Below are positions 1 to 64,000 of a stretch of 64,000 bases of DNA, in pieces. The number at the start of each line of letters is the position of its first letter. Position 1 is the stretch's first letter. Source of the DNA: Anaerolineae bacterium (GTDB taxonomy: Bacteria > Chloroflexota > Anaerolineae > Anaerolineales > Villigracilaceae); contig JAFLCE010000001.1 of assembly GCA_017303655.1 (NCBI GenBank), forward strand, positions 62,001 to 126,000, read 5' to 3'. A program made the position numbers and the translations under genes. The notes beneath the pieces are model-generated. The model did no database searches and had not been told where the DNA came from. It saw only the letters and a list, made by a program, of their open reading frames with translations.

Positions 1-575
1 CAACCACACTCAAATCCATTTTGGGATTAACACCCCCGCGTGAAGGCAAGGTCATTTTCAACGGGCAGGAAGTGAACGGATTGCGTTCCTTCGATATTGC
101 CAGCATGGGCATTGGTTTTGTCCCAGAACATCGCGCCATCTTCCGTGACTTGAGCGTGGAAGAAAATCTTAAGATCGCCGAACGCAAAAAGGGAGATTAC
201 CTCCGCAAGCGCGATTTTATTTTCGATCTATTCCCCGACCTCAAACGTCTCATCGCTTTGCCAGGTACGAGTCTCTCCGGCGGGCAGCAACAGATGCTTG
301 CTATTGCCCGCGCGCTTGTACCAGATAATCAACTCTTGTTGATCGACGAACCCAGTGAAGGTCTTGCGCCGGTCATCATTGAATCCATGATGGCTGCCAT
401 CCGCGAACTATCCAAAGACTCAACCGTCATTCTCGTTGAGCAAAATTTCCTTGTGGCGAGTCAACTGGCTGAATACTATGTCATCATCGAAGAAGGGCGC
501 TCGGTGCAGGATGGCAAGATGAAAGACCTCGCCGCCGATAAAGCCGCCATTCATCGTTTTCTGGGAGCCGCATAA
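1..575 (+). CDS. livF: Branched-chain amino acid type ABC transporter ATP-binding protein LivF, 5'-truncated by window edge
   Basis: The reading frame is open from base 3 and begins inside the Walker A region (residues TTLKSI, normally preceded by GxGK), so the first 40 or so residues lie outside the window. Visible motifs are the ABC signature LSGGQQQ, the Walker B LLLIDEPSEGLAP and the switch segment VILVEQN. Length and the EGLAP wording match LivF rather than LivG. The protein energises import of branched-chain amino acids, amides or urea with the two permeases directly downstream. The livH start codon follows its stop by one base, and the livH ribosome site (GGGAG) lies in the last livF codons, so translation is probably coupled. 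Substrate cannot be told from this subunit. Confidence 0.9.
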   Translation, partial: TTLKSILGLTPPREGKVIFNGQEVNGLRSFDIASMGIGFVPEHRAIFRDLSVEENLKIAERKKGDYLRKRDFIFDLFPDLKRLIALPGTSLSGGQQQMLAIARALVPDNQLLLIDEPSEGLAPVIIESMMAAIRELSKDSTVILVEQNFLVASQLAEYYVIIEEGRSVQDGKMKDLAADKAAIHRFLGAA

Positions 576-576
576 C

Positions 577-2121
577 ATGAACTCCTTTATTCGCAAGAAC
601 ATCGTCATACTTGTGGCTGTCCTCATCATGGCTGCCTTCCTCATCGCCGCCTCACAAGGCATGGAAAAACAAGACTTCGTCATCACGCTCTTGCGCGGTC
701 TCGCCGTCGGTTCCATCACCTTCCTCGTCGCTTCGGGCTTCTCGCTCATCTTCGGTCTGCTCGACGTGCTCAACCTCGCGCACGGCACGCTCTTCATGAT
801 CGGCGCATATATGGGTTGGACAGTTGTCGTCCGCCCGGATACATTTGTGGATTTGTTGACTCCGCTGGCGTTGATCGTTTCGGGTTTTGCGCTTGGGGAT
901 GTGTACCCGGCTCTCGCTAGCCGAATCAGGCTCGGCTTAAGCATGAAGCGGATTCTCCCCTGGGCTTTGATCCTCGTCTCGATTCTCCTCTTCGGCTGGA
1001 TTCTTCCTCGTTATCCCATCGCCATCTGGGACGTGGAGAACTACGCCCAAAGCCCCGTCACCTTCGCCTTCATGGCGGATTCGGGCGCACGTCTGCCCGT
1101 GATGCCTGCCGCATTCACTGAAGTGACCATGCCGAGTTCGTTCATCGGCTTGCTTCTTGCCAGCATCATCGGTGCATTTGGAATTTCGCTGTTCGACACT
1201 ACACCTCACACAGTAAGATTGAGCTGGAAGAATTTTGTCAGCATCACGATTGCGTTGGTTGTTGCTTTGATTGGCTTGATATTCAATGACCAACTCAGTG
1301 CATACTTGTATGGCTTGAATTCCAATTGGCTGTTTTTCATTGCAGTGCTGGTCGCTACCTTAAGCGGAGTTGCCCTCGGTGGTCTCATGGAAGCCACGCT
1401 CATTCGTCCGCTTTACAGCCGCCCGATCTATCAATTGATGCTCACGCTTGGTATGAGCGCCATTGGCATTGAAATGGTGCGAGCCATTTGGGGACGCCCC
1501 GAATTTGTGATGCCCAAGCCCGCTTTCTTCAACGGCGGTGGTGAAGCCTGCCCCGCCACGAACTTTGCAGACTGGTGGGCAAATCATTGCTCGACGATCT
1601 TGCTCTTTGATGGGCGTGTGCGCGTGTATAACGAGATCTTTATTCCGTTGGTCGGCTTGGTGGTGCTGATCTCGATCTGGATTTTGTTGCAACGCACCCG
1701 CCTCGGCATGATTATCCGCGCAGGTGTGCAAGATAGCCAGATGGTGGAAGCACTCGGCATTAACGTGCGCCGTGTGTTTACGATGGTATTCGCATTAGGT
1801 GTAGGGCTGGCTGCATTAGGCGGCGTACTAGGCGCTCCGTCCACGGGTCTTTCAAATGTGATGGGGGAGAGCCTCCTGCTCAATGCGCTTATCGCTCTCG
1901 CTATCGGTGGATTGACAAGTTACCCCGGCGCGGCGCTGGGCTCGGTGATCGTCGGTATGATCCAACAGTTCATCATCAAATACGGGCAGATCGGCATCGC
2001 TATTCCCTTTACCGAGATCATCTTCAAACCCACACCGCCGCTCGTGCCTGCTTCGACGGTGATGTTAATGGTGATTGTGTTGCTCATCCTACCAAACGGC
2101 TTGCTTGGTAAAAAGGAATAA
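577..2121 (+). CDS. livH: ABC transporter permease LivH family, with large internal insertion
   Basis: Inner-membrane permease of a branched-chain amino acid type ABC transporter. The N-terminal part (FSLIFGLLDVLNLAHG, about residues 57-72) and the C-terminal part (MEATLIRPLYSRP through ALIALAIGGLTSYPGA and the LPNGLLGKKE tail) are typical LivH. At 514 residues it is far longer than the usual 290 or so. The excess lies at about residues 90-260 and contains three or more extra hydrophobic segments (for example near WALILVSILLFGWILP and FVSITIALVVALIGLIF) with a loop between them. The frame is uninterrupted, so this is an insertion and not a sequencing artefact. ATG at 577 is preceded by GGGAG. 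It forms an operon with livF and livM. Confidence 0.88.
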   Translation: MNSFIRKNIVILVAVLIMAAFLIAASQGMEKQDFVITLLRGLAVGSITFLVASGFSLIFGLLDVLNLAHGTLFMIGAYMGWTVVVRPDTFVDLLTPLALIVSGFALGDVYPALASRIRLGLSMKRILPWALILVSILLFGWILPRYPIAIWDVENYAQSPVTFAFMADSGARLPVMPAAFTEVTMPSSFIGLLLASIIGAFGISLFDTTPHTVRLSWKNFVSITIALVVALIGLIFNDQLSAYLYGLNSNWLFFIAVLVATLSGVALGGLMEATLIRPLYSRPIYQLMLTLGMSAIGIEMVRAIWGRPEFVMPKPAFFNGGGEACPATNFADWWANHCSTILLFDGRVRVYNEIFIPLVGLVVLISIWILLQRTRLGMIIRAGVQDSQMVEALGINVRRVFTMVFALGVGLAALGGVLGAPSTGLSNVMGESLLLNALIALAIGGLTSYPGAALGSVIVGMIQQFIIKYGQIGIAIPFTEIIFKPTPPLVPASTVMLMVIVLLILPNGLLGKKE

Positions 2122-2128
2122 ACAAGCC

Positions 2129-3163
2129 ATGAAACATTTCTTCTCTTCTTATCGCGGCGCGCTCATTACCCTGCTCCTTTTGGTCTTGATGCCCTTCATC
2201 GTCGGCTTGATCGATGGGGCTTCACCCGCCACGGTCTTCGTCAACGGCAGTGGACAATCCAAATTCATTCAGGGTCTTGCGATTGAAATCTTCATCCTTG
2301 CCATCTACGCCATCAGCTTTGACTTGATCTTTGGCATTACGGGCATGTTGTCTTTCGGTCATTCTCTGTTTTATGGTGTGGGCGCATACATGACGGGCAT
2401 TGCCATTAAGAGCTTTGGCTTGCCGCTTCTGCCTACCTTTGGCTTGGTGTTTATAGCTGCTGTAGTGCAGGCAGTTCTTTTTGCGTTGGTTCTGCCCCGC
2501 GTGAAAGGTATTACCTTTGCATTGGTCACATTGGGGCTTGGCTCGGTCTTTCACATTCTGGTCATGTCCAGTGAGTTTGGTCCCTACACCGGCGCAGATG
2601 TAGGTTTGCAGGGCGTCATCGTTCCGGCATTCATCAGCCCGGCTAATGAACGCTTGCGTTTTTATTTTGTGATGCTGGCAGTCATGGTGCTGGTGTATCT
2701 GGTCTATCAACGCTTTGTGACATCCCCGACGGGGCGTGTTTGTGTTGCCATCCGCGAGAACGAAGGACGTGCCCGCATGTTGGGCTACAACACCTTCTAC
2801 TTTAAATTTGCTGCCCTTTTACTTTCCTCCGTCACAGCGGCAATGGCAGGTTTCTTCCACACCTTGTATCAACCCATTGTCAGCCCGAACGTGGCGGGTA
2901 TGGGCTTCACGGTGACGGCATTGCTGATCGTGTTGATCGGCGGTGTGGGTACGCTCAATGGAGCATTTGTTGGCGCACTGGTCTACCGTCTGCTCGATTA
3001 CGGTCTGCGACGCTACATTGGTGAAAGCGCCAGTTTTATCAACGGCGCGATCTATGTGCTGTTCGTGCTCTTCATTCCCTACGGCATTGTGGGGACGTGG
3101 CGCTTGAAATCCTTGCAGATCAAACAGGGTTGGGACAGGTTGCTGGGGATGTTTAGTCGATAA
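2129..3163 (+). CDS. livM: Branched-chain amino acid type ABC transporter permease LivM
   Basis: 344-residue second permease of the transporter. Typical LivM features are the early motif YAISFDLIFGITGMLSFGHS, the central cytoplasmic loop GRVCVAIRENEGRARMLGYN and the late motif LIGGVGTLNGAFVGA. About nine hydrophobic segments are visible. The ATG at 2129 is chosen because it has a GGAA-type ribosome site and gives a normal LivM N-terminus; the frame is open another 18 codons upstream but that would overlap livH. A rho-independent terminator follows at 3175, so it is the last gene of the operon. Confidence 0.9.
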   Translation: MKHFFSSYRGALITLLLLVLMPFIVGLIDGASPATVFVNGSGQSKFIQGLAIEIFILAIYAISFDLIFGITGMLSFGHSLFYGVGAYMTGIAIKSFGLPLLPTFGLVFIAAVVQAVLFALVLPRVKGITFALVTLGLGSVFHILVMSSEFGPYTGADVGLQGVIVPAFISPANERLRFYFVMLAVMVLVYLVYQRFVTSPTGRVCVAIRENEGRARMLGYNTFYFKFAALLLSSVTAAMAGFFHTLYQPIVSPNVAGMGFTVTALLIVLIGGVGTLNGAFVGALVYRLLDYGLRRYIGESASFINGAIYVLFVLFIPYGIVGTWRLKSLQIKQGWDRLLGMFSR

Positions 3164-3174
3164 GGAATATCAGT

Positions 3175-3204
3175 CAAGCCCTGAGAAATCGGGGCTTGTT
3201 TTTT
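3175..3204 (+). terminator. Rho-independent terminator of the liv operon
   Basis: Stem CAAGCCCTGA / TCGGGGCTTG (one G-U pair) with a GAAA loop, followed by six T residues, 12 bases after the livM stop codon. It ends exactly where the comM remnant begins on the other strand. Confidence 0.85.
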
Positions 3205-3535
3205 AGATTAGCATCTTTGGGTGGTACTGCAGCGCCTCCGCCAAATGCGGGGATTGGATATCTTCACCCTCCGTCAAATCTGCGATGGTGCGCGATAATT
3301 TCAAAATGGGGTGATAGGCTCTTGCTGAAAGTTGTAACTGGCTCATTGTCGACCGCATCAAACTCTGATGCTTCGACAAGCTCAGCACACCGCCTTCGGG
3401 CTGGAGTTAGCAAAATTGCCTGACCTCGCCGATGCGCGTGTCTGCGTTGCAAACGATGTCGGTGGAATTGGCGAAGCGTTGATTTTATATGTCTCTGGTG
3501 GTTTGCACACGTTTGCGGATGGTTTTGTCAACCTT
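3203..3535 (-). pseudogene. comM (Mg-chelatase-like ATPase) 3'-end remnant, copy 1
   Basis: Read on the minus strand this encodes the C-terminal end of ComM/YifB: LSARAYHPILKLSRTIADL, then IQSPHLAEALQYHPKM and a stop. Upstream of that TRIGEVRQFC and NQRFANSTDIVCNAD are recognisable, but two CAA codons have become TAA (in DI-Q-NQRF and QFC-Q-LQP), so it cannot be expressed as one protein. Homology with copy 4 (46145-46595) fades near 3535, so about two thirds of the gene is missing. A 24-base in-frame insert lies at 3369-3392. A dead gene fragment with no matching partner nearby. Confidence 0.85.
3369..3392. repeat. 24-base insert in comM copy 1, resembling a dispersed GCTTCGACAAGCTCAGC element
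   Basis: Compared with copies 4 and 5, the remnant carries an extra 24 bases between the codons for QPEG and SLMR. The insert contains GCTTCGACAAGCTCAGCA, which I recall as a dispersed intergenic palindrome half-site in several bacterial genomes, and it adds the residues GVLSLSKH without breaking the frame. Presence of the insert is seen directly; its identity as a mobile REP-like element is inference. Confidence 0.6.
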
Positions 3536-3655
3536 TCATGAAAAAACATTGCCAAAATGGAAGCACTATTTGTTGTATTCTCAATGCTACCTTTTATGCT
3601 AAACTGGAGTAGAATCAAAGTAAGTACCTTCTTATGCTTTCAGGTGGATGCGAAC

Positions 3656-5002
3656 ATGAAGGATAGGCAAAAAACATTGTTATTTTTCTTGTTGATGGGG
3701 ATGTCCAACCTTTTCTGTGCAGCGCCAATCCCGCCAACCATTACTCCATTTCCTTACACGGTTACACCTTCGCAAACCCCTCCAACAATTACGATCACTT
3801 CCACTCCAGTCACACCAACCCAAGCACCCAAACATGAATATTTCGTAAGCCCATCCGGGAATGATTCGAACCCGGGGACCTTCGCTGATCCCTGGAAGAC
3901 CATCCAAAAGGCGGTCGAGAACCTAGAAGCAGGAGACTGGGTGTACATCCGCGAAGGGACGTATGAAGGCATTCAGGGCGGATGGGTATTTCAAAATTCA
4001 GGCACAGCATCCCAACCTATCGTATTGAAGAATTACCCTGGTGAGCAGGTTATTTTCAGAATCACTTCCGCCACTGCGATTGACCATTACATCTTCAGGT
4101 GCGCCATCAATCCGCATAACCCTGTCAGTTGGCAGACGCCCAAGGCAGACCACATTCAGATCAGCGGGTCAGATGTAATACCGCGTATCCTATCGAATGG
4201 AGTGGAGAGCAAAATGGGGATCGTGTTTCAGGGATCGGAAGGCGAACAGTCTTCGGCGATTCATGTTTCGGACTGTGATAATTGGGAAGTATCAGGGGTG
4301 GACTTCATTGAAACCGCGTATGGGATCTTTACCGAAAAGAACAACTGGCATCTACTGGAGGAGCATAGCACCGATCATTGGTATGTGCATGATAACCGTG
4401 TATATAACTATTACCGCGAGTCGGGGATGCAATTCAATGGCAATTTCAACTTGATCGAAAATAATGAAATTTACAAAGTCAGCGACCGTTTAGATACTCC
4501 ACACGGTTGTCAACTAATCAACCTGCTGGGAAATAATAATATTGTTCGTGGGAATACCTTGAGCCGTTTGGGCAGTACGGCGGAGTGTCTTGGTATCTTG
4601 TTCGAATGGGACTTGTCGGATGCGAACCTGGTGGAGCAGAACATCATCAATGATGTCCCTGTGGGCATTGTCTTTCAGGGCGGGGATGGCAATATCATTC
4701 GTGGGAATACCATAACGGCTTCTCTCAACCCGACAGGTCCGGGCGTGAAGGTGGCATCTTATGACAATATCAACAGCTGGCCTTGTAATGACTACCCCGG
4801 CTCAGGCTCTTCTGCGGAAGCGCTTCTGCCGCCGAACGACCCATCCCACCCGGATTATAGGTACTACTATGAACCACGCAATTGTCATTCAATGAATAAT
4901 TTAATCACCGGTAACACTATCATTGGCTTTGACAACCCATGGGTCATGACCCCGGTGGTGGAGAATAGTAATATCTTTTCAGACAACATATTAATGCCTT
5001 GA
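3656..5002 (+). CDS. Secreted right-handed beta-helix (pectate-lyase-like) protein
   Basis: 448 residues. A basic start and hydrophobic stretch (KTLLFFLLMGMSNLFCA) form a signal peptide; the Cys is not in a canonical lipobox, so secretion or lipid anchoring are both possible. A Pro/Thr-rich linker follows (about residues 25-55), then YFVSPSGNDSNPGTFADPW, the usual entry to DUF1565/parallel beta-helix domains. After it come repeated strands of the type NLIENNEI, NNIVRGNTL, NIIRGNTI and NLITGNTI, which mark helical rungs. Such folds bind or cleave polysaccharide; no catalytic residues could be assigned. ATG 3656 has an AGGTGG site and makes a proper signal peptide; the frame is open from ATG 3557 but that adds a non-signal leader. 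It lies beside the polysaccharide locus, so a role in glycan processing is plausible. Confidence 0.75.
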   Translation: MKDRQKTLLFFLLMGMSNLFCAAPIPPTITPFPYTVTPSQTPPTITITSTPVTPTQAPKHEYFVSPSGNDSNPGTFADPWKTIQKAVENLEAGDWVYIREGTYEGIQGGWVFQNSGTASQPIVLKNYPGEQVIFRITSATAIDHYIFRCAINPHNPVSWQTPKADHIQISGSDVIPRILSNGVESKMGIVFQGSEGEQSSAIHVSDCDNWEVSGVDFIETAYGIFTEKNNWHLLEEHSTDHWYVHDNRVYNYYRESGMQFNGNFNLIENNEIYKVSDRLDTPHGCQLINLLGNNNIVRGNTLSRLGSTAECLGILFEWDLSDANLVEQNIINDVPVGIVFQGGDGNIIRGNTITASLNPTGPGVKVASYDNINSWPCNDYPGSGSSAEALLPPNDPSHPDYRYYYEPRNCHSMNNLITGNTIIGFDNPWVMTPVVENSNIFSDNILMP

Positions 5003-5019
5003 ACTGGCGGAGGGAATCT

Positions 5020-6498
5020 ATGAACATTAGCGATTATTTGATTCAATTTGGCGATGAGGATGCGGTTGCACTTATCACGGCGAAGGAGGAATTTACATAC
5101 CGGGATCTGCGACAAGCTACCGGGTCCGCTTTGGATGCGTTTCATTCCGCTGGTTTCGTTTCGGGTGACCGTATCGGCATTCTCGGCGGGAATTCCCTCT
5201 TTTGGGTGTCTAGTTATCTGGCAGCCATGAAGCTGGGAGCAATCGCCGTTCCTTTTGCCACCAAACTACCGCCGCATGAACTTGCCCAACAGATCGAACA
5301 GACCGGCTGCCGGGGGATCTGCATTGATAAACGTCTGCATAAAAAGGTTTCCCTGGAGCTTCCCCATTCGCTGATGATCATGGATGAAGGGATATTGACC
5401 GGAACGCCTTTGCACCCATTGCCCGATGACGAACCCGGATTCGACGAACATCATGATGCCGCGTGGATGCTGACTTCGGGCACGACATCAAAACCTCGGG
5501 TGGTTAGGATTACACATGCGAACATTCGCTCAAATACCGATTCGATCATTCGATATCTTGGGCTGACGGGTGCTGAACGGATGATGTCTATTCTGCCGTT
5601 CTATTATTGCTTTGGTACATCCCTGCTCCATACCCACTTGCGGGTTGGCGGGTCACTTGTATTGGGCGATACACTCGGTTTTCCGGAAAAAGTTTTGGAT
5701 CTTATGGCAGAAAAAAACTGCACGGGCTTCGCGGGAGTTCCAACAACATTTCAGATGTATTTGCGGAATTCTACGTTCCCGCAACGCACTTTGCCGGACT
5801 TGCGCCAGATCCAACAGGCTGGTGGAAAACTTTCGAACATTCTGATCGAAGAGCTGGTTCAATGCTGTCCACAAGCGAAGGTTTACATTATGTATGGACA
5901 GACCGAAGCGACTGCGCGGCTTTCCTATTTGCCGCCTGACGACCTGAATTTAAAAAGGGGCTCGGTCGGCAGGGGTATTCCCGATGTGACTCTTAAAGTA
6001 TTAAATGAAGCGGGCGAAGAAGTGAAGACTGGCGAAGTCGGTGAGATCGTCGCCTGGGGAGAAAACATTTCCCCAGGGTATCTCGATGAGCCAGAAATCA
6101 ATGTCGAAAAATTCGTACAAGGCTCATTACATACTGGTGATATGGCAACCACGGATGAGGAAGGTTATATCTACATCGTTGACCGTAAAAGTGATTTCAT
6201 CAAATCCTATGGGAACCGAGTTAGCAGCCAGGAAGTGGAAGCCTGTATTATGGAACTCAAAGAAGTTGTGGCAACAGCAGTCATCGGAATTTCCGATCTG
6301 TTGCGGGGGGAGGCGATCCGCGCTTATGTCGTCTTGCGTTCCAATTCAAAACTGGATGAGGCGGCGATTCTTAATCACTGTATGAAACGCCTGGCACGTT
6401 ACATGGTTCCCAGGGATGTGGTGTTTGCCCAAAGCCTGCCGGTGAATCAGCACGGAAAGGTTATCAAATCCGAACTGAGGAAAATGGCGATAGCCTAG
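5020..6498 (+). CDS. AMP-forming acyl-CoA/acyl-ACP ligase
   Basis: 492-residue ANL-superfamily adenylating enzyme: it activates a carboxylic acid as acyl-AMP and passes it to CoA or a carrier protein. Seen: the phosphate-binding loop AWMLTSGTTSKPRVV, YIMYGQTEATARL, the hinge region GYIYIVDRKSDFIKSYGNRV and the C-terminal catalytic lysine in HGKVIKSELRK. ATG 5020 is chosen for its strong GGAGG site at about 5008; an earlier TTG at 4999 overlaps the previous gene. Its stop overlaps that of the converging NadE-like gene (shared CTAG). With the acyl carrier protein and AsnB nearby it resembles the acyl ligase of exosortase-associated polysaccharide loci; a carrier-protein partner is therefore likely but unproven. 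Confidence 0.85.
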   Translation: MNISDYLIQFGDEDAVALITAKEEFTYRDLRQATGSALDAFHSAGFVSGDRIGILGGNSLFWVSSYLAAMKLGAIAVPFATKLPPHELAQQIEQTGCRGICIDKRLHKKVSLELPHSLMIMDEGILTGTPLHPLPDDEPGFDEHHDAAWMLTSGTTSKPRVVRITHANIRSNTDSIIRYLGLTGAERMMSILPFYYCFGTSLLHTHLRVGGSLVLGDTLGFPEKVLDLMAEKNCTGFAGVPTTFQMYLRNSTFPQRTLPDLRQIQQAGGKLSNILIEELVQCCPQAKVYIMYGQTEATARLSYLPPDDLNLKRGSVGRGIPDVTLKVLNEAGEEVKTGEVGEIVAWGENISPGYLDEPEINVEKFVQGSLHTGDMATTDEEGYIYIVDRKSDFIKSYGNRVSSQEVEACIMELKEVVATAVIGISDLLRGEAIRAYVVLRSNSKLDEAAILNHCMKRLARYMVPRDVVFAQSLPVNQHGKVIKSELRKMAIA

Positions 6499-7487
6499 AC
6501 GGGGGGTAGGGTAGAACCCGATTCCAGTGCGAGGGGAGTGGTCCGTAAATAATCTGTTGTGCGTTTTTTCTGCACGATGTCTGCGACTACCCTGCCAACT
6601 TGCTCCTCGGTCAGGCAAATGTCATTTGCGATCTCCAAAGCGGACATTCCGAGTTCCATGCCAAGCCAGATTTTATCGAGTAGGTCGAAAGGCACGCGGA
6701 AATAAAATTCCTCCTGTGTGCTTCCGGCGCTATAGGTATCTGTTGTTGGCGTGCGCTGGATGATGCTTTGAGGGACATCAAGGTATTCTGCCAATTGATA
6801 CACCTGTGATTTGAACAAATGTCGGATCGGCTGAAGGTCTGCACCGCCATCGCCATACTTTACAAAAAAACCCTGGTCATGTTCATTCTTGTTCGAGGTG
6901 CCGATGACAGCATAGTTGCGATGTTCGGCGCGGAAGTACAAGGTCAACATACGTGTGCGCTGTTTCATATTTGATGCTGCCACGATCCCTAAATAGGAAC
7001 GCGGAGATAATATCTTTCGCTGTTCTGGCAATCCATTACGTTGAAGCGCCAGGGAAAACACATTAAGTGCAGGCTTCTCTAATAAATTATCCGGCAATAC
7101 CAATTTGACCTTGTCACTAGTTGGAACATAATCCGGGAAAGTTTCACGAATAGCGACCGTAAGATTGTCGTAACATCCCAGCGCCGTCAAGGCAGGCGAT
7201 ATGTCGGTGGACACTAGTTCCACGCCAAAATGGGCAGCGACTTCTTCAGCAAGGCTTTCGCTCTCGTCACTTGAATCTTTTTCGGGCATGAACAAGGCAA
7301 TCACCTTATTTCGACCCAGAGCGCGAGCTGACAACCCAAGTACCACAGCCGAATCGATGCCACCGCTTACGCCAACGACTCCTCCGCGGCGCTTAAATTC
7401 TTGCAGGACCTGTCGCTCGATCCATTGAGAAATCCGAAGCGCCTCTTGTTCTGCCGGAATCTTCATAACTTTTGCTAATTGTGACAT
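6495..7487 (-). CDS. nadE: NadE-like ammonia-dependent amidoligase / NAD+ synthase
   Basis: 330 residues, N-type ATP pyrophosphatase fold. The PP-loop GVSGGIDSAVVLGL starts near residue 40; later motifs VIGTSNKNEHDQGFFVKYGDGGADLQPI and PTTDTYSAG match NH3-dependent NAD+ synthetases. There is no nitrilase/glutaminase domain, so ammonia must come from elsewhere. The family makes NAD+ from deamido-NAD+. Placement as last gene of a polysaccharide operon, overlapping asnB by 13 bases, raises the alternative that it amidates a sugar or acyl acid. ATG 7487 is chosen because GGAGG lies seven bases upstream; a GTG four codons earlier would remove that site. The dedicated function is uncertain; family assignment is firm. 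Confidence 0.82.
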   Translation of the reverse strand: MSQLAKVMKIPAEQEALRISQWIERQVLQEFKRRGGVVGVSGGIDSAVVLGLSARALGRNKVIALFMPEKDSSDESESLAEEVAAHFGVELVSTDISPALTALGCYDNLTVAIRETFPDYVPTSDKVKLVLPDNLLEKPALNVFSLALQRNGLPEQRKILSPRSYLGIVAASNMKQRTRMLTLYFRAEHRNYAVIGTSNKNEHDQGFFVKYGDGGADLQPIRHLFKSQVYQLAEYLDVPQSIIQRTPTTDTYSAGSTQEEFYFRVPFDLLDKIWLGMELGMSALEIANDICLTEEQVGRVVADIVQKKRTTDYLRTTPLALESGSTLPPV

Positions 7488-9400
7488 TGTTGCCTCCACA
7501 TGGAATGTAATAACTGAACCGAAAGTATCCCCGTCAACGCCATTTCTTCTGTTTCACTGGCCCCTCCTCCGCGCTGGAATTTAGCTGTCAATTTTGCTAC
7601 TGTTTCGGGGTCGAAATACCCTGTTTTTTTCAGGTTCTCCTTTGACAAGTATTCGCCCACAAATTCCGGGCTGTCTTTTCCAAAGAAAACCGGGCGAATG
7701 GGGGCACGATATGGTTGTTTAGCGCGCTTGAGCGTTTGAGGCGGCAGTACGTCTCGCATGGCATGTTTCAAAATCGCTTTCTCCCGCAACCCGAGCATCT
7801 TGTACGATGCAGGCAGCCTGATGGAGTACTCGACCAGACGCGGGTCGAGGAACGGGTAGCGTCCCTCAACGGAATGTGCCATGCCCATTCGATCTCCTTG
7901 TGAAGAAAGCAAGTATTCGGATAGAAAGACCACGATCTCCAGATATTGAGCCTGGGCAAATGGATCCCAGGTTTTGAATTCGGCAGGCAAGTCTTCTAAG
8001 AGTTCTGCAAGTGGGTCGTAATCCCCGATCTCTGCCAACAACTCTTTGGAGAAGAAACGCCGACAGCGCGCCGCGTTCTGCCACCGCAAATGATGCGAGT
8101 AGAATGGGTCGCGGGTGTCGGTCAAGTTTTTTCCAAAGAACGCTTTGAGGTAGGCATCTCCACTAGAAGAAACAGTCTCAATGTATGGATAGAGGCGGCG
8201 CAGTAACATGGGACGTAGGGTCGAGCCTGGCTCACGCGCCCAAAAGCGGCGAATCTTTGCCTCCTTGAAAATGTCATAACCACCCAGTATTTCATCTGCG
8301 CCTTCGCCGGTTAACACGACTTTGAATCCCCGTTCATGGACAAGTTTCGACAGCAGGAACATGGGAACCGGCGCCGTTCTAAACAAAGGCATCTCTGCAT
8401 GGCGAACTGCATCTGCAAATGCGGCACCGATCTCACCAGGCGAGCAATGGACGGTTTCATTATCCACCCCAAGATAATTATTGACCTGTTGCTGACTATG
8501 GGATTCGTCGAACGAACTCTCGCTGAATGCGATGCTGAACGTTCTTAATCGTGTATCCGTATGCCGGGCAGTCAATGCGGTAATGCTGGAGGAATCCAAC
8601 CCGCCGCTAAGATAGGTTCCCACCGGAACATCTGACCGCAACCGCAGCCGAATTGCATCTTCCAGAAGCCAGCGCAACTGGCCTGCCGCATCATCGAAGG
8701 ATCGAGGCGTTTTATCTCCTGCCGCCATATCCAGCTGCCAGTACGGGGTGACTTTAATTTCCCCATCACTTGCAATTAGGAAATGACCCGGTGGGAGGCT
8801 GGATATATCCCGGAAATTTGACCTCGGGCTGCGAGTGGTCCAAAAAGTGAAGACTTGAGCCAGTGAGATCGGATCGATCTCCGCCCTGACGCCTGGGTGC
8901 GCGAACAAGGCTTTTGCTTCCGATGCGAAGAGAAGATACTCGCTATTGATCGTGTAATAGATTGGGCGTACACCCATCCGATCCCGCGCGAGAATCAGAC
9001 GGCGTTTGCGCTGGTCCCACAGGGCAATGGCAAACTGTCCATTCAATTGCAATAGCCAGTCTGCTTCCTGTTCTTCATATAAATGGACAAGAACCTCAGT
9101 ATCTGTACGGGTGCGAAATACGTGCCCGGCGGCTTCCAATTGGGAACGTAGTTCAACATAATTATATATTTCGCCGTTGAACACGATCCAGATCGTGCCG
9201 TCTTCGTTGCTGATCGGTTGACGTCCACTTGCAAGATCGATGATGGACAGGCGTGTACTTCCCAAGCCGACCTGTCCGTCGGAAAACACTCCGCTATCGT
9301 CTGGACCACGGTGGTGGATGGCATTCAGCATCCCCTGGATTAATGCCGGATCCATGAGCATCTGCGTTTTGAGATTTAATCTTCCAGCAATTCCACACAC
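7475..9400 (-). CDS. asnB: Glutamine-hydrolysing asparagine synthetase
   Basis: 641 residues. Starting at GTG 9400 the mature protein begins with the catalytic Cys2 (CGIAGRLNL), as class II glutaminases require; AGAGAGG precedes this start, and the longer frame from 9457 would bury the Cys. N-terminal Ntn domain: HHRGPDDSG, FNGEIYNY. C-terminal synthetase domain: PP-loop GTYLSGGLDSSSITAL and LTGEGADEILGGY. The enzyme transfers glutamine amide nitrogen to an acid, classically aspartate. AsnB paralogues are common in exopolysaccharide and exosortase loci, where the acceptor may be a sugar acid. It is followed by the NadE-like gene with overlap and preceded by the acyl carrier protein gene. Confidence 0.88.
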   Translation of the reverse strand: MCGIAGRLNLKTQMLMDPALIQGMLNAIHHRGPDDSGVFSDGQVGLGSTRLSIIDLASGRQPISNEDGTIWIVFNGEIYNYVELRSQLEAAGHVFRTRTDTEVLVHLYEEQEADWLLQLNGQFAIALWDQRKRRLILARDRMGVRPIYYTINSEYLLFASEAKALFAHPGVRAEIDPISLAQVFTFWTTRSPRSNFRDISSLPPGHFLIASDGEIKVTPYWQLDMAAGDKTPRSFDDAAGQLRWLLEDAIRLRLRSDVPVGTYLSGGLDSSSITALTARHTDTRLRTFSIAFSESSFDESHSQQQVNNYLGVDNETVHCSPGEIGAAFADAVRHAEMPLFRTAPVPMFLLSKLVHERGFKVVLTGEGADEILGGYDIFKEAKIRRFWAREPGSTLRPMLLRRLYPYIETVSSSGDAYLKAFFGKNLTDTRDPFYSHHLRWQNAARCRRFFSKELLAEIGDYDPLAELLEDLPAEFKTWDPFAQAQYLEIVVFLSEYLLSSQGDRMGMAHSVEGRYPFLDPRLVEYSIRLPASYKMLGLREKAILKHAMRDVLPPQTLKRAKQPYRAPIRPVFFGKDSPEFVGEYLSKENLKKTGYFDPETVAKLTAKFQRGGGASETEEMALTGILSVQLLHSMWRQQCHN

Positions 9401-9411
9401 AAGAGCCTCTC

Positions 9412-9669
9412 TTACAAAGCAAGTTTTTGTTTGCGCCGGATATAAGATGCCAGGCAATTGACCGAGTCGAAATTTTCTGGCAGGACTTCAGATGTATCGA
9501 TCTGAATGCCAAATTGATCTTCGACGAAAAACACAAGTTCGAGGATTCCGGTCGAATCAACCACCCCATTCTCCAAAAACGATTCGTCAAAGCCCAACTC
9601 GTCCAATTGTTCGCTTAGAACGAAATTCTCGATCAGGAACTTTCTGATTTTTTCTTCAATTTCAGGCAT
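9412..9669 (-). CDS. Acyl carrier protein
   Basis: 85-residue acidic four-helix protein. The phosphopantetheine attachment serine is in NGVVDSTGILELVFFVE (DS motif, about residue 39). Downstream IDTSEVLPENFDSV is typical helix III. It would carry an acyl group as a thioester. ATG 9669 has GGAG six bases upstream; a start four codons earlier is possible. It sits in the polysaccharide operon beside asnB and, 2.9 kb away across the converging genes, the acyl ligase, which suggests an acyl or aminoacyl group is prepared for decorating the glycan. It is not in a fatty-acid synthesis context. Confidence 0.85.
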   Translation of the reverse strand: MPEIEEKIRKFLIENFVLSEQLDELGFDESFLENGVVDSTGILELVFFVEDQFGIQIDTSEVLPENFDSVNCLASYIRRKQKLAL

Positions 9670-9697
9670 GATAGACTCCATGACTTCGTTTATTTTT

Positions 9698-10747
9698 TTA
9701 TTTTCGCTTCAATATACGTTTAACGTGCAAGGCAATTCGTTTTGCCAGCCAGGTATGTCCTTGCGGGGTCAGGTGCCCTTCAAGATAATAAAGTTCTCTG
9801 CGCTCTTCCATGGAAAGTTTCAGCAGATCGGGCAACGGGTCGTACAATGAACAGGCGGCAGCTTTTTCGACCTCGCGAAAACGCATTTGGTAATTTTTTG
9901 CATAAGCACGTTCTTTCACATAGATGAAACTCGGTAAAGGCACCACCATCATCGGTTTAGGGTTGTTTGACGCCCATTCCAACAAAATGGTGCGCATGAG
10001 TTTCCAGGCGGGAGTATTTGGCGTATCATATTCCGGGTAAGGGCGCACCTTTGTGATCGTATCCCGGACGCCAAATTTCTTCAGAAGAAAGATAAGCCTA
10101 TCCAAAAAATGAGGTCTTTTCCTCCGCTGTTTAACCGGACGGGTATTGTCCAGTAGTTTTCTCACATCTGCAAATGGATTTGCACGGTAAATCTTGTCTT
10201 TGTCCACTGCCGAAAGTTTGTCGATGTCTATAAATTCTTCTGATACAGGCACATGTCCCTGTACCAAACAGTCCTGTTGGATATCAAAGAAAGGTTTTTC
10301 AAGGCAACGCTGTACCTGATGCTTATCCTGCACCAAAATAAAATGCGCAGTCAACTTCCGAATGGTTTCGATGGTGGGAACAATGAGCACAAGGTCGTGC
10401 TCGTATTGCGAAGCAATTGCCTGGTAACACAGGTATTGTTGGTCCACGGCAAAACCTGGCGATGAAAAATTATATATTTCCACATTTGGGAGCAGTTTTC
10501 CAAGTACACCCGCAAAACTTATCTCGTAGTTCACTCCGTCGCCGAATGCATTTGAATCCCCGAAAAGAAGGATGCGCGAAGTCCCAGGTCTTTTGAGAGG
10601 TGAGAATTCATGTTCCGCCCGAAAACCGAGTTCATTGGCATGTATCGTATATTCGCCCCATTCCTGGTGATTCATTTTGTGCAGCCCTGGTGCCAGGCAG
10701 CGTCCGATAATGGGGTGGAATATAAAGAGTTCATCACCCAGCCACAT
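9698..10747 (-). CDS. SGNH/GDSL-type hydrolase-like protein
   Basis: 349 residues. Block I is ILLFGDSNAFGDGV (about residues 60-73), with the nucleophile Ser in GDSN. The C-terminal catalytic region reads YLEGHLTPQGHTWLA, where the usual Asp-x-x-His pair appears as Glu-Gly-His, a conservative change that may matter for activity. No clear signal peptide. Proteins of this type add or remove acetyl or other acyl groups from polysaccharides (compare AlgX/AlgJ-like enzymes). ATG 10747 follows GAGG. In this operon, next to an acyl carrier protein, a role in acyl transfer to the exopolysaccharide is a reasonable inference. Confidence 0.65.
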   Translation of the reverse strand: MWLGDELFIFHPIIGRCLAPGLHKMNHQEWGEYTIHANELGFRAEHEFSPLKRPGTSRILLFGDSNAFGDGVNYEISFAGVLGKLLPNVEIYNFSSPGFAVDQQYLCYQAIASQYEHDLVLIVPTIETIRKLTAHFILVQDKHQVQRCLEKPFFDIQQDCLVQGHVPVSEEFIDIDKLSAVDKDKIYRANPFADVRKLLDNTRPVKQRRKRPHFLDRLIFLLKKFGVRDTITKVRPYPEYDTPNTPAWKLMRTILLEWASNNPKPMMVVPLPSFIYVKERAYAKNYQMRFREVEKAAACSLYDPLPDLLKLSMEERRELYYLEGHLTPQGHTWLAKRIALHVKRILKRK

Positions 10748-10833
10748 AAAAGCCTCGGATTTTGGTTTCTTTTTCTGGATAGTAGGCTATATTCATCACA
10801 AGATTAAATCTCCATACCTTGAATTTGTTGCGA

Positions 10834-12249
10834 TCAGTAGGCACCTCGTCCCAAGATGACTGTGGAGAAGGTTTTCAGAATGATCTTTATATCGAGCCAA
10901 AGGGAATAGTTCCTAATGTAGTAAAGATCATCCTGCGTGTTCAAGTGCATGGGTTTGTCACTGCGCCCTGTAATCTGCCACCAACCTGTCATTCCCTGGG
11001 GAATAGTAAAACGCACATATTGCCAGCTTTTATACTTTTCGACCAGGAATGGCATTTCAGGGCGTGGACCAACGAGGCTCATTTTTCCAAGGAATACGTT
11101 GAATATTTGGGGGAGTTCATCGATACTGAACCGCCGTAAAAATCCGCCAAGACGTGTGACGCGCGGATCTTTGCGTTGTTTGTGCAGAATATTCCCATCC
11201 TGATCCGCTTTTTCAACACTAGCTCTAAGGGATTCTGCATTTTGAACCATTGTGCGGAACTTGATCATCTCGAAGGGCTGGGTGTTCTCCCCTACGCGTT
11301 TCTGCCGGAAGAAGATCGGACCCGGGTCCTCCAGTTTTATTAATATTGCAATGAAGATCATGATCGGTAGTGCGAAAATGATAACCACAGAGGAGACCAC
11401 CAGGTCAAATACTCGTTTAACCAAGCGCTGATTGTCGGAAATCGCCGGAGCGCGAATGTCCAAAAGAGGGACATCGCATATCTGCCCGATCAGATCACAC
11501 TGGAATAAAGATAAGCGATGGGCATCCGGAACGACCCATATTTTGACCGGTTTCATGCGCAGTTTATCAACGATTTCGGTGGTTTTTTCAAATGCACTGG
11601 TAGGCAGCGCGATTACCAGAATATTGATCCGGTAGAAATCCACCACTTGCTCCAGATCGCCGATCGCGCCAAGAACGTGGGAATCCGTTGCTAATTTTTC
11701 ATGGTCGTCATCCAAAAAACCAATTATCTCCAGGTTCGATTCCGGTGGGCGTAGTAAGTGAGTTGAGACCCGGTGCCCTGTATCCCCCGCGCCTACGATT
11801 AATATGCGCCGCAACTCCTGTTTATTAGAGTACTGGTTGTGCCAGTAAATACGCACAAAGACCCGCCAAATCGCCATCAACACCGTGGCTGACAGGACGA
11901 ACATTATGAACAGGGAGCGCGCAAACTCAAGTGAAACAAAATAGATTAATCCTGCCAGACTCACAGCTGCAATTAACATACTTACAACCAGCCTGAAAAA
12001 TTCATCGAAAAAATGTATGTTGATGCGACCGTTATAGAGGGAAACTCCCAGATTTAAAATGACCCAAACGATCGGGAAAATCGCATAATAGAATCCGGGA
12101 AGTTCCATTGTGCTGGTAGGGAGAAGGAACGAAAAAAGTTGCATGTCCCAGACATGATAGGTATCTACCAGTAAAAGAGCGGTAAATACAGCCATGGCGT
12201 CGAGAAAAATGGAAAATAATTCAAAGTTGACAGAGTAGCGTCGTAACAT
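10834..12249 (-). CDS. Polyprenyl glycosylphosphotransferase (initiating sugar-phosphate transferase)
   Basis: 471-residue membrane enzyme that starts exopolysaccharide assembly by moving a sugar-1-phosphate from UDP-sugar to undecaprenyl phosphate. N-terminal hydrophobic segments (about residues 15-120) are followed by a Rossmann-like domain (ILIVGAGDTGHRVSTHLL) and the C-terminal bacterial sugar transferase domain: KRVFDLVVSSVVIIF, GPIFFRQKRVGEN, FEMIKFRTM, DELPQIFNVFLGKMSLVGPRPE and GMTGWWQITGRSD. ATG 12249 has AAAGGAG at a good distance; a GTG five codons upstream is rejected. Confidence 0.92.
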   Translation of the reverse strand: MLRRYSVNFELFSIFLDAMAVFTALLLVDTYHVWDMQLFSFLLPTSTMELPGFYYAIFPIVWVILNLGVSLYNGRINIHFFDEFFRLVVSMLIAAVSLAGLIYFVSLEFARSLFIMFVLSATVLMAIWRVFVRIYWHNQYSNKQELRRILIVGAGDTGHRVSTHLLRPPESNLEIIGFLDDDHEKLATDSHVLGAIGDLEQVVDFYRINILVIALPTSAFEKTTEIVDKLRMKPVKIWVVPDAHRLSLFQCDLIGQICDVPLLDIRAPAISDNQRLVKRVFDLVVSSVVIIFALPIMIFIAILIKLEDPGPIFFRQKRVGENTQPFEMIKFRTMVQNAESLRASVEKADQDGNILHKQRKDPRVTRLGGFLRRFSIDELPQIFNVFLGKMSLVGPRPEMPFLVEKYKSWQYVRFTIPQGMTGWWQITGRSDKPMHLNTQDDLYYIRNYSLWLDIKIILKTFSTVILGRGAY

Positions 12250-12341
12250 ATTTTCTCCTTTCACAAACGTAGGAACTCATCGATTCCACATTTTCATGTC
12301 GGCATGTGAGTTGTGTTTTTTCAATCCGAGAATATCTACCT

Positions 12342-13094
12342 TTAACGAAAGAATTTATAAATAAGAATACGAAAAAAAAACAAGGGAATACCAATCACAT
12401 AGCGACGCCATAACCTCCCCGGCTCAATAAATAAGCGCGCCAGCCATTCCAAGCCATGATCTGTAAGAAATCGCGGACCGCGAGGAATTGTGTTAGCTAC
12501 ATAATCGAACATTGCACCCACTGGTAAAAATACCGCGGCATTTGGGATCTTTTGATAATTCTCTTGTATCCAATATTCTTGCAAAGGCATGCCCATGCCA
12601 ACCAAGACAACTTGGGCATTCGATTTTTGAATTTTTCTTAAAACCTCTTGATTCCCTGCGCCAAAGTGTTCAAAATATCCGTCTTGAACGCTGATCTTCA
12701 AGCCCGGATGTCTATCTATTAATTTAGAAGCAGCTAATTCTGCCACGCCGGGTCCGGCACCTAAAAAGAATAAATTCCAATTATTCTTCACAGCAGACTC
12801 ACATAGCGTATCTATCCAGTCTGGGGGAGTAAGCCGATGATGAATGCTTTTTCCAAGCAACCGCGCACCAAGGTGGACGCCGTATCCGTCACAAAAAACT
12901 AAATCACTTGTATTGATAAACTCGCGAAACCTGTTTGATTCGTAACATAAATTCAATGCGTGAATATTCGCGTAGGAAATGATGGATTTATTTTTATTAA
13001 ATATGGCTTGATTTATATGATCAATAACTTCCTGTACGCCAATATTGTCTATTTTTACGTTTAGCATGATTATTTGTTTATCAGCAAGATTCAT
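12342..13094 (-). CDS. WecG/TagA/CpsF family glycosyltransferase
   Basis: 250 residues, GT26 family, which adds the second sugar (for example ManNAc or its acid) to the lipid-linked primer. Seen: INTSDLVFCDGYGVHLGARLLG with the conserved D-G-x-G, DWIDTLCESAVKNNWNLFFLGAGPGVAE, and VVLVGMGMPLQEYWI. The C-terminal amphipathic helix EWLARLFIEPGRLWRRYVIG associates with the membrane. Its ATG overlaps the stop of the upstream glycosyltransferase (ATGA), so the two are coupled. Confidence 0.9.
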   Translation of the reverse strand: MNLADKQIIMLNVKIDNIGVQEVIDHINQAIFNKNKSIISYANIHALNLCYESNRFREFINTSDLVFCDGYGVHLGARLLGKSIHHRLTPPDWIDTLCESAVKNNWNLFFLGAGPGVAELAASKLIDRHPGLKISVQDGYFEHFGAGNQEVLRKIQKSNAQVVLVGMGMPLQEYWIQENYQKIPNAAVFLPVGAMFDYVANTIPRGPRFLTDHGLEWLARLFIEPGRLWRRYVIGIPLFFFRILIYKFFR

Positions 13095-14104
13095 GATTTT
13101 TCCTCTCGCATGCCTAACGCTGACTTGAGAGTTGCCATTTGATCGATGAACTCTTTCTCCGACTCAATGCGTAATAAATTCATCTGCTGTTCGAGATTTA
13201 TCCTGTGTTGAAGGGCTAACTTAATGCCTTGCATTATGGATGCAACAGTATTGTCGACATAAACCGGATAGTTCTTATAAAGAAAACGGGTTGTCCTTAG
13301 GTCAGTGACCACAGCCGGTATCCCAAAAGCCATTGCCTCCTGCATCCCGCTCAATTGAACGTTCTCGTACTTCGTCAAAACTAGCGCCGCGCCTGCGTTC
13401 GCGAAAAGGCAGTTGAAATCGTCGGTTTTCAAGAAACCTGTCAAGGTAACATTGGGCGGAAGTGAGTCGCGTATTTGCTTCGCGAGTTTTTCCACATACC
13501 AGGTCATCACGAACTTGATTTCAGGCAGGAGGCGCGCTGCATCGATCATTTCCTGGATCGGCTCATCAGCTGAGAAACTACAGGGAAAGATCACATAGGT
13601 GTTTGGATATAGACCCAGGTCTTTCAACAAGGCGTTGCTGCCAACTTCATGAGATTGCTTCGCCACAATCCCATCCCGTAGCACAAACGCTTTCAGTTGC
13701 AATTCCGCTTCAGTTTGCTCTACCAAATGTTCGTTATGAACAATAACAACACCACCTGCAAGTAATTTCTTGACAAGGGGCCAGCCCAGCCATCGTGCAT
13801 TCGTTACGCCTAGGTGACAATCAGATACATATTTTGCGCCGGATAACCACGCATAAAGCGCCACCGCATACAGGGGAGGCGCAGGTGGGAACTGAACAAG
13901 GATGATTGAAGGCTTGTTCTCCAACAGACATTTCAAGGTATTGAACGTCTTTAGAATGTATGAGAGTGCCTTGAAAAACTTCGATCTTTCTTCCCATGAG
14001 TAATGGAAATAGAAACACTCGGCTCCCAGGTATGGCGCCATAACTTCCACACGCCGTTGATATTCTTTCCAAACGATAAAGACGCTTCTTGTAGGCGTGG
14101 TCAC
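13091..14104 (-). CDS. Glycosyltransferase, GT-B fold (GT4-like)
   Basis: 337 residues. The N-terminal half has the typical first Rossmann domain (PSIILVQFPPAPPLYAVALY, YVSDCHLGVTN). The C-terminal half has VTLTGFLKTDDFNCLFANAGAALVLTKYENVQLSGMQEAMAFGIPAVV, which resembles the EGxxxxxxEAMAxGxPVV donor-binding region of GT4 enzymes, with Gln-Leu-Ser-Gly in place of the usual Glu-Gly. The start is taken as GTG 14104, which overlaps the preceding stop (GTGA) and has GGAG upstream. Sugar specificity unknown. Confidence 0.78.
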   Translation of the reverse strand: MTTPTRSVFIVWKEYQRRVEVMAPYLGAECFYFHYSWEERSKFFKALSYILKTFNTLKCLLENKPSIILVQFPPAPPLYAVALYAWLSGAKYVSDCHLGVTNARWLGWPLVKKLLAGGVVIVHNEHLVEQTEAELQLKAFVLRDGIVAKQSHEVGSNALLKDLGLYPNTYVIFPCSFSADEPIQEMIDAARLLPEIKFVMTWYVEKLAKQIRDSLPPNVTLTGFLKTDDFNCLFANAGAALVLTKYENVQLSGMQEAMAFGIPAVVTDLRTTRFLYKNYPVYVDNTVASIMQGIKLALQHRINLEQQMNLLRIESEKEFIDQMATLKSALGMREEKS

Positions 14105-15102
14105 TCTTGCTCCTTCCATGAAAGCCGTTCAATAGCCTTCTGCCGCAAACGCTCCCACGAACGTACACGTACCCAATCCCCTCTCACTCTGCACTCGCTC
14201 AAAATTTTTCCTAAACGCGCCGCTGCACGTAACAGGTAATCTGTGGAAACGGCTTTATTGAAAAAGTAAAGAATCGACAGGCTTATAAAAACAACCAAAG
14301 CGGCAAGGTCCAGCAGGACATGGAGGAAAAAAGATGCCCATGAAAACCGTTTGAGCAGGTGGTCTAAAATTGCAGTGGAAATGCCATGAGCATACGCACG
14401 TTGCAACAGTTGCCGCCGGGTTGGTAAAACCGTGTGATGATTGACAATCGCTGCCGGAACAAAAGCCACCTTCCCGCCTTGCCGTTTGATCTGCTCAAGC
14501 AAATACATGATCTCCTGCGAGGCGCCGTGTGGGCTGCCAAATTGATCCATTCCAAGAAATCCACCCGCGCTTCGCCATGCTTTCTTTGAAATCGCCATAT
14601 TGCCTTCACACACATAAACGGGATTGGTCAGTGTCCGTGGTTCGGAACCGGGGAAATTAAATTCTGCCAGCCAACTTTTGCCTTTGGGACCAAGCCAGTC
14701 TGGGCAGGGCTGGTCATCGAGGGAAAGAGCCACGCTTCCTGCTACAACGGATACCTGGTCGCTCAACCCAAAGCCTGATACAAGCTGACGGAGCCAATCG
14801 CTGTCCACGCTGCAATCATCATCGAGATACACAAGGTATGGATTTTGTGCTTCTTCCGCACCGCGATTGCGGGCGAAGGTGACTCCCAGACGAGTCTCCT
14901 GCACGAAGCGCAGAGTCAGCTTACGATCCGGTTTGAAGCGTTGAACGACTTGAGCAGTTTCGTCTGTTGACCCATTGTCCACGATGATGATCTCAAAAGA
15001 CTCTAGGGGATAATCCTGATTGTAGAGTTGGGTGAGAACATTTGGCAGCAGCGTTGCGCGGTTGTGAGTGCATACGATGACGCTGATCGGTAGGGTGGTC
15101 AT
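14101..15102 (-). CDS. GT2 family glycosyltransferase with C-terminal membrane segment
   Basis: 333 residues, GT-A fold. SVIVCTHNRATLLPNVLTQL is the nucleotide-sugar binding start, IIIVDNGSTDET and LVYLDDDCSVD (metal-binding D-x-D) follow. After the catalytic domain a single strong hydrophobic segment (LLDLAALVVFISLSILYFF, about residues 267-285) anchors it in the membrane. GT2 enzymes of this build add sugars from the cytoplasmic side to lipid-linked repeats. The overlapping start of the next gene supports co-translation. Confidence 0.88.
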   Translation of the reverse strand: MTTLPISVIVCTHNRATLLPNVLTQLYNQDYPLESFEIIIVDNGSTDETAQVVQRFKPDRKLTLRFVQETRLGVTFARNRGAEEAQNPYLVYLDDDCSVDSDWLRQLVSGFGLSDQVSVVAGSVALSLDDQPCPDWLGPKGKSWLAEFNFPGSEPRTLTNPVYVCEGNMAISKKAWRSAGGFLGMDQFGSPHGASQEIMYLLEQIKRQGGKVAFVPAAIVNHHTVLPTRRQLLQRAYAHGISTAILDHLLKRFSWASFFLHVLLDLAALVVFISLSILYFFNKAVSTDYLLRAAARLGKILSECRVRGDWVRVRSWERLRQKAIERLSWKEQE

Positions 15103-15103
15103 C

Positions 15104-16321
15104 TTATTTGCTCCCTACGGTTGTCATGTCTGTGTAAATGCCCATCAGTTTTGCAGTGATGTTGCCCCAGCCGTATTGCTGTTCCACCAAATGCCTGCCG
15201 TTCACAGACAACCGTTGATACAACTGGCGATCATGCAAGAGGCGCACGGTTTTTTCGGCAAACTCTGCGGGCGTATCTGCGATCAGGAGATGTTCGCCAT
15301 CGACAACATCGAGTCCTTCACATCCGATGGTCGTAGAAACGATTGGGCGTCCAAGCGCCATGGCTTCGAGTATCTTGAGCCGTGTCCCTCCGCCTGCTCG
15401 CAACGGCACCACGCAGATGGGGCATTTTTGATAATAGGGGAGTACATCATCCACTCGCCCTGTGACATGAACCTGATCGCCATTCAATTCCAGCACTTCC
15501 GGGCGAGGGTCACGACCTACAATCCAAAATTCTGCTTTGTCTTTTGATTGACGTATGAGTGGGAATATCTCTTTACAGAAATAAAGTGCCGCATCCACGC
15601 ATGGTGGGTATCCCATATTGCCCAGGAATAAAAGGGCTGGCAATGTATCTTCTATGGGCAGCGGCAACGGCTGGAATTTTTCAGTATCCACGCCGTTGGG
15701 GATGACATCCACACACAAGCGCGGGTTGGAGGCGAGCAATAACTGGCGATCCAATTCAGAGACGGTGAGACAGCGGTCGAATTTGCCTGCATAGCGGGGT
15801 TCCCAATATCCCATAGCGACGCTGTTCAACCATGGCCTAAACTTACGATCCCAACGCTGTTCGATTTGCGAGACCCGACTGTATTGCTGCGAGGTGAAAT
15901 TATGGAACATAAGCAGGCTTTTGCGTTTTTTGCTGGACGGGAGTGTTTCGAGATACAGACCCATGCGCGCATGTTCGATCTGGACGATGTCGAAATCTAT
16001 TGTGGTCGCCAGGTTTTTGATCTTCTCCACCAGTTCTTCAGAATATAAAAGCCGCAGCTCGGGCGGTTTGCCTGCCAGCGCATATCCGATGAGACCGGGT
16101 AGTTTTTCGAGGCGGCTGTGTTGTTTGAAGTTGGCGGTTTCGACACGGGCGCAAAACTTGCTGAGGTGGGGTACGCCTTCAACATCTTCCGGCTTTTCGA
16201 GCATGGCAGCCAGATAGACTTCGTGTTGCTTTGCTACGCGTTTAAGTAAATTGAAAATACGAATTCGATCCCCGCTGATGAGGGGATAAGGCAGGTAATC
16301 TGCGATCCATAGAATTCGCAT
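15104..16321 (-). CDS. GT4 family glycosyltransferase (stp1-like)
   Basis: 405 residues. N-terminus MRILWIADYLPYPLISGDRIRIFNLLKRVAKQHEV carries the P-x-x-GD-x-IR pattern of the sugar transferases found in exosortase-associated polysaccharide loci. C-terminal domain: ALLFLGNMGYPPCVDAALYF and CPICVVPLRAGGGTRLKILEAMALGRPIVST, where the E of KILEAMA is the donor-binding glutamate. It lies one base downstream of nothing but its own operon neighbour, with only a two-base gap to the GT2 gene. The exosortase-type resemblance is from memory of the family pattern and should be treated as likely, not certain. Confidence 0.85.
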   Translation of the reverse strand: MRILWIADYLPYPLISGDRIRIFNLLKRVAKQHEVYLAAMLEKPEDVEGVPHLSKFCARVETANFKQHSRLEKLPGLIGYALAGKPPELRLLYSEELVEKIKNLATTIDFDIVQIEHARMGLYLETLPSSKKRKSLLMFHNFTSQQYSRVSQIEQRWDRKFRPWLNSVAMGYWEPRYAGKFDRCLTVSELDRQLLLASNPRLCVDVIPNGVDTEKFQPLPLPIEDTLPALLFLGNMGYPPCVDAALYFCKEIFPLIRQSKDKAEFWIVGRDPRPEVLELNGDQVHVTGRVDDVLPYYQKCPICVVPLRAGGGTRLKILEAMALGRPIVSTTIGCEGLDVVDGEHLLIADTPAEFAEKTVRLLHDRQLYQRLSVNGRHLVEQQYGWGNITAKLMGIYTDMTTVGSK

Positions 16322-16348
16322 AGTGTCTCCGAAGTTTGCCGTATATGG

Positions 16349-17731
16349 TTAGGTATGAGCAAGAGCCGGGTTTGTCGGCTGGTGGTCTTTCAACGTGACT
16401 GTTGAAAGGACCTGCGCGAGATCGACAGTTAATGCCTTGCGATCAAAGGCTTCGATTCCATCTGTTTTGATCTTAATTGGCGCGCCCGACCGCCATTGTT
16501 GATACACGTCCAGAATGGCGCGCTGGATTCCTTCAACATCGTAGGGGTCAACGCTGTGACCCAGGCAATGCTGTTCCACGAAATTAACCGCAGCGCCGGG
16601 GCAACTGAGCAGCAAGATCGGCGGACCGCCTACCGCCCAGTATTCATAGATCTTGCCGGGGATGAGGGTTGCCCAGCCTTCATAATTTATAGCGAGCAGC
16701 AGGTTGGCAGATTTCATCACCTTAAGAATTTCTTCATGAGGCAAATGCCCAACTCCATGGATCACCTCAGATAATCCCATTTCAATCGCCAGTTTCTGAA
16801 AATCATCGGGAAGGTCGCCTGCAAATTCAAAACGGAGTATCTTTTTAAGCTCAGGCTGTTCTTGCAAAATTTTCTGGATGGCTTTGAAAAGCCCTGCTGG
16901 ACTGCGCCCCCATATCTTTGAAACGTTCAATGACCCAGCATGAACGATGGTGAATGTAGATTCATGTGGTTGAGATTGCACTGATTTCAGTATTTCAAAA
17001 TCGTTCAGGTCACACCCGTTGGTGATAAGCACGAATTTTTCTCGAGGTTGTTTGGGATACCGACCTTGAAATGCCTGTCGGCTCCATTCGGTGACGAGGA
17101 TGACTTTATCTGCCATCCTGACGACCCATTTTTCCAATTGTCTATCAAGCCAGCGGATTGGGGCTGGTTTGGAATTGTGCCAGGGAGTGTCGATCCAATC
17201 ATCACGGAAATCCAGGATGAGTGGTTTTCCTGTCAGTTGTTTTAGCAGTGCTCCGATCAATGTTGAAGCATGGGGTGGGCAGGTGGCGAAGATCACATCA
17301 ATATTTTCATTCTTCACAACACGCCATCCGCACTTCACTGCAGAAGGAAGCCAGGTGATGGTTCTGTCTGGGATTAAGACATTGCGAAATATCCATCGAC
17401 GAGTACCGCCAAGTATCTTGACGATCAGGCGTGATAATTTGTTTTTTTCGCCAAATTGCTTTTCGCTTTGTAAAAACTCAACAGTGGGTTCGCCAGGGTC
17501 CGTGCGATGAATGGCAGGCATTGCAGAAAGTTCTGAAAACAATATCTCACTGCCTACCTTGGGTAAGGTTTCATATTCCCTGTTGTCATCAACGGTCAAG
17601 ATCACTGGCTCCCAACCAAGTGTGGGAAGGTATTTAATGAACTTGATGACCCGAATAGAATGCCCAACCGGCAGAAATGGCGGAAATGCGCGGGCGATCA
17701 TCAAAACTCTATGATTCCGTGATGGCAGCAT
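16349..17731 (-). CDS. GT4-like glycosyltransferase
   Basis: 460 residues, GT-B fold. The start VLMIARAFPPFLPVGHSIRVIKFIKYLP is typical of GT4 enzymes; IDVIFATCPPHASTLIGALLKQ and PLILDFRDDWIDTPWHN belong to the first domain. The second has FTIVHAGSLNVSKIWGRSP and ILKVMKSANLLLAINYEGWATLIPGKIYEYWAVGGPPILLL, the last including the conserved Glu-Tyr region of the donor site. It overlaps the 3' end of the heparinase-like gene by 23 bases. Confidence 0.85.
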   Translation of the reverse strand: MLPSRNHRVLMIARAFPPFLPVGHSIRVIKFIKYLPTLGWEPVILTVDDNREYETLPKVGSEILFSELSAMPAIHRTDPGEPTVEFLQSEKQFGEKNKLSRLIVKILGGTRRWIFRNVLIPDRTITWLPSAVKCGWRVVKNENIDVIFATCPPHASTLIGALLKQLTGKPLILDFRDDWIDTPWHNSKPAPIRWLDRQLEKWVVRMADKVILVTEWSRQAFQGRYPKQPREKFVLITNGCDLNDFEILKSVQSQPHESTFTIVHAGSLNVSKIWGRSPAGLFKAIQKILQEQPELKKILRFEFAGDLPDDFQKLAIEMGLSEVIHGVGHLPHEEILKVMKSANLLLAINYEGWATLIPGKIYEYWAVGGPPILLLSCPGAAVNFVEQHCLGHSVDPYDVEGIQRAILDVYQQWRSGAPIKIKTDGIEAFDRKALTVDLAQVLSTVTLKDHQPTNPALAHT

Positions 17732-19811
17732 ACTCGCCTCTCTTTAACACAGGCTCAGGGCTCGCAAGTTCAAATCGCCACTGAAATATTTCTCCGCGAT
17801 CGCTTACTTTGCCCTTCCAAACAGCATGTAGTTTTTGAATGCGTTCTTTCAGGCAATATTGTTTCGAATACAACCCGCCAATTAATTTGAAATTTACCCC
17901 GCCCTCTGGCAGATATAAGGTGACCAGCAATTGACCTCTTTTTTGCACATAAAGAGTGAGGTCTTGTTCGTTCAATTCAACATCCAACCCTGGGGCAAAA
18001 TTGAATGACCATTGCAGGGTGTGTTCGCCTTTTCCAGTAATTCCATCCTCCACAAGCCAGGTTTCGAACTGAGAGTGATCCAACGTCCGTGAAAATTCAA
18101 GACCCGAACTGGCAATGACGCCCGTCACACGGTTCTCGGACCAATCCCGGCAGGAGGCGTTTGAAATTCGCTGCCAGTTGAAGTTCGGCTTGGGTATTGC
18201 CTGTTCTGCACCATCGATCAAAACCGTGTTGTGAGCCGATGAAAGGCGAAAGTAGTCACGTAAGGGACCATGGTAAATATACGTGCCTGAATCCACGAGC
18301 AGCGGCTTTCCTTTTATCCAAAGAGCAAAGCTGAGCAGGTCGCAATGTGCATGAGCGCAATGATCTTCTCCTCCCAGTCCAAAGGGGCCGCTGCGGAAGA
18401 AGGCAATATCTGAGTCGGGTGTCCACCCATCCCGGATGATATAGTTCCCGCTTTGTGGGAAGGCGCGGGATGTTTCTTTTGGTTCGATGGCACCAAGACC
18501 TTGCCACTGATCCAGTCCATCAAAGCCTAAAAGCCAATAAGCTTCTTCGTCGAATCGTCCTGCAATATATTTCCAGTCTGGGCGTTTGAAAAGTATAGCT
18601 CCTACAGAGAGTAATGGGCGGAAATCCCAAAAATCCTTATTGAGTCCGAGACCCAATGTGCGCCCGAAATCTGTGTCACCCCACATCGGATTTGTGCCGT
18701 CAGGCGCGTTAGAAAAAAGGACATAATCAAGCATGCGTTCGAGTGTGTGCTCCAAAACAGGTTCGCGCTTCATTCCGCCCCGATGGCTCCAAGCAACGAC
18801 CAGTGATAGCAGCTCGGTGACAAAACGGTGGTAACCTGAAGCTTGCTCACGATGGACACCGTCTGGGTAGACCTGTTCATTCGCCTGTTGAACAAGCAGG
18901 CGCAAACCGGTTTCGCGCCATTCTGCTGCGTCTTGAAATTCCGGGAATGCCGTACCAACTACGATCAAACCGGTTAACTCTGCGATCAAGTGATTGTTCG
19001 GGACATCATTCCTTGTCCGCACGGTCTGCAAGTGGTGGCGGAGGAAATCCGTCTGTTGCCATAAACTTGAAAGGAAACGTTTACCCACAGCCTTTTGGAA
19101 TTCTGGCGAGGCGCGAAAAAACTGGAAGGCTGTCGTCCAGGCAATGATGCGTATCGAGAGCTCGATTGGGTAATACCAATTCATTCCATGCCGTACGGGG
19201 TTACTTTCAATCCAACTTGAAACTTGTTGCAAAAACGTATCTACATAACATTGTTTTCCGGTTATCCAATAGGCGATTCCCAAGCTGATAAAGTGCTGAT
19301 GACGATTGAGTTCCCAATAAATGATCAGGTCTACGGGTCGGGCAGAACCGATAAAGCGGCTCATTCGGTCTCGGTAGTGGAGCGGCCAGTGCCAGCCTGT
19401 TGCGGGGTCAGTCTGCCAGTCTATCCCTTCTGGGAATTTGTAATCGTGACCAAGCAAAGTTAACTCGCCCCTACAAATTGCATCGGCTGTGTTGAGTAGA
19501 TTTGAAAGATAATGAGGGTGTAATTTCTCCAGCATGCGGCGGGTTTCGTCAGGCGATTGGTGCGGCAATAAAAAGGTGGCGGCGGGACGCGCTGTAAAAT
19601 GTGTGAACACTTCATCGAGACTCTGCCAATCTTTTGCCATTAGTGCCATGAATTCTTTGTCGCTCAATTGGCGGCGAGATTTCCAGCCCCACCAAAATGA
19701 CTCAAAGAAAAGAACGACTCCGTTCGTGATTCGGGACCAAATGCGCTCAAGCATGCCCTGTGGACCCAATTCTTTGCTGCGTTTAATGAAATGATGAACG
19801 AATTTGATCAC
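17709..19811 (-). CDS. Heparinase II/III family polysaccharide lyase-like protein
   Basis: About 700 residues. The N-terminal alpha-toroid domain (for example PVDLIIYWELNRHQHFISLGIAYW and RNDVPNNHLIAELTGLIV) is followed by the beta-sandwich domain with GGEDHCAHAHCDLLSFALW (catalytic His region) and LLVDSGTYIYHG, then SSAHNTVLIDG. Family members cleave uronic-acid-containing glycans by beta-elimination; in synthesis loci such enzymes trim or edit the product. No signal peptide is evident, so either export is non-classical or the enzyme acts in the cytoplasm. GTG 19811 is preferred because GAGG lies five bases upstream; the frame is open to ATG 19895, which would overlap the upstream gene by 31 bases. 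Confidence 0.82.
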   Translation of the reverse strand: MIKFVHHFIKRSKELGPQGMLERIWSRITNGVVLFFESFWWGWKSRRQLSDKEFMALMAKDWQSLDEVFTHFTARPAATFLLPHQSPDETRRMLEKLHPHYLSNLLNTADAICRGELTLLGHDYKFPEGIDWQTDPATGWHWPLHYRDRMSRFIGSARPVDLIIYWELNRHQHFISLGIAYWITGKQCYVDTFLQQVSSWIESNPVRHGMNWYYPIELSIRIIAWTTAFQFFRASPEFQKAVGKRFLSSLWQQTDFLRHHLQTVRTRNDVPNNHLIAELTGLIVVGTAFPEFQDAAEWRETGLRLLVQQANEQVYPDGVHREQASGYHRFVTELLSLVVAWSHRGGMKREPVLEHTLERMLDYVLFSNAPDGTNPMWGDTDFGRTLGLGLNKDFWDFRPLLSVGAILFKRPDWKYIAGRFDEEAYWLLGFDGLDQWQGLGAIEPKETSRAFPQSGNYIIRDGWTPDSDIAFFRSGPFGLGGEDHCAHAHCDLLSFALWIKGKPLLVDSGTYIYHGPLRDYFRLSSAHNTVLIDGAEQAIPKPNFNWQRISNASCRDWSENRVTGVIASSGLEFSRTLDHSQFETWLVEDGITGKGEHTLQWSFNFAPGLDVELNEQDLTLYVQKRGQLLVTLYLPEGGVNFKLIGGLYSKQYCLKERIQKLHAVWKGKVSDRGEIFQWRFELASPEPVLKRGEYAAITES

Positions 19812-19864
19812 TGTAACCTCTATGCTCTCAATAACATGTTTGCGGACTGAACTGCTGCAAACCT

Positions 19865-21352
19865 TTAAATATTTTTGCCTGTGTACTTTTGCCATAACTG
19901 TAAGGCAAATGTTTTTTCTCTTTCTTTAACTTCGCCAAGGATCCATAGCAGGATGATGTATGCGGGAACTGCTATTAGGATGCTTAGCCCTAGAAAGAGC
20001 AGTGAACCGTTTGGTTGATTTTCAGCCAAACCATAAACGAAATAAACCACAACTCCCATTCCTAAGGACGCTATAACAACATTACTCAGTGTGCGGAATG
20101 GAAAGTGCCATGGCAGATGTGCGCGTGAAGCCAATGTATGGAGTACCAACAGTACGGAGTAACCGATCAAAGTGGTGACTGCGGCGGCTGCATAACCAAA
20201 CCGAGGGACCAATAGAATAGCCAGAACAATATGAATGGAGGCGGCAATGATCTGGTTGGCACCGAGGCGACGAGTTTTTTTCTTGATCGCCATGCCCATT
20301 TGAGAAATGTTCGCAAGCCCCCAGACAAAGCTGGAGGTTGCGACCAACCCAAAGATCTTGTAGCCCTCGTAATATTCAGGGGAGGTCAGAAGCGCCACGA
20401 AAGGGAATGAAAGAATGCTCAAGCCGACCGCTGCCGGAAGACAGACGATCAAATAGACGCGCGTGACTATGGCGAGGTTTTCTTCGGTTGCAGCTTTTCC
20501 CTGCTTTTCCCAGGTGTTCATGATCATGGGCGACACGCTCAGTAAAAACAGAGACACCAACAGCTCAATACTCTTCGAGGAAATGTTATAGGATACTGTG
20601 TACAACCCCACTTCACGTGTGGTCGCAAATATGCCGATGATGAATAGATCTGATAAACGCAAACCCCACATGGCGACACTTCCCAGCGATAACGGCCAGG
20701 CATATTCGATCATGTGAACGCCATCTTGCGGGCTGAAATTCTTAAGTCGGATATCCACGCCTTTGGTTGCCAGCATATACAGAATGGGGATGATCAAGAC
20801 AAGGGTTAAGAGTGTGCCGAGAAGCAATCCTTCCACTCGTAAACCCAGCACAACTACCAGAAAAATGCCCATGCCCAAACTGCCGTAATTAAGGAGCAGT
20901 TGAAAGGTGGTGTACACTCCGCTCTTTTCCTCTGCACGGATGATCGCCATGTAGATCATAAATATGCTTTGGGCGATAAAAATGAGCAGGATCAACGGCA
21001 GGTATTCGGTCAGCGCAGAGGGGAGGATTCCAGCAAATAATGGCAGAATTAAATAGGATGCCACTGCGATTATGATAGTGATCGCTGTTGAAAAAACGAA
21101 CAGAGTGATGAAAAAAGTTCCAAGCGATGATTGGGCTTTGTGTGCCGGGAAAAAACGAATCACGGCGCTTCCCAAACCGGAAACTGTTAGAGCGACCAAA
21201 AACGAGCATACGCTGAGAGCTAATGCCCAATCCCCATACTCGGCTGGCAGGAATAGTCTTGTCAGGATCGGGGTTGTAATAAAAGATGTGAGGGCAGGCA
21301 GGAGTTGTGAGAGTGAATACCTTGCCATATCCTTTATGAATTTACTTAACAC
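19865..21352 (-). CDS. Wzx-like lipid-linked oligosaccharide flippase (MOP superfamily)
   Basis: 495 residues with about 14 hydrophobic segments. The start FIKDMARYSLSQLLPALTSFITTPILTRLFLPAEYGDWALALS is the standard polysaccharide-biosynthesis flippase entry (PF01943-like), and TREVGLYTVSYNISSKSIELL matches the middle region. It turns the lipid-linked repeat unit from the inner to the outer face of the membrane for polymerisation by the Wzy-like protein encoded just upstream. Confidence 0.9.
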   Translation of the reverse strand: MLSKFIKDMARYSLSQLLPALTSFITTPILTRLFLPAEYGDWALALSVCSFLVALTVSGLGSAVIRFFPAHKAQSSLGTFFITLFVFSTAITIIIAVASYLILPLFAGILPSALTEYLPLILLIFIAQSIFMIYMAIIRAEEKSGVYTTFQLLLNYGSLGMGIFLVVVLGLRVEGLLLGTLLTLVLIIPILYMLATKGVDIRLKNFSPQDGVHMIEYAWPLSLGSVAMWGLRLSDLFIIGIFATTREVGLYTVSYNISSKSIELLVSLFLLSVSPMIMNTWEKQGKAATEENLAIVTRVYLIVCLPAAVGLSILSFPFVALLTSPEYYEGYKIFGLVATSSFVWGLANISQMGMAIKKKTRRLGANQIIAASIHIVLAILLVPRFGYAAAAVTTLIGYSVLLVLHTLASRAHLPWHFPFRTLSNVVIASLGMGVVVYFVYGLAENQPNGSLLFLGLSILIAVPAYIILLWILGEVKEREKTFALQLWQKYTGKNI

Positions 21353-21397
21353 ATTTCACCTTGAATCTGCATTGAAAAGCTGAACGAGAAAGTAGTT

Positions 21398-22888
21398 TCA
21401 AACATTAACTGCTTCCCGGCTTGACCTGATAACAACTTCATTAATGCCCATCATGATGCCAAGAAGAGGCGTCCATCTCCATTGAGTAAAGGAGGAATTG
21501 GCTACAGCCGCAACAAACACGACCCCATACGTCAAAATGAAGCCAAGAACAATAGATCGTAGTTTTAAGTCCTGAACCTGCCTCCAGTAGAAAAGTCCGC
21601 GCCCCACGAAGATCACAGACAACCAGATCAAGCTTAGGTATCCCAACAAACCAGATTGAAGCAGGATCCAAAAATGTCCGTTGTGGATGTGTTTTCGAAA
21701 GTCATAATTCGTTCCAGTAAGATCGACCTGATCGATGCGCGAGTCCCATGGGCGATAGGTGAATCCCAGCCCAAGCCCTATCCATGGATTGGCGTTGATT
21801 GCCGCAACGGCATACCCGTTTTCGATCAACCTCCAATTAATCGAGTTGTCGTCGCCTTGGAATGCCCCGCTAGCGAAGAGTGAGCCAAATCGATCCGCAG
21901 ATGCATCCAGAAGCTTTGCTGTCCGAGAATCTGGATCGTAGGAAACGATTGCGATGAATGCCGCGGCGATCAATACGGTCACGAATCCAAACCCAATGAA
22001 TCTGGTTCGCTCCTGCCCTTTGAAAAGATACGCCATCACTACGAATATCATGCAGAGCGCTGCCCAATAACTTCGTAGAAACGTAAAAATCATCGCAACC
22101 CCAAACAATCCTAGAAATCCATACCGAACCCAGGTGAAAGATATGTGCCTGTCTACTATCATGTTGCAAAGTAGAACGAGAAAAGACACCAAAACAACGG
22201 ACCATCCGGGTGGAAGTACACGTGTTATATCGGCATACATGGTGTTCCCAGTTGCCAGGGTTTCAACCCGCCCTGGCAATAATTGCACCGTGCTACCTAA
22301 TAAAAACTGTAGGACAATGGCTCCAGCCACAATGAATGCGAGGAAATAAATGCCTTGTATAAGGAGATCCAGTTGGCGGCGTTCTTTTACAAGTTGGGTG
22401 ACGATAAAGAACGTCAGGTAATAACTAAAGATGCGAAATGATCTTCGAACCGTCTCCACATCCACTGTTGACTGGTATAAAGCGATTGTTGTTGATAGTA
22501 TGGTGACCCCAAAGAAGATCAAGAGGGGCAGGTCAATGGGAGTTCGGACGATTTGGAAGTTTGGTTCAACCAGCCAGCGGATAAAGACGATCCCGAACAA
22601 GGTCAGCAGCAATATGTCTGAAATGTGCAGGCTGATCCCAAATGAGATCCTGGGTAACTGATCTTCATAAACAATACTTGACGTTGCAACGAGAATGCCC
22701 AGTAATGCCACTTCAGGTCTTTTGAGAATGGCGTAGAGCAGGAATACCAACACCAGCCCTCCCAGAATGTATATGGGCGAGAACCAGTTAAGTGCTGCTC
22801 CCAAAATCAAGCCTGCAAAAATTCCCAGAAGGACTTGAAACGGGATGGTATTGGTATCCAATGATCTTCGAACGATCTTTGCTGCCAT
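21398..22888 (-). CDS. O-antigen ligase/Wzy-like polymerase
   Basis: 496 residues with about 12 membrane segments and a long extracytoplasmic loop near residues 295-400. That loop contains NWRLIENGYAVAAINANPWIGLGLGFTYRP and IHNGHFWILLQSGLLGYLSLIWL, the conserved pattern of the Wzy/WaaL (PF04932) family, with the functional His in HNGHFW. It joins repeat units at the outer face of the membrane. It lies between the flippase and the sulfotransferase genes. Confidence 0.88.
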   Translation of the reverse strand: MAAKIVRRSLDTNTIPFQVLLGIFAGLILGAALNWFSPIYILGGLVLVFLLYAILKRPEVALLGILVATSSIVYEDQLPRISFGISLHISDILLLTLFGIVFIRWLVEPNFQIVRTPIDLPLLIFFGVTILSTTIALYQSTVDVETVRRSFRIFSYYLTFFIVTQLVKERRQLDLLIQGIYFLAFIVAGAIVLQFLLGSTVQLLPGRVETLATGNTMYADITRVLPPGWSVVLVSFLVLLCNMIVDRHISFTWVRYGFLGLFGVAMIFTFLRSYWAALCMIFVVMAYLFKGQERTRFIGFGFVTVLIAAAFIAIVSYDPDSRTAKLLDASADRFGSLFASGAFQGDDNSINWRLIENGYAVAAINANPWIGLGLGFTYRPWDSRIDQVDLTGTNYDFRKHIHNGHFWILLQSGLLGYLSLIWLSVIFVGRGLFYWRQVQDLKLRSIVLGFILTYGVVFVAAVANSSFTQWRWTPLLGIMMGINEVVIRSSREAVNV

Positions 22889-22934
22889 TTTTTATCTCAA
22901 AAAGCCTTGACTGTTCATTGTTATGATTCTGTTG

Positions 22935-23729
22935 TCATGCCAGGCACGTTATTCCATGAAGGCTTAATGCTTCCATTTGTTTTTGGACGATCTGCAAAAT
23001 CTTTTCCTGTTCCTCCAGAGAAAAACCGATTTTATGAGTCCGGCGAGGTTGGAATGGATTTCCATTGCGGATATGTAGAAAATCGAATATTCGTCTGGAT
23101 TCATTGCCCGAGTTTTTGATCAAATTACCAAACTGGACGATATGCGTATTCACATCGTTTTGAAATTGAAGGGACAAGTCTGCGCAGACGCACCAATTTT
23201 CGGCGTATTCTTCGAGGGTGAATTTTCTGGCATCTGGGGTTGTGAGCGATTCGCCCCACACTCGTTGAGACATGGACCAGATTGTTGCCAGCGGATCCCT
23301 GATCGCAAAAAGGAGTTTTCCCTTGGGGAACATCTTTTTGTAATTGAAAATGAATTGGGCGTAATCCTTTGATGGAAATGCAATGGGTTCCAGGGGTTCC
23401 TTATCTACTACAAGTTTTCCATCCATTAAGACCCTTGATTTCGAATAATATGCGGTGACAAGCCTGTGGATCAGATCTGCGATCTCCGTATCGTCTGCCA
23501 GATTCTTAAACCGGAACGTCTCCTCAAGGAACCTGTGTGCGCTTATCAAAATGCGCGATTCAGGGAAAGCTGAAACAGCAGGCTGAGTCCCCAACCATTC
23601 GCATAAAGCTGAGGTCCCTGAACGCGGAGCGCCCGTGATCAGGCACATTTCACGAAGGGGGATTTGCAAGCTATTCTGGAACTTCAGCGCAACCTTGGCT
23701 GTTGTTCTTTTTAATGTATATTGATCCAT
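22935..23729 (-). CDS. Sulfotransferase family protein
   Basis: 264 residues. MCLITGAPRSGTSALCEWL is the 5'-phosphosulfate loop of PAPS-dependent sulfotransferases; KGKLLFAIRDPLATIWSMSQ is the 3'-phosphate-binding segment (R-D-P motif). The fold is cytoplasmic P-loop. In this locus the acceptor is probably a sugar of the repeat unit, giving a sulfated exopolysaccharide. No sulfate activation genes are in the window. Confidence 0.8.
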   Translation of the reverse strand: MDQYTLKRTTAKVALKFQNSLQIPLREMCLITGAPRSGTSALCEWLGTQPAVSAFPESRILISAHRFLEETFRFKNLADDTEIADLIHRLVTAYYSKSRVLMDGKLVVDKEPLEPIAFPSKDYAQFIFNYKKMFPKGKLLFAIRDPLATIWSMSQRVWGESLTTPDARKFTLEEYAENWCVCADLSLQFQNDVNTHIVQFGNLIKNSGNESRRIFDFLHIRNGNPFQPRRTHKIGFSLEEQEKILQIVQKQMEALSLHGITCLA

Positions 23730-23736
23730 GATTTTC

Positions 23737-25185
23737 CTATGAACTTAACCGCGTGATTTCTTCAAAATGGATGGGGAGCTTTTGATCGAGGAAATTTAGT
23801 TTGCCGCGGTGGGTGAGTGCCATGTGGTCTACGAACTGGAAGTCGATCTTGAAATCGTCCGGGTTCATGATCTTCCCGACTTCAGCACGCAGTTCCCACA
23901 TAACTTCTTCATTTGAGTAATTCGGCGCTTGTACAATTTTTGCCAAAATTTCACCTTCGCGTTCCTGAACGAACTGCATCTCCTTGATCTTCGACCAAAC
24001 GGGATGTCTTCCCGACCAGATCAATTGCAGTGGCATCAGCTTGCCAGATTTACCTACAAAGTATTCACGCAACCGCCCTTTAAATTCCTTAATGAGCGGG
24101 GCGTTTCGTCCGCAGGCACACGTTTCACCTGCGTAGGTGCCGATATCGAACATTTGATACCTGATCAACGGCATGACGTTATTATGGAACCCGGTCCCGA
24201 CGACGACGCCATCGACATCCGGCTTGGTAATCGGCTCTCCATTTTGGTCAAGCAGTTCGAAAACCCCATATTCCATGCTGATGTGGTAGCCCTTGTGCTT
24301 CTCGCATTCGGTCGCATCTGCCACGCGTTCCGACATGCCGTAGCTGGGAAACATATCGCAGTTAAAAGCTGATTCGATCAAAGCACGCTGACCGGGGAAT
24401 AATGCCTCCGAGCCGCAGAAAACCCCATTCAGCGCGGGCAGGGTGATCTCATTCCTTATGAGGAATCTGCCAAAGATCTCAAGCGCAGATGGGTATCCGA
24501 CAAGGATACGAGGTTTGAACTCTTTCATCGCTTTGACAAATTCGAACATGTTGCTTTCGGTCAAATCAAATGAGCTCAGGATCAACTCATTCTCTGTGTT
24601 ATTGAAATCCCAGCATCTAAATGTGCGTTTGTTGGGGTCGCGGTTCAATGTCGCCTTGCGGTCATATTGTTTGTAGTCCGTCCATAAACGCTGGCGCAGA
24701 CTGAAGGCTTCTTCGATCATGCAGCTGTAGTAGAGGTCTTGGTAGACCTTCAACGGTTTACCGGAAGTTCCACCGGTGACCCAAACCCGCAGTTTTGATT
24801 TATCCACGCCGATGGGAATAAATTCATCGATATGAGAGCGGACATCATCTTTTGTAATAGTGGGAAGCAATTGGATATCTTCCAACTTTTTAATATCAGA
24901 TGGGTGAACGCGTTTCTCTTTGAAACTGCGCTGGTAATACGGAACATTCTCGTATGCGAACTTGACCAATACCCGCAATTGTTCCAACTGGAATGACTGA
25001 AGCTCTTCCAGCGACCACCATTGACTCTTTTGAAGAAATTCGAAATAGTCAATGAACTGTTTGGATTCCCACAACCAGTGCGGAGAAACCCTGCGCTTAA
25101 CCCAGCCTACGGCTCTCCTCGCAGGTAGAGGTAGATATTTTCTGTAGCCCCATACGTTCTTGATTGAAAATGATGAACCAGCCAT
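23737..25185 (-). CDS. CapK-like / phenylacetate-CoA ligase family protein
   Basis: 482 residues, adenylate-forming fold of the PaaK/CapK branch. Seen: VWVTGGTSGKPLKVYQD (AMP-binding loop), LVGYPSALEIFGRF, PSYGMSERVADATECE and GRLREYFVGKSGKLMPLQL. The 70-residue N-terminal region (HWLWESKQFIDYFEFLQKSQWWSLEELQ) is typical of CapK proteins in capsule loci. They are thought to activate an acid for attachment to the glycan, though the substrate is not established for the group. Stop lies seven bases upstream of the sulfotransferase start, so it is in the same transcript. Confidence 0.82.
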   Translation of the reverse strand: MAGSSFSIKNVWGYRKYLPLPARRAVGWVKRRVSPHWLWESKQFIDYFEFLQKSQWWSLEELQSFQLEQLRVLVKFAYENVPYYQRSFKEKRVHPSDIKKLEDIQLLPTITKDDVRSHIDEFIPIGVDKSKLRVWVTGGTSGKPLKVYQDLYYSCMIEEAFSLRQRLWTDYKQYDRKATLNRDPNKRTFRCWDFNNTENELILSSFDLTESNMFEFVKAMKEFKPRILVGYPSALEIFGRFLIRNEITLPALNGVFCGSEALFPGQRALIESAFNCDMFPSYGMSERVADATECEKHKGYHISMEYGVFELLDQNGEPITKPDVDGVVVGTGFHNNVMPLIRYQMFDIGTYAGETCACGRNAPLIKEFKGRLREYFVGKSGKLMPLQLIWSGRHPVWSKIKEMQFVQEREGEILAKIVQAPNYSNEEVMWELRAEVGKIMNPDDFKIDFQFVDHMALTHRGKLNFLDQKLPIHFEEITRLSS

Positions 25186-25209
25186 TTTTCCTCCTATAGA
25201 AAAGTATGT

Positions 25210-26319
25210 TCAAACCGCAGTTTTTTGAGATAGCTTGATTTCCGACACTATGATCTCCACCTGCTCTTCGGTCAACTCCGGGTACATGGGCAGGGAGAGA
25301 ACTTCATTGCAAAGCTTTTCCGCGATCGGGAATTGCCCGTGCCTGTCCTCGCCTTTTGCATAATAAGGTTGTAAGTGAACGGGTAGTGGGTAATGGATGG
25401 CGGTTTCTATGCCGCGTCCCTTCAAGTGGGCTTGCAATGCATCCCGGTTCCGGGAGCGGATAACGTATAAGTAATACACATGCTGATACCCAGGAGGTTT
25501 CATTTGCCGGGTCACATCAGCATTTGACAGCAACTCGTTATATAAGGCAGATATCCGGCAACGTGAGGCGTTCCATTCCTCGAGATGTTTAAGCTTGACG
25601 CGCAGGATGGCTGCCTGCAGACTGTCTAGCCGATGATTAGACGGATGAAGTTCATGAATATTTTTTACCCTCTGTCCGTAATTTCTCAAGGCGCGGATCT
25701 TCTCTGCAGCTTTTGCATCATTCGTGGTTATCATGCCTGCATCGCCGCATGCGCCTAAGTTCTTCGTCGGATAAAAACTGAACCCCGCTGCATTTCCCAG
25801 ACTGCCAACCTTATAACCTTTGTACATTGCACCATGAGCCTCGCATGCGCCTTCAACAACCTTCAGGTTGTATTTTTCAGCAATTCCCAGCATCATGTGC
25901 ATATCTGCAGGCAAACCATATAGATGTACCGGAAGAATGGCTTTGGTGTGTGGGGTGATCGCTTCTTCGATTTTTTCTGCATCTATATTCCATGTTTCAG
26001 GGTCCACATCGATGAATTTTGGTGTGGCGCCTGTAAATGAAATTGCAGCGGCAGTGGCAGTGAAGGTAAGTGCAGGGACAATGACCTCATCACCTGGACC
26101 AATATCGTATGCCCTAAGACTTAATTCTAGAGCGGAGAGTCCGCTGTCTACACCAATAGCGTATTTGGTGCCGCAATAGGCAGCAAATTCCTCCTCTAAA
26201 CTAGAGACATCCTTACCAAGGATGAAATCCCCGCGGTTCATTACACCTTGAATGGCTGAATTGATCTCGTTGTGTAGATGCTTATGCTGTATGGATAGGC
26301 CGACAAATGGAATGTTCAT
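25210..26319 (-). CDS. DegT/DnrJ/EryC1/StrS family sugar aminotransferase
   Basis: 369 residues, PLP-dependent aminotransferase acting on nucleotide-linked ketosugars. Seen: GTKYAIGVDSGLSALELSLRA, PGDEVIVPALTFTATAAA, FSFYPTKNLGACGDAGMI with the PLP lysine in PTKN, and RLDSLQAAILRVKLKHL. It would supply an amino sugar precursor for the polysaccharide. ATG 26319 is preceded by AGGAAAG; the frame opens six codons earlier without a better site. Confidence 0.92.
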   Translation of the reverse strand: MNIPFVGLSIQHKHLHNEINSAIQGVMNRGDFILGKDVSSLEEEFAAYCGTKYAIGVDSGLSALELSLRAYDIGPGDEVIVPALTFTATAAAISFTGATPKFIDVDPETWNIDAEKIEEAITPHTKAILPVHLYGLPADMHMMLGIAEKYNLKVVEGACEAHGAMYKGYKVGSLGNAAGFSFYPTKNLGACGDAGMITTNDAKAAEKIRALRNYGQRVKNIHELHPSNHRLDSLQAAILRVKLKHLEEWNASRCRISALYNELLSNADVTRQMKPPGYQHVYYLYVIRSRNRDALQAHLKGRGIETAIHYPLPVHLQPYYAKGEDRHGQFPIAEKLCNEVLSLPMYPELTEEQVEIIVSEIKLSQKTAV

Positions 26320-26419
26320 CTTTCCTGCCCATTCCACCCGGCGTTATAAGCTGTAGGGATATTTGCTGTTTTGGTTTCAATTTCTTTTTGCATCGTTGCC
26401 TGCGTTATTATTTAAAGAA

Positions 26420-27901
26420 CTAGATAAATTGACCCTCAATTTCATTGACAACCAGACCCATAGATTTTCCATTCAGTCTGGAAAGGAATTCACCTGCTGA
26501 TTTAAGCGCCTCACGCCTAACGTGGGAGAGCCTCGCCACCAGAATTAGCTTGTCTGCAAATGGTGTGATGGCTGCAATATCTGCCACTGTGAGTGCAGGT
26601 GTGTCGATCAGTACATAGTCGAATTGCTCGCGCAGGTTTTGGAGAAGGGAGCTGATAGAGGCGGCGGCGAAGGCTTGCAATGGCGAATCAGTTACAGGTC
26701 CAGTGGAGAGAAGCGAAAGATTTTCATGGTTGGTTTTCGTGACCGCTTGTTGTACATCCAGCCCTTTTGAGAGGATGTTTGTCAGACCCTGTTCGTTCGG
26801 CAGATTAAATAATTGATGTAGTTTGGGGTCGCGGACGTTGCAATCCACGATCACGACTTTTCTACCCTGCTCGGCAAGTGCATATCCGAGATTTGCGATG
26901 GTGATTGTTGTACCCTGACCTGATTGGGGTCCGGTTAGTGCGATCACTTTATGTTCAAGCGCTTTTTGTTCCATTTGAAGACGCGCTGCGAGGTGCCGAA
27001 CGGATTCGGATAATTTTGAATTTCCATTTTTGGAAATCAGTAAATGCTTTTTGCTTGCATGGGGAAGTTTGGCTAGCACGGGGAGTTGGATTGATGTTTC
27101 GATCTCTTGCGTGAAGTGCAATTGATCATCCATACTTTCCAGAAGGAATGCGAGCATGATTCCGGCGAACAATCCTGCAAAGGCTACGAGAATGTAGTTT
27201 TGAGGCAGGCGTGGTGAGGACGGGATTTTTGGAACTATTGCTTCTTCTACAACTGTGACCATACTGGCTGCAAGTGCCTCACGATAAAGCGCCTGCTCGT
27301 ACTGGCGTAGAAGGGTTTCGTACGTCCGTTGCTTTTCTTGTAATATTTGTCCGGAGACTACGATCTGTTCGTTGGCAGGTGGTGTTAGTGTGATCAGGCG
27401 TTCATACTCGTCACGTGTGTCAGCCAGTTCGGCTTCAGCCCGGCTTAACTGATTCACGAGAATTTCTGAGGTGGAGGTTGATCCGCCAGAATAAAGCTCA
27501 TCGCTTTGTTCGATCAAAATCTGTGCGAGTGTATTGCTGGCTGTTGCTGCTAATTTCGGGTTGGGTGATGACGCTGTGATGCGGATCAACTCGGTGTTGG
27601 GAACCACTTCCGCCTGGATATCGGGCGTCACTTCAGATTTTAAGCGCGATTTCAGTTTCGCCATCACAGGGCGGCTGGTGGCGAGTTCCACATAGGTATT
27701 CATTAATTGGGTATTGTATGTATAGTACTGAAGACTTTGTGTCATCCCCATGGATGCTGCCACGCGCAACGTGGTGGAAACGGTATAAATGGGTGTGGCA
27801 TTGGAAAAAACAAAATAGGCTGGAATCAGAACGAACACAAGGGTTGTTACGATGATCCATTTCCTCCGCCATATAATGGATAAATAGTGCCACAGATTCA
27901 T
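26420..27901 (-). CDS. Wzz/BY-kinase-like polysaccharide co-polymerase with altered Walker A
   Basis: 493 residues. N-terminal Wzz domain: MNLWHYLSIIWRRKWIIVTT with TM1 at about 15-33, a coiled periplasmic part (about 150-210), and TM2 QNYILVAFAGLFAGIMLAFLLE near 235. The C-terminal CpsD/CapB-like domain has VIALTGPQSGQGTTITIANLG, VVIVDCNVRDPKLHQLF and YVLIDTPALTVAD. In BY-kinases the first reads GEGKTT; here the lysine position (residue 331, codon 26909-26911) is Thr. There is also no C-terminal tyrosine cluster (ends EIEGQFI). It probably sets chain length but may not be an active kinase. ATG 27901 has CAGGAG upstream. First gene of the locus. Confidence 0.88.
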   Translation of the reverse strand: MNLWHYLSIIWRRKWIIVTTLVFVLIPAYFVFSNATPIYTVSTTLRVAASMGMTQSLQYYTYNTQLMNTYVELATSRPVMAKLKSRLKSEVTPDIQAEVVPNTELIRITASSPNPKLAATASNTLAQILIEQSDELYSGGSTSTSEILVNQLSRAEAELADTRDEYERLITLTPPANEQIVVSGQILQEKQRTYETLLRQYEQALYREALAASMVTVVEEAIVPKIPSSPRLPQNYILVAFAGLFAGIMLAFLLESMDDQLHFTQEIETSIQLPVLAKLPHASKKHLLISKNGNSKLSESVRHLAARLQMEQKALEHKVIALTGPQSGQGTTITIANLGYALAEQGRKVVIVDCNVRDPKLHQLFNLPNEQGLTNILSKGLDVQQAVTKTNHENLSLLSTGPVTDSPLQAFAAASISSLLQNLREQFDYVLIDTPALTVADIAAITPFADKLILVARLSHVRREALKSAGEFLSRLNGKSMGLVVNEIEGQFI

Positions 27902-28046
27902 GTTATACCGCTCCTGACACCCTTGCCCTACCAGACTGGGTGCAACTTTGAATAACAAATTACCTATTACACTATAGCAATGATTTTCTTTTTATTTGTT
28001 TGAATATTTTTTGAATTCTCTTTAATATCCCCGAAACAATATCATC

Positions 28047-28754
28047 TTACTCTTCTTTTTGAGGTTGGAACCAGTATCCACGTCCCCATAGGGTGTGTAT
28101 GTATTGATGTCCGAATTTTCCATCCATCAGTTTTTTACGAAGGTAAAAAACATACAATGAAGGGTTAGACATGCCACCAGAGACGGGCTCTCCCCATACT
28201 TCCCGCGCTAGTTCTCCCTTTGAAACGATCTTACCCTGTTCGCGCACAAGATAATTCAGCACGCTATATTCTCTTGGTGATAGTTCGACGATATCGCCGT
28301 TCAATTTCACGGTTTGGGAAGACATGTCGATTTGCAGGAGGGGGTCTTCATAGGATAGGATATAAGAATGAGTAGATGGCTCGTTTTGTTGATTTTTCCG
28401 TCGCAATAGGGCGCGTATGCGGGCTTCGAGTTCATTTTTGTTGAATGGTTTTTTGACAAAATCATCCACCCCCACACTAAAACCATGGAGCATATCACTT
28501 TCATTGGTTCGGGCGGTCAGCATCAATATCGGTACACTAGACATCTCTCGCAACCGCACGCAGACATCAAAACCGCTCAGACCTGGCATCATCACATCAA
28601 GAATGACCAGGTCTGGGTGGATTTCATAAGATTTTTTTAGACCATCAGGACCGGAAAAGGACTGATATACAGTATGCTCCATCGGGCGTAGAATAGCTTC
28701 CACCAGTTTGCCCAGATCGGGGTCATCATCGATTAATAATATCTTTTTTCCCAT
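28047..28754 (-). CDS. OmpR/PhoB-type response regulator (orphan)
   Basis: 235 residues. Receiver domain: acidic pair in LLIDDDPDL, phosphoacceptor Asp53 in LVILDVMMPG, Thr80 in MLTART and Lys102 in FVKKPF. The C-terminal winged helix (about 130-232) includes VELSPREYSVLNYLVREQGKIVSKGEL. No sensor kinase gene is adjacent. It precedes the polysaccharide locus by 145 bases in the same orientation, so it may control it, or may simply be read through into it. GAGGCGG precedes the ATG. Confidence 0.92.
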   Translation of the reverse strand: MGKKILLIDDDPDLGKLVEAILRPMEHTVYQSFSGPDGLKKSYEIHPDLVILDVMMPGLSGFDVCVRLREMSSVPILMLTARTNESDMLHGFSVGVDDFVKKPFNKNELEARIRALLRRKNQQNEPSTHSYILSYEDPLLQIDMSSQTVKLNGDIVELSPREYSVLNYLVREQGKIVSKGELAREVWGEPVSGGMSNPSLYVFYLRKKLMDGKFGHQYIHTLWGRGYWFQPQKEE

Positions 28755-28791
28755 AACCGCCTCTTATTCAAATATTTCAAATAGTATAGTT

Positions 28792-28820
28792 ATCATAGCA
28801 TAAGTGTGTGAGACTTACAA
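28792..28820 (-). promoter_or_regulatory. Putative sigma-70 type promoter of the response regulator
   Basis: On the minus strand TTGTAA (28815-28820) and TATGAT (28792-28797) are separated by 17 bases and lie about 40 bases before the start codon. Seen by eye only. Confidence 0.4.
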
Positions 28821-28921
28821 ATTCTGTTCATACACTTCACAAACTATTGAATAATCTAGAGTTGAATTGGATAAATTGGGCAAAGTGACTGTTGATTCAG
28901 ATAGGCGATAAGACAGTGTAT

Positions 28922-28957
28922 ATATAGACGGCGGAGAAAACTCTCCGCCGTCTATAT
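28922..28957. terminator. Perfect 16-bp hairpin, possible bidirectional terminator
   Basis: ATATAGACGGCGGAGA, loop AAAC, then the exact reverse complement. No long T tract follows on either strand, so it may act as a transcript-end or processing structure and not as a classical terminator. It lies just downstream of the 3' end of comM copy 2, as terminators do beside other copies. Confidence 0.55.
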
Positions 28958-28970
28958 GTGTTTACGAAAC

Positions 28971-29172
28971 TTATATTCCTATCATCAACTTTGGACGGTA
29001 CTGCAACGCCTCCGCCAAATGCGGAGATTTAAACTCTTCGCTGTCAACATGGTCTGCGATGGTGCGCGCTGGTTTCGCCGAGTTTATTGGCGCTGAGTTT
29101 TACGTAATCGACACCGGGTACTTCGATGTCAATATCAATACGGTCAAACGATGGATCTGAAATGCGTTTCTA
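28971..29172 (-). pseudogene. comM 3'-end remnant, copy 2, with internal deletion
   Basis: The minus strand reads FDRIDIDIEVPGVDYVKLSANKLGETS, then jumps in another frame to RTIADHVDSEEFKSPHLAEALQYRPKLMIGI and a stop. Compared with copy 4 about 240 bases between GETS and RTIAD are missing. Similarity ends near 29172, at the codons for the conserved KRIS. It is not translatable as a unit. The rest of the 28755-29362 gap holds a candidate promoter for the response regulator, a hairpin, and a candidate promoter for the PAS gene. Confidence 0.8.
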
Positions 29173-29214
29173 CTCTTGTTTCATGGGTAATTTTAAAATC
29201 CTATCACGCCTAAT

Positions 29215-29244
29215 TTGCAAATTGCGATTTTTGGCGACTATAAT
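29215..29244 (+). promoter_or_regulatory. Putative promoter of the PAS-domain gene
   Basis: TTGCAA (29215-29220) and TATAAT (29239-29244) with an 18-base spacer, about 115 bases upstream of the start codon. Confidence 0.4.
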
Positions 29245-29303
29245 TGTCAGACTTCTCCACCTGTTATCTTTCGAGGCAGGTTTAGAAACAGGCAGCTGAG
29301 GAA

Positions 29304-29346
29304 GATCAGTAATCAATGGGCAGTGACTGACCACTGATTACTGATC
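29304..29346. repeat. Inverted repeat GATCAGTAATCA / TGATTACTGATC
   Basis: Perfect 12-bp arms around a 19-base spacer that itself contains CAGTGACTGACCAC. It ends 16 bases before the PAS gene start, in its likely leader. It belongs in style to the other repetitive AT-rich intergenic hairpins at 34.5, 36.3, 40.0, 41.1 and 44.6 kb. Confidence 0.6.
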
Positions 29347-29362
29347 ACGAAAAGGAAGCGCC

Positions 29363-29899
29363 ATGAACAAAACCGACCTCCGCCAACAAGCCGAAGCAAA
29401 ACTGAGCAAGCGTGAGAAATCTCCTATAACGGAAATTGATACTCAGCGCGTGATCCACGAATTGGAAGTGCATCAGATTGAGTTGGAAATGCAAAACGAA
29501 GAACTGTTACAAGCGAAGGCAGAGTTGGAATCGACGCTAAGTCTGTACGCTGAATTGTATGCCTTTGCTTCGTTAGGGTACTTCACACTGACGCGCGATG
29601 GTACGATCCGCCGCGCTAATTTAACAGCTGCGAAACTCATGGGCGTAGGGCTTAGTGAACTGATCAACCGACGCTTTGCTCTGTTTATCTCCCTTGAGTC
29701 GCGCATAGATTTCAGCGCTTTTCTTGATAGAGTATTTACAAGCAGCAAAAAAGAAACCTGCGAAGTCACGATCCAGAAAGACGGATCTGATCCTCTCTGG
29801 ATATTAATCGAAGCCATCGTTGACTTTTCTAGTGGGAAAGATGGCTTATGCTATGCCATAGTGAGCGACATCACCGACCGCAAAGCCAGAGATCAGTGA
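29363..29899 (+). CDS. Stand-alone PAS-domain protein, probably a truncated sensor
   Basis: 178 residues. An N-terminal helical region (VIHELEVHQIELEMQNEELLQAKAELESTL, likely coiled coil) precedes a PAS domain (about 65-175: YFTLTRDGTIRRANLTAAKLMGV through CYAIVSDITDRKA). The pattern HELEVHQIELEMQNEEL is common at the N-terminus of PAS-containing histidine kinases and cyclases, and DITDRK normally leads into the next domain; here a stop follows four residues later. No kinase or GGDEF sequence was found downstream. Start ATG has AAGGAAG upstream. It lies between comM copies 2 and 3, so a rearranged remnant of a longer sensor is likely, although the frame is intact. Confidence 0.7.
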   Translation: MNKTDLRQQAEAKLSKREKSPITEIDTQRVIHELEVHQIELEMQNEELLQAKAELESTLSLYAELYAFASLGYFTLTRDGTIRRANLTAAKLMGVGLSELINRRFALFISLESRIDFSAFLDRVFTSSKKETCEVTIQKDGSDPLWILIEAIVDFSSGKDGLCYAIVSDITDRKARDQ

Positions 29900-29956
29900 G
29901 AAGCAAAGGTGGAATTTCACTGCAAGCCACTTGCATCATAGTGACAGAATATAATG

Positions 29957-30033
29957 AAGTAGCTCTAAGCCCTCGCCAAATGCGGGGATAGGATCTCTTC
30001 ACTCCCCGCCAAATCCGCGATGTTGCCTAATTT
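29957..30033 (-). pseudogene. comM remnant, copy 3 (short, both ends lost)
   Basis: About 77 bases; minus strand reads NIADLAGSEEILSPHLARA then a stop. It matches copy 4 at IADLAGSEEIQSPHLAEA but lacks the final residues and everything upstream. Confidence 0.7.
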
Positions 30034-30135
30034 AGCATCCATCTTTCAAGCATTCCTGCAAAACAAGCTTAATCCCTAGTTCCCAATCCTGCTTCCCTGG
30101 CTCGGACGATAGCTTGGGCGCGTCATCACAACGTT

Positions 30136-30588
30136 TTGAGTTGGTACATCCGCCCGTTGTTTATCCTCCCTTATATCTACTTCGCTTACAAGCAAAGTTG
30201 GAAGGGACTCTTCCTGACCGTGATCGCGCTTGCCACTAGCATGTTCTGGTTCCCTGCGCCTGAAACGGTTGACCCTATGGTGGAACAATTTCTGCAGGCA
30301 GAGCGTGATTATTTATTTGGGACGTGGAACGTTGGGAAAATCCTGCTTACTCTCACAATCCCTGCCTTCTTTTACTTCCTTGCATTGGCATTCTGGAATC
30401 GCTCTTGGTGGTGGGGTGTAGCGGTCATCAACCTCGCTGCGTTAGGCAAGATCGCTTGGAGTGTTGCCGAAGGCGGTGAGTCCGGTTGGGCGGTACTCAT
30501 CCCTGCGGTGATCGGGATGTTGATCTGTGATTCGGCTGTCTATTTTGGCGTGAAATTCGTCAATCGTAGAAAAGTGCAAATAGCATAA
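30136..30588 (+). CDS. Small membrane protein of unknown function, start uncertain
   Basis: About 150 residues with four hydrophobic segments (FILPYIYFAY, GLFLTVIALATSMFWF, ILLTLTIPAFFYFLALAFW, WAVLIPAVIGMLICDSAVYF). I do not recognise the family with certainty. No ATG occurs at the 5' end: TTG 30136 is the first plausible codon, but the in-frame sequence upstream (LARTIAWARHHNV) also looks protein-like and runs back to a stop at 30070. Either a rare start codon is used or the original 5' end was lost in the rearranged zone next to comM copy 3. A strong hairpin follows at 30600. Confidence 0.55.
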   Translation: MSWYIRPLFILPYIYFAYKQSWKGLFLTVIALATSMFWFPAPETVDPMVEQFLQAERDYLFGTWNVGKILLTLTIPAFFYFLALAFWNRSWWWGVAVINLAALGKIAWSVAEGGESGWAVLIPAVIGMLICDSAVYFGVKFVNRRKVQIA

Positions 30589-30599
30589 GCAATATAAAA

Positions 30600-30640
30600 G
30601 AGATGTCGGAAGTTTGTCCGTGATAGACTTCCGACATCTC
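30600..30640 (+). terminator. 14-bp perfect hairpin, likely terminator
   Basis: GAGATGTCGGAAGT and its exact complement around a 13-base loop, 12 bases after the membrane-protein stop. Only a weak T run (GTTTTG) follows. The 157 bases from here to the pepD stop hold nothing else I can identify. Confidence 0.6.
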
Positions 30641-30797
30641 GCCAGTTTTGAGGGGGAAAGCTTATTTGTTTCAAAAGCGGTAACGAGAAATCCCTGCTGC
30701 CTACTCATTTGCGAAACTTATACCCGTACACCAGATAGGTACCTCGCTGGGACTATTGATTTGAGATTATGATGGACAAGTTACTCTAATCATGTCG

Positions 30798-32231
30798 TTA
30801 TAGAGTTAAGAACACATTCAAGAACTCCCAAGTCTTTGCCAGTGATGGCACATACAACCGTTCCTCAGGCGAATGCAAATCTCTGATCGTCGGACCCATA
30901 GAGATGGTATCCAATCCGCCGCAGCGCTCGCTGATGATTCCGCATTCGAGTCCGCCGTGGGTGAGCTCGATCTTGGGGTCTTCTTCGACGATACCGCGAT
31001 ATGTGTCGACGCATTGCTTGAGGAGCGGGGATTCCATATTCGGCTGCCAGGGTGGGAACATTTTCGTTCTTTCGGTCTTTGCGCCTGCCAGCCATGCGAC
31101 AGATTCGATTCGTCTGGTAATTTCATCTAATCTCGAAAAGACCGCGCTGCGATTTGTGGAGACAACGGACAGCCCGTCCTCTTTCAACTCCATCACGCCA
31201 ATGTTATTGGACGTTTCGACGAAGGCGGGCATATCCGCAAACATGGATGTGACTCCGTGCGGCAATGCCATCAGCAAGCGGATTGCCGATTGCGTTTCAG
31301 CAGAACTAATGGTGCGGACAGGCTCGCCGCTGATTTCGTTCAGCATGAGCACCAGCCCAGTCTCTGTTTTGGCGAGTTCACTTTGGACGGCAACTTGAAT
31401 GGCAGAGAATTTTTCCTTGCAAAGCGTCTCATTTTCTTTTGCACAAACGAATACCGATTCGGCTTCACGTGGAATGGCATTGCGCGCCGTCCCACCTTTG
31501 AGCGTGGACATGCGAATCTCTACATCGCGTTGAATAAAATCCAGCACACGGGCGATGAGTTTGTTTGCGTTGGTGCGGAACTTATTGATATCTTCTCCAG
31601 AATGTCCGCCTTGCAAGCCGCGGACCTTCAACTCAAAAGCAACTTCATTCTGCTTTTGTGCCTCCCATGTAACGGGCAAAGTCATGTATACACTTCCGCC
31701 GCCTGCACACCCCACCGTAAAAACGCCTTCTGTTTCAGAATCCACATTGATAAGTGTTTTGCCTGTTAGCAGCGTTGGGTCAAGGGTATCTGCGCCGACA
31801 AGCCCTGACTCTTCTTCGACGGTCAGCAGCAACTCAAGCGGCGGATATTTGACAGAATTATCTTCAACCAGCGACATCATCAACGCAATGCCAATGCCGT
31901 TGTCCGCGCCGAGGGTGGTGCCGTTCGCGCGAATCCAGTCACCGTCGCGGATGAGTTGAATCGGGTCTTTGGTGAAATCATGCGTGGACTCAAGCGTCTT
32001 CTGGCAGACCATGTCCATGTGACCTTGCAGGATTAACGTCGGGCGGTCTTCATATCCCTGGCTGGCAGGGGCGTAGATGACGAGATTCCCTGCCGCGTCT
32101 GTCTTGGAGGCGCAGTTATGTTCAGCCGCCCATTCGATGAGCCAGTTGCGGATCGCTGCTTCGTTTTTCGAGCCGCGCGGGATGGATGATACTTTTTCAA
32201 AATTCTTGAGGATGAGTTCGGTCGGGTTCAT
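30798..32231 (-). CDS. pepD: Aminoacyl-histidine dipeptidase (PepD-like, M20 family)
   Basis: 477 residues, cytoplasmic di-zinc peptidase that cleaves dipeptides. Metal-site motifs: LILQGHMDMVCQK (His, Asp), TTLGADNGIGIALMMS (bridging Asp), LLLTVEEESGLVGA (catalytic Glu and ligand Glu). The lid domain contains LQGGHSGEDINKFRTNANKLIAR and the end has THGGLECGIISERCGGLDTISMGPTIRDLHSPEER. Length matches PepD. The EamA gene lies nine bases upstream in the same direction. Confidence 0.92.
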   Translation of the reverse strand: MNPTELILKNFEKVSSIPRGSKNEAAIRNWLIEWAAEHNCASKTDAAGNLVIYAPASQGYEDRPTLILQGHMDMVCQKTLESTHDFTKDPIQLIRDGDWIRANGTTLGADNGIGIALMMSLVEDNSVKYPPLELLLTVEEESGLVGADTLDPTLLTGKTLINVDSETEGVFTVGCAGGGSVYMTLPVTWEAQKQNEVAFELKVRGLQGGHSGEDINKFRTNANKLIARVLDFIQRDVEIRMSTLKGGTARNAIPREAESVFVCAKENETLCKEKFSAIQVAVQSELAKTETGLVLMLNEISGEPVRTISSAETQSAIRLLMALPHGVTSMFADMPAFVETSNNIGVMELKEDGLSVVSTNRSAVFSRLDEITRRIESVAWLAGAKTERTKMFPPWQPNMESPLLKQCVDTYRGIVEEDPKIELTHGGLECGIISERCGGLDTISMGPTIRDLHSPEERLYVPSLAKTWEFLNVFLTL

Positions 32232-32240
32232 TGTGTATTC

Positions 32241-33074
32241 CTATATCGTTATCAAGATGATCGCAAGCAGGGCAATTGCCACGCCAATGCGTTGAACGCT
32301 GCTGATCTTTTCACGCAAAACTAACCATGCCAGCAAGACCGTTACGCCAGAGTATAGCGAGCCGAGAACAGCGGCAATATCCATGCGCCCTGATTGGACG
32401 GCAAGGATAAAAAACACGCTGCCCAACACATCCACGCTAATGTTGAGAAGGACAAGCGGCAACATGGAACGGGATGGCAGGTGTAACTCTTTGCTAAAGG
32501 CGGCAAGGATCATTAATGTCAACCCGCCCGCACCACGCACAGCAACAAGCGGAGCAAAAACACTACTCTGCCCGCCAAGGTCAACAAAGATGAAATAAAT
32601 GCCGAAGCCCAGCCCTGCAAGAAAAGGCAACAGCAAATCTTTCAGTCGTAATTTTATTGCACCAGCCCCATTCTGTGAAATAAGCCAGATGGCTGCCAGT
32701 GCAAAAATAAAACCAGCGACAATTGAAGCGGACGGAACTCCATCCCTCACGACGCCGACAATGGCTGGCAACCCCGCAGATGTGACCGCTGCAATCGGCG
32801 CGGCAGTGGACATTTGCCCGTCTGCAAGGGCACGGTACAAGGCGAGGAATCCCAGCGAGCCAATGACACCTGCGGCGCTGCACCACAACCAATCAACAAG
32901 AGGCATATTCAATTGTCTGGTGAAAAGCGCAATGGCAAGGACGGGAATCAATCCGCCTGCTTGAACATACAGCGACGCCCGAATCGCATTGACGCGACGG
33001 CTGACCAGCCCGCCTGCAAAGTCACCTGCTCCCCAAAACATCGCCGAGGCGAGACCGAAGAGAATAGTTTGCAT
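32241..33074 (-). CDS. EamA/DMT superfamily transporter
   Basis: 277 residues with about ten hydrophobic segments arranged as two five-helix repeats (first half ending AAIWLISQNGAGAIK, second half from LKDLLLPFLAGLGFGIYFI). The repeat signatures AAPIAAVTSAGLPAIVGV and LGSLYSGVTVLLAWLVLREKIS mark the DMT family. Likely exports or imports a small metabolite; placement between a dipeptidase and a beta-lactamase-fold gene suggests an amino acid or dipeptide. Its start overlaps the stop of the upstream gene. Confidence 0.85.
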   Translation of the reverse strand: MQTILFGLASAMFWGAGDFAGGLVSRRVNAIRASLYVQAGGLIPVLAIALFTRQLNMPLVDWLWCSAAGVIGSLGFLALYRALADGQMSTAAPIAAVTSAGLPAIVGVVRDGVPSASIVAGFIFALAAIWLISQNGAGAIKLRLKDLLLPFLAGLGFGIYFIFVDLGGQSSVFAPLVAVRGAGGLTLMILAAFSKELHLPSRSMLPLVLLNISVDVLGSVFFILAVQSGRMDIAAVLGSLYSGVTVLLAWLVLREKISSVQRIGVAIALLAIILITI

Positions 33075-34516
33075 TACTTCTTTTTATATTCCGCTCTGTC
33101 GTTGAGAAGAGTCATCGTCTTGCCATCAGGTGAGAATGCAATCATTGAGTCATCGAGGAAGGCTTTGAGATTCCAATGCGCGAGGAAGGTGTCACCTTGC
33201 CAGTGTTCGAGGGTGGCGGTGTTGGCTCCATAGGTGATTTGCAAAGAGTTATCTTTGATAGTTACAATCATATCGCCGAAGAGGTCGTTGGAAAATGTCC
33301 CAGCGAAGGAATCCAGTTTATTGGACGGAGGCAGGTTCGGGTCACGTTTGAGGCGCATGTCGTCCACTTGATCTTTGACTTCTGCCATGTATCCCTGTGC
33401 CACCATCTGAAATTCGGTTGACCAGTCGCGTCCGCTTTTATCAAGCAAGATATCTGAAATCGCATAAAACAACGCGGCGTGCGATAGCGTTTGATGGACA
33501 TTGACCATGATGGCGAGACCGAGTTTACGCTGCGGGAAAAACGCGACCGCCGAGTTGTAGCCAGGCATTTGACCGCCATGCATGAGAACTTTTTCACCGT
33601 GAAGATCCATGACCCACCAGCCGAGACCGTACGTCCAAAAATGCGTGGCGGGTTGCAGATAGGCGAGCGGCGCAAGCTCGGAGTTGAGCACATCCTGCAT
33701 GACCATTTGCGGCGTGGTGAGTTCGTTGAAGGTTGAAGGTTGAAGGAGCGGCGCACCGTTATTGAGTAATGCCTTGAACCATTGCGCGAGGTCGTTGGCG
33801 GAAGTATGAATCGAGCCAGCGGGTTCATGTACGATTTTGAAGTTTTCGATGGCACTCATCTCGCCGAGAAAACGCACGCCTGCGGGATAGGTTTCATCAA
33901 GCACAGCATGAGGTGAGGCAAAATTCTTGTGGTCGGTAACGCGGTCATATCCACTGAATGAGTGGGACATGTTCATTGCGTTGAAAATTCTCTCGGTGAT
34001 GAAATCGTCCCATGACTTGCCAGTAACGGCTTCAATGAGTAAACCCGCCACGCCATATTGTTGATTGGCATACTGAAACTGCGTGCGGAAATTGGATGTG
34101 GGTTTGAGATAACGCATGCGGCGCATGAGTTTGCGCTGGTCATATCCGCGATGGTAGTAGAGACGCTGGGCGCGCTCCAAGCCGAGGCGGTGACAGAGCA
34201 AATCGCGCACGGTGACATGGCGAGTGACCCAATCATCATATAGCTCAAACTCAGGGATGTGTTGAATAACAAGGTCATCCCATGACAGCTTGCCTTCATC
34301 CACCAACATGCCGATCAGTGCGGAGGTGAATGCTTTGGTGGTGGAACCAATCGCAAAGATGGTATCTGCGTTCACGGCTTCAGGCTTGCCCGTTTCGAGC
34401 ACGCCATAGCCTTGGGTGAAAACTTCATCACCTTGTACAACCGCCACTGCCGCACCAGGGATGTTCCATGCGGCGAGGGTTTTGGAAATTGTTTCGTTGA
34501 GTTGTTGTGTGTTCAT
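33074..34516 (-). CDS. Serine beta-lactamase-fold hydrolase / peptidase S12-like
   Basis: 480 residues. The nucleophile motif S-x-x-K is in FAIGSTTKAFTS (about residue 55), the second motif Y-x-N is in FQYANQQYG, and the third region is VLMHGGQMPGYNSAVAFFP (H-G-G). A C-terminal beta-sandwich of about 100 residues (SFAGTFSNDLFGDMIVTIKDN) is of the DUF3471 type. No signal peptide, so it is a cytoplasmic esterase or D-aminopeptidase relative and not a resistance enzyme. First gene of the trio with EamA and PepD. Confidence 0.85.
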   Translation of the reverse strand: MNTQQLNETISKTLAAWNIPGAAVAVVQGDEVFTQGYGVLETGKPEAVNADTIFAIGSTTKAFTSALIGMLVDEGKLSWDDLVIQHIPEFELYDDWVTRHVTVRDLLCHRLGLERAQRLYYHRGYDQRKLMRRMRYLKPTSNFRTQFQYANQQYGVAGLLIEAVTGKSWDDFITERIFNAMNMSHSFSGYDRVTDHKNFASPHAVLDETYPAGVRFLGEMSAIENFKIVHEPAGSIHTSANDLAQWFKALLNNGAPLLQPSTFNELTTPQMVMQDVLNSELAPLAYLQPATHFWTYGLGWWVMDLHGEKVLMHGGQMPGYNSAVAFFPQRKLGLAIMVNVHQTLSHAALFYAISDILLDKSGRDWSTEFQMVAQGYMAEVKDQVDDMRLKRDPNLPPSNKLDSFAGTFSNDLFGDMIVTIKDNSLQITYGANTATLEHWQGDTFLAHWNLKAFLDDSMIAFSPDGKTMTLLNDRAEYKKK

Positions 34517-34537
34517 AAGTCTCCAAAAAACTTTTGG

Positions 34538-34654
34538 ACACGGATTACACTGATTTCACGGAAAGAACACAGATTTTCTTTTTTATAAAAAAATCCGTGT
34601 AAACCCGTGCAACACCGTACTTGCGTTCGGTGCAAGTGTCCGTAAAATCCGTGT
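34538..34654. repeat. Intergenic repeat ACACGGATT / AATCCGTGT
   Basis: The 147-base gap between the serine hydrolase and the acyl-CoA ligase holds one ACACGGATT (34538-34546) and two inverted AATCCGTGT copies (34592-34600 and 34646-34654), plus related GATTTCACGGA and CCGTGCAAC words. Alternative hairpins can form. Possibly a terminator or processing site between two transcripts. Confidence 0.6.
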
Positions 34655-34663
34655 ACTTGATTT

Positions 34664-36229
34664 TTATTTCCATACTTTATCCACCGCGTCATAACTTCCC
34701 ACGCGCAAGTCCGTTTTCATCTTTACCAACTTATGCTTCTCCACTCGTTCCGACGGCGTGCGCGGAAGGTCATCGGCATACTCAATAAATCTCGGCACTT
34801 TGAAATATGCCAACTGCTCGCGCGCATAATCCAAAATGGATTCGGGCGAAGCGTTCTCTTTTGTGTACCCATCCTTCAACACGATATACGCCTTCACTTC
34901 TTCGCCGCGCAATTCATCAGGGACAGGCACCACCGCCGCCACTTTCACCATAGGATGTTCCATCAGCACACCTTCCACTTCCACCGATGAAATATTTTCG
35001 CCCGCGCGTCGGATCGTATCTTTCAAACGTGCCTTCCAATGGAAATATCCCTTCTCGTCTTTCGTCACCAGGTCGCCTGTATGCAGCCAGCCATTTTTCA
35101 TGACCTCCGCTGTCGCTTCGGGTTTGTTCCAGTAGCCCGTCATCATCGGTTCACCGCGCAGGATCAATTCACCCACACTGCCCTCAGGCACATCGTTTCC
35201 ATTCGTATCCACCACTCTCGCTTCTTTTGTCGCAATCGGTCTACCCATCGCGCCCGTGCCTACAGAAAAACCATCATCAAACGGCACGATCAAATCCACG
35301 CCCGTTTCGGTCATCCCAAATGCTTCACGCCATGGCACGCCCCAACGACGTTCAAATTCCGCATGGAACTTCGGATGTATCCCCGAACACAAAATCACAC
35401 GCAAATTATGTCCGCGTTCCAGCGTAGGGTCTTCGGTCATCTTCAACAAAAAGAATGGCATGGTGCCGATCAAATACAACACAGTCACATTATGTCGAAT
35501 CACTTCGCCCCAAAAATGCGATGGCGAGAAGCGCGGCAGAATCACCAACGGCGCGCCGCCGATCAAACTTGCCACCGTATTCCATTGCGGATCCATGTAA
35601 TAGAACGGCTGCGCCGTCAAGTTGCATTCGGCGGGCGTCAGCTCAAAATAATCCGCCGCAATCTGCCCAATGCCCAGCCAATATTTCTGCTGCAACATAC
35701 AACCCTTCGGAAAACCTGTCGTGCCAGATGTATATTGGATGTTGACCAAATCCTCGCCTGAGACATTGGATGACTCGAACGAGTCAGACGACTCATCCAC
35801 CAAACGCCTCCAATCGGACTTTGAGCCTGATTCAGTCACGATCAGCGTTTCCTTCACTGACGGCAAGTGCGCGCGCACGCGATTCCATTGCTCCAGATAA
35901 TTTTCGTGGACGACGAAGAATCCCGCCTGCGAATCATCGAGTGTGTACGTCAGGTCATGGTCATGGTAGTTGATGTTGACAGGCACAATGACCGCGCCCA
36001 ACTTCGCCAGCGCAAACCAGACGATGGGGAAATCCACGCCGTTGGGCAGCATCACTGCCACACGTTCGCCTTTCGTCACACCGATGGACTTCAACGCACT
36101 CGCAGTCTTGTTCGCCAGCTTGTTGACTTCCGCAAACGAAAGCGGCTTGTCTTCAAAAATAAATAGCGGATTCTCTCCAAACCGCTCCGCCGCACTCTCC
36201 ACCAAATGACCCAGACTCTTCCACTCCAT
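34664..36229 (-). CDS. AMP-forming acyl-CoA synthetase
   Basis: 521 residues, ANL superfamily. Seen: VNIQYTSGTTGFPKGCMLQQ (AMP-binding P-loop), REAFGMTETGVDLIVPFDDG, GWLHTGDLVTKDEKGYFHWKARLKDTIRRAGENISSVEVE and the C-terminal region VPRFIEYADDLPRTPSERVEKHKL with the catalytic lysine. The active-site wording is near CaiC-like and cyclohexane-carboxylate-type ligases, but the substrate is open. ATG 36229 follows AAAGGAGA; the frame opens 15 codons earlier inside a hairpin. Last gene of the ten-gene operon; the enoyl-CoA hydratase could act on its product. Confidence 0.88.
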   Translation of the reverse strand: MEWKSLGHLVESAAERFGENPLFIFEDKPLSFAEVNKLANKTASALKSIGVTKGERVAVMLPNGVDFPIVWFALAKLGAVIVPVNINYHDHDLTYTLDDSQAGFFVVHENYLEQWNRVRAHLPSVKETLIVTESGSKSDWRRLVDESSDSFESSNVSGEDLVNIQYTSGTTGFPKGCMLQQKYWLGIGQIAADYFELTPAECNLTAQPFYYMDPQWNTVASLIGGAPLVILPRFSPSHFWGEVIRHNVTVLYLIGTMPFFLLKMTEDPTLERGHNLRVILCSGIHPKFHAEFERRWGVPWREAFGMTETGVDLIVPFDDGFSVGTGAMGRPIATKEARVVDTNGNDVPEGSVGELILRGEPMMTGYWNKPEATAEVMKNGWLHTGDLVTKDEKGYFHWKARLKDTIRRAGENISSVEVEGVLMEHPMVKVAAVVPVPDELRGEEVKAYIVLKDGYTKENASPESILDYAREQLAYFKVPRFIEYADDLPRTPSERVEKHKLVKMKTDLRVGSYDAVDKVWK

Positions 36230-36269
36230 ACGCGATTCTCCTTTGGGTAATTTCTCAACCACGAAGGAG

Positions 36270-36320
36270 CACAAAGGGTCACAAAGTAAAAACCTTTGTG
36301 TACCTTTGTGACCCTTTGTG
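36270..36320. repeat. 17-bp perfect hairpin CACAAAGGGTCACAAAG between TetR and ligase genes
   Basis: Perfect 17-bp arms (36270-36286 and 36304-36320) around TAAAAACCTTTGTGTAC. It begins right after the TetR stop codon on the minus strand and ends about 30 bases before the ligase ribosome site. Low-complexity CACAAAG words recur. Could be a partial terminator that lowers expression of the last gene. Confidence 0.7.
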
Positions 36321-36321
36321 G

Positions 36322-36945
36322 TTAGGCTTTCTTCACTCGCTTCACAAATATCTCACTCAACTCACTGCTGGCTTCCTGCAAATTGACAGCCTTCGGGTCG
36401 AATACCCATTGCAACATGATCCCATCAATTGCACCTTGAATAATAGACGCCATGCTTTGCTCATCGAATTTCGCAAATTCCTTCTGCTCCACGCCAATGC
36501 GGAATATCTTCTTGAGATGAGCGCGGCATGGGTCATAAGCGGAATCGCTAAATGCTTTCTTTTCTTCAGGCGAAGTAAAACTGCCCCACAGATCCACCAA
36601 CGCCACGAACTGTGAACGATTCTGCGAGATGTACTCGAAACTGGATTCGATATACACGCGCAGTTTGGCACTGCCCTTCGTTTCTTCTTCAACACGTCCA
36701 CGAATGTAGGCACCCTGTCGATTCAAAATCGTATGAATGGCAGACGTGATGAGGTCATGCTTGCCGTTGAAGTGATAAGCGATCAACCCCTTGGTGATTC
36801 CTAAACTCTTGGCGATCTCGGCAAAGGAAGTTTGGGTATAGCCATGCTCTGCAATCGTCTGCAACGCCGCGTCAATGATCTGCTTACGGCGGGCTACTTC
36901 GATAAAGGTCTTCTTTTCTTCTACAGGTTTACTTTTGGCTGGCAT
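36322..36945 (-). CDS. TetR/AcrR family transcriptional regulator
   Basis: 207 residues. Helix-turn-helix near residues 20-65: RKQIIDAALQTIAEHGYTQTSFAEIAKSLGITKGLIAYHFNGKHDLI. The C-terminal ligand domain is helical and poorly conserved, as usual; it resembles BetI-like members. AAAGGATAG precedes the ATG. It is the ninth gene of the operon whose promoter carries a TTGAAC-N4-GTTCAA palindrome at 46032, so it probably represses its own operon and is released by an acyl-CoA or amine intermediate (inference). Confidence 0.9.
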   Translation of the reverse strand: MPAKSKPVEEKKTFIEVARRKQIIDAALQTIAEHGYTQTSFAEIAKSLGITKGLIAYHFNGKHDLITSAIHTILNRQGAYIRGRVEEETKGSAKLRVYIESSFEYISQNRSQFVALVDLWGSFTSPEEKKAFSDSAYDPCRAHLKKIFRIGVEQKEFAKFDEQSMASIIQGAIDGIMLQWVFDPKAVNLQEASSELSEIFVKRVKKA

Positions 36946-36958
36946 AGTTTCTATCCTT

Positions 36959-38146
36959 TCACCATTCCACCATGAGTTTGGGTACGGCGCGAAATTCGTG
37001 TCCGTATGGCGCGGAAGGGTGAGTTGATTTTAAATGTAAATGCGGCAATCGCTCGAACAGAACGCGTAAACCGATCTCGCCTTCCAAACGCGCCAGAGAC
37101 GCGCCGAGGCAGTGATGTCGTCCGCGGGCAAATGCCAGATGGTGAGAAGCATTCACTCGGTGGATATCGAAGCGGTCGGGGTCGGGGAAAAATTCACCGT
37201 CGCGGTTGGCGGCTCCCAACATGCATTGAACGGTATCACCCACTGCAAAATCCACGCCTCGGACGGTGATGGGCTGGGTCACATGGCGGGTGGCGGTTTG
37301 CACAGGAGATTCCCAACGCAGGGTTTCTTCCACAGCGGACTTCATCAACTTGGCAGGATCACGTTTCACTTCGTCAAATTGATCGGGGTGATTGAGCAAT
37401 GCCCAAACCGTATTTGAGAACATGGCGGCGGTGGTTTCCAACCCGCCAAAGATGATGACGAAAATATTCGAGACGATCTCTCGTTCGCTCAAGTCCGTGT
37501 TCGGGGCATGGACGAGATGACTGAGCAACGAGTCATCAGGTTCGGCACGCAAGCGTGCGATGTGCTCTGCGAGTTGACTACCAAAATCTTTCGCCGTTTG
37601 TTGACCGCGCTCCCGCACTGCAGGGTCATGGCGGAAGTTGCTCAATGCGGCCGCGAAGTCATCGTACCAGTGACGCAGTTGAGTAAAGTCCACGATGGGG
37701 ACGCCGAGCGAAGCCGTGACGGCATATAACGCCATCGGGTCAGAGAAGGATTTGACCAAGTCCGTTTCTTTGTCCGCGATAAATCTATCGATCAGTTCAT
37801 TTACTTTTTGTTCGATGAAAGCAGACGATGACGCTCGTACTGCCTTGGGTACATACACTCCCGCGAACGGACTTCTCATCCGCTGGTGCAGTTCCCCTTC
37901 GGCAGACAACATCATCGTGCCAAAAGTGTCATCGAGAAGTGAATGTGGCGATTGCACGGTGAAGGCTTCGGCATTATCCAGCACTGCAACGACATCATCA
38001 CGCCGAAGCACATACCAAAGATTAACTTCGGGGACCCAGGTGACAGGTTCACGGTCAAGTAAGAGGCGGTAGTGCGGGTAAGGGTCAATGCTCAATGAGT
38101 CGAGAGTCAAAGTTGAGCCGAGAGGGAAGCGGGAGGTGTCAGCCAT
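36959..38146 (-). CDS. Cytochrome P450
   Basis: 395 residues, soluble bacterial type. Seen: I-helix VIIFGGLETTAAMFSN (oxygen-activating Thr), the E-x-x-R pair in AVEETLRWESPV and the heme-ligand loop LAFARGRHHCLGASLARLEG with the thiolate Cys. It hydroxylates an organic substrate with electrons from a ferredoxin/reductase pair, for which no gene is in view. AGGGAGGG precedes the start, which overlaps the URO-D-fold gene by eight bases. Confidence 0.94.
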   Translation of the reverse strand: MADTSRFPLGSTLTLDSLSIDPYPHYRLLLDREPVTWVPEVNLWYVLRRDDVVAVLDNAEAFTVQSPHSLLDDTFGTMMLSAEGELHQRMRSPFAGVYVPKAVRASSSAFIEQKVNELIDRFIADKETDLVKSFSDPMALYAVTASLGVPIVDFTQLRHWYDDFAAALSNFRHDPAVRERGQQTAKDFGSQLAEHIARLRAEPDDSLLSHLVHAPNTDLSEREIVSNIFVIIFGGLETTAAMFSNTVWALLNHPDQFDEVKRDPAKLMKSAVEETLRWESPVQTATRHVTQPITVRGVDFAVGDTVQCMLGAANRDGEFFPDPDRFDIHRVNASHHLAFARGRHHCLGASLARLEGEIGLRVLFERLPHLHLKSTHPSAPYGHEFRAVPKLMVEW

Positions 38147-39119
38147 CGAGCCCTCCCTGACAGCGAAAATATTCGCGCAAGGCTACGAGATTCATCCCAG
38201 GGTAAATGCTGTTGCAAGACGAGATCATGTATCCACTTGCGCCACCCTGCTCGTAACTGCGTTTCACATCAGCGCGGATGAGTTCGATGTTTGGTTCGAA
38301 GAACAGATTGATATCCACGTTGCCGATCAGGATCAGTTTGTCGCCATATTGGGTTTTTACTTCATCCAACTTGTTGCCAGATAGGGTTTCGAGCCCATGT
38401 ACGCCAGCAAAGCCAGCTTCCACAGCGAATGGCAACAGCTTATCCATCTTGCCATCGCTATGCCAGATGACGGGCACAGAAAGTTCACGCACCACGCGCT
38501 GATGATAAGGAAGCACCAACTCGCGCCACATCTGCGGCGAAATCATCGACCCACCACGATGAGCAGCGTCATCGCCCATCACGATCAACTCTGCGCCGAG
38601 TTCTGCTGCGCGTTTGTATATTTCAATGCACCAATCGGTGCGCGCTTCCATCACGGCACGGACAAAAGACATGTCCTTCTTGAACATGCGGAACATATTC
38701 TCCATGCCCATTGCCATATACGTTCCCATGAATGGACCGATATGCGTGCCGAAGAAAAGACAGAGGTGTGGATAATTCGTCCGAATGTCAGCGACCCGCT
38801 TCACGTCGAAGAAATGATCTGCATAACTCAATGATGGTGTGTACTTCTTGAGGTCATCCGCTGTTTGAACGGCACCGTAAAAATACATCCCCTTTTTCCA
38901 GACACGCCCGAATTCATCCACGCCATCTTTCCAGGCGTTGCTTTCGCTCGGCGTTCGCGACGGCATGAGAATTCCATCCTGCCCCAACTCGGCGTAGGCG
39001 CGATAGGGGTCAGTGACGCCGAGTTCATCGAACATGCCATCGATCCAAACCTCGAAGCGCGGAACACGGTCTGGAGTTTTTCCTTCAAGCACAGCGTGGA
39101 CTAATTCGCGTGGGTTCAT
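38139..39119 (-). CDS. Uroporphyrinogen decarboxylase-fold protein (MtaA-like methyltransferase?)
   Basis: 326 residues, TIM barrel of the URO-D family (REL...VPRFEVWIDG start, GDDAAHRGGSMISPQMWRELVLPYHQ, VIWHSDGKMDKLLPFAVEAGFAGVHGLE). The heme-pathway arginines and the FAGAPFT-like motif of true HemE are absent, and the HSDG...GVHGLE wording is that of the paralogues that handle methyl-corrinoid or act as demethylases. No corrinoid protein gene is adjacent, so function is unassigned. Start overlaps the agmatinase-like stop (ATGA). Confidence 0.8.
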   Translation of the reverse strand: MNPRELVHAVLEGKTPDRVPRFEVWIDGMFDELGVTDPYRAYAELGQDGILMPSRTPSESNAWKDGVDEFGRVWKKGMYFYGAVQTADDLKKYTPSLSYADHFFDVKRVADIRTNYPHLCLFFGTHIGPFMGTYMAMGMENMFRMFKKDMSFVRAVMEARTDWCIEIYKRAAELGAELIVMGDDAAHRGGSMISPQMWRELVLPYHQRVVRELSVPVIWHSDGKMDKLLPFAVEAGFAGVHGLETLSGNKLDEVKTQYGDKLILIGNVDINLFFEPNIELIRADVKRSYEQGGASGYMISSCNSIYPGMNLVALREYFRCQGGLDG

Positions 39120-39931
39120 AACATTTTCGCGACGATCTCTTTGAACACTTTCGCCGCCACCATTTCAGTGATATCCGAAATATCTTGTGTTGGATTTAAT
39201 TCCACCACATCCGCACCGATGATGTTTGCATTGAGCGATTGAATAACGCTCAACGCTTCACGGGTCGAAAGCCCGCCAGGTTCGCGGTGGGATATGCCAG
39301 GCGCAAAAGCGGGGTCGAGACAATCCATGTCGAAGGTGATATAAAGCGGCGAGTCAAATTTCAAATCGAAGACATCGCGCCAGCGTTGCATGGTCAGCAC
39401 TTCCACGCCAAAGCGTTTGGCTTGCTCGCGTTGATGTCCGTTGATGGTGCGAATGCCTACTTGCACGAGCCGCTTCGCCAAACCCGTTTCCATGATCCGC
39501 GCAAAGGGGCTGGCGTGTGAATGCGGATTGCCTTCAAAGTCATCATAGAGATCAGGGTGCGCGTCGAAGTGCAGGATGGTGAGATTGGGATGATGTATCG
39601 CCGCCGCCTTTACCAGCGGATAAGTGACGGAGTGGTCGCCGCCAAATGCCATGACCTTCAAGCCCGCTTCATATAACTTACCCGCGGCTTGCTCGGTCTC
39701 TATCGGCATTCTCTCCGCTGAAGGATTGATGTCGCCCATGTCTGCGAAGAGTCCATCCGCGCCGAGATAGGTCTCGTTCTCCGTCCACAAGTTAGATGAG
39801 TCACAGAAGAACGCTTCACGAATCCGCTGCGGAGCCAACGCCGAGCCACGTTTATAGGATGAGTTTTCGTCAAACGCCACGCCGAACAAGCCGATTTTTG
39901 CGGGAGAGGGGAAGGGAGGGAAGGTGGGCAT
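39116..39931 (-). CDS. Ureohydrolase (agmatinase/arginase family)
   Basis: 271 residues. Binuclear manganese ligands are visible: GGDHSVTYP (His), LHFDAHPDLYDDF (Asp, His, Asp) and ITFDMDCLDPAFAPG (two Asp). The family hydrolyses a guanidino group to urea plus an amine; agmatinase-like sequences also include guanidinobutyrase and others. AAAGGAA precedes the ATG. In an operon with a peptidase, epimerase and acyl-CoA enzymes the substrate may be an unusual guanidino compound. Confidence 0.88.
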   Translation of the reverse strand: MPTFPPFPSPAKIGLFGVAFDENSSYKRGSALAPQRIREAFFCDSSNLWTENETYLGADGLFADMGDINPSAERMPIETEQAAGKLYEAGLKVMAFGGDHSVTYPLVKAAAIHHPNLTILHFDAHPDLYDDFEGNPHSHASPFARIMETGLAKRLVQVGIRTINGHQREQAKRFGVEVLTMQRWRDVFDLKFDSPLYITFDMDCLDPAFAPGISHREPGGLSTREALSVIQSLNANIIGADVVELNPTQDISDITEMVAAKVFKEIVAKML

Positions 39932-39963
39932 AAGTTCCTTTTTGTAAATAGTAAATGGTAATT

Positions 39964-40001
39964 AGAGATTGGTAATTACTATTTACCAATTACCAATCTC
40001 T
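39964..40001. repeat. 14-bp hairpin AGAGATTGGTAATT overlapping the epimerase stop
   Basis: Perfect arms at 39964-39977 and 39988-40001 around CTATTTACCA-type spacer. On the minus strand the upstream arm encodes the last epimerase residues (RLVIGK) and the stop lies in the loop. Similar TTACCAAT words recur at 39946-39962 and in the leader at 62716-62725. Confidence 0.7.
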
Positions 40002-41088
40002 TACTCTTCTCTATCCACTCAGGGCTCACATCCGCGCCGTGACCGTGAGCGTCTGTCAGCGTGACGGTGCCGTTGGCTTGGAAGTCCACGCCGCCGATGG
40101 AGGGTTCTTCGGTAAAGTGGAAGGGAGAGTCGAGGTCGTGCAGGGCAATGTTCGGGCAGGCGCAGATCAGGTGCGCGCCCGCGCTGACTCCGATAAGCGA
40201 CTCGGACATGCCGCCGAGCATACATTTGATCCCCGCCGCTTCGCCAATGGCGTTGATTTTCACCGCACCATGAATACCTGCGGACTTGGCGAGTTTGATG
40301 TTGAAATAGTCCACTGCACCGAGCGAGGCGAGGCGGAAAGCGTCATGAGCGTCGAAGATGGATTCATCCGCCATGATGGCGATGGGGCTGCGCTCGCGGA
40401 CTCGCTTCAAGCCTTCGATATTCCAATACGGCAGCGGCTGTTCGCAGACTTCGATTTCATATTCTGCCAGTACGGTGAGAATATTGATGGCAGTGATCTC
40501 ATCCCAGGCTTGATTCGCGTCGAGCCGCATGGGAACGCTACTGCCAACAGTTTCACGAATAGCGCGAATCCGTGCGAGGTCTTCATTACGTCCCGTGCCG
40601 ACCTTGACCTTCAATGCCTTCACTCCGTTCTCAACGTGCTGTTTCGCAGTTTTCGCCATTTTGTCGGGCGAGTCAATGCCAATGGTGCGGTTGGAGAACA
40701 GGACTTTTCTCTCGCCGCCAAGCAAAGCGTAAAGCGGAAGTTCCGCATGTTTGGCAAGCAAGTCATAGAGCGCGAGGTCATACGCACAGCGGATGGCGGG
40801 ATTCTTGAGCATATAGCGTTCAAGTTCTGTGAGACGTGCTTCGATCTCCAGCGGATTTTTCCCAATCAAAATCTTCGCGTAAAGTTTTGCCGCTTCGAAA
40901 GCAGTCTCTGGCGCTTCGCCTGTCACAAAGCGCGGCGGGCAGCCTTCGCCCACACCCACCAACCCGTCACTATCGTGGACGCGCACAACAATGTTGTGAG
41001 CGCTATCTATGACCGCCAATGCAATCTTGAACGGGTGCGGGTATGGGATGTTGAGGTCGATGATTTCGATTTTGGTGATAGTTGGCAT
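39979..41088 (-). CDS. Dipeptide epimerase (enolase superfamily)
   Basis: 369 residues, mandelate racemase/muconate-lactonising fold, L-Ala-D/L-Glu epimerase branch. Acid-base lysines: KALKVKVGTG (K-x-K) and FNIKLAKSAG; metal ligands: MRLDANQAWD, VCEQPLP and IMADESIFD. The reaction interconverts the configuration of the second residue of dipeptides, as in murein peptide recycling. ATG 41088 follows GGAAAA; eleven extra codons upstream come from a repetitive stretch. It fits with the nearby aminopeptidase-like gene and PepD. Confidence 0.88.
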   Translation of the reverse strand: MPTITKIEIIDLNIPYPHPFKIALAVIDSAHNIVVRVHDSDGLVGVGEGCPPRFVTGEAPETAFEAAKLYAKILIGKNPLEIEARLTELERYMLKNPAIRCAYDLALYDLLAKHAELPLYALLGGERKVLFSNRTIGIDSPDKMAKTAKQHVENGVKALKVKVGTGRNEDLARIRAIRETVGSSVPMRLDANQAWDEITAINILTVLAEYEIEVCEQPLPYWNIEGLKRVRERSPIAIMADESIFDAHDAFRLASLGAVDYFNIKLAKSAGIHGAVKINAIGEAAGIKCMLGGMSESLIGVSAGAHLICACPNIALHDLDSPFHFTEEPSIGGVDFQANGTVTLTDAHGHGADVSPEWIEKSKRLVIGK

Positions 41089-41121
41089 GGTGAGTTTTCC
41101 GTATGGTTGGGCGTTCTGCAT

Positions 41122-41170
41122 TTACTTGTGTACGTGTGTACCTGTATACAAGTAAACAAGTACACACGTA
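41122..41170. repeat. Intergenic inverted repeats TTACTTGT / ACAAGTAA and TACGTGTGTAC / GTACACACGTA
   Basis: Two interlocking perfect inverted repeats (8 bp at 41122-41129/41148-41155 and 11 bp at 41131-41141/41160-41170) fill the gap between the enoyl-CoA hydratase stop and the epimerase leader. They are mutually exclusive as hairpins. Confidence 0.65.
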
Positions 41171-41183
41171 GATACTTTGCCTA

Positions 41184-41972
41184 CTACCTTCCTTTATACA
41201 CAGGCGTGCGTTTTTCCAAAAATGCCATCACTCCTTCGCGCATGTCTTCGCTGGCGAAGCATTCGAGGGTGCCTTCGGTTTCGAGTTGCATGACGTCTTC
41301 AAGGTTGAGGTCATAGGATTGTTGCAGCACTTCTTTTATCAGCCGCACAGAGATGGGCGCGTTCGACGCAAGCGTGCGGGCGATGTCCATGCCTTCTTGC
41401 AAAATGGATTCAGCCGATGTCACTTTCGTGACCAAGCCCATCTCGTAAGCAGACTGCGCTGAAATTCTTTCGCCCGTCATCATCACATGCGCGGCGCGTC
41501 CCATACCGATTAGTCTCGGCAGGCGATGCATGACTCCGTTGGTTTCGAAAATTCCGCGCTTCACTTCGGCGAATTGAAAATACGCGCTCTCCGCCGCAAT
41601 GCGAATGTCGCTCGCAATCGCAATCTCCGCGCCGACGCCGACAGCCACGCCATTGATGGCGGAAATAATCGGCTTGCGCAAATTCACCATGCGGCGCGTG
41701 AGTTCCTGCATTTCGTCCAACTCGGCGCGCGCTTGCTCTGCCACCGTCGAGCCGTCGAAAAGGTGCGACAGTTCTTCAAGATCAATGCCTGCCGAGAACG
41801 CGCGTCCATTGCCCGTGATGAGCGCGGCACGAATCGAGTCATCGTTTGCAATCGTATCGAGCATGTCAAGTAATTGCTGGAACATGCTGCGCTTGAACGC
41901 ATTCAACACGTCAGGTCGGTTGAAGGTGATAACGGCTATGTTTTCTTGGGATTGGAAAAGGATATCTGTCAT
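41184..41972 (-). CDS. Enoyl-CoA hydratase/isomerase family protein
   Basis: 262 residues, crotonase fold. Oxyanion-hole segments: AALITGNGRAFSAGIDLEEL and KPIISAINGVAVGVGAEIAIASDIRIAAESA; catalytic region GIFETNGVMHRLPRLIGMGRA, where the usual glutamate pair is only partly kept. It acts on a CoA thioester, fitting the ligase at the operon end. ATG overlaps the preceding stop (ATGA). Confidence 0.9.
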   Translation of the reverse strand: MTDILFQSQENIAVITFNRPDVLNAFKRSMFQQLLDMLDTIANDDSIRAALITGNGRAFSAGIDLEELSHLFDGSTVAEQARAELDEMQELTRRMVNLRKPIISAINGVAVGVGAEIAIASDIRIAAESAYFQFAEVKRGIFETNGVMHRLPRLIGMGRAAHVMMTGERISAQSAYEMGLVTKVTSAESILQEGMDIARTLASNAPISVRLIKEVLQQSYDLNLEDVMQLETEGTLECFASEDMREGVMAFLEKRTPVYKGR

Positions 41973-43657
41973 TTGATCGGAATCTCGATGAAGGAAGCTT
42001 GGTCTCCGCCAATCATAATCTCCACGTTCGGACTACCCGTGATCGGGATTCTGGCAAAGGTGTCTTTGTCTGTGCCTGAAATGGATACTCGTACCTTCCA
42101 CCCGCGGCGAATCAGCGCCGAGATGGGATTCAACCCGAAGGTGATTTCTGCTACTTCGCCAGGGATGAGCGGCATGGCATCGGCACGTTTGAAGGAATGA
42201 TAGGGAGCGAATTGTTTATACGGCGGCGTGTCCGTTGAAACTTTGCGATGGATGGCGCGCAGCATTCCTTCGGTGAGATAGTGCACGTTGTCTTGCTCGT
42301 CAATCGCTTCGAGATAGACGAAGAAGTTGCCATCATCGTGCGTGGATTTGACGAACAACGTCACGATGGGATAGCCTGTGATTTCGGTATCCTGTTCAAG
42401 CGGCGCGGATGTGTACGAGAGTTGTCCTTTGATGGGCGCATACTTTACAGGTCGCTGGTCGAGTTCAGTTTGCCAGCGGTTGTTGAGTCCTGTTGAGGCG
42501 TTGAAATCTGTCTGGTAGTGGTCAACAGGCTGGGGCGGGGGAAGAAGCGAGGAGAGTCCGCTTTGGGGTTGGAAAAAGAATCGGGTGTTGGAAAAATCCG
42601 CAGGTGGAAACTCAAGCGTCGATTTCCATTCATTTTCAAAGATGGTGAAGTAATGCAACTCGCGGGTCGTGGGTGGATTATCGAAGAAGCGTAAAGATTC
42701 TTTCATCTGCGCGAGCAATGGAAATGGATTTTCCTTCGCGCCGATGTGTTGGGTTGCGCCGTGATTCCACGCGCCGATGACGGCTCGCTGCGGGCGCGGA
42801 TTGTTTGTGAAGCGATGGATGACCGCGTTCGCGGTGGCGGCGTCGAACCAACTGCCCCAATGGTCGAGCGCGTGCGTGGTGGGGCGGGTGAACATGCTGA
42901 TGTCATCCATGCGGATGTTGAGTTCAGGGTCGAGGTCATCGCGGAAGGTGATGTGACGCAGCGCGGAATCAACTTGCTGGTTGGTGTGTTTGGGAATTGG
43001 ATTGTTCCCGACAGGCTTGACACCTTTGACAAGAATCTTTTCAAGCACGCTCATGTTTTTTGGAAGTTGATTGGCGTCGAGTGCGCGGTTGTAATCTGCC
43101 CATTGCGTGAGCATGAACTCGTTGGGCACGCCGCCAGGGAAAGCGATGTCGGTATAAACATCGTACTCGTTGAAGCGCACGAGCGCGGAAGTGACGGCGG
43201 AATGTCCGCACGCGCCGAGCATTTCGGCGGTGGTGGCTTGGTACGAATTGCCGAAGCCGCCGACTTGCCCATTGCTCCACGGTTGCTGTGTGACCCATTC
43301 GGTTAAGTCGTACAGGTCGGTTAGGTCTGCGGCTGACCACGGGTGCGGATGATTGCCTTCCGACGCGCCTGTGCCGCGCATGTCAATGCGGAGGACGGCG
43401 TAACCAAAGGCGGTGAAAAAATTGCGAGCGGAATCGGGGAGCGAGAGAAACCACGAGAAGGGAGCTTTGAGTTGTTGCGCGCGCCAATAGCGCGTGGCGG
43501 CGAAGAGTGCAGGGATTTTGGTTTCGGGGTTTAGTCCACGCGGGAGGTAAAGGTCAACGGCGAGACGAGTCCCATCGCGCATGGGGATGTACAAAGTCTG
43601 CTCGGTGGAGCCTTTGTATGAAGGAGGGCGGAGGGGATTGGAGGAAGGGAAGGTCAT
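41969..43657 (-). CDS. CocE/NonD family hydrolase (X-Pro dipeptidyl-peptidase S15-like)
   Basis: 562 residues. N-terminal alpha/beta-hydrolase: MRDGTRLAVDLYLPRG, VLRIDMRGTGASEG, WSNGQVGGFGNSYQATTAEML with nucleophile Ser in GNSYQ. C-terminal jelly-roll domain of the PepX type from about residue 360 (QLSYTSAPLEQDTEITGYPIVTLFV). Family members cleave acyl esters or X-Pro peptides. No signal peptide, so it works in the cytoplasm. Its start overlaps the stop of the upstream alpha/beta hydrolase. Confidence 0.88.
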   Translation of the reverse strand: MTFPSSNPLRPPSYKGSTEQTLYIPMRDGTRLAVDLYLPRGLNPETKIPALFAATRYWRAQQLKAPFSWFLSLPDSARNFFTAFGYAVLRIDMRGTGASEGNHPHPWSAADLTDLYDLTEWVTQQPWSNGQVGGFGNSYQATTAEMLGACGHSAVTSALVRFNEYDVYTDIAFPGGVPNEFMLTQWADYNRALDANQLPKNMSVLEKILVKGVKPVGNNPIPKHTNQQVDSALRHITFRDDLDPELNIRMDDISMFTRPTTHALDHWGSWFDAATANAVIHRFTNNPRPQRAVIGAWNHGATQHIGAKENPFPLLAQMKESLRFFDNPPTTRELHYFTIFENEWKSTLEFPPADFSNTRFFFQPQSGLSSLLPPPQPVDHYQTDFNASTGLNNRWQTELDQRPVKYAPIKGQLSYTSAPLEQDTEITGYPIVTLFVKSTHDDGNFFVYLEAIDEQDNVHYLTEGMLRAIHRKVSTDTPPYKQFAPYHSFKRADAMPLIPGEVAEITFGLNPISALIRRGWKVRVSISGTDKDTFARIPITGSPNVEIMIGGDQASFIEIPIK

Positions 43658-44625
43658 TTTGGAATGATGAATGCGGAATTAGGGATTAGGAAATTGGTTA
43701 ACACTTGTTGAAACTTTTCTGGTTCTTCGAGGAATGCCCAATGTCCGCTTTGGGTGAATTCAACGGATTGGCAATTGGGGAGGGTGGCGCAGAGTTCATC
43801 CGCGACGGGTTTGCCTGTGTATGGCGAATCCGCTGTGCCATAGATGAAGAGGGTTGGGACTTGTAATTGACTGAGTTCTTTTTTGTAATCAGAGCCAACG
43901 AGGGAAAAAGAAATTTCGCGCCATGGGGCAAAGGAAACCATGCCTGTGTTTTCGAGAATAGCAGTGTTCGTTTTATCGAACAGGCGGTTGGGATTGTCTT
44001 TTTCGGATGACTTCGTGAACCATTCATCTGCGAATTTGGAGTCCGCGGGTGGGAAGCCGAGGGCAGTGGTGTAGAGCAACCCGCCAAACCATTTCCACAC
44101 GAAGCGGTTACTCATACCATTATTGATTCGTATCCCGCCGACAATGACCATTTTCTCAACGTGTTGCGGATATTTGATTGCATATCGCTGCACCAATGCG
44201 CTGCCGAAGGAATGACCGACGAGGATGACCTTGTCCGCTTTGACCACGTCATGGCGCAGGGTTTCGAGTTCTTCCACCAAATGCTCGATAGTGTAATTTT
44301 CTGGATTCGGTTTGATTTGCGAATTGCCCGAACCGCGCTGGTCGTAATAGATGACGCGAGTCTGCTCGGCGAGGAAGTCGAATCCGTTCTTGAAACTCAG
44401 GCTGGAGTGACCTGGCCCGCCGTGGACGAGGATCACAGGTGGCAGGTTTTTGTCTTTGCCAAGTTCGCGGTAATACAAGTCATAGCTTTTGACGTGGGCG
44501 GGAGTCGCACAGTCTACACAGGGGCGGGGTTGGGGCAGGACGCGGTTGTAGGCATGGTTAGCGTACGCGGCGTAGAGCGCGAGGACGACGAGAACGGCGA
44601 GGAGGACTTGCAATACGATAGTCAT
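43654..44625 (-). CDS. Proline iminopeptidase-like alpha/beta hydrolase, membrane-anchored
   Basis: 323 residues. N-terminal hydrophobic anchor (VLQVLLAVLVVLALYAAYA). Then VILVHGGPGHSS (oxyanion region typical of S33 peptidases), VIYYDQRGSGNS, nucleophile in LVGHSFGSALV, acid in YGTADSPY and His in TQSGHWAFLEEP. Removes N-terminal Pro or cleaves related amides and esters, probably on the outer face. The last residues (FLIPNSAFIIPK) are encoded by a CCTAATCCCTAATTCC repeat like that in the hairpin upstream, so the C-terminus may have been replaced by repeat sequence. Confidence 0.85.
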   Translation of the reverse strand: MTIVLQVLLAVLVVLALYAAYANHAYNRVLPQPRPCVDCATPAHVKSYDLYYRELGKDKNLPPVILVHGGPGHSSLSFKNGFDFLAEQTRVIYYDQRGSGNSQIKPNPENYTIEHLVEELETLRHDVVKADKVILVGHSFGSALVQRYAIKYPQHVEKMVIVGGIRINNGMSNRFVWKWFGGLLYTTALGFPPADSKFADEWFTKSSEKDNPNRLFDKTNTAILENTGMVSFAPWREISFSLVGSDYKKELSQLQVPTLFIYGTADSPYTGKPVADELCATLPNCQSVEFTQSGHWAFLEEPEKFQQVLTNFLIPNSAFIIPK

Positions 44626-44638
44626 AAAGGGATTACAA

Positions 44639-44676
44639 ATTAGGGATTAGGAATTACACAATTCCTAATCCCTAAT
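44639..44676. repeat. 17-bp perfect hairpin ATTAGGGATTAGGAATT, loop ACAC
   Basis: Arms 44639-44655 and 44660-44676, exact. Further CCTAATTCCTAA follows to 44691. Lies between the MFS stop and the hydrolase start on the minus strand, a position where it could stabilise or partly terminate the transcript. Confidence 0.75.
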
Positions 44677-44687
44677 ATACCTAATTC

Positions 44688-46010
44688 CTAAATTTCTTTC
44701 TTCGCTTCACCCTTCGTCACAGGCAGAATGGCAACGGTGGCGAGGACTAGGAAGACGAACATGATGAGCCAGACCCAGCGGTAGTCGTTGCCCATCGCTT
44801 CGACGAGAGTCCCGCCAAGGATGGGTCCAATGATGAAGCCGAGGGTCACGGCGATTTGACGCAAGCCTGTGTAGGTTCCCATCAGTGTTTCGACGGGGGC
44901 ACTGTCCACGATCATAGCGACTTGGACTACGTTGGCGAGGGGCCAGGTCAAACCGCAGATAAGAAGTCCCACATTGAGCATGGTCGCGTCGGGGAAGAGG
45001 TAGATGACCAGCGCACCGATGGCATATCCAACCAAGCCGACGATCTGGGTATTCTTGCGTCCGATCTTGTTCGATATTAAACCAGAAGGTACAGCCATCA
45101 CCATGAACGCCAAGGCAGGGATGGCGACCAACATGGCGGCAGAGGATTCTTCCATGCCGAGGGAGAAGACACCATAGGAGCTTAAGAAGGCTTGCATTTG
45201 AGCAAGAGCCACGTATGCAAGCAGGTTGCTGAGAAGTAAATATTTCAAACTGCTGGCATGCTCTTTGGGAAGTCCGCGCAGGAAGGAAATAATGCCTTTC
45301 AAGTTGAACGGCTCACCTGCGAGTTCGCTGGCACTGGCAAGTTCTTCAGGTTCTTTGACAAATGCCCAGGTGAGGAGAAAAATCAGAAACGCCAGACCAG
45401 CTGCGATCCAGAAAGGAAGCGGTCCGTATACATCATAAAGTGCAGCACCAGCCAGGGCAGTGATCACCACGAGCAGTCCCGCAATCGCGCCAGCAATTCC
45501 ATTGGCGGTGGCGCGTTGGGGCGAGGGAGTCACATCAAAGAGCAGAACATCCGCAACGGGGCGCACAACTGCGAAGGCGAATAGAACAATGAAGAGTGAG
45601 ATGATGAAGGGGACAAGCAAGCCCGTGAGTTGCCCCGTCTGCCCGTTGAGTTCGGGGGAAATTCCCATCGGTATAAGCGGGACGAAAATGAAGGCAGCGA
45701 TGGCAACAGGTACGCCAAAGAGGATGAACGGCATACGGCGCCCCCATTTTGAGCGCAGACTGTCGCTCCACGCGCCGACGATGGGGCTGATGAACAAGCC
45801 CGCGATATTGTCGAAGACGAGGATGAAGCCCGTCAGCGCAGGTCCGAGACCGAAGCCGACGGTGGTGGCTCCCGCTTCGGTAAAGGCGGGGTTGCCTGCC
45901 TGCAAATAGACAGGGACGTAGGTGTTATACAACTGCCAGATAACTTCCATCACGGCGGGCAGGGTCGCTGCGATGATGATGTTGCGCCAACTCAACTTGA
46001 TATGGGACAT
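44688..46010 (-). CDS. MFS transporter (GPH/SLC45-like)
   Basis: 440 residues with about 12 membrane segments. The loop GAWSDSLRSKWGRRMPFILFG is the signature between helices 2 and 3 in glycoside-pentoside-hexuronide and sucrose-type carriers; IGRKNTQIVGLVGYAIGALVI is the repeat counterpart. The central loop (about 215-245) joins two halves. AGGAGAAG precedes the ATG. It is the first gene of the operon and probably imports its substrate; family alone does not tell whether a sugar, peptide or other compound. Confidence 0.88.
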   Translation of the reverse strand: MSHIKLSWRNIIIAATLPAVMEVIWQLYNTYVPVYLQAGNPAFTEAGATTVGFGLGPALTGFILVFDNIAGLFISPIVGAWSDSLRSKWGRRMPFILFGVPVAIAAFIFVPLIPMGISPELNGQTGQLTGLLVPFIISLFIVLFAFAVVRPVADVLLFDVTPSPQRATANGIAGAIAGLLVVITALAGAALYDVYGPLPFWIAAGLAFLIFLLTWAFVKEPEELASASELAGEPFNLKGIISFLRGLPKEHASSLKYLLLSNLLAYVALAQMQAFLSSYGVFSLGMEESSAAMLVAIPALAFMVMAVPSGLISNKIGRKNTQIVGLVGYAIGALVIYLFPDATMLNVGLLICGLTWPLANVVQVAMIVDSAPVETLMGTYTGLRQIAVTLGFIIGPILGGTLVEAMGNDYRWVWLIMFVFLVLATVAILPVTKGEAKKEI

Positions 46011-46031
46011 TTTCTCTTCTCCTGTGAGTTC

Positions 46032-46047
46032 TTGAACAATCGTTCAA
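46032..46047. promoter_or_regulatory. TetR-type operator TTGAAC-AATC-GTTCAA
   Basis: Perfect 6-bp arms, 16 bases in all, placed about 15-30 bases downstream of the predicted transcription start and before the MFS ribosome site. GAAC-N4-GTTC palindromes are typical of TetR-family operators; the operon encodes one such regulator. Assignment is inference. Confidence 0.55.
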
Positions 46048-46069
46048 TAAATTATTCTAACGTTAAAAC

Positions 46070-46098
46070 AGAATACAGGAAAAAAAGTTACGAGTCAA
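46070..46098 (-). promoter_or_regulatory. Putative promoter of the MFS-to-ligase operon
   Basis: On the minus strand TTGACT (46093-46098) and TATTCT (46070-46075) with a 17-base spacer. Transcription would start near 46063, giving a leader of about 50 bases that includes the palindrome. Confidence 0.55.
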
Positions 46099-46116
46099 GA
46101 GGGAGTTTTTGGAATC

Positions 46117-46143
46117 AAAAAGACGCCGTGTATGGCGTCTTTT
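46117..46143 (-). terminator. Rho-independent terminator after comM copy 4
   Basis: Stem AAAAGACGCC / GGCGTCTTTT with loop GTGTAT and a T run on each strand, one base after the comM remnant stop on the minus strand. It separates the 46.7-55 kb transcript from the MFS operon promoter. Confidence 0.8.
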
Positions 46144-46144
46144 A

Positions 46145-46595
46145 CTACCCCATCATAATCTTTGGTCTATATTGCAGCGCCTCCGCCAGATGTGGGGACT
46201 GGATCTCTTCACTCCCTGCCAAATCCGCGATGGTGCGGGATAGTTTGAGGATGCGGTGATAGGCTCTTGCTGACAAATTAAGTTGACTCATCGCCGCCCG
46301 CATCAGGCTCTGACCTTCGGGTTGGAGTTGGCAAAATTGCCTGACCTCGCCGATGCGCATGTCTGCGTTGCAGACGATGTCTGTGGAATTGGCGAAGCGT
46401 TGATTTTGAATGTCTCTTGCGGTTTGCACGCGCGTGCGGATTGCCTCGCTGGTTTCGCCGAGTTTATTGCCGCTCAGTTTTTCGTAATCGACTCTGGGGA
46501 CTTCGATGTGAATATCAATACGGTCGAGCAATGGACCGGAGATGCGTTTTTGGTATTTGGTGACGACAGCAGGGGCGCATGTGCAGGGCTTTTGA
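46145..46595 (-). pseudogene. comM 3'-end remnant, copy 4 (longest, frame open)
   Basis: About 150 codons in one open frame encode the C-terminal third of ComM: from CTCAPAVVTKYQKRISG through LLDRIDIHIEVPRV, NQRFANSTDIVCNAD and IQSPHLAEALQYRPKIMMG to TAG. The AAA+ Walker motifs and N-terminal Lon-like domain are absent; similarity ends just upstream of the CTCAP motif near 46595. No ribosome site or ATG serves the frame, so it is taken as a fragment that has escaped nonsense mutations. In the 46011-46655 gap the remaining features are the promoter, operator and terminator. Confidence 0.85.
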
Positions 46596-46655
46596 GAATC
46601 TCCATGATAGCCACATGGTCAGGGTTGTACACAATTGGACAAAATTCTATAATAA

Positions 46656-47147
46656 TCAGCAATTAGCCAAAAAACCGAAAATGTAAAGACCTATTCCGAA
46701 CGCAATATGATTCGCTAAACTGCGAATCCTCACCTGTTTCGGATTGGGTGTTTTTGATGCGGCAAATCCAAGCCCAAATGAGGGTTGCATAATTAAGAAA
46801 GGTATCGAAACTGTACCTATTCCGAAGACTATTGCGGGTAACAGTGTTGGGTGTTGAAGCCAACCATTGCCAACCAATGCAACAAAAGCGATTGAGAAGC
46901 CAATACCAATTATGTAATGTGCAATCCATCCAATCGCACATTCTGAGCGTTTCTGTGGGGTAGAGCCCATGTTGAAATGTCTAAAAACTCCTTCTGGCAT
47001 ATATAGAATCCAACGCCCGACAAGACAAAAGTTCGATAGGGGGATTTTGAACGTATACTTTAGAAATAGTCCCCAAAGGTCAAAAATTAAAGTTGCGCCA
47101 ATCCCAATAAAGATAGGATTGAGGAAGTAGAGAATTGAGTTATTCAT
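46656..47147 (-). CDS. DUF2938-like membrane protein
   Basis: 163 residues with four hydrophobic segments. The start GIGATLIFDLWGLFLKYTFKIP and the segment LVGRWILYMPEGVFRH, then GWIAHYIIGIGFSIAFV and LIMQPSFGLGFAASKTPNP match what I recall of DUF2938. Role unknown. Its ATG follows the CPBP stop directly, so the two are coupled. Confidence 0.72.
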   Translation of the reverse strand: MNNSILYFLNPIFIGIGATLIFDLWGLFLKYTFKIPLSNFCLVGRWILYMPEGVFRHFNMGSTPQKRSECAIGWIAHYIIGIGFSIAFVALVGNGWLQHPTLLPAIVFGIGTVSIPFLIMQPSFGLGFAASKTPNPKQVRIRSLANHIAFGIGLYIFGFLANC

Positions 47148-47972
47148 TTAGTTTTTTTGCTTTCTCGTATAAAGCACAAGTAAAGTGAACACAACACAAA
47201 TCAACCCGAACAGACTGGCTTCGAGCCCAAATTGACCACCCGTCAGCCATATTTGAGTTTCTCCAAAGACAGGTATTAATAAACCCGATTGTTCTGTGCC
47301 GCTTACACCAAAGCCAAGGACGCCGCCTTGGACAAAGTTCGCCATGAAATGCAGCCCAAGAGGCATCGCCAGGCTTTTGGTTTGGATAAATGCCAGTCCG
47401 AATAGGATTGACGCGAGAAAAATGTTAATGCTCGCCATCACCTTGATATTGCCGGTCATGCCCGGATTATTCAAGTGCGTAAGAAGAAAATAGGCGGCTA
47501 TGATCAATTGGGCTGGCCATTGACCTAGCCCAGCGATGAGGCGTTGAAAGACAAACCCTCGGAACAGAAGTTCCTCTGCGAACGCGACTCCGGCAAAGAG
47601 CAATAAGCTTGGTAAGACGGTTGGAATACCTTCAGGATTCCATTGCCAGCGGACCCAGCCAAAGATTCCCAGAATCAGCGAAGGAATCAGCATGAGTGTC
47701 GAACCGATCAAGCCGCCTACGCACAGTTCTTTGAGCCAACGCCAATTAAACGCGCCATACATCTCAGCCAGTGGTCTTCGTCGCAGCAATTGACCGGTTA
47801 ATGAGGCGATCATTACGATCATGGCTTGCACGCCAATGGAGACTTCCATATTGTTTTGCTGCGCTACGATCATCGTCGGTACAAGCAAGGTAGCAAGCAC
47901 CAGAAAGAATATCAGAATCCACCAGCCGTTGCGAAGTTGCCGGTCAGAATTTAGAAACGGATTGAAGGTCAT
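47148..47972 (-). CDS. CPBP family intramembrane metalloprotease
   Basis: 274 residues, about eight membrane segments. Conserved motifs: FAEELLFRGFVFQRL (E-E-x-x-x-R), LTHLNNP and AMPLGLHFMANFVQG (metal-binding His). These CAAX-protease/bacteriocin-processing relatives cleave within the membrane. ATG 47972 has AGGATA upstream; a longer frame to 48047 lacks a site. The WWILIFFLVLATLL helix is TM1. Confidence 0.88.
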   Translation of the reverse strand: MTFNPFLNSDRQLRNGWWILIFFLVLATLLVPTMIVAQQNNMEVSIGVQAMIVMIASLTGQLLRRRPLAEMYGAFNWRWLKELCVGGLIGSTLMLIPSLILGIFGWVRWQWNPEGIPTVLPSLLLFAGVAFAEELLFRGFVFQRLIAGLGQWPAQLIIAAYFLLTHLNNPGMTGNIKVMASINIFLASILFGLAFIQTKSLAMPLGLHFMANFVQGGVLGFGVSGTEQSGLLIPVFGETQIWLTGGQFGLEASLFGLICVVFTLLVLYTRKQKN

Positions 47973-48058
47973 AGAATATCCTATCTGTTTGTGCATTGAT
48001 TTATAAAAAATATAAACTGTTTTTGAAGTCAAATATCGAATGTGCATTGTATTTATGG

Positions 48059-49075
48059 TTATTTCATTTCTTCTTCAAAGAACATTATTATGCTGTTGTT
48101 CATTTTTGTATGAAAAACCTTTCTGTCGAATTGGCCCTTATCAGAGCAAATTGCAGGAGGCGCAAGAAAACTACAGGGTGTGAGGAACGAAAGATGACTT
48201 GCGCCAGTGATCGAGTGAAACTCAACCCAGGAACCTAATGCTTCGCGAACCAACTTTGTGTTTGTGGCATACGGAACGTCGATATCGTCCTCGGCACTCC
48301 AAAGCTGAATTGGCACATGTACATTATCAAGTCCATTTGGAACAAATGTGAATCCCAGTCCCGGCGCCGCCACGACCGCTGCCTTAATTCTCAAATCAGG
48401 CAGAAAATCTTTTTCCACTGTCGCCGAATCGGCACTTAGCAGTGGGGAATTGACGGACTGTAGCAGATCGCAAACAATTTCAGGTGACTCGGCACAATGT
48501 TTCGCTATGATGCGAAGGTCGGGCTGACCACCAACAGCGGTCAATACTGTAAATCCCCCCGCCGAGAGCCCGTAAGCGCCGATACGTTCTGGGCCAATAT
48601 GATTATGATATTCCCAATTGTCGAGCATGTAATCAATAGCAGTATGGATTTCTTCGTTGCGTTGTGTTAACCAGGAGACTGATCCAACGGCACTTTGGTC
48701 AGCATAGTTATCGCCTCTATGCATGGGTGCTACGACTACATAACCAGCGTTCGCAAGTGCAAGTGCCAGGTCGGCGTGACTTGCAGGTCCACCGCCATTT
48801 CCATGTGAAATGATTATTAATGGCAAATCATTTCCTGAAATTGGAGCATTGCGTGCCACGTCCATCAACACGATGCTCAACATTGTCGTTGGTTTAGGTT
48901 GTACTTGAGTTGGGTACCACACGCCTGCGGGAAGGGAGTGTCCGTCAGCGCCAGGTATTTGAACGATTTCGAATCCCACAGGGTTCTCGGTTCTTAACGC
49001 TGTTGACATGGCATAGCGTACGATTCCATAAACCAATATTAAGATAACAATGATTATCCAGATAAACCATTTCAT
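48059..49075 (-). CDS. Dienelactone-hydrolase-like alpha/beta hydrolase, membrane-anchored
   Basis: 338 residues. N-terminal anchor (WFIWIIIVILILVYGIVRYA). PLIIISHGNGGGPASHADLALALANAGYVV is the oxyanion strand region, GAYGLSAGGFTVLTAVGG holds the nucleophile Ser, and WSAEDDIDVPYATN and ITGASHLSFL supply acid and His. Resembles the predicted dienelactone hydrolases (COG4188-like) of unknown substrate. It overlaps the upstream 103-residue gene by four bases. Confidence 0.82.
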   Translation of the reverse strand: MKWFIWIIIVILILVYGIVRYAMSTALRTENPVGFEIVQIPGADGHSLPAGVWYPTQVQPKPTTMLSIVLMDVARNAPISGNDLPLIIISHGNGGGPASHADLALALANAGYVVVAPMHRGDNYADQSAVGSVSWLTQRNEEIHTAIDYMLDNWEYHNHIGPERIGAYGLSAGGFTVLTAVGGQPDLRIIAKHCAESPEIVCDLLQSVNSPLLSADSATVEKDFLPDLRIKAAVVAAPGLGFTFVPNGLDNVHVPIQLWSAEDDIDVPYATNTKLVREALGSWVEFHSITGASHLSFLTPCSFLAPPAICSDKGQFDRKVFHTKMNNSIIMFFEEEMK

Positions 49076-49383
49076 GATTTTTTTCTCCTTTTTGAACGGC
49101 TCTGCTTAACTGACTTGGTTGATATTTTCATCTCTACGTCTTTGGGTTCAACTTGGCTTAATGTAAGCAATGGCATTCCCAAGTCACGTATCTTCTTCAA
49201 TATTCCATGCAAAGCAGACTGATCAACCACGATACCACTTAAGAGGGTGTTGCCATCTTCTTCCAAAGTGACGGTCAATCCTTCAAACCAGTTCATCCAC
49301 TGCTGACCCAAATGCCCTTTGAGTTTGAATTGATAGATCGTCTGTTGATTTGCATCGGGATTTGAGCTTTGTTCATCTGTCAT
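49072..49383 (-). CDS. Conserved small protein of unknown function
   Basis: 103 residues. The central part ([20 protein letters not shown], then [22 protein letters not shown]) looks like a small alpha/beta protein that I recall as common next to oxidoreductases and regulators in Chloroflexi and Actinobacteria, with no assigned role. The C-terminus is lysine-rich ([11 protein letters not shown]). It overlaps the genes on both sides by ATGA junctions, so all three are translationally coupled. Confidence 0.75.
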
Positions 49384-50300
49384 TTTTTGTTCCCAACAGA
49401 GATGACGACATTCCCTTTTTTACGACCAGTATCGACATAGCGGTGCGCCTCGGCCATATCTTCCATTGGATAGCATCGGTCAATGACCGCTTTGATCTCA
49501 CCTTTCTCGATCAAGTCCTTGATGAAGATCAGGTTGTCCATGCTTTCTTTCGTGTCTAGTTTTGCCATCGACACAAATGTCCCGTTTGATGCGAGAACCT
49601 TCGTGTATTGCGTTTTTGGGAATTTTGCGAGGGTATCAAAGATGATGTCGTAACGTTCGTCTCTGGATGAAAAATCTTCTTTTGTGTAATCGATGACGTG
49701 GTCGGCACCCAGAGATTTCACCAACTCCAGATTGGATGTGCTGCAAATGCCGGTCACTTCCGTGCCGAAATGCTTTGCCAACTGGACGGCATATGTGCCG
49801 ACACTTCCGGAAGCGCCATAAATCAGGACTTTTTGTCCACGTTGGATGTTTCCTTTGCGGAGCATGCGCAATGCTGTGGTTGCACCGATCGGAAGGGCTG
49901 CCGCTTCCTTATAAGTTACATTGGACGGTTTGATCGCCATCATCGCTTTTTCGGGTAGACATTTATATTCGGCATAGCCGCCAAAATTTTCCGTGAGGGT
50001 GGAGGCGAATACCTGGTCACCGACCTTGAAGCGTGTTACGTTTTTGCCAACGGCTTCCACTACGCCTGCAAGTTCAGAGCCGAAGATCGGTTGTCTGGGT
50101 TTTGTAATGCCCAGCGCAAGGCGTGCGGGAATCCATACTGCGGCAGGGACGGTAAAACTTCGCATTCGAAAATCGGCGGCGGTGACGGTGGTCGCGTGGA
50201 CTTTGATCAAGATTTCATTATCTTTGGGTGTCGGCTTTTCGATTTCTTTGAGTTGAAGAACTTCCGGTCCGCCGTATTGGGTTGCTACAATTGCTTTCAT
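49380..50300 (-). CDS. NAD(P)-dependent alcohol dehydrogenase, quinone-oxidoreductase-like (MDR)
   Basis: 306 residues. GroES-like part: [27 protein letters not shown] and [28 protein letters not shown]. Rossmann part: [30 protein letters not shown]. Structural-zinc cysteines are absent, as in zeta-crystallin/QOR types. It reduces or oxidises a small carbonyl compound with NAD(P)H. Confidence 0.9.
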
Positions 50301-50355
50301 TTTAAGACTCCTTATTTTTGAAATTATTAAGTGAACTTGATGTCAATATTCAAAT

Positions 50356-51039
50356 CTATGCTGTGCGGGTTTGTCTGGTTGTACCCTTGCGGATACTCCA
50401 TTCAGCCACAGCAAGGTTGATCACCCAGGCTGCGCCATTCAACAACGCGTTTTGAAATTCATTGGGGGTACCGAGGATCAGTGCACCGACCATACCCGTG
50501 AATACCTGCGTACCTGCACCAAGACCGATTGCGTAAGCGCGTGTCATCCAAGCTAGGTGCTGATCAACATCCTTCCGCAGGATGGCGAGGTATCCCAAGA
50601 TGATCGAGAGAACCATGCCAGTTCCGAACAGGAGCCGAAAGGCATACAACAGATTGCTTGCGCCTTCCGGGCGGGGATAGAACACGGTCATCCATACCCC
50701 TGAAAGCCCAACGAGAAGTCCAACTGGAACCAGAAACCTGCCAACCCAACGATGCCATTTACTTCCGCGCTGCCAAAGGCGACCCACGAACTGGAGTGCG
50801 CCAAGCAGGGCATAGACCGCAGATGCAATAATGTGAATAACCACAGGCGAGGGAGAGGCAAAGTAGCGCGCGTTGTCTGGTGTGACCTCAGCGCCGCTTG
50901 CCAATTCGTTCAAGCGTAAGGCACCAAAGATCAGGGGAATGATGCTGAGGAGGATCAGCCCGACGGGCACCCACCATGATATTTGAGTTTTTCTTGCAGG
51001 TGTTTTGATTTGACTTTTATTTTGAATGATCGCTTTCAT
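50356..51039 (-). CDS. DUF2306-like multi-pass membrane protein
   Basis: 227 residues, six to seven hydrophobic segments. The pattern VIHIIASAVYALLGALQF, KWHRWVGRFLVPVGLLVGLSG and HLAWMTRAYAIGLGAGTQVFT with conserved His residues resembles DUF2306, a possible heme- or electron-transfer membrane family. Function unassigned. Lies between the oxidoreductase and a membrane protein gene in the same direction. Confidence 0.72.
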   Translation of the reverse strand: MKAIIQNKSQIKTPARKTQISWWVPVGLILLSIIPLIFGALRLNELASGAEVTPDNARYFASPSPVVIHIIASAVYALLGALQFVGRLWQRGSKWHRWVGRFLVPVGLLVGLSGVWMTVFYPRPEGASNLLYAFRLLFGTGMVLSIILGYLAILRKDVDQHLAWMTRAYAIGLGAGTQVFTGMVGALILGTPNEFQNALLNGAAWVINLAVAEWSIRKGTTRQTRTA

Positions 51040-51069
51040 CTTAAACTCCTTGGAAAGATTTGTTGGTAC

Positions 51070-51747
51070 TCAGGCGACACTGCCTGGTTCCTGTGAAACG
51101 ACTCCCTGATTAAGCAGGGATTCAGACGGTTTCTCCCGTCGTTCGGAAAAGAGGGCGTATCCCAGCCAGATCATCGCGCCCCCAATCGGTATCGATGTCA
51201 ACTGGACGAGCTGATAAGGAAGCAGCGTAAACATGGTGCCCGCCAAAGGACCTGATATGGCAAACAGGGCAGCTGCCCAGCGCGGCAGGATACGAGCGCG
51301 GAACATCGCAATGCCAAAGAACAGGGAGCCAAGTACAAAAAGTATCGATACGAGCGAATACATTGTTGCGAGTCCGCCAAGGTTCGTTGGTTCTCCAACC
51401 CCATTTGCCAACTGCAATACGCTTTCAACAAAAGTTGGCGCTACGGTCGTCAACAGCGGCAGGATTGTGGGTTCGATGAATGTAATGCACATCTGAACTG
51501 CGTAATAGATGGTTAGCAGAAGATAGCCAACCAAACCCTGCCAACCGGTTTCTTCCACTTGTCTGGCGTAGAGCCCTGTAATACCGAGCAGACCAAAGAT
51601 CGAGATGGAGGTCTTGAAGGAAGTGATGATGACGAATGTACTGGTATTGATAGATGGATGGGTCGGCTCAATAGCCGTGAAAATAATCCCTGCCACCACG
51701 GCAGATAAACCTGCCCAACGGATGAGTTTCGGGGTTGTCACTTTCAT
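51070..51747 (-). CDS. Membrane protein of unknown function
   Basis: 225 residues with about six hydrophobic segments (for example LIRWAGLSAVVAGIIFTAI, GLVGYLLLTIYYAVQMCITFI, YSLVSILFVLGSLFFGIAMFRA). I do not recognise a named family. ATG 51747 follows AAAGGAGAAAAA; a frame open to 51864 would read through the regulatory region. Its upstream region is a near copy of that before the 138-residue gene at 51917-52333. Confidence 0.7.
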   Translation of the reverse strand: MKVTTPKLIRWAGLSAVVAGIIFTAIEPTHPSINTSTFVIITSFKTSISIFGLLGITGLYARQVEETGWQGLVGYLLLTIYYAVQMCITFIEPTILPLLTTVAPTFVESVLQLANGVGEPTNLGGLATMYSLVSILFVLGSLFFGIAMFRARILPRWAAALFAISGPLAGTMFTLLPYQLVQLTSIPIGGAMIWLGYALFSERREKPSESLLNQGVVSQEPGSVA

Positions 51748-51750
51748 TTT

Positions 51751-51889
51751 TTCTCCTTTTGAACCAGTAAGATAAGTGTCAGTGGTGACACCCGGCATCG
51801 CTGCCTGTTTGGATTTGATTGATGACAATATACAAATCAATGTGGGGAGCTGTCTTCCCCACATGTGGGTATTTCGTGTGGGGATTTAT
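51751..51889 (-). promoter_or_regulatory. Duplicated regulatory region, copy A
   Basis: About 85% identical by eye to copy B (52340-52474). On the + strand it contains ATGTGGGGA-GCTGTCT-TCCCCACAT (9-bp arms, 7-base spacer, 51840-51864), a possible -10 TATATT on the minus strand near 51829-51834, and a conserved segment TTGACACCCGGCAT/GTGACACCCGGCAT before the AAAGGAG ribosome site. The GGGGA words recall MalT boxes (GGGGAKGAGG), and a MalT-type regulator gene lies next door. Confidence 0.65.
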
Positions 51890-51916
51890 GGAGGAGGGGA
51901 ACGAGCGATTAGGTAT

Positions 51917-52333
51917 CTACTTCCTCCACGGATCGCCGGGCGCCTTCAAGTAATGATTGAAGACATAGCCCCAGGGCATCACAAGTGGAACCAACACAAT
52001 ACCTACGAGGTTGTTGATCAGTACCTCTTGAACGTCCGGAGCCAACTGCCCGGCAGACCATTGGGGGAGCGCGAACGTCAGAACCCAGACTGCCTTCCAC
52101 AGAAACTCGAAGAACAGCAGTGGCAGCATCTTGAGTGGGCGATGAATTCCTACCCCTGCCAGGAGCCCTAGCCCAGCGAGCACACTGAGCACAACGCTAC
52201 CCATGGTCGACAAGTTTGCAGGAGGATTGAAAATCGCGGGCAATTTATAGATTGCCAACCCAATAGCCATGAACGCATACATGGCTCTCAGTAAATAAAG
52301 CCTGAAAATCGAAACCTCGGACTTGGTATTCAT
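51917..52333 (-). CDS. Small membrane protein of unknown function
   Basis: 138 residues with four hydrophobic segments (LYLLRAMYAFMAIGLAIYKL, SVVLSVLAGLGLLAGVGI, MLPLLFFEFLWKAVWVLTFAL, LVGIVLVPLVMPWGYVFNHYL). Family not recognised. ATG 52333 is preceded by AAAGGAG. Has the duplicated regulatory region upstream and is the first gene after the LuxR gene. Confidence 0.7.
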   Translation of the reverse strand: MNTKSEVSIFRLYLLRAMYAFMAIGLAIYKLPAIFNPPANLSTMGSVVLSVLAGLGLLAGVGIHRPLKMLPLLFFEFLWKAVWVLTFALPQWSAGQLAPDVQEVLINNLVGIVLVPLVMPWGYVFNHYLKAPGDPWRK

Positions 52334-52339
52334 ATATTT

Positions 52340-52474
52340 TTCTCCTTTTTGAACCGATAAGATGTGTGTCAGAATTGACACCCGGCATAGCTGCCTGTTT
52401 GGGTTCGGTTGAAGACAATATACAAATGAATGTGGGGAGATGTCTTCCCCACATTTGGGGATTTAGATGGGGAG
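52340..52474 (-). promoter_or_regulatory. Duplicated regulatory region, copy B
   Basis: Contains AATGTGGGGA-GATGTCT-TCCCCACATT (10-bp arms, 7-base spacer, 52429-52455), the same TATATT-like box and the same TTGACACCCGGCAT segment as copy A. A further CCCCACATTTGGGG palindrome overlaps the right arm. Confidence 0.65.
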
Positions 52475-52479
52475 AATCG

Positions 52480-52513
52480 AAAGACCTCACCAGATAAATT
52501 TGGCGAGGTCTTT
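52480..52513 (-). terminator. Terminator of the LuxR gene
   Basis: AAAGACCTCACC / GGCGAGGTCTTT with one mismatch and a 10-base loop, 25 bases past the LuxR stop on the minus strand. Only three T residues follow. Confidence 0.6.
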
Positions 52514-52538
52514 GGGTATCCTGTTTAGTCGTGCTAGT

Positions 52539-55265
52539 TTAGATCAAGCCAAGCTCGATTGCCCGATTGACAGCCCCCCGGCGGCTATTGACGTTAAGTT
52601 TGTTGTAAATGCTCTTAGTATGCGTCCGCACCGTACTTAAAGCGATGACAAGCTCCTGAGCGATTTCGGGACCCGACAACTCAGTTTTGAACAGGCGGAG
52701 GATATCCAATTCACGCTGACTAAGCGGCTCGATCAGGGACGATGAAGCTGGTGCGGCGAAAAGAGCCGTTTCTACATCCAAGCCTTGATCTTCCACTTCA
52801 AATGCAGATAACAGTTTGCGTGTATAGCTCGGCAGGATTCCTTGTGCATCAATTTCGCGAATTAATTCTGCCATGCTTGAACCTTCGGCGAGGAAGATGC
52901 GCATATAGCCTTCGGGTTCAGCCAACTTCAAGGCACGTTCCAACGCGGATAGCGCAGCAGGAATGTTCTCTTGCATTTGATGAACAAGCGCCTGCAAGAT
53001 CAGAATTTCGATCACACTACCAATTCTTCCGCCATCTTCTGCCGCCTTCAAAAGACGTTCCAGCAAACCAATTGCATCTTGCAGTGAACTGTTTGACTGG
53101 TCGGTTTGATATTGAGACAGAAGCACTCTGACAAACGTGATTAGCTCAAACTCCCGCAAGTAACTGGGGCTTTCATCAATGGACAATTTCCGTTCACGTG
53201 TCCAAGCCAGAGCCTTCTCCAACTCACCTTGCTTGACCCAGACCCGCGCCTTCAATGCAGAGATTGGATGGACGTTAGGGGAAAAATCACCCACATATAA
53301 AGGCTCTGCCTCGTCGAGCAGGTCGAGCGCCTCGTCCAGTTCTCCTTGAGCCTCTTGTATTTGAGCCATGGCAACACGCCAGCGATATGGGTTTTTCGGT
53401 AACCCGTTGAGTTCACCGATCTCCTTGCTTTTCAAAAGGTGTTGCTCGGCAGTATTCAGCTCATTACGCTCGAAGTAGAGCCCGCTCATTCCGACATGCA
53501 TGTCTGCCGCGCCGCGCAAAACTGGCGCACCCTGCTTTGTCGCAAGCTGCAATCCGCGCTCGTAGATGCTCATTGCCTCATACAGGCGACCCTGCGTAAT
53601 CCTTATATCCGCCAGCGTGACAGAGCCGCCGATCACATCCGAGATGAAACCAACTTTCTGCAAATGAGCCATCCCTTTAGCAAACATCTCGTATGCTGCC
53701 TCGAGATCACCGCTCGCCCAGGATGCAAGCCCTACCAGCGACGATGCAGCTCCGCGGGGGAAATCGTCATCTTCACGGGCAAGTTCCAATACTTTGCGTG
53801 CATGCTTCATGGCGTTTACCGCATCGCCTTGAGCCAGGGCAATTGCAGCACGGTACATGGCGACCACACTAGGCAAACGCTGAAACTCCTCTTCACTCAC
53901 ATAAACAGGGCGTTCCCGAATATCTTCAGGAGCAGCCAGCCACAGTTCGATATCCCGCAGACGAGACACAACACCATCAAATTGACCATTCTGCATCAGC
54001 GTGCCGACATAGTTAACGTTGAGTACAGGACGGTGCTGAAACAATTCATCGGGAAGCGCCTTGAGCCAGCCCAGCAATGTGGACTCCTGCCTGCTTTGGC
54101 GCATAATCGGCAAGGTTTGTTCGATCAGATCCGCCGCTCGTTCAAAATCGCCGCCAGTCAACGCATGGTGGATCGCATCAGCCGTTAGACCGTTTTGTTC
54201 ATACCACTCGCTTGCACGTTTATGCAAGGCAGGGACCAGATCAGGCTGCTCGGTCATCAAGTGAATACGAAGTACATCTGCAAAGAGATGATGATAGCGG
54301 TACCAATCCCGCTTGTCGTCCAATGGAATGAGGAATAGATTACCCCTCTGCAATTGCTCCAATTTCAATTTACTTTCCGATTGAGCGGTAACTGTGTCAC
54401 AGAGTGAACTATTCAAACGGTCAAAGATGGAAGTTTGCAGCAGAAAGTTTCGAATAGGCTCAGGTTGACGCCGCAATACCTCTTCAACCAGATAATCCAC
54501 AATATAGCGATGATCTCCGGCAAAAGCCTGGATGAATCCGTGTACATCTTCTTGTCCCTTCATCGAAAGCGCCGCTAGTTGTAGACCAGCAATCCATCCT
54601 TCGGTGCGGGTTTCCAACGCAGCGACCGCTTCTACTGAGAGATCAAGGTTCATCACTTGGTTTAGGAATTCTCTGGCTTCGGATGGAGTAAAGCGCAAGT
54701 CTGCTGCGCGGATTTCGGTCAATTGATTTCGCGCACGTAACCGAGGGATAGGCAGAGACGGATCTTCACGAGTGGTGATGATCAGGTGCATTCGAGGTGG
54801 TAGATGTTCGATCAAAAAAGTGAGTGCATCATCGACCGATTTAGCATCCGTGAGATGGTAGTCATCAAGGACAAGAATTAAATCGTCAGGGATAACGGAG
54901 ATTTCATTGAGTAAGGCTGTGAGAATTGAATCGATAGGTGGTATTTGAGGGGATTGAAGAGTATCGAGTATGCTTGCCCCCAGATTTGGCGAAACAGTCT
55001 GCAATGTGCTGATAACATAGATTAAAAACCGCGCGGCGTCATTATCATTTTCATCTAGTGATAACCAAGCAGCCGGTCTCCCGCAATTCACGATCCATTC
55101 ACTGACCAATGTGCTTTTCCCGAAACCAGCCGGGGCTGAAATGAGGGTCAATTTGCAGCCTGTAGAGATGCCATCATTTAGTTGATTGATCAGACGCGAA
55201 CGAGTGATGAGCTTAGGAGAGGGTGGAGGTATAAAAAGTTTCGTGGCTAAAACTGGTGTCACCAT
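52539..55265 (-). CDS. MalT-type LuxR family ATP-dependent transcriptional activator
   Basis: 908 residues. N-terminal STAND ATPase: start VLATKLFIPPPSPKLITRSRL, Walker A in SAPAGFGKSTLVSEWI, Walker B LILVLDDYHL. Middle: winged helix and TPR-like helical repeats (about 350-820). C-terminal GerE helix-turn-helix: LSQRELDILRLFKTELSGPEIAQELVIALSTVRTHTKSIYNKLNVNSRRGA. It activates genes on binding ATP and an inducer. The start is taken as ATG 55265, the usual start for the family; there is no Shine-Dalgarno site and a TATAAT box sits six bases upstream, so the mRNA may be leaderless. The duplicated inverted repeats at 51840 and 52429 are candidate targets. Confidence 0.92.
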   Translation of the reverse strand: MVTPVLATKLFIPPPSPKLITRSRLINQLNDGISTGCKLTLISAPAGFGKSTLVSEWIVNCGRPAAWLSLDENDNDAARFLIYVISTLQTVSPNLGASILDTLQSPQIPPIDSILTALLNEISVIPDDLILVLDDYHLTDAKSVDDALTFLIEHLPPRMHLIITTREDPSLPIPRLRARNQLTEIRAADLRFTPSEAREFLNQVMNLDLSVEAVAALETRTEGWIAGLQLAALSMKGQEDVHGFIQAFAGDHRYIVDYLVEEVLRRQPEPIRNFLLQTSIFDRLNSSLCDTVTAQSESKLKLEQLQRGNLFLIPLDDKRDWYRYHHLFADVLRIHLMTEQPDLVPALHKRASEWYEQNGLTADAIHHALTGGDFERAADLIEQTLPIMRQSRQESTLLGWLKALPDELFQHRPVLNVNYVGTLMQNGQFDGVVSRLRDIELWLAAPEDIRERPVYVSEEEFQRLPSVVAMYRAAIALAQGDAVNAMKHARKVLELAREDDDFPRGAASSLVGLASWASGDLEAAYEMFAKGMAHLQKVGFISDVIGGSVTLADIRITQGRLYEAMSIYERGLQLATKQGAPVLRGAADMHVGMSGLYFERNELNTAEQHLLKSKEIGELNGLPKNPYRWRVAMAQIQEAQGELDEALDLLDEAEPLYVGDFSPNVHPISALKARVWVKQGELEKALAWTRERKLSIDESPSYLREFELITFVRVLLSQYQTDQSNSSLQDAIGLLERLLKAAEDGGRIGSVIEILILQALVHQMQENIPAALSALERALKLAEPEGYMRIFLAEGSSMAELIREIDAQGILPSYTRKLLSAFEVEDQGLDVETALFAAPASSSLIEPLSQRELDILRLFKTELSGPEIAQELVIALSTVRTHTKSIYNKLNVNSRRGAVNRAIELGLI

Positions 55266-55271
55266 ATATAA

Positions 55272-55277
55272 ATTATA
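55272..55277 (-). promoter_or_regulatory. -10 box of the LuxR gene, predicts a leaderless transcript
   Basis: TATAAT on the minus strand ends six bases before ATG 55265, so transcription should begin at or next to the start codon. No convincing -35 element at 17 bases. Confidence 0.4.
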
Positions 55278-55378
55278 TAACATCTGGAGACTTCAGCGTA
55301 CACACATCTATAGAAGCGTATTTTCTTATTTCGCCTACAATTACCAAAAAATACAGGCAGAGAGTATCCCACCCGTAT

Positions 55379-55401
55379 TTTGGGTGAAACTTACACCCAA
55401 A
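55379..55401. repeat. Inverted repeat TTTGGGTG-AAACTTA-CACCCAAA
   Basis: Perfect 8-bp arms with a 7-base spacer, five bases beyond the stop of comM copy 5 and 114 bases upstream of the LuxR start. The arm-spacer geometry equals that of the inverted repeats at 51840 and 52429, but the arm sequence differs; it could be a terminator or a regulator site. Confidence 0.5.
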
Positions 55402-55406
55402 GCTGA

Positions 55407-55615
55407 TCACCCCATCATAATCTTCGGATGGTATTGCAGCGCCTCCGCCAAATGCGCGGACTGGCTCTCGTCACTCCCTGCCAAATCCGCGATGGTGCGA
55501 GATAATTTCAAAATTCGATGATAAGCGCACGCTGACAAATTGAGTTGGCTCATCGCCGCCCGCATCAAACTCGGACCTTCAGGCTGGAGTTCGCAAAATT
55601 GCCTAACCTCGCCGA
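55407..55615 (-). pseudogene. comM 3'-end remnant, copy 5
   Basis: Minus strand reads GEVRQFCELQPEGPSLMRAAM, then SQLNLSACAYHRILKLSRTI and SAHLAEALQYHPKIMMG, TGA. The frame is open but starts abruptly at GEV near 55615; upstream sequence is unrelated to ComM. The rest of the 55266-55839 gap shows only the inverted repeat at 55379 and the lacI promoter region; I see no gene between 55616 and 55781. Confidence 0.85.
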
Positions 55616-55781
55616 AGTTTCTTGAAGAGAATGCCCTTCGTATAATATGAAGGGCCGTGCGGATTGAGGTAGTAGCTAATATTGAAAGGTATAAGGTATT
55701 GCGCAGGATTAGGCGTGGATGGGTAAGGGAGAACTCCAGCAGTTAGGTTCGTTGTTTCGATTTTATATATTGACGATTTTC

Positions 55782-55810
55782 TTGACAGAAGATAATTAAA
55801 TCTGTATACT
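55782..55810 (+). promoter_or_regulatory. Promoter of the LacI-sugar operon
   Basis: TTGACA (55782-55787) and TATACT (55805-55810), spacer 17 bases: near consensus. Transcription should start near 55816-55818, inside the adjoining palindrome. Confidence 0.8.
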
Positions 55811-55839
55811 CTGAAAACGCTTTCTGAAAGCGTTTTCAG
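55811..55839. promoter_or_regulatory. LacI-family operator abutting the start codon
   Basis: CTGAAAACGCTTTC-T-GAAAGCGTTTTCAG, 14-bp perfect arms around one base. The central AACGCTTTC/GAAAGCGTT wording is that of LacI/GalR operators. It spans from the -10 box to the base before the lacI ATG, so binding would block transcription initiation, implying autoregulation of the whole operon. Confidence 0.85.
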
Positions 55840-56850
55840 ATGAAATCAAAACCCACTTACACTACAATTTCAGATGTTGCGGAGCATGCAGGGGTGTCTA
55901 TTGCTACCGTAAGCCGGGTGTTGAATGGAAAGATCCCTGTCCATGCAGATAAAGCGGAGCGGGTTCGGCAGGCCATTGCCGAGTTGAACTTTGTCCCTCG
56001 GTCTGCCGCGCGGGTGCTTGCCAGCCGGAAGACAAACACCATTGGGTTGGTCTTTTCAGAGATTCGTGGCGCGTTCTTTCCGCATCTGCTCAAAGGCATT
56101 GAGGCGCAGTTACATGAAGCCGGGTACGAATTGTTGGTTTATTCCACGCACAGCGACCGCCCTATAAAACGGAAACCCATTGGTGAGCATAATACCGATG
56201 GGTTGTTGGTTTTCACGACCAGCCTTGAAAAAGAAGAAATTGCCCGGTTGTATAAGATCAACTTTCCATTGGTGTTGATGCATGAAACCCCGCCAGATGG
56301 AATGGATATTCCTGTTATCACGGTCGAAAATAAAGACGGCGCTGAAATGCTGGTCAGTCATCTGATCAAGAAGCATGGCAGGCGCCGTGTCGTTTTTTTG
56401 CGCGGACCTAAAGGACATGAAGACTCTGTCTGGCGTGAACGCGGATACCGTGAAGCGCTTGCCACACACAATATACCGTTCGATGAAACTTTGGTCTCTT
56501 CTGGTGAATTTGACCAGGAGACAGCATATCACTCGATGCAAAAACTAATTCAAGACAGCGTTGATTTTGATGCGGTCTTTGCGGGCGATGATGATGCTGC
56601 CATTGGTGTATACCGCGCTTTGAAGGAAGCCAAACGCCTCATCCCTAACGATGTGGCTGTTGTTGGTTTCGACGATGTGGACTTCGCCGGATACATTTCC
56701 CCGCCGCTGACGACGATCCGCGCGCCGATCGAAGAAGTAGGTCGCGAAGCCGTCCGCCAGCTGTTGTGTTTGTTGGAGGGTGAACAAGCTCAAAGTCTGG
56801 TTTTGAAGCGGACGGAATTGGTTATCCGCGAATCGTGTGGTTGTACTTAA
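55840..56850 (+). CDS. LacI family transcriptional repressor
   Basis: 336 residues. DNA-binding helix-turn-helix at 7-27 (TISDVAEHAGVSIATVSRVLNG), hinge with LASRK, then the periplasmic-binding-like sensor domain (TIGLVFSEIRGAFFPHLLKGIEAQLHEAGYELLVY through VAVVGFDDVDFAGYISPPLTTIRAP). Ends RESCG, usual for the family. No Shine-Dalgarno site lies before the ATG because the operator occupies that space; the leader would be about 22-24 bases. It should respond to a sugar imported by the transporter encoded downstream. Confidence 0.93.
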   Translation: MKSKPTYTTISDVAEHAGVSIATVSRVLNGKIPVHADKAERVRQAIAELNFVPRSAARVLASRKTNTIGLVFSEIRGAFFPHLLKGIEAQLHEAGYELLVYSTHSDRPIKRKPIGEHNTDGLLVFTTSLEKEEIARLYKINFPLVLMHETPPDGMDIPVITVENKDGAEMLVSHLIKKHGRRRVVFLRGPKGHEDSVWRERGYREALATHNIPFDETLVSSGEFDQETAYHSMQKLIQDSVDFDAVFAGDDDAAIGVYRALKEAKRLIPNDVAVVGFDDVDFAGYISPPLTTIRAPIEEVGREAVRQLLCLLEGEQAQSLVLKRTELVIRESCGCT

Positions 56851-56930
56851 ACGAAAGGAGGATCGCGCGTCAGAGAATTAATCTGCTTATCGACTGTCGA
56901 ACCAATTCAAAAGACTAAAAGGAGACGAAG

Positions 56931-58319
56931 ATGAAGAAACTATATGGTTTGTTATGTATTCTGATCGTTGCGTCCATGCTTTTGGCGGCTTGTGGTGGAG
57001 GAGAAACATCTGGCGGAGACGAAGCCCCTTCGGGTGAAAAAGCCAAGGTCGTTATTTTTGTCGGTTTTGGCACTGGCACCGACCCAGACCAGGTGGCTGC
57101 GCAGGAAGCGCTTGCCAAGAAATTTAATGATTCGCATACTGATATTGAAATGGAATTTCTGATCGTTCCCGTTGAAGAGGCAACCGAGCGTTATCTTGCA
57201 ATGGTGGCGGGCGGCAATGCACCGCAATTGGTGGGTCCGCATGGGATTTCAACGATTGCAAAATTTTTAGATCAGTGGGAAGACGTAACGCCCTATATTG
57301 AAAAAGACGGTTACGACTTGAGTGATTTTTATGGTCCCTCCACTACTCTCAACAAATATCCAGACCTGAACGCCGGGCTGCCGCTTGGGTTATATCCTTC
57401 CTTCATCTTCTATAACAAAGATGCTTTCGATGCAGCTGGCTTGCCGTACCCCACACATGATTATGCCGATACATCTTGGAATATTGAAGCCATGCGGGAA
57501 ATGGCAATGAAGATGACCCTCGATGCCAATGACCTGACGCCCAATGATGCTGGATTTGATCCTGCTACTATCAAGCAATGGGGTTATGCCGATACCTGGA
57601 CAGATGGACGCGGTCAGCTCACCATGTTTGGCGCGCCGGCCAAAGGACGCCCTACCAGCGACGATTACAAGACTGCGCAATACAACTCAGCGGAATGGGT
57701 CTTTGGCGCAGAATGGCTGCATAACGGTATTCACGTGGATCACTTCATCCCTGATGCGGCAGGGCAAGGTGCCATTGACGCCGCCAGCGGCGACCCGTTT
57801 GGGGGCGGTCATGTTGCCATTTGGTATAGTCATACTTGGTATATGTCTGAAGGCTTGAATGAACTGCCCTTCAAATATGATATTGCGCCTTTGTTCTATA
57901 ACCAGAATGGTGAACGTATCTCCCGCATCCATGCAGATTTATTCACGATGCCGAAGACTGCCAAGAACAAAGATGCTGCCTGGGAAGTGATGAAGTGGCT
58001 GGTGGCTCCCGAGCAGATCGTGGATGTTTGCAAGATCTATGGTTGTTTACCCGCACGCCAATCTTCGCAAGAGGCGTATCTCGCTTATATGCAGGAACGC
58101 TTCCCCGGACTTGACTTTGATGTGATCTTCACGGCTATTGATTACCTCGATGACCCCAACCATGAATCCTGGGTGCCGGAATGGGGGAAGGTCAATGACG
58201 CACTTAACAATGCGACCTCCACCATCTACACCGAAGCGGATCTGGATATTCCGGGTCTGATGAACACTACCAATGAAGAGGTTCAGAAAATTCTGGATGA
58301 GTATTGGGCAACTCAATAA
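56931..58319 (+). CDS. ABC sugar transporter substrate-binding lipoprotein
   Basis: 462 residues, family 1 extracellular solute-binding protein. Lipobox LLAAC with Cys21 after a short hydrophobic signal, then a Gly/Glu-rich spacer. Inside the domain FNDSHTDIEMEFLIVP, YPSFIFYNKDAFDAAGLPYP and DAAWEVMKWLVAPEQ are characteristic. It captures an oligosaccharide outside the membrane for the two permeases downstream. AGGAG precedes the ATG. No ATPase gene is in the operon, so a shared MsiK-type ATPase is likely. Confidence 0.9.
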   Translation: MKKLYGLLCILIVASMLLAACGGGETSGGDEAPSGEKAKVVIFVGFGTGTDPDQVAAQEALAKKFNDSHTDIEMEFLIVPVEEATERYLAMVAGGNAPQLVGPHGISTIAKFLDQWEDVTPYIEKDGYDLSDFYGPSTTLNKYPDLNAGLPLGLYPSFIFYNKDAFDAAGLPYPTHDYADTSWNIEAMREMAMKMTLDANDLTPNDAGFDPATIKQWGYADTWTDGRGQLTMFGAPAKGRPTSDDYKTAQYNSAEWVFGAEWLHNGIHVDHFIPDAAGQGAIDAASGDPFGGGHVAIWYSHTWYMSEGLNELPFKYDIAPLFYNQNGERISRIHADLFTMPKTAKNKDAAWEVMKWLVAPEQIVDVCKIYGCLPARQSSQEAYLAYMQERFPGLDFDVIFTAIDYLDDPNHESWVPEWGKVNDALNNATSTIYTEADLDIPGLMNTTNEEVQKILDEYWATQ

Positions 58320-58335
58320 GTAGTTAATAAAAAGA

Positions 58336-58384
58336 ACATGCCGGGGAGTTTTTATCTCATTTCCCGGCATGTTTATCTTTTTTT
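58336..58384 (+). terminator. Intra-operon attenuator terminator after the binding-protein gene
   Basis: ACATGCCGGG / CCCGGCATGT stem (12 bp with a G-U and an A-T pair added), 15-base loop, then CTTTTTTTG. It sits 16 bases after the stop and 28 before the next start, the usual place for reducing permease relative to binding protein. Confidence 0.85.
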
Positions 58385-58411
58385 GTTACTTGCCTTATTT
58401 TTGGAGGTTTC

Positions 58412-59376
58412 ATGTTCAAACCCAGCAAACTGAGCCTTGCCCGAAGAGAAGCCCTGGCAGGTTATGCGTTCATCATTCCATGGGCAATCGGCTTTTTGGT
58501 CTTTACGATCGGACCGATGCTCTCATCCCTTTATTTTTCGTTCACCGACTATAACATTGTCGATCCGCCGACCTGGGTTGGGCTGAAGAACTATGCTCGT
58601 ATATTTGCGGGCATTCCAGAATATTTTCAAACCGGTAACCCGGCTGTATTAGGTGACCCGATCTTTTGGAAGTCTTTGCAGGTAACGATCTACTTTGCCT
58701 CGCTGGCGTTGCCGCTTAATTTACTCTTTAGTTTTATTTTGGCTATTTTTCTCAACCAAAAAGTGCCAGGTGTGAATGTCTGGCGCACGATTTTCTTTTT
58801 GCCTTCCATTATCTCGGGTGTGGCGGTTACCTTGCTTTGGCTGCGGATCTTGAATCCACGGATGGGGATATTGAATCCATTTTTGCAAAATGTATTGGGC
58901 ATTGATAACCCGCCGGGCTGGCTGCAAGACCCCAGTTGGGCTGTCCCTGCTCTGGTGTTGATGAGTCTATGGGGCGTGGGCGGTTCCATGATAGTTTATC
59001 TGGCTGGGTTACAGGGCATTCCCACCGACTTGTACGATGCCGCTAAAGTGGATGGGGCTAATGCCTGGCAACGATTTTGGAATGTCACCTTCCCGATGAT
59101 GACGCCCGTTCTTTTCTATAACTTGGTACTGGGTATGATCGGTACCTTTCAATACTTTACCGAAGTCTATGTTGCCACCAGTGGCACGGGCGGACCACAG
59201 CGTTCCACATTATTCTACAACTTATACCTTTATCAAAACGCCTTCCGCTATTTTGATATGGGCTATGCCTCTACTATGGCATGGATATTGTTCATTATCG
59301 TTCTTTTGTTGACTGCCCTAATCTTCCGCTCGTCAGATGCCTGGGTGTATTACGAAGGTCAACTGCGAGGTAAATC

Positions 59377-59380
<4 letters not shown>
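58412..59380 (+). CDS. ABC sugar transporter permease, MalF/LacF type
   Basis: 322 residues, six membrane segments. Start YAFIIPWAIGFLVFTIGPMLSSLYFSFTDYN is standard; the EAA loop is YDAAKVDGANAWQRFWNVTFPMMTPV (about residues 205-235). Strong GGAGG precedes the ATG. Pairs with the next permease, whose start overlaps its stop (ATGA). Confidence 0.92.
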
Positions 59381-61745
<2,365 letters not shown>

Positions 61746-61746
61746 T

Positions 61747-62703
61747 ATGAATAAAGTTCCCAACTTGCCCTTTGTTCACCTCATGCCCTTTGTGGACATT
61801 GAAGAGAAACGAGAAGTTCTACTCGTCACCTCTACGCCTGCATGGAACGCCGTGAAAGATTCTTTGCGCGGGTTGAACATCGCCGCCACCATCGAAGTTA
61901 TCGAAGCAACAATTGAAAACTGGGACTCACTTCTCACTCGTCACGATTCACCCACCGAAGTCATATACGCTGTTGGCGGCGGACTCACTGCTGACGCCGC
62001 CAAATATTTTGCATCCAAACTTAATCTTCCACTCGTCGTTCTCCCAACCGCCCTCTCGGTGGATGCGTTCATTACCGCCGCATCAGGCATCCGCAAAGAT
62101 GGATGCGTGTACTACATCGAGACAAAAGTACCCGAGCGCCTCATTCTGGACCTGGAAACTGTCGCCAAAGCCCCAGCTTTTATCCGCGCCGCAGGCATCA
62201 CGGATGTGATGTCGATTGCCACAGGCGCATGGGACTGGAAGTTCGCGCATGAACAGGGAAAGAACCCACAAGGCATGGAGTTCATCCCGTGGGTGTATGA
62301 CAACGCCCAATCCATTTTGAACAGCGTGTTCGATTGTGCCGAAGCCGCAGGACGCGGCGACTCAGACGGACTCAAAACGCTTTACGACTGCCTCGCCATG
62401 GAAGTCCAACTCTGTAACCAGATTGGGCACTCAAGACCTGAAGAGGGGAGCGAACATTATTTCGCCTATGCTGTCGAAAATGAAATGGGGCACGGACTCC
62501 CGCACGGCGACCTGGTTGGTCCTGCCATTTTGCTCATTGCCAAACTACAAGGACAAGACACATCTCGTTTAGAAAAAGCCTTGAAGGCATGTAATGTGCC
62601 GCTCAACAACATTCCGCAAGAGATGATCGAACGTACATTGAAAATATTGCCAGACTACAGCCGAAAACATAATTTGTCGTTTGGAATTGCTCATACCCTT
62701 TAA
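61747..62703 (+). CDS. Glycerol-1-phosphate dehydrogenase-like (EgsA/AraM family) enzyme
   Basis: 318 residues, iron/zinc alcohol dehydrogenase and dehydroquinate synthase fold. Motifs: IYAVGGGLTADAAKYFASKL (nucleotide loop), LPTALSVDAFITAASG (Asp near metal), SRPEEGSEHYFAYAVENEMGHGLPHGDLVGPA (metal His residues). AraM-like bacterial enzymes reduce DHAP to glycerol-1-phosphate and occur in carbohydrate operons. The start ATG follows the GH1 stop directly; no Shine-Dalgarno site except in the GH1 3' end. Substrate may be a related polyol or keto-phosphate. Confidence 0.8.
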   Translation: MNKVPNLPFVHLMPFVDIEEKREVLLVTSTPAWNAVKDSLRGLNIAATIEVIEATIENWDSLLTRHDSPTEVIYAVGGGLTADAAKYFASKLNLPLVVLPTALSVDAFITAASGIRKDGCVYYIETKVPERLILDLETVAKAPAFIRAAGITDVMSIATGAWDWKFAHEQGKNPQGMEFIPWVYDNAQSILNSVFDCAEAAGRGDSDGLKTLYDCLAMEVQLCNQIGHSRPEEGSEHYFAYAVENEMGHGLPHGDLVGPAILLIAKLQGQDTSRLEKALKACNVPLNNIPQEMIERTLKILPDYSRKHNLSFGIAHTL

Positions 62704-62735
62704 TCTCCAATCACTATTTACCAATCGGAGCGCTC

Positions 62736-63740
62736 ATGACACTACGAATCGCATTTGCAGGCACAGGTTATATCAACAAAGTCCATGCCCAAGCGGCACA
62801 GAATATAGGTTTGGAATTGGTCGCTATCGTTAATCATAAAGCGGACTCAATGGTGGAGTTCGGCAAACGTTTTGGCATTGCGCGTCAATATGAAACGGTA
62901 GACGCCATGCTCAAAGAAGGTGGCGTGGATGCGTTGGTGGTTTCAACCCCAAATTATTTGCATGCACCACAAACTATCCCCGCTTTGAATGCTGGTGTAC
63001 ATGTGATGGTCGAGAAACCAATGGCGCTGAATGCTGCTGAAGCGCAACAAATGAACGCAGCTTCCGAGAAATCGGGTGCCTTGTTGATGGTGGCGCATTG
63101 CTGGCGTTTTGATCCCGATGTGTTATGGCTCAAAGAACAATCATCGAAACTCGGGCGCATCATCCGTACGAAGGGATACGGCGTGCATACCCATTGGGGA
63201 CCAGGCGGCTGGTTCACACAAAAGCAATTTGCAGGCGGCGGTGCGATGGCGGACATGGGTATCCACGCCCTTGATACAGCGAGATTTTTACTCGGAGACC
63301 CTAAGCCGGTCTCTGTCTATGCCAAGATCGGCACCTACTATAAAGATTTCGATGTGGATGATACTGGCGTCATCATCGTCGAATGGGATAACGGCGCGAC
63401 CTCCTATATCGAATCAGGTTGGTGGCAACCCCATAGTGACGGTCCCGAAGCGGCGACGCAGTTGTATGGAGTTGAAGGGTTTGGGCAGTTGTTTCCGACA
63501 CGAATTGAACGAAGAAATATGAAAGAAGAAAGAATTGATGTCGTGGAATCTGGTTTTGAGTTTCCACGTAGTGAACACTGTCCGCAAAGTTTGTATGACG
63601 ACCAGTTGAAATATTTTGTCGAGTGTATACAGAAGAATCAAAAACCAAATCCTGGTGGGCTGGAAGGACTCATGAACATGAAAGTTGTGGATGCCGCGTA
63701 TGAAAGTTCAAAATCTGGAAAAGTTGTGAGTATCAAATGA
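62736..63740 (+). CDS. Gfo/Idh/MocA family oxidoreductase
   Basis: 334 residues. Rossmann start RIAFAGTGYINKVHAQAA, catalytic EKPMALNAAEA (Lys of E-K-P), C-terminal domain with WFTQKQFAGGGAMADMGIHALDTARFLLG. These enzymes oxidise or epimerise sugar hydroxyls with NAD(P). The GGAG site precedes the ATG. Its stop overlaps the next start (ATGA). The 32-base gap upstream contains TTACCAAT, a word shared with the 40.0 kb hairpin. Confidence 0.92.
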   Translation: MTLRIAFAGTGYINKVHAQAAQNIGLELVAIVNHKADSMVEFGKRFGIARQYETVDAMLKEGGVDALVVSTPNYLHAPQTIPALNAGVHVMVEKPMALNAAEAQQMNAASEKSGALLMVAHCWRFDPDVLWLKEQSSKLGRIIRTKGYGVHTHWGPGGWFTQKQFAGGGAMADMGIHALDTARFLLGDPKPVSVYAKIGTYYKDFDVDDTGVIIVEWDNGATSYIESGWWQPHSDGPEAATQLYGVEGFGQLFPTRIERRNMKEERIDVVESGFEFPRSEHCPQSLYDDQLKYFVECIQKNQKPNPGGLEGLMNMKVVDAAYESSKSGKVVSIK

Positions 63741-64000
63741 CAATCGAAACCATTCTACCTATACCTGATATTTTCTCTGCCAAACGCATTCTCTGCATCC
63801 AACCGCATTACGATGATAACGATATTGGCGCGGCTGGTATTCTCGCACAACTTGCTCGCAATGGTGCAGAGATCATTTACCTTACCGTAACCAATGACTT
63901 GATGGGCGTCGTTGACTCGTCGCTTTCTGATGAAGACGCAGCCGAAACTTTGAAGCGTGATCAATTCGCAGCGGCGGAGATCATCGGCGTGAAAGAGCAA
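63737..64000 (+). CDS. PIG-L family deacetylase, 3'-truncated by window edge
   Basis: Open for 88 codons to the end of the window. The motif LCIQPHYDDNDIGAAG (about residues 20-35) matches the P-H-P-D-D-x-x-x-G zinc site of LmbE/PIG-L N-acetylglucosamine deacetylases, with Tyr in place of the second Pro. LTVTNDLMGVVD follows as expected. Start overlaps the previous stop (ATGA). Its presence suggests the imported glycan carries N-acetyl groups. Confidence 0.85.
   Translation, partial: MTIETILPIPDIFSAKRILCIQPHYDDNDIGAAGILAQLARNGAEIIYLTVTNDLMGVVDSSLSDEDAAETLKRDQFAAAEIIGVKEQ

Follow-up and report, generated by a model that had tools for sequence, protein, structure and literature searches.

The comM 3' remnants scattered through the analysed window (the whole 64,000-nucleotide stretch, C1:62,001-126,000 of the 272-kb contig C1 of genome G000) are probably displaced attachment sites, left by DNA units that entered by site-specific recombination inside the comM codons NPCPCG. 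Our data show a one-strand array, a junction shared between copies, an arm with a sharp outer limit, coding constraint on the copies, unrelated cargo between them and a variable comM flank in relatives. The model accounts by one mechanism for the variability of the region behind comM in Anaerolineales, and it allows the borders of units to be predicted to the exact base.

A one-strand array of comM 3' ends

Sequence searches recovered all five minus-strand comM 3' remnants that a sequence-only reading of the window had reported, at their reported positions. The features of the window are as follows.

3203..3535 (C1:65206-65535), minus strand: comM 3' remnant 1, 5' truncated, with two in-frame TAA codons
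3536..28970: 25.4-kb cargo unit separating remnants 2 and 1, for the most part an exopolysaccharide cluster, with a response regulator
28971..29172 (C1:90978-91075 + 91067-91169), minus strand: comM 3' remnant 2, two pieces around a deletion
29957..30033 (C1:91974-92026), minus strand: comM remnant 3, an internal scrap of the 3' end, found by sequence match
30034..46144: cargo unit B (16.1 kb; Pfam scan of six proteins)
46145..46635, minus strand: comM 3' remnant 4, whose 5' end carries the att core (codons NPCPCG)
46636..46695, minus strand: arm position of the unit end in the window, decayed, its 23-nt inner part showing 7 mismatches
46696..55406: cargo unit A (8.8 kb including the arm; Pfam scan of three proteins)
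55407..55615, minus strand: comM 3' remnant 5, truncated at the 5' end and with an open frame
55616..64000: first part of the following unit, which extends to the remnant at C1:133794 outside the window

The reported end of remnant 4 at 46595 had to be moved, as the copy reaches 46635. The two nonsense changes reported for remnant 1 are the two TAA codons listed above, and the deletion described in remnant 2 is present, with the correction that this copy consists of two separate pieces flanking it. Remnants 4 and 5 had both been described as undecayed, which holds for the open frame of remnant 5 but not wholly for remnant 4, which carries one nonsense codon in the att core.

When the G000 assembly (172 contigs, 93.6% complete, 5.8% contaminated) was searched with the nucleotides of 46145-46595, 16 matches were obtained, 15 on C1 and one scrap on C100, and a protein search with the comM 3' piece gave 17, all on C1; every match was on the minus strand, and both counts take in the host copy and some matches that are pieces of one copy. 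The matches extend from C1:12,637 to 240,044. Merging the pieces left 13 remnant places between C1:12.6 kb and 198.8 kb, all on one strand and all downstream of the host comM 3' part at C1:211749-212636. The existence of these further copies goes against the first half of the refuting condition set by the sequence-only reading, a genome with no other copies. Neighbouring remnants lie 7.4 to 33 kb apart, and the longer distances may hold lost junctions. Decay is not strictly ordered by distance, the 108-kb copy being better kept than those at 117 and 134 kb. The C-terminal comM domain PF13335 matched 13 times in G000, while the N-terminal domain PF13541 gave one strong match (151 bits, on C89) and three more at 37 to 47 bits, which we take for other proteins; only the 3' part of comM has therefore been multiplied.

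A shared junction and a conserved arm

Six of the C1 copies (46, 108, 149, 171, 179 and 198 kb) start at one and the same junction, with up to 3 mismatches to the pattern allowed. There, ATTGTGTNNA, the end of a foreign arm, is joined to CCCTGCCC, the core encoding the comM codons N-P-C-P-C-G, while the host comM reads ATTGCTGCAATGAATCCCTGCCC at the same position. In the window, the junction of remnant 4 lies at 46635. The other seven of the 13 downstream places are truncated pieces without it. Since remnant 4 shares its 5' limit with five copies outside the window, the differing 5' limits noted earlier mostly reflect later truncation or decay. The suggestion of recombination at a comM terminus likewise stands in a modified form, as the crossover falls inside codons 348-353 (NPCPCG, numbered after the comM of G001) and not at the end of the gene.

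The junction pattern ATTGTGTNNANCCNTGYCCNTGYGG occurred in 17 of the 400 genomes of the order and in none of the 400 when reversed as a control. Among the genome_contigs, it was found in 23 stretches, 21 of them titled Chloroflexi or Anaerolineae; the remaining two were a Deltaproteobacteria stretch without the arm and an Omnitrophota stretch with it (L137), the latter perhaps mis-binned. Neither the junction pattern nor the arm pattern had a match in the viral_contigs, and a virus origin was rejected on that ground.

The arm is a conserved stretch of about 60 bp with a sharp outer limit, as judged from 36 sites in 21 genomes, most but not all of them joined to comM. Mean pairwise identity between genomes was 0.39 to 0.40 at positions -60 to -21, compared with 0.25 to 0.27 beyond -60 (605 pairs); the selection of sites itself favours positions -16 to about +24. 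Sites were kept when they had at most 8 mismatches to the 23-nt arm core, which retained 36 of 77 rows, a few of them not joined to comM. The 41 rows left out are mostly chance matches, with about 12 real or likely comM junctions among them, including the arms of family f14 (G037 and G257), which differ from the others, and the decayed C1 copies at 46, 171 and 198 kb. Searched without its comM part, the arm pattern was found at 23 sites in 15 of the 400 genomes; 17 of these continue into comM codons, some into only a few, and three (in G053, G188 and G238) look like chance. At three further places (G247:C21 152632, G247:C17 22172 and G304:C26 160744), the arm is followed by non-comM sequence, partly common to G304 and G247 C17. 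These may possibly represent a second target or an excised site.

Divergence among the copies

Repeated copying, which had been offered as an explanation, is not supported. In 15 pairwise comparisons of the five full-length G000 remnants and the host copy (156 to 161 codons), dS ranged from 0.43 to 1.25 and dN/dS from 0.026 to 0.105, so that comM copies within one genome differ at synonymous sites like those of different species but little in protein. High dS with low dN/dS indicates that the copies diverged under selection as parts of working comM genes; the remnants are therefore displaced ends of once-functional comM genes and not local copies. In a tree, the five full-length G000 remnants, the host copy and one G247 remnant form a single clade (support 100/96). 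Remnants and hosts are interleaved overall, with 12 changes compared with 16.3 in shuffles; there is some clustering too, as only 6 of 500 shuffles were as low as 12. Homologous exchange inside the segment also occurs, since the G188 copies at 217475 and 224288 are mosaic, with 61 to 66% identity in the first 120 nt, 85% in the following 60 and 96 to 100% thereafter.

Arrays behind comM in relatives

PF13335 was matched at least twice in 13 of 41 genomes, some of the matches being pieces of one copy. G188 consists of one 3.97-Mb contig, on which a full-length comM (180205-181731) is followed on the same strand by remnants at 196418, 217451 and 224258, at distances of 15, 36 and 43 kb. G218, G001, G009, G037 and G257 likewise have a full-length comM with remnants behind it on its strand, and G008 has the same order with a frameshifted comM. 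The pattern is therefore not an artefact of the fragmented assembly from which the window comes.

Behind comM, the first ORFs (up to six each) are unrelated between the nine relatives with a readable comM flank, of 12 fetched, except for one pair with 30% identity. The nine have a comM with different genes behind it, which also goes against the second half of that refuting condition, complete comM genes at the remnant sites in sister genomes. On the other side, a membrane-protein gene upstream of comM is common to G000, G001, G004, G008, G009 and G218; it was not found in the fetched DNA of G021, G188 and G037.

Cargo of the units

The sequence-only reading saw no island genes. This holds for integrases, as C1 has no PF00589 or PF00239 match, but not for the genes between the remnants, which on our model are island cargo. 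GC content there ranges from 46.9 to 52.7%. The exopolysaccharide cluster comprises Wzz/BcsQ-like, Wzy_C, Bac_transf, glycosyltransferase, Asn_synthase and Hepar_II_III genes (10 proteins of this unit scanned by Pfam, 9 with a match). Unit B encodes an M20 peptidase, a PF00144-family serine hydrolase, an AMP-binding enzyme, an MR_MLE protein, an S15 peptidase and an MFS protein, and it recurs with sharp ends and in different settings in several members of the genus; in G338 about 100 bp separate its end from a comM scrap, and no such scrap was found in the DNA fetched around it in G007, G019 and G347. Unit A carries DUF2938, a hydrolase and a MalT-like LuxR regulator, among others. Elsewhere, one three-gene cargo stands beside a comM junction both in G001, where the arm is decayed, and in G218. 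As read from translations, with no family search, the G001 unit resembles a V-type ATPase operon and the 1.05-kb G008 unit a toxin-antitoxin pair.

Recombinases inserted in comM

In G244, comM is broken at the junction codon. The joint reads AACCCCTGCCCTTAGGGGTATACACAATTGACC, its right half approximating the reverse complement of the arm, and is followed by two large serine recombinases in tandem (612 and 582 aa, with 58% identity between them) and then by ParA and DnaA_N-type genes; an arm with a comM 3' remnant lies 183 kb from the pair. With the first of these recombinases as the query, only G244, G258 and G270 of the 400 order genomes were recovered at E<=1e-40, at most three candidates being scored per genome. 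In all three, the comM alignment ends at codon 353-354, the recombinase pair is inserted there and the 3' end of the first recombinase overlaps comM. By eye, the flanks in G244 (TTAGGGGTATACACAATTGACC) and G258 are clear inverted repeats of the arm, and G270 has a weaker version. G258 and G270 had no match to the junction or arm pattern, leaving G244 as the one pair carrier with the junction. The G244-type recombinase has the Pfam domains PF00239, PF07508 and PF13408; a PDB search with it gave no match.

We consider this pair at the junction codon, or a close relative of it, most likely to have made the arrays. The weakest point of the model is that the pair is absent from the window's own genus: the search at E<=1e-40, with up to three candidates scored per genome, recovered it neither from G000 nor from any other member of the genus among the 400. 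In addition to C1 of G000, contigs C6 and C18 of G001 and C9 of G037 had no PF00589 or PF00239 match, and in 22 genomes no match to either domain lay near comM junctions except the comM-inserted recombinases of G244 and of C89 in G000. A tyrosine integrase was rejected as the array enzyme: in the 22 genomes, the one exception among the PF00589 matches, none of which otherwise adjoins a junction, is a divergent pair 1.5 kb from the non-comM arm in G304, and this pair has no relative in the array regions examined.

The C89 recombinase belongs to a different insertion. The genome's own comM is split at its Walker A codons, with the 5' part on C89, beside a 548-aa serine recombinase (C89:2835-4481), and the 3' part on C1 (C1:212560-212720 at the split); as assembled, comM is probably inactive in G000, to judge from this break. 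We rejected this recombinase as the array enzyme because it breaks comM at another codon (GGHN, Walker A). A recombinase 58% identical to it stands at about comM codon 33 in G301 (C185). Together with the junction codon and Walker A, this means that comM has been struck at three points by serine-recombinase elements. Across the host comM 3' part from the array, at C1:239883-240044, there is one more comM scrap, decayed and located either within the Walker A element or past it.

A model for the arrays and its alternatives

We propose that comM serves as a fixed entry point for successive DNA units, each made up, in this order, of about 480 nt of comM 3' sequence, the cargo and the arm of about 60 bp ending in ATTGTGTNNA. 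On entry, the unit's own 3' segment would complete comM, and the resident 3' end would be displaced to the far side, where it would decay. Repeated entry would line up units acquired on separate occasions, the most recent one adjoining comM. The enzyme was probably the tandem pair of G244, G258 and G270 or one closely related to it, which either worked in trans or has disappeared from this genome. The units would have gained their comM 3' segment when a wild-type comM end replaced the recombinase end through homologous exchange. Since a displaced gene end is present at every junction, it might be possible to read from the array in which order the units were acquired.

The same architecture would result from Campbell-type, RecA-dependent integration, in which circles or transforming DNA carrying an arm and a comM 3' end recombine by homology and the arm merely hitch-hikes. 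The mosaic G188 copies show that such exchange takes place inside the segment, and the 22 genomes lack PF00589 and PF00239 near their junctions, apart from G244, C89 of G000 and the non-comM arm of G304. This route nevertheless leaves it unexplained that the outer arm (-60 to -21) is conserved between genomes while linked synonymous sites are near saturation, and that a recombinase pair sitting at this very comM codon has a flank that matches the arm; we regard it as unlikely, though it deserves more weight than any other alternative. Decayed tandem paralogues left in place would account for the common orientation of the copies, but hardly for the multiplication of the 3' part only or for the 7 to 33 kb of unrelated genes between copies, and the foreign junction at which six copies begin contradicts them; we give this explanation very little credence.

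Site-specific entry also has to be set against transposition. AbaR elements are Tn7-like and interrupt comM with a short duplication, and displaced 3' ends are not expected from them. The arrays have displaced 3' ends of about 480 nt beside full-length comM in G188, G218 and G001, a Tn7-like insertion is not known to supply a replacement 3' end, and the junction coincides with a serine-recombinase insertion point. An AbaR-like Tn7 transposition into comM appears most improbable, even with the target in common, comM being the site of AbaR islands in Acinetobacter (PMC11472951).

Relation to known systems

The closest resemblance is to the ssrA islands of Dehalococcoides (DsiB/DsiA; PMC3146451), which stand in tandem behind one gene, marked by repeats of its 3' end and confined within 100 kb; 15 of 31 lack an integration module, and the 3' end of the CcrB-like serine recombinase DsiB overlaps attL. 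Like them, and in the same phylum, the comM units lie in tandem on one side of the target, bounded by repeats of its 3' end, and the first recombinase of G244, G258 and G270 overlaps comM as DsiB overlaps attL. The arrays differ from the ssrA islands in a protein-coding target, comM instead of tmRNA, in a displaced segment of about 480 nt instead of 20 bp, in a recombinase pair with both members long (612/582 aa in G244, compared with 540/200), and in an array contig, C1, on which neither PF00239 nor PF00589 had a match and whose units hold no recognised recombinase.

Staphylococcal cassette chromosomes (SCC, with CcrAB) have two large serine recombinases side by side, and their cassettes stand in tandem where a core gene has its 3' part. 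An adjacent pair is likewise seen in G244, G258 and G270, and tandem units at a gene's 3' part in the comM arrays, in another phylum and at another target. With the NCBIfam CcrB and CcrC models, whose cut-off is 900 bits, the recombinase scored 33 to 49 bits; XisF was the best model, at 64 to 70 bits and thus also below its cut-off of 375. On such scores, it is not placed in the Ccr family. Integrons hold foreign units in a row at one fixed end, each with its site and with the recombinase outside the units. The arrays are similar in their row of site-bearing foreign units at one end, one of which, the small G008 unit, looks toxin-antitoxin-like, but these units measure 1 to 33 kb and are mostly multi-gene, their site is a piece of a host gene, and an IntI-type tyrosine integrase was not found next to the array (no PF00589 on the array contig). 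Tycheposons target tRNA genes and use a tyrosine recombinase, whereas here the target is comM and C1 has no PF00589 match. In a literature search on comM islands in Chloroflexi, where 'comM' also matched 'community' and most subscription papers lay outside the scope, we recognised no description of such an array.

The gene comM, the AbaR target in Acinetobacter, is here an attachment site for serine-recombinase elements in another phylum. A more far-reaching and quite tentative reading, which we think doubtful, is that entire operons move as cassettes in several Anaerolineales genera and that comM is their 'attI'; autonomous serine-recombinase elements would break the gene at the att core, and cargo cassettes bringing a working comM 3' end would repair it as they enter. 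If so, the state of a DNA-recombination (transformation) helicase gene would be coupled to cassette traffic, and the remnants would be a record of successive acquisitions.

Additional observations

Close to unit ends, and behind the stop codon of comM in some cases, a motif, TGTATACGGGTATAAGTTTCG, is found repeatedly, with 16 matches compared with 4 in a reversed control; its sites include about 30712-30732 of the window, C1:171603, C1:198278 and places in G021, G022, G020 and G247. We could not fit it into the island model. A second serine-recombinase family (MSRRAAIYIRTSSETQGEK..., recognised by eye) begins just beyond the end of unit B in L244 (G020:C394). Pairs of this family stand in G009 C76 and G299 C59, and the flanks fetched for these two pairs contained no comM.

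Among the proteins encoded inside the arm (56 sites, chance sites included), no recombinase family recurs, but MalT-like regulators do. Judged by sequence, MalT-like LuxR regulators lie just inside the arm end in G188, G037, G247 and at C1:171562; the regulator in the window (52539-55283, Pfam-confirmed) lies at the opposite, non-arm end of unit A. Unit A also contains a direct repeat of 129 nt, 84% identical, at window positions 51746-51874 and 52336-52464.
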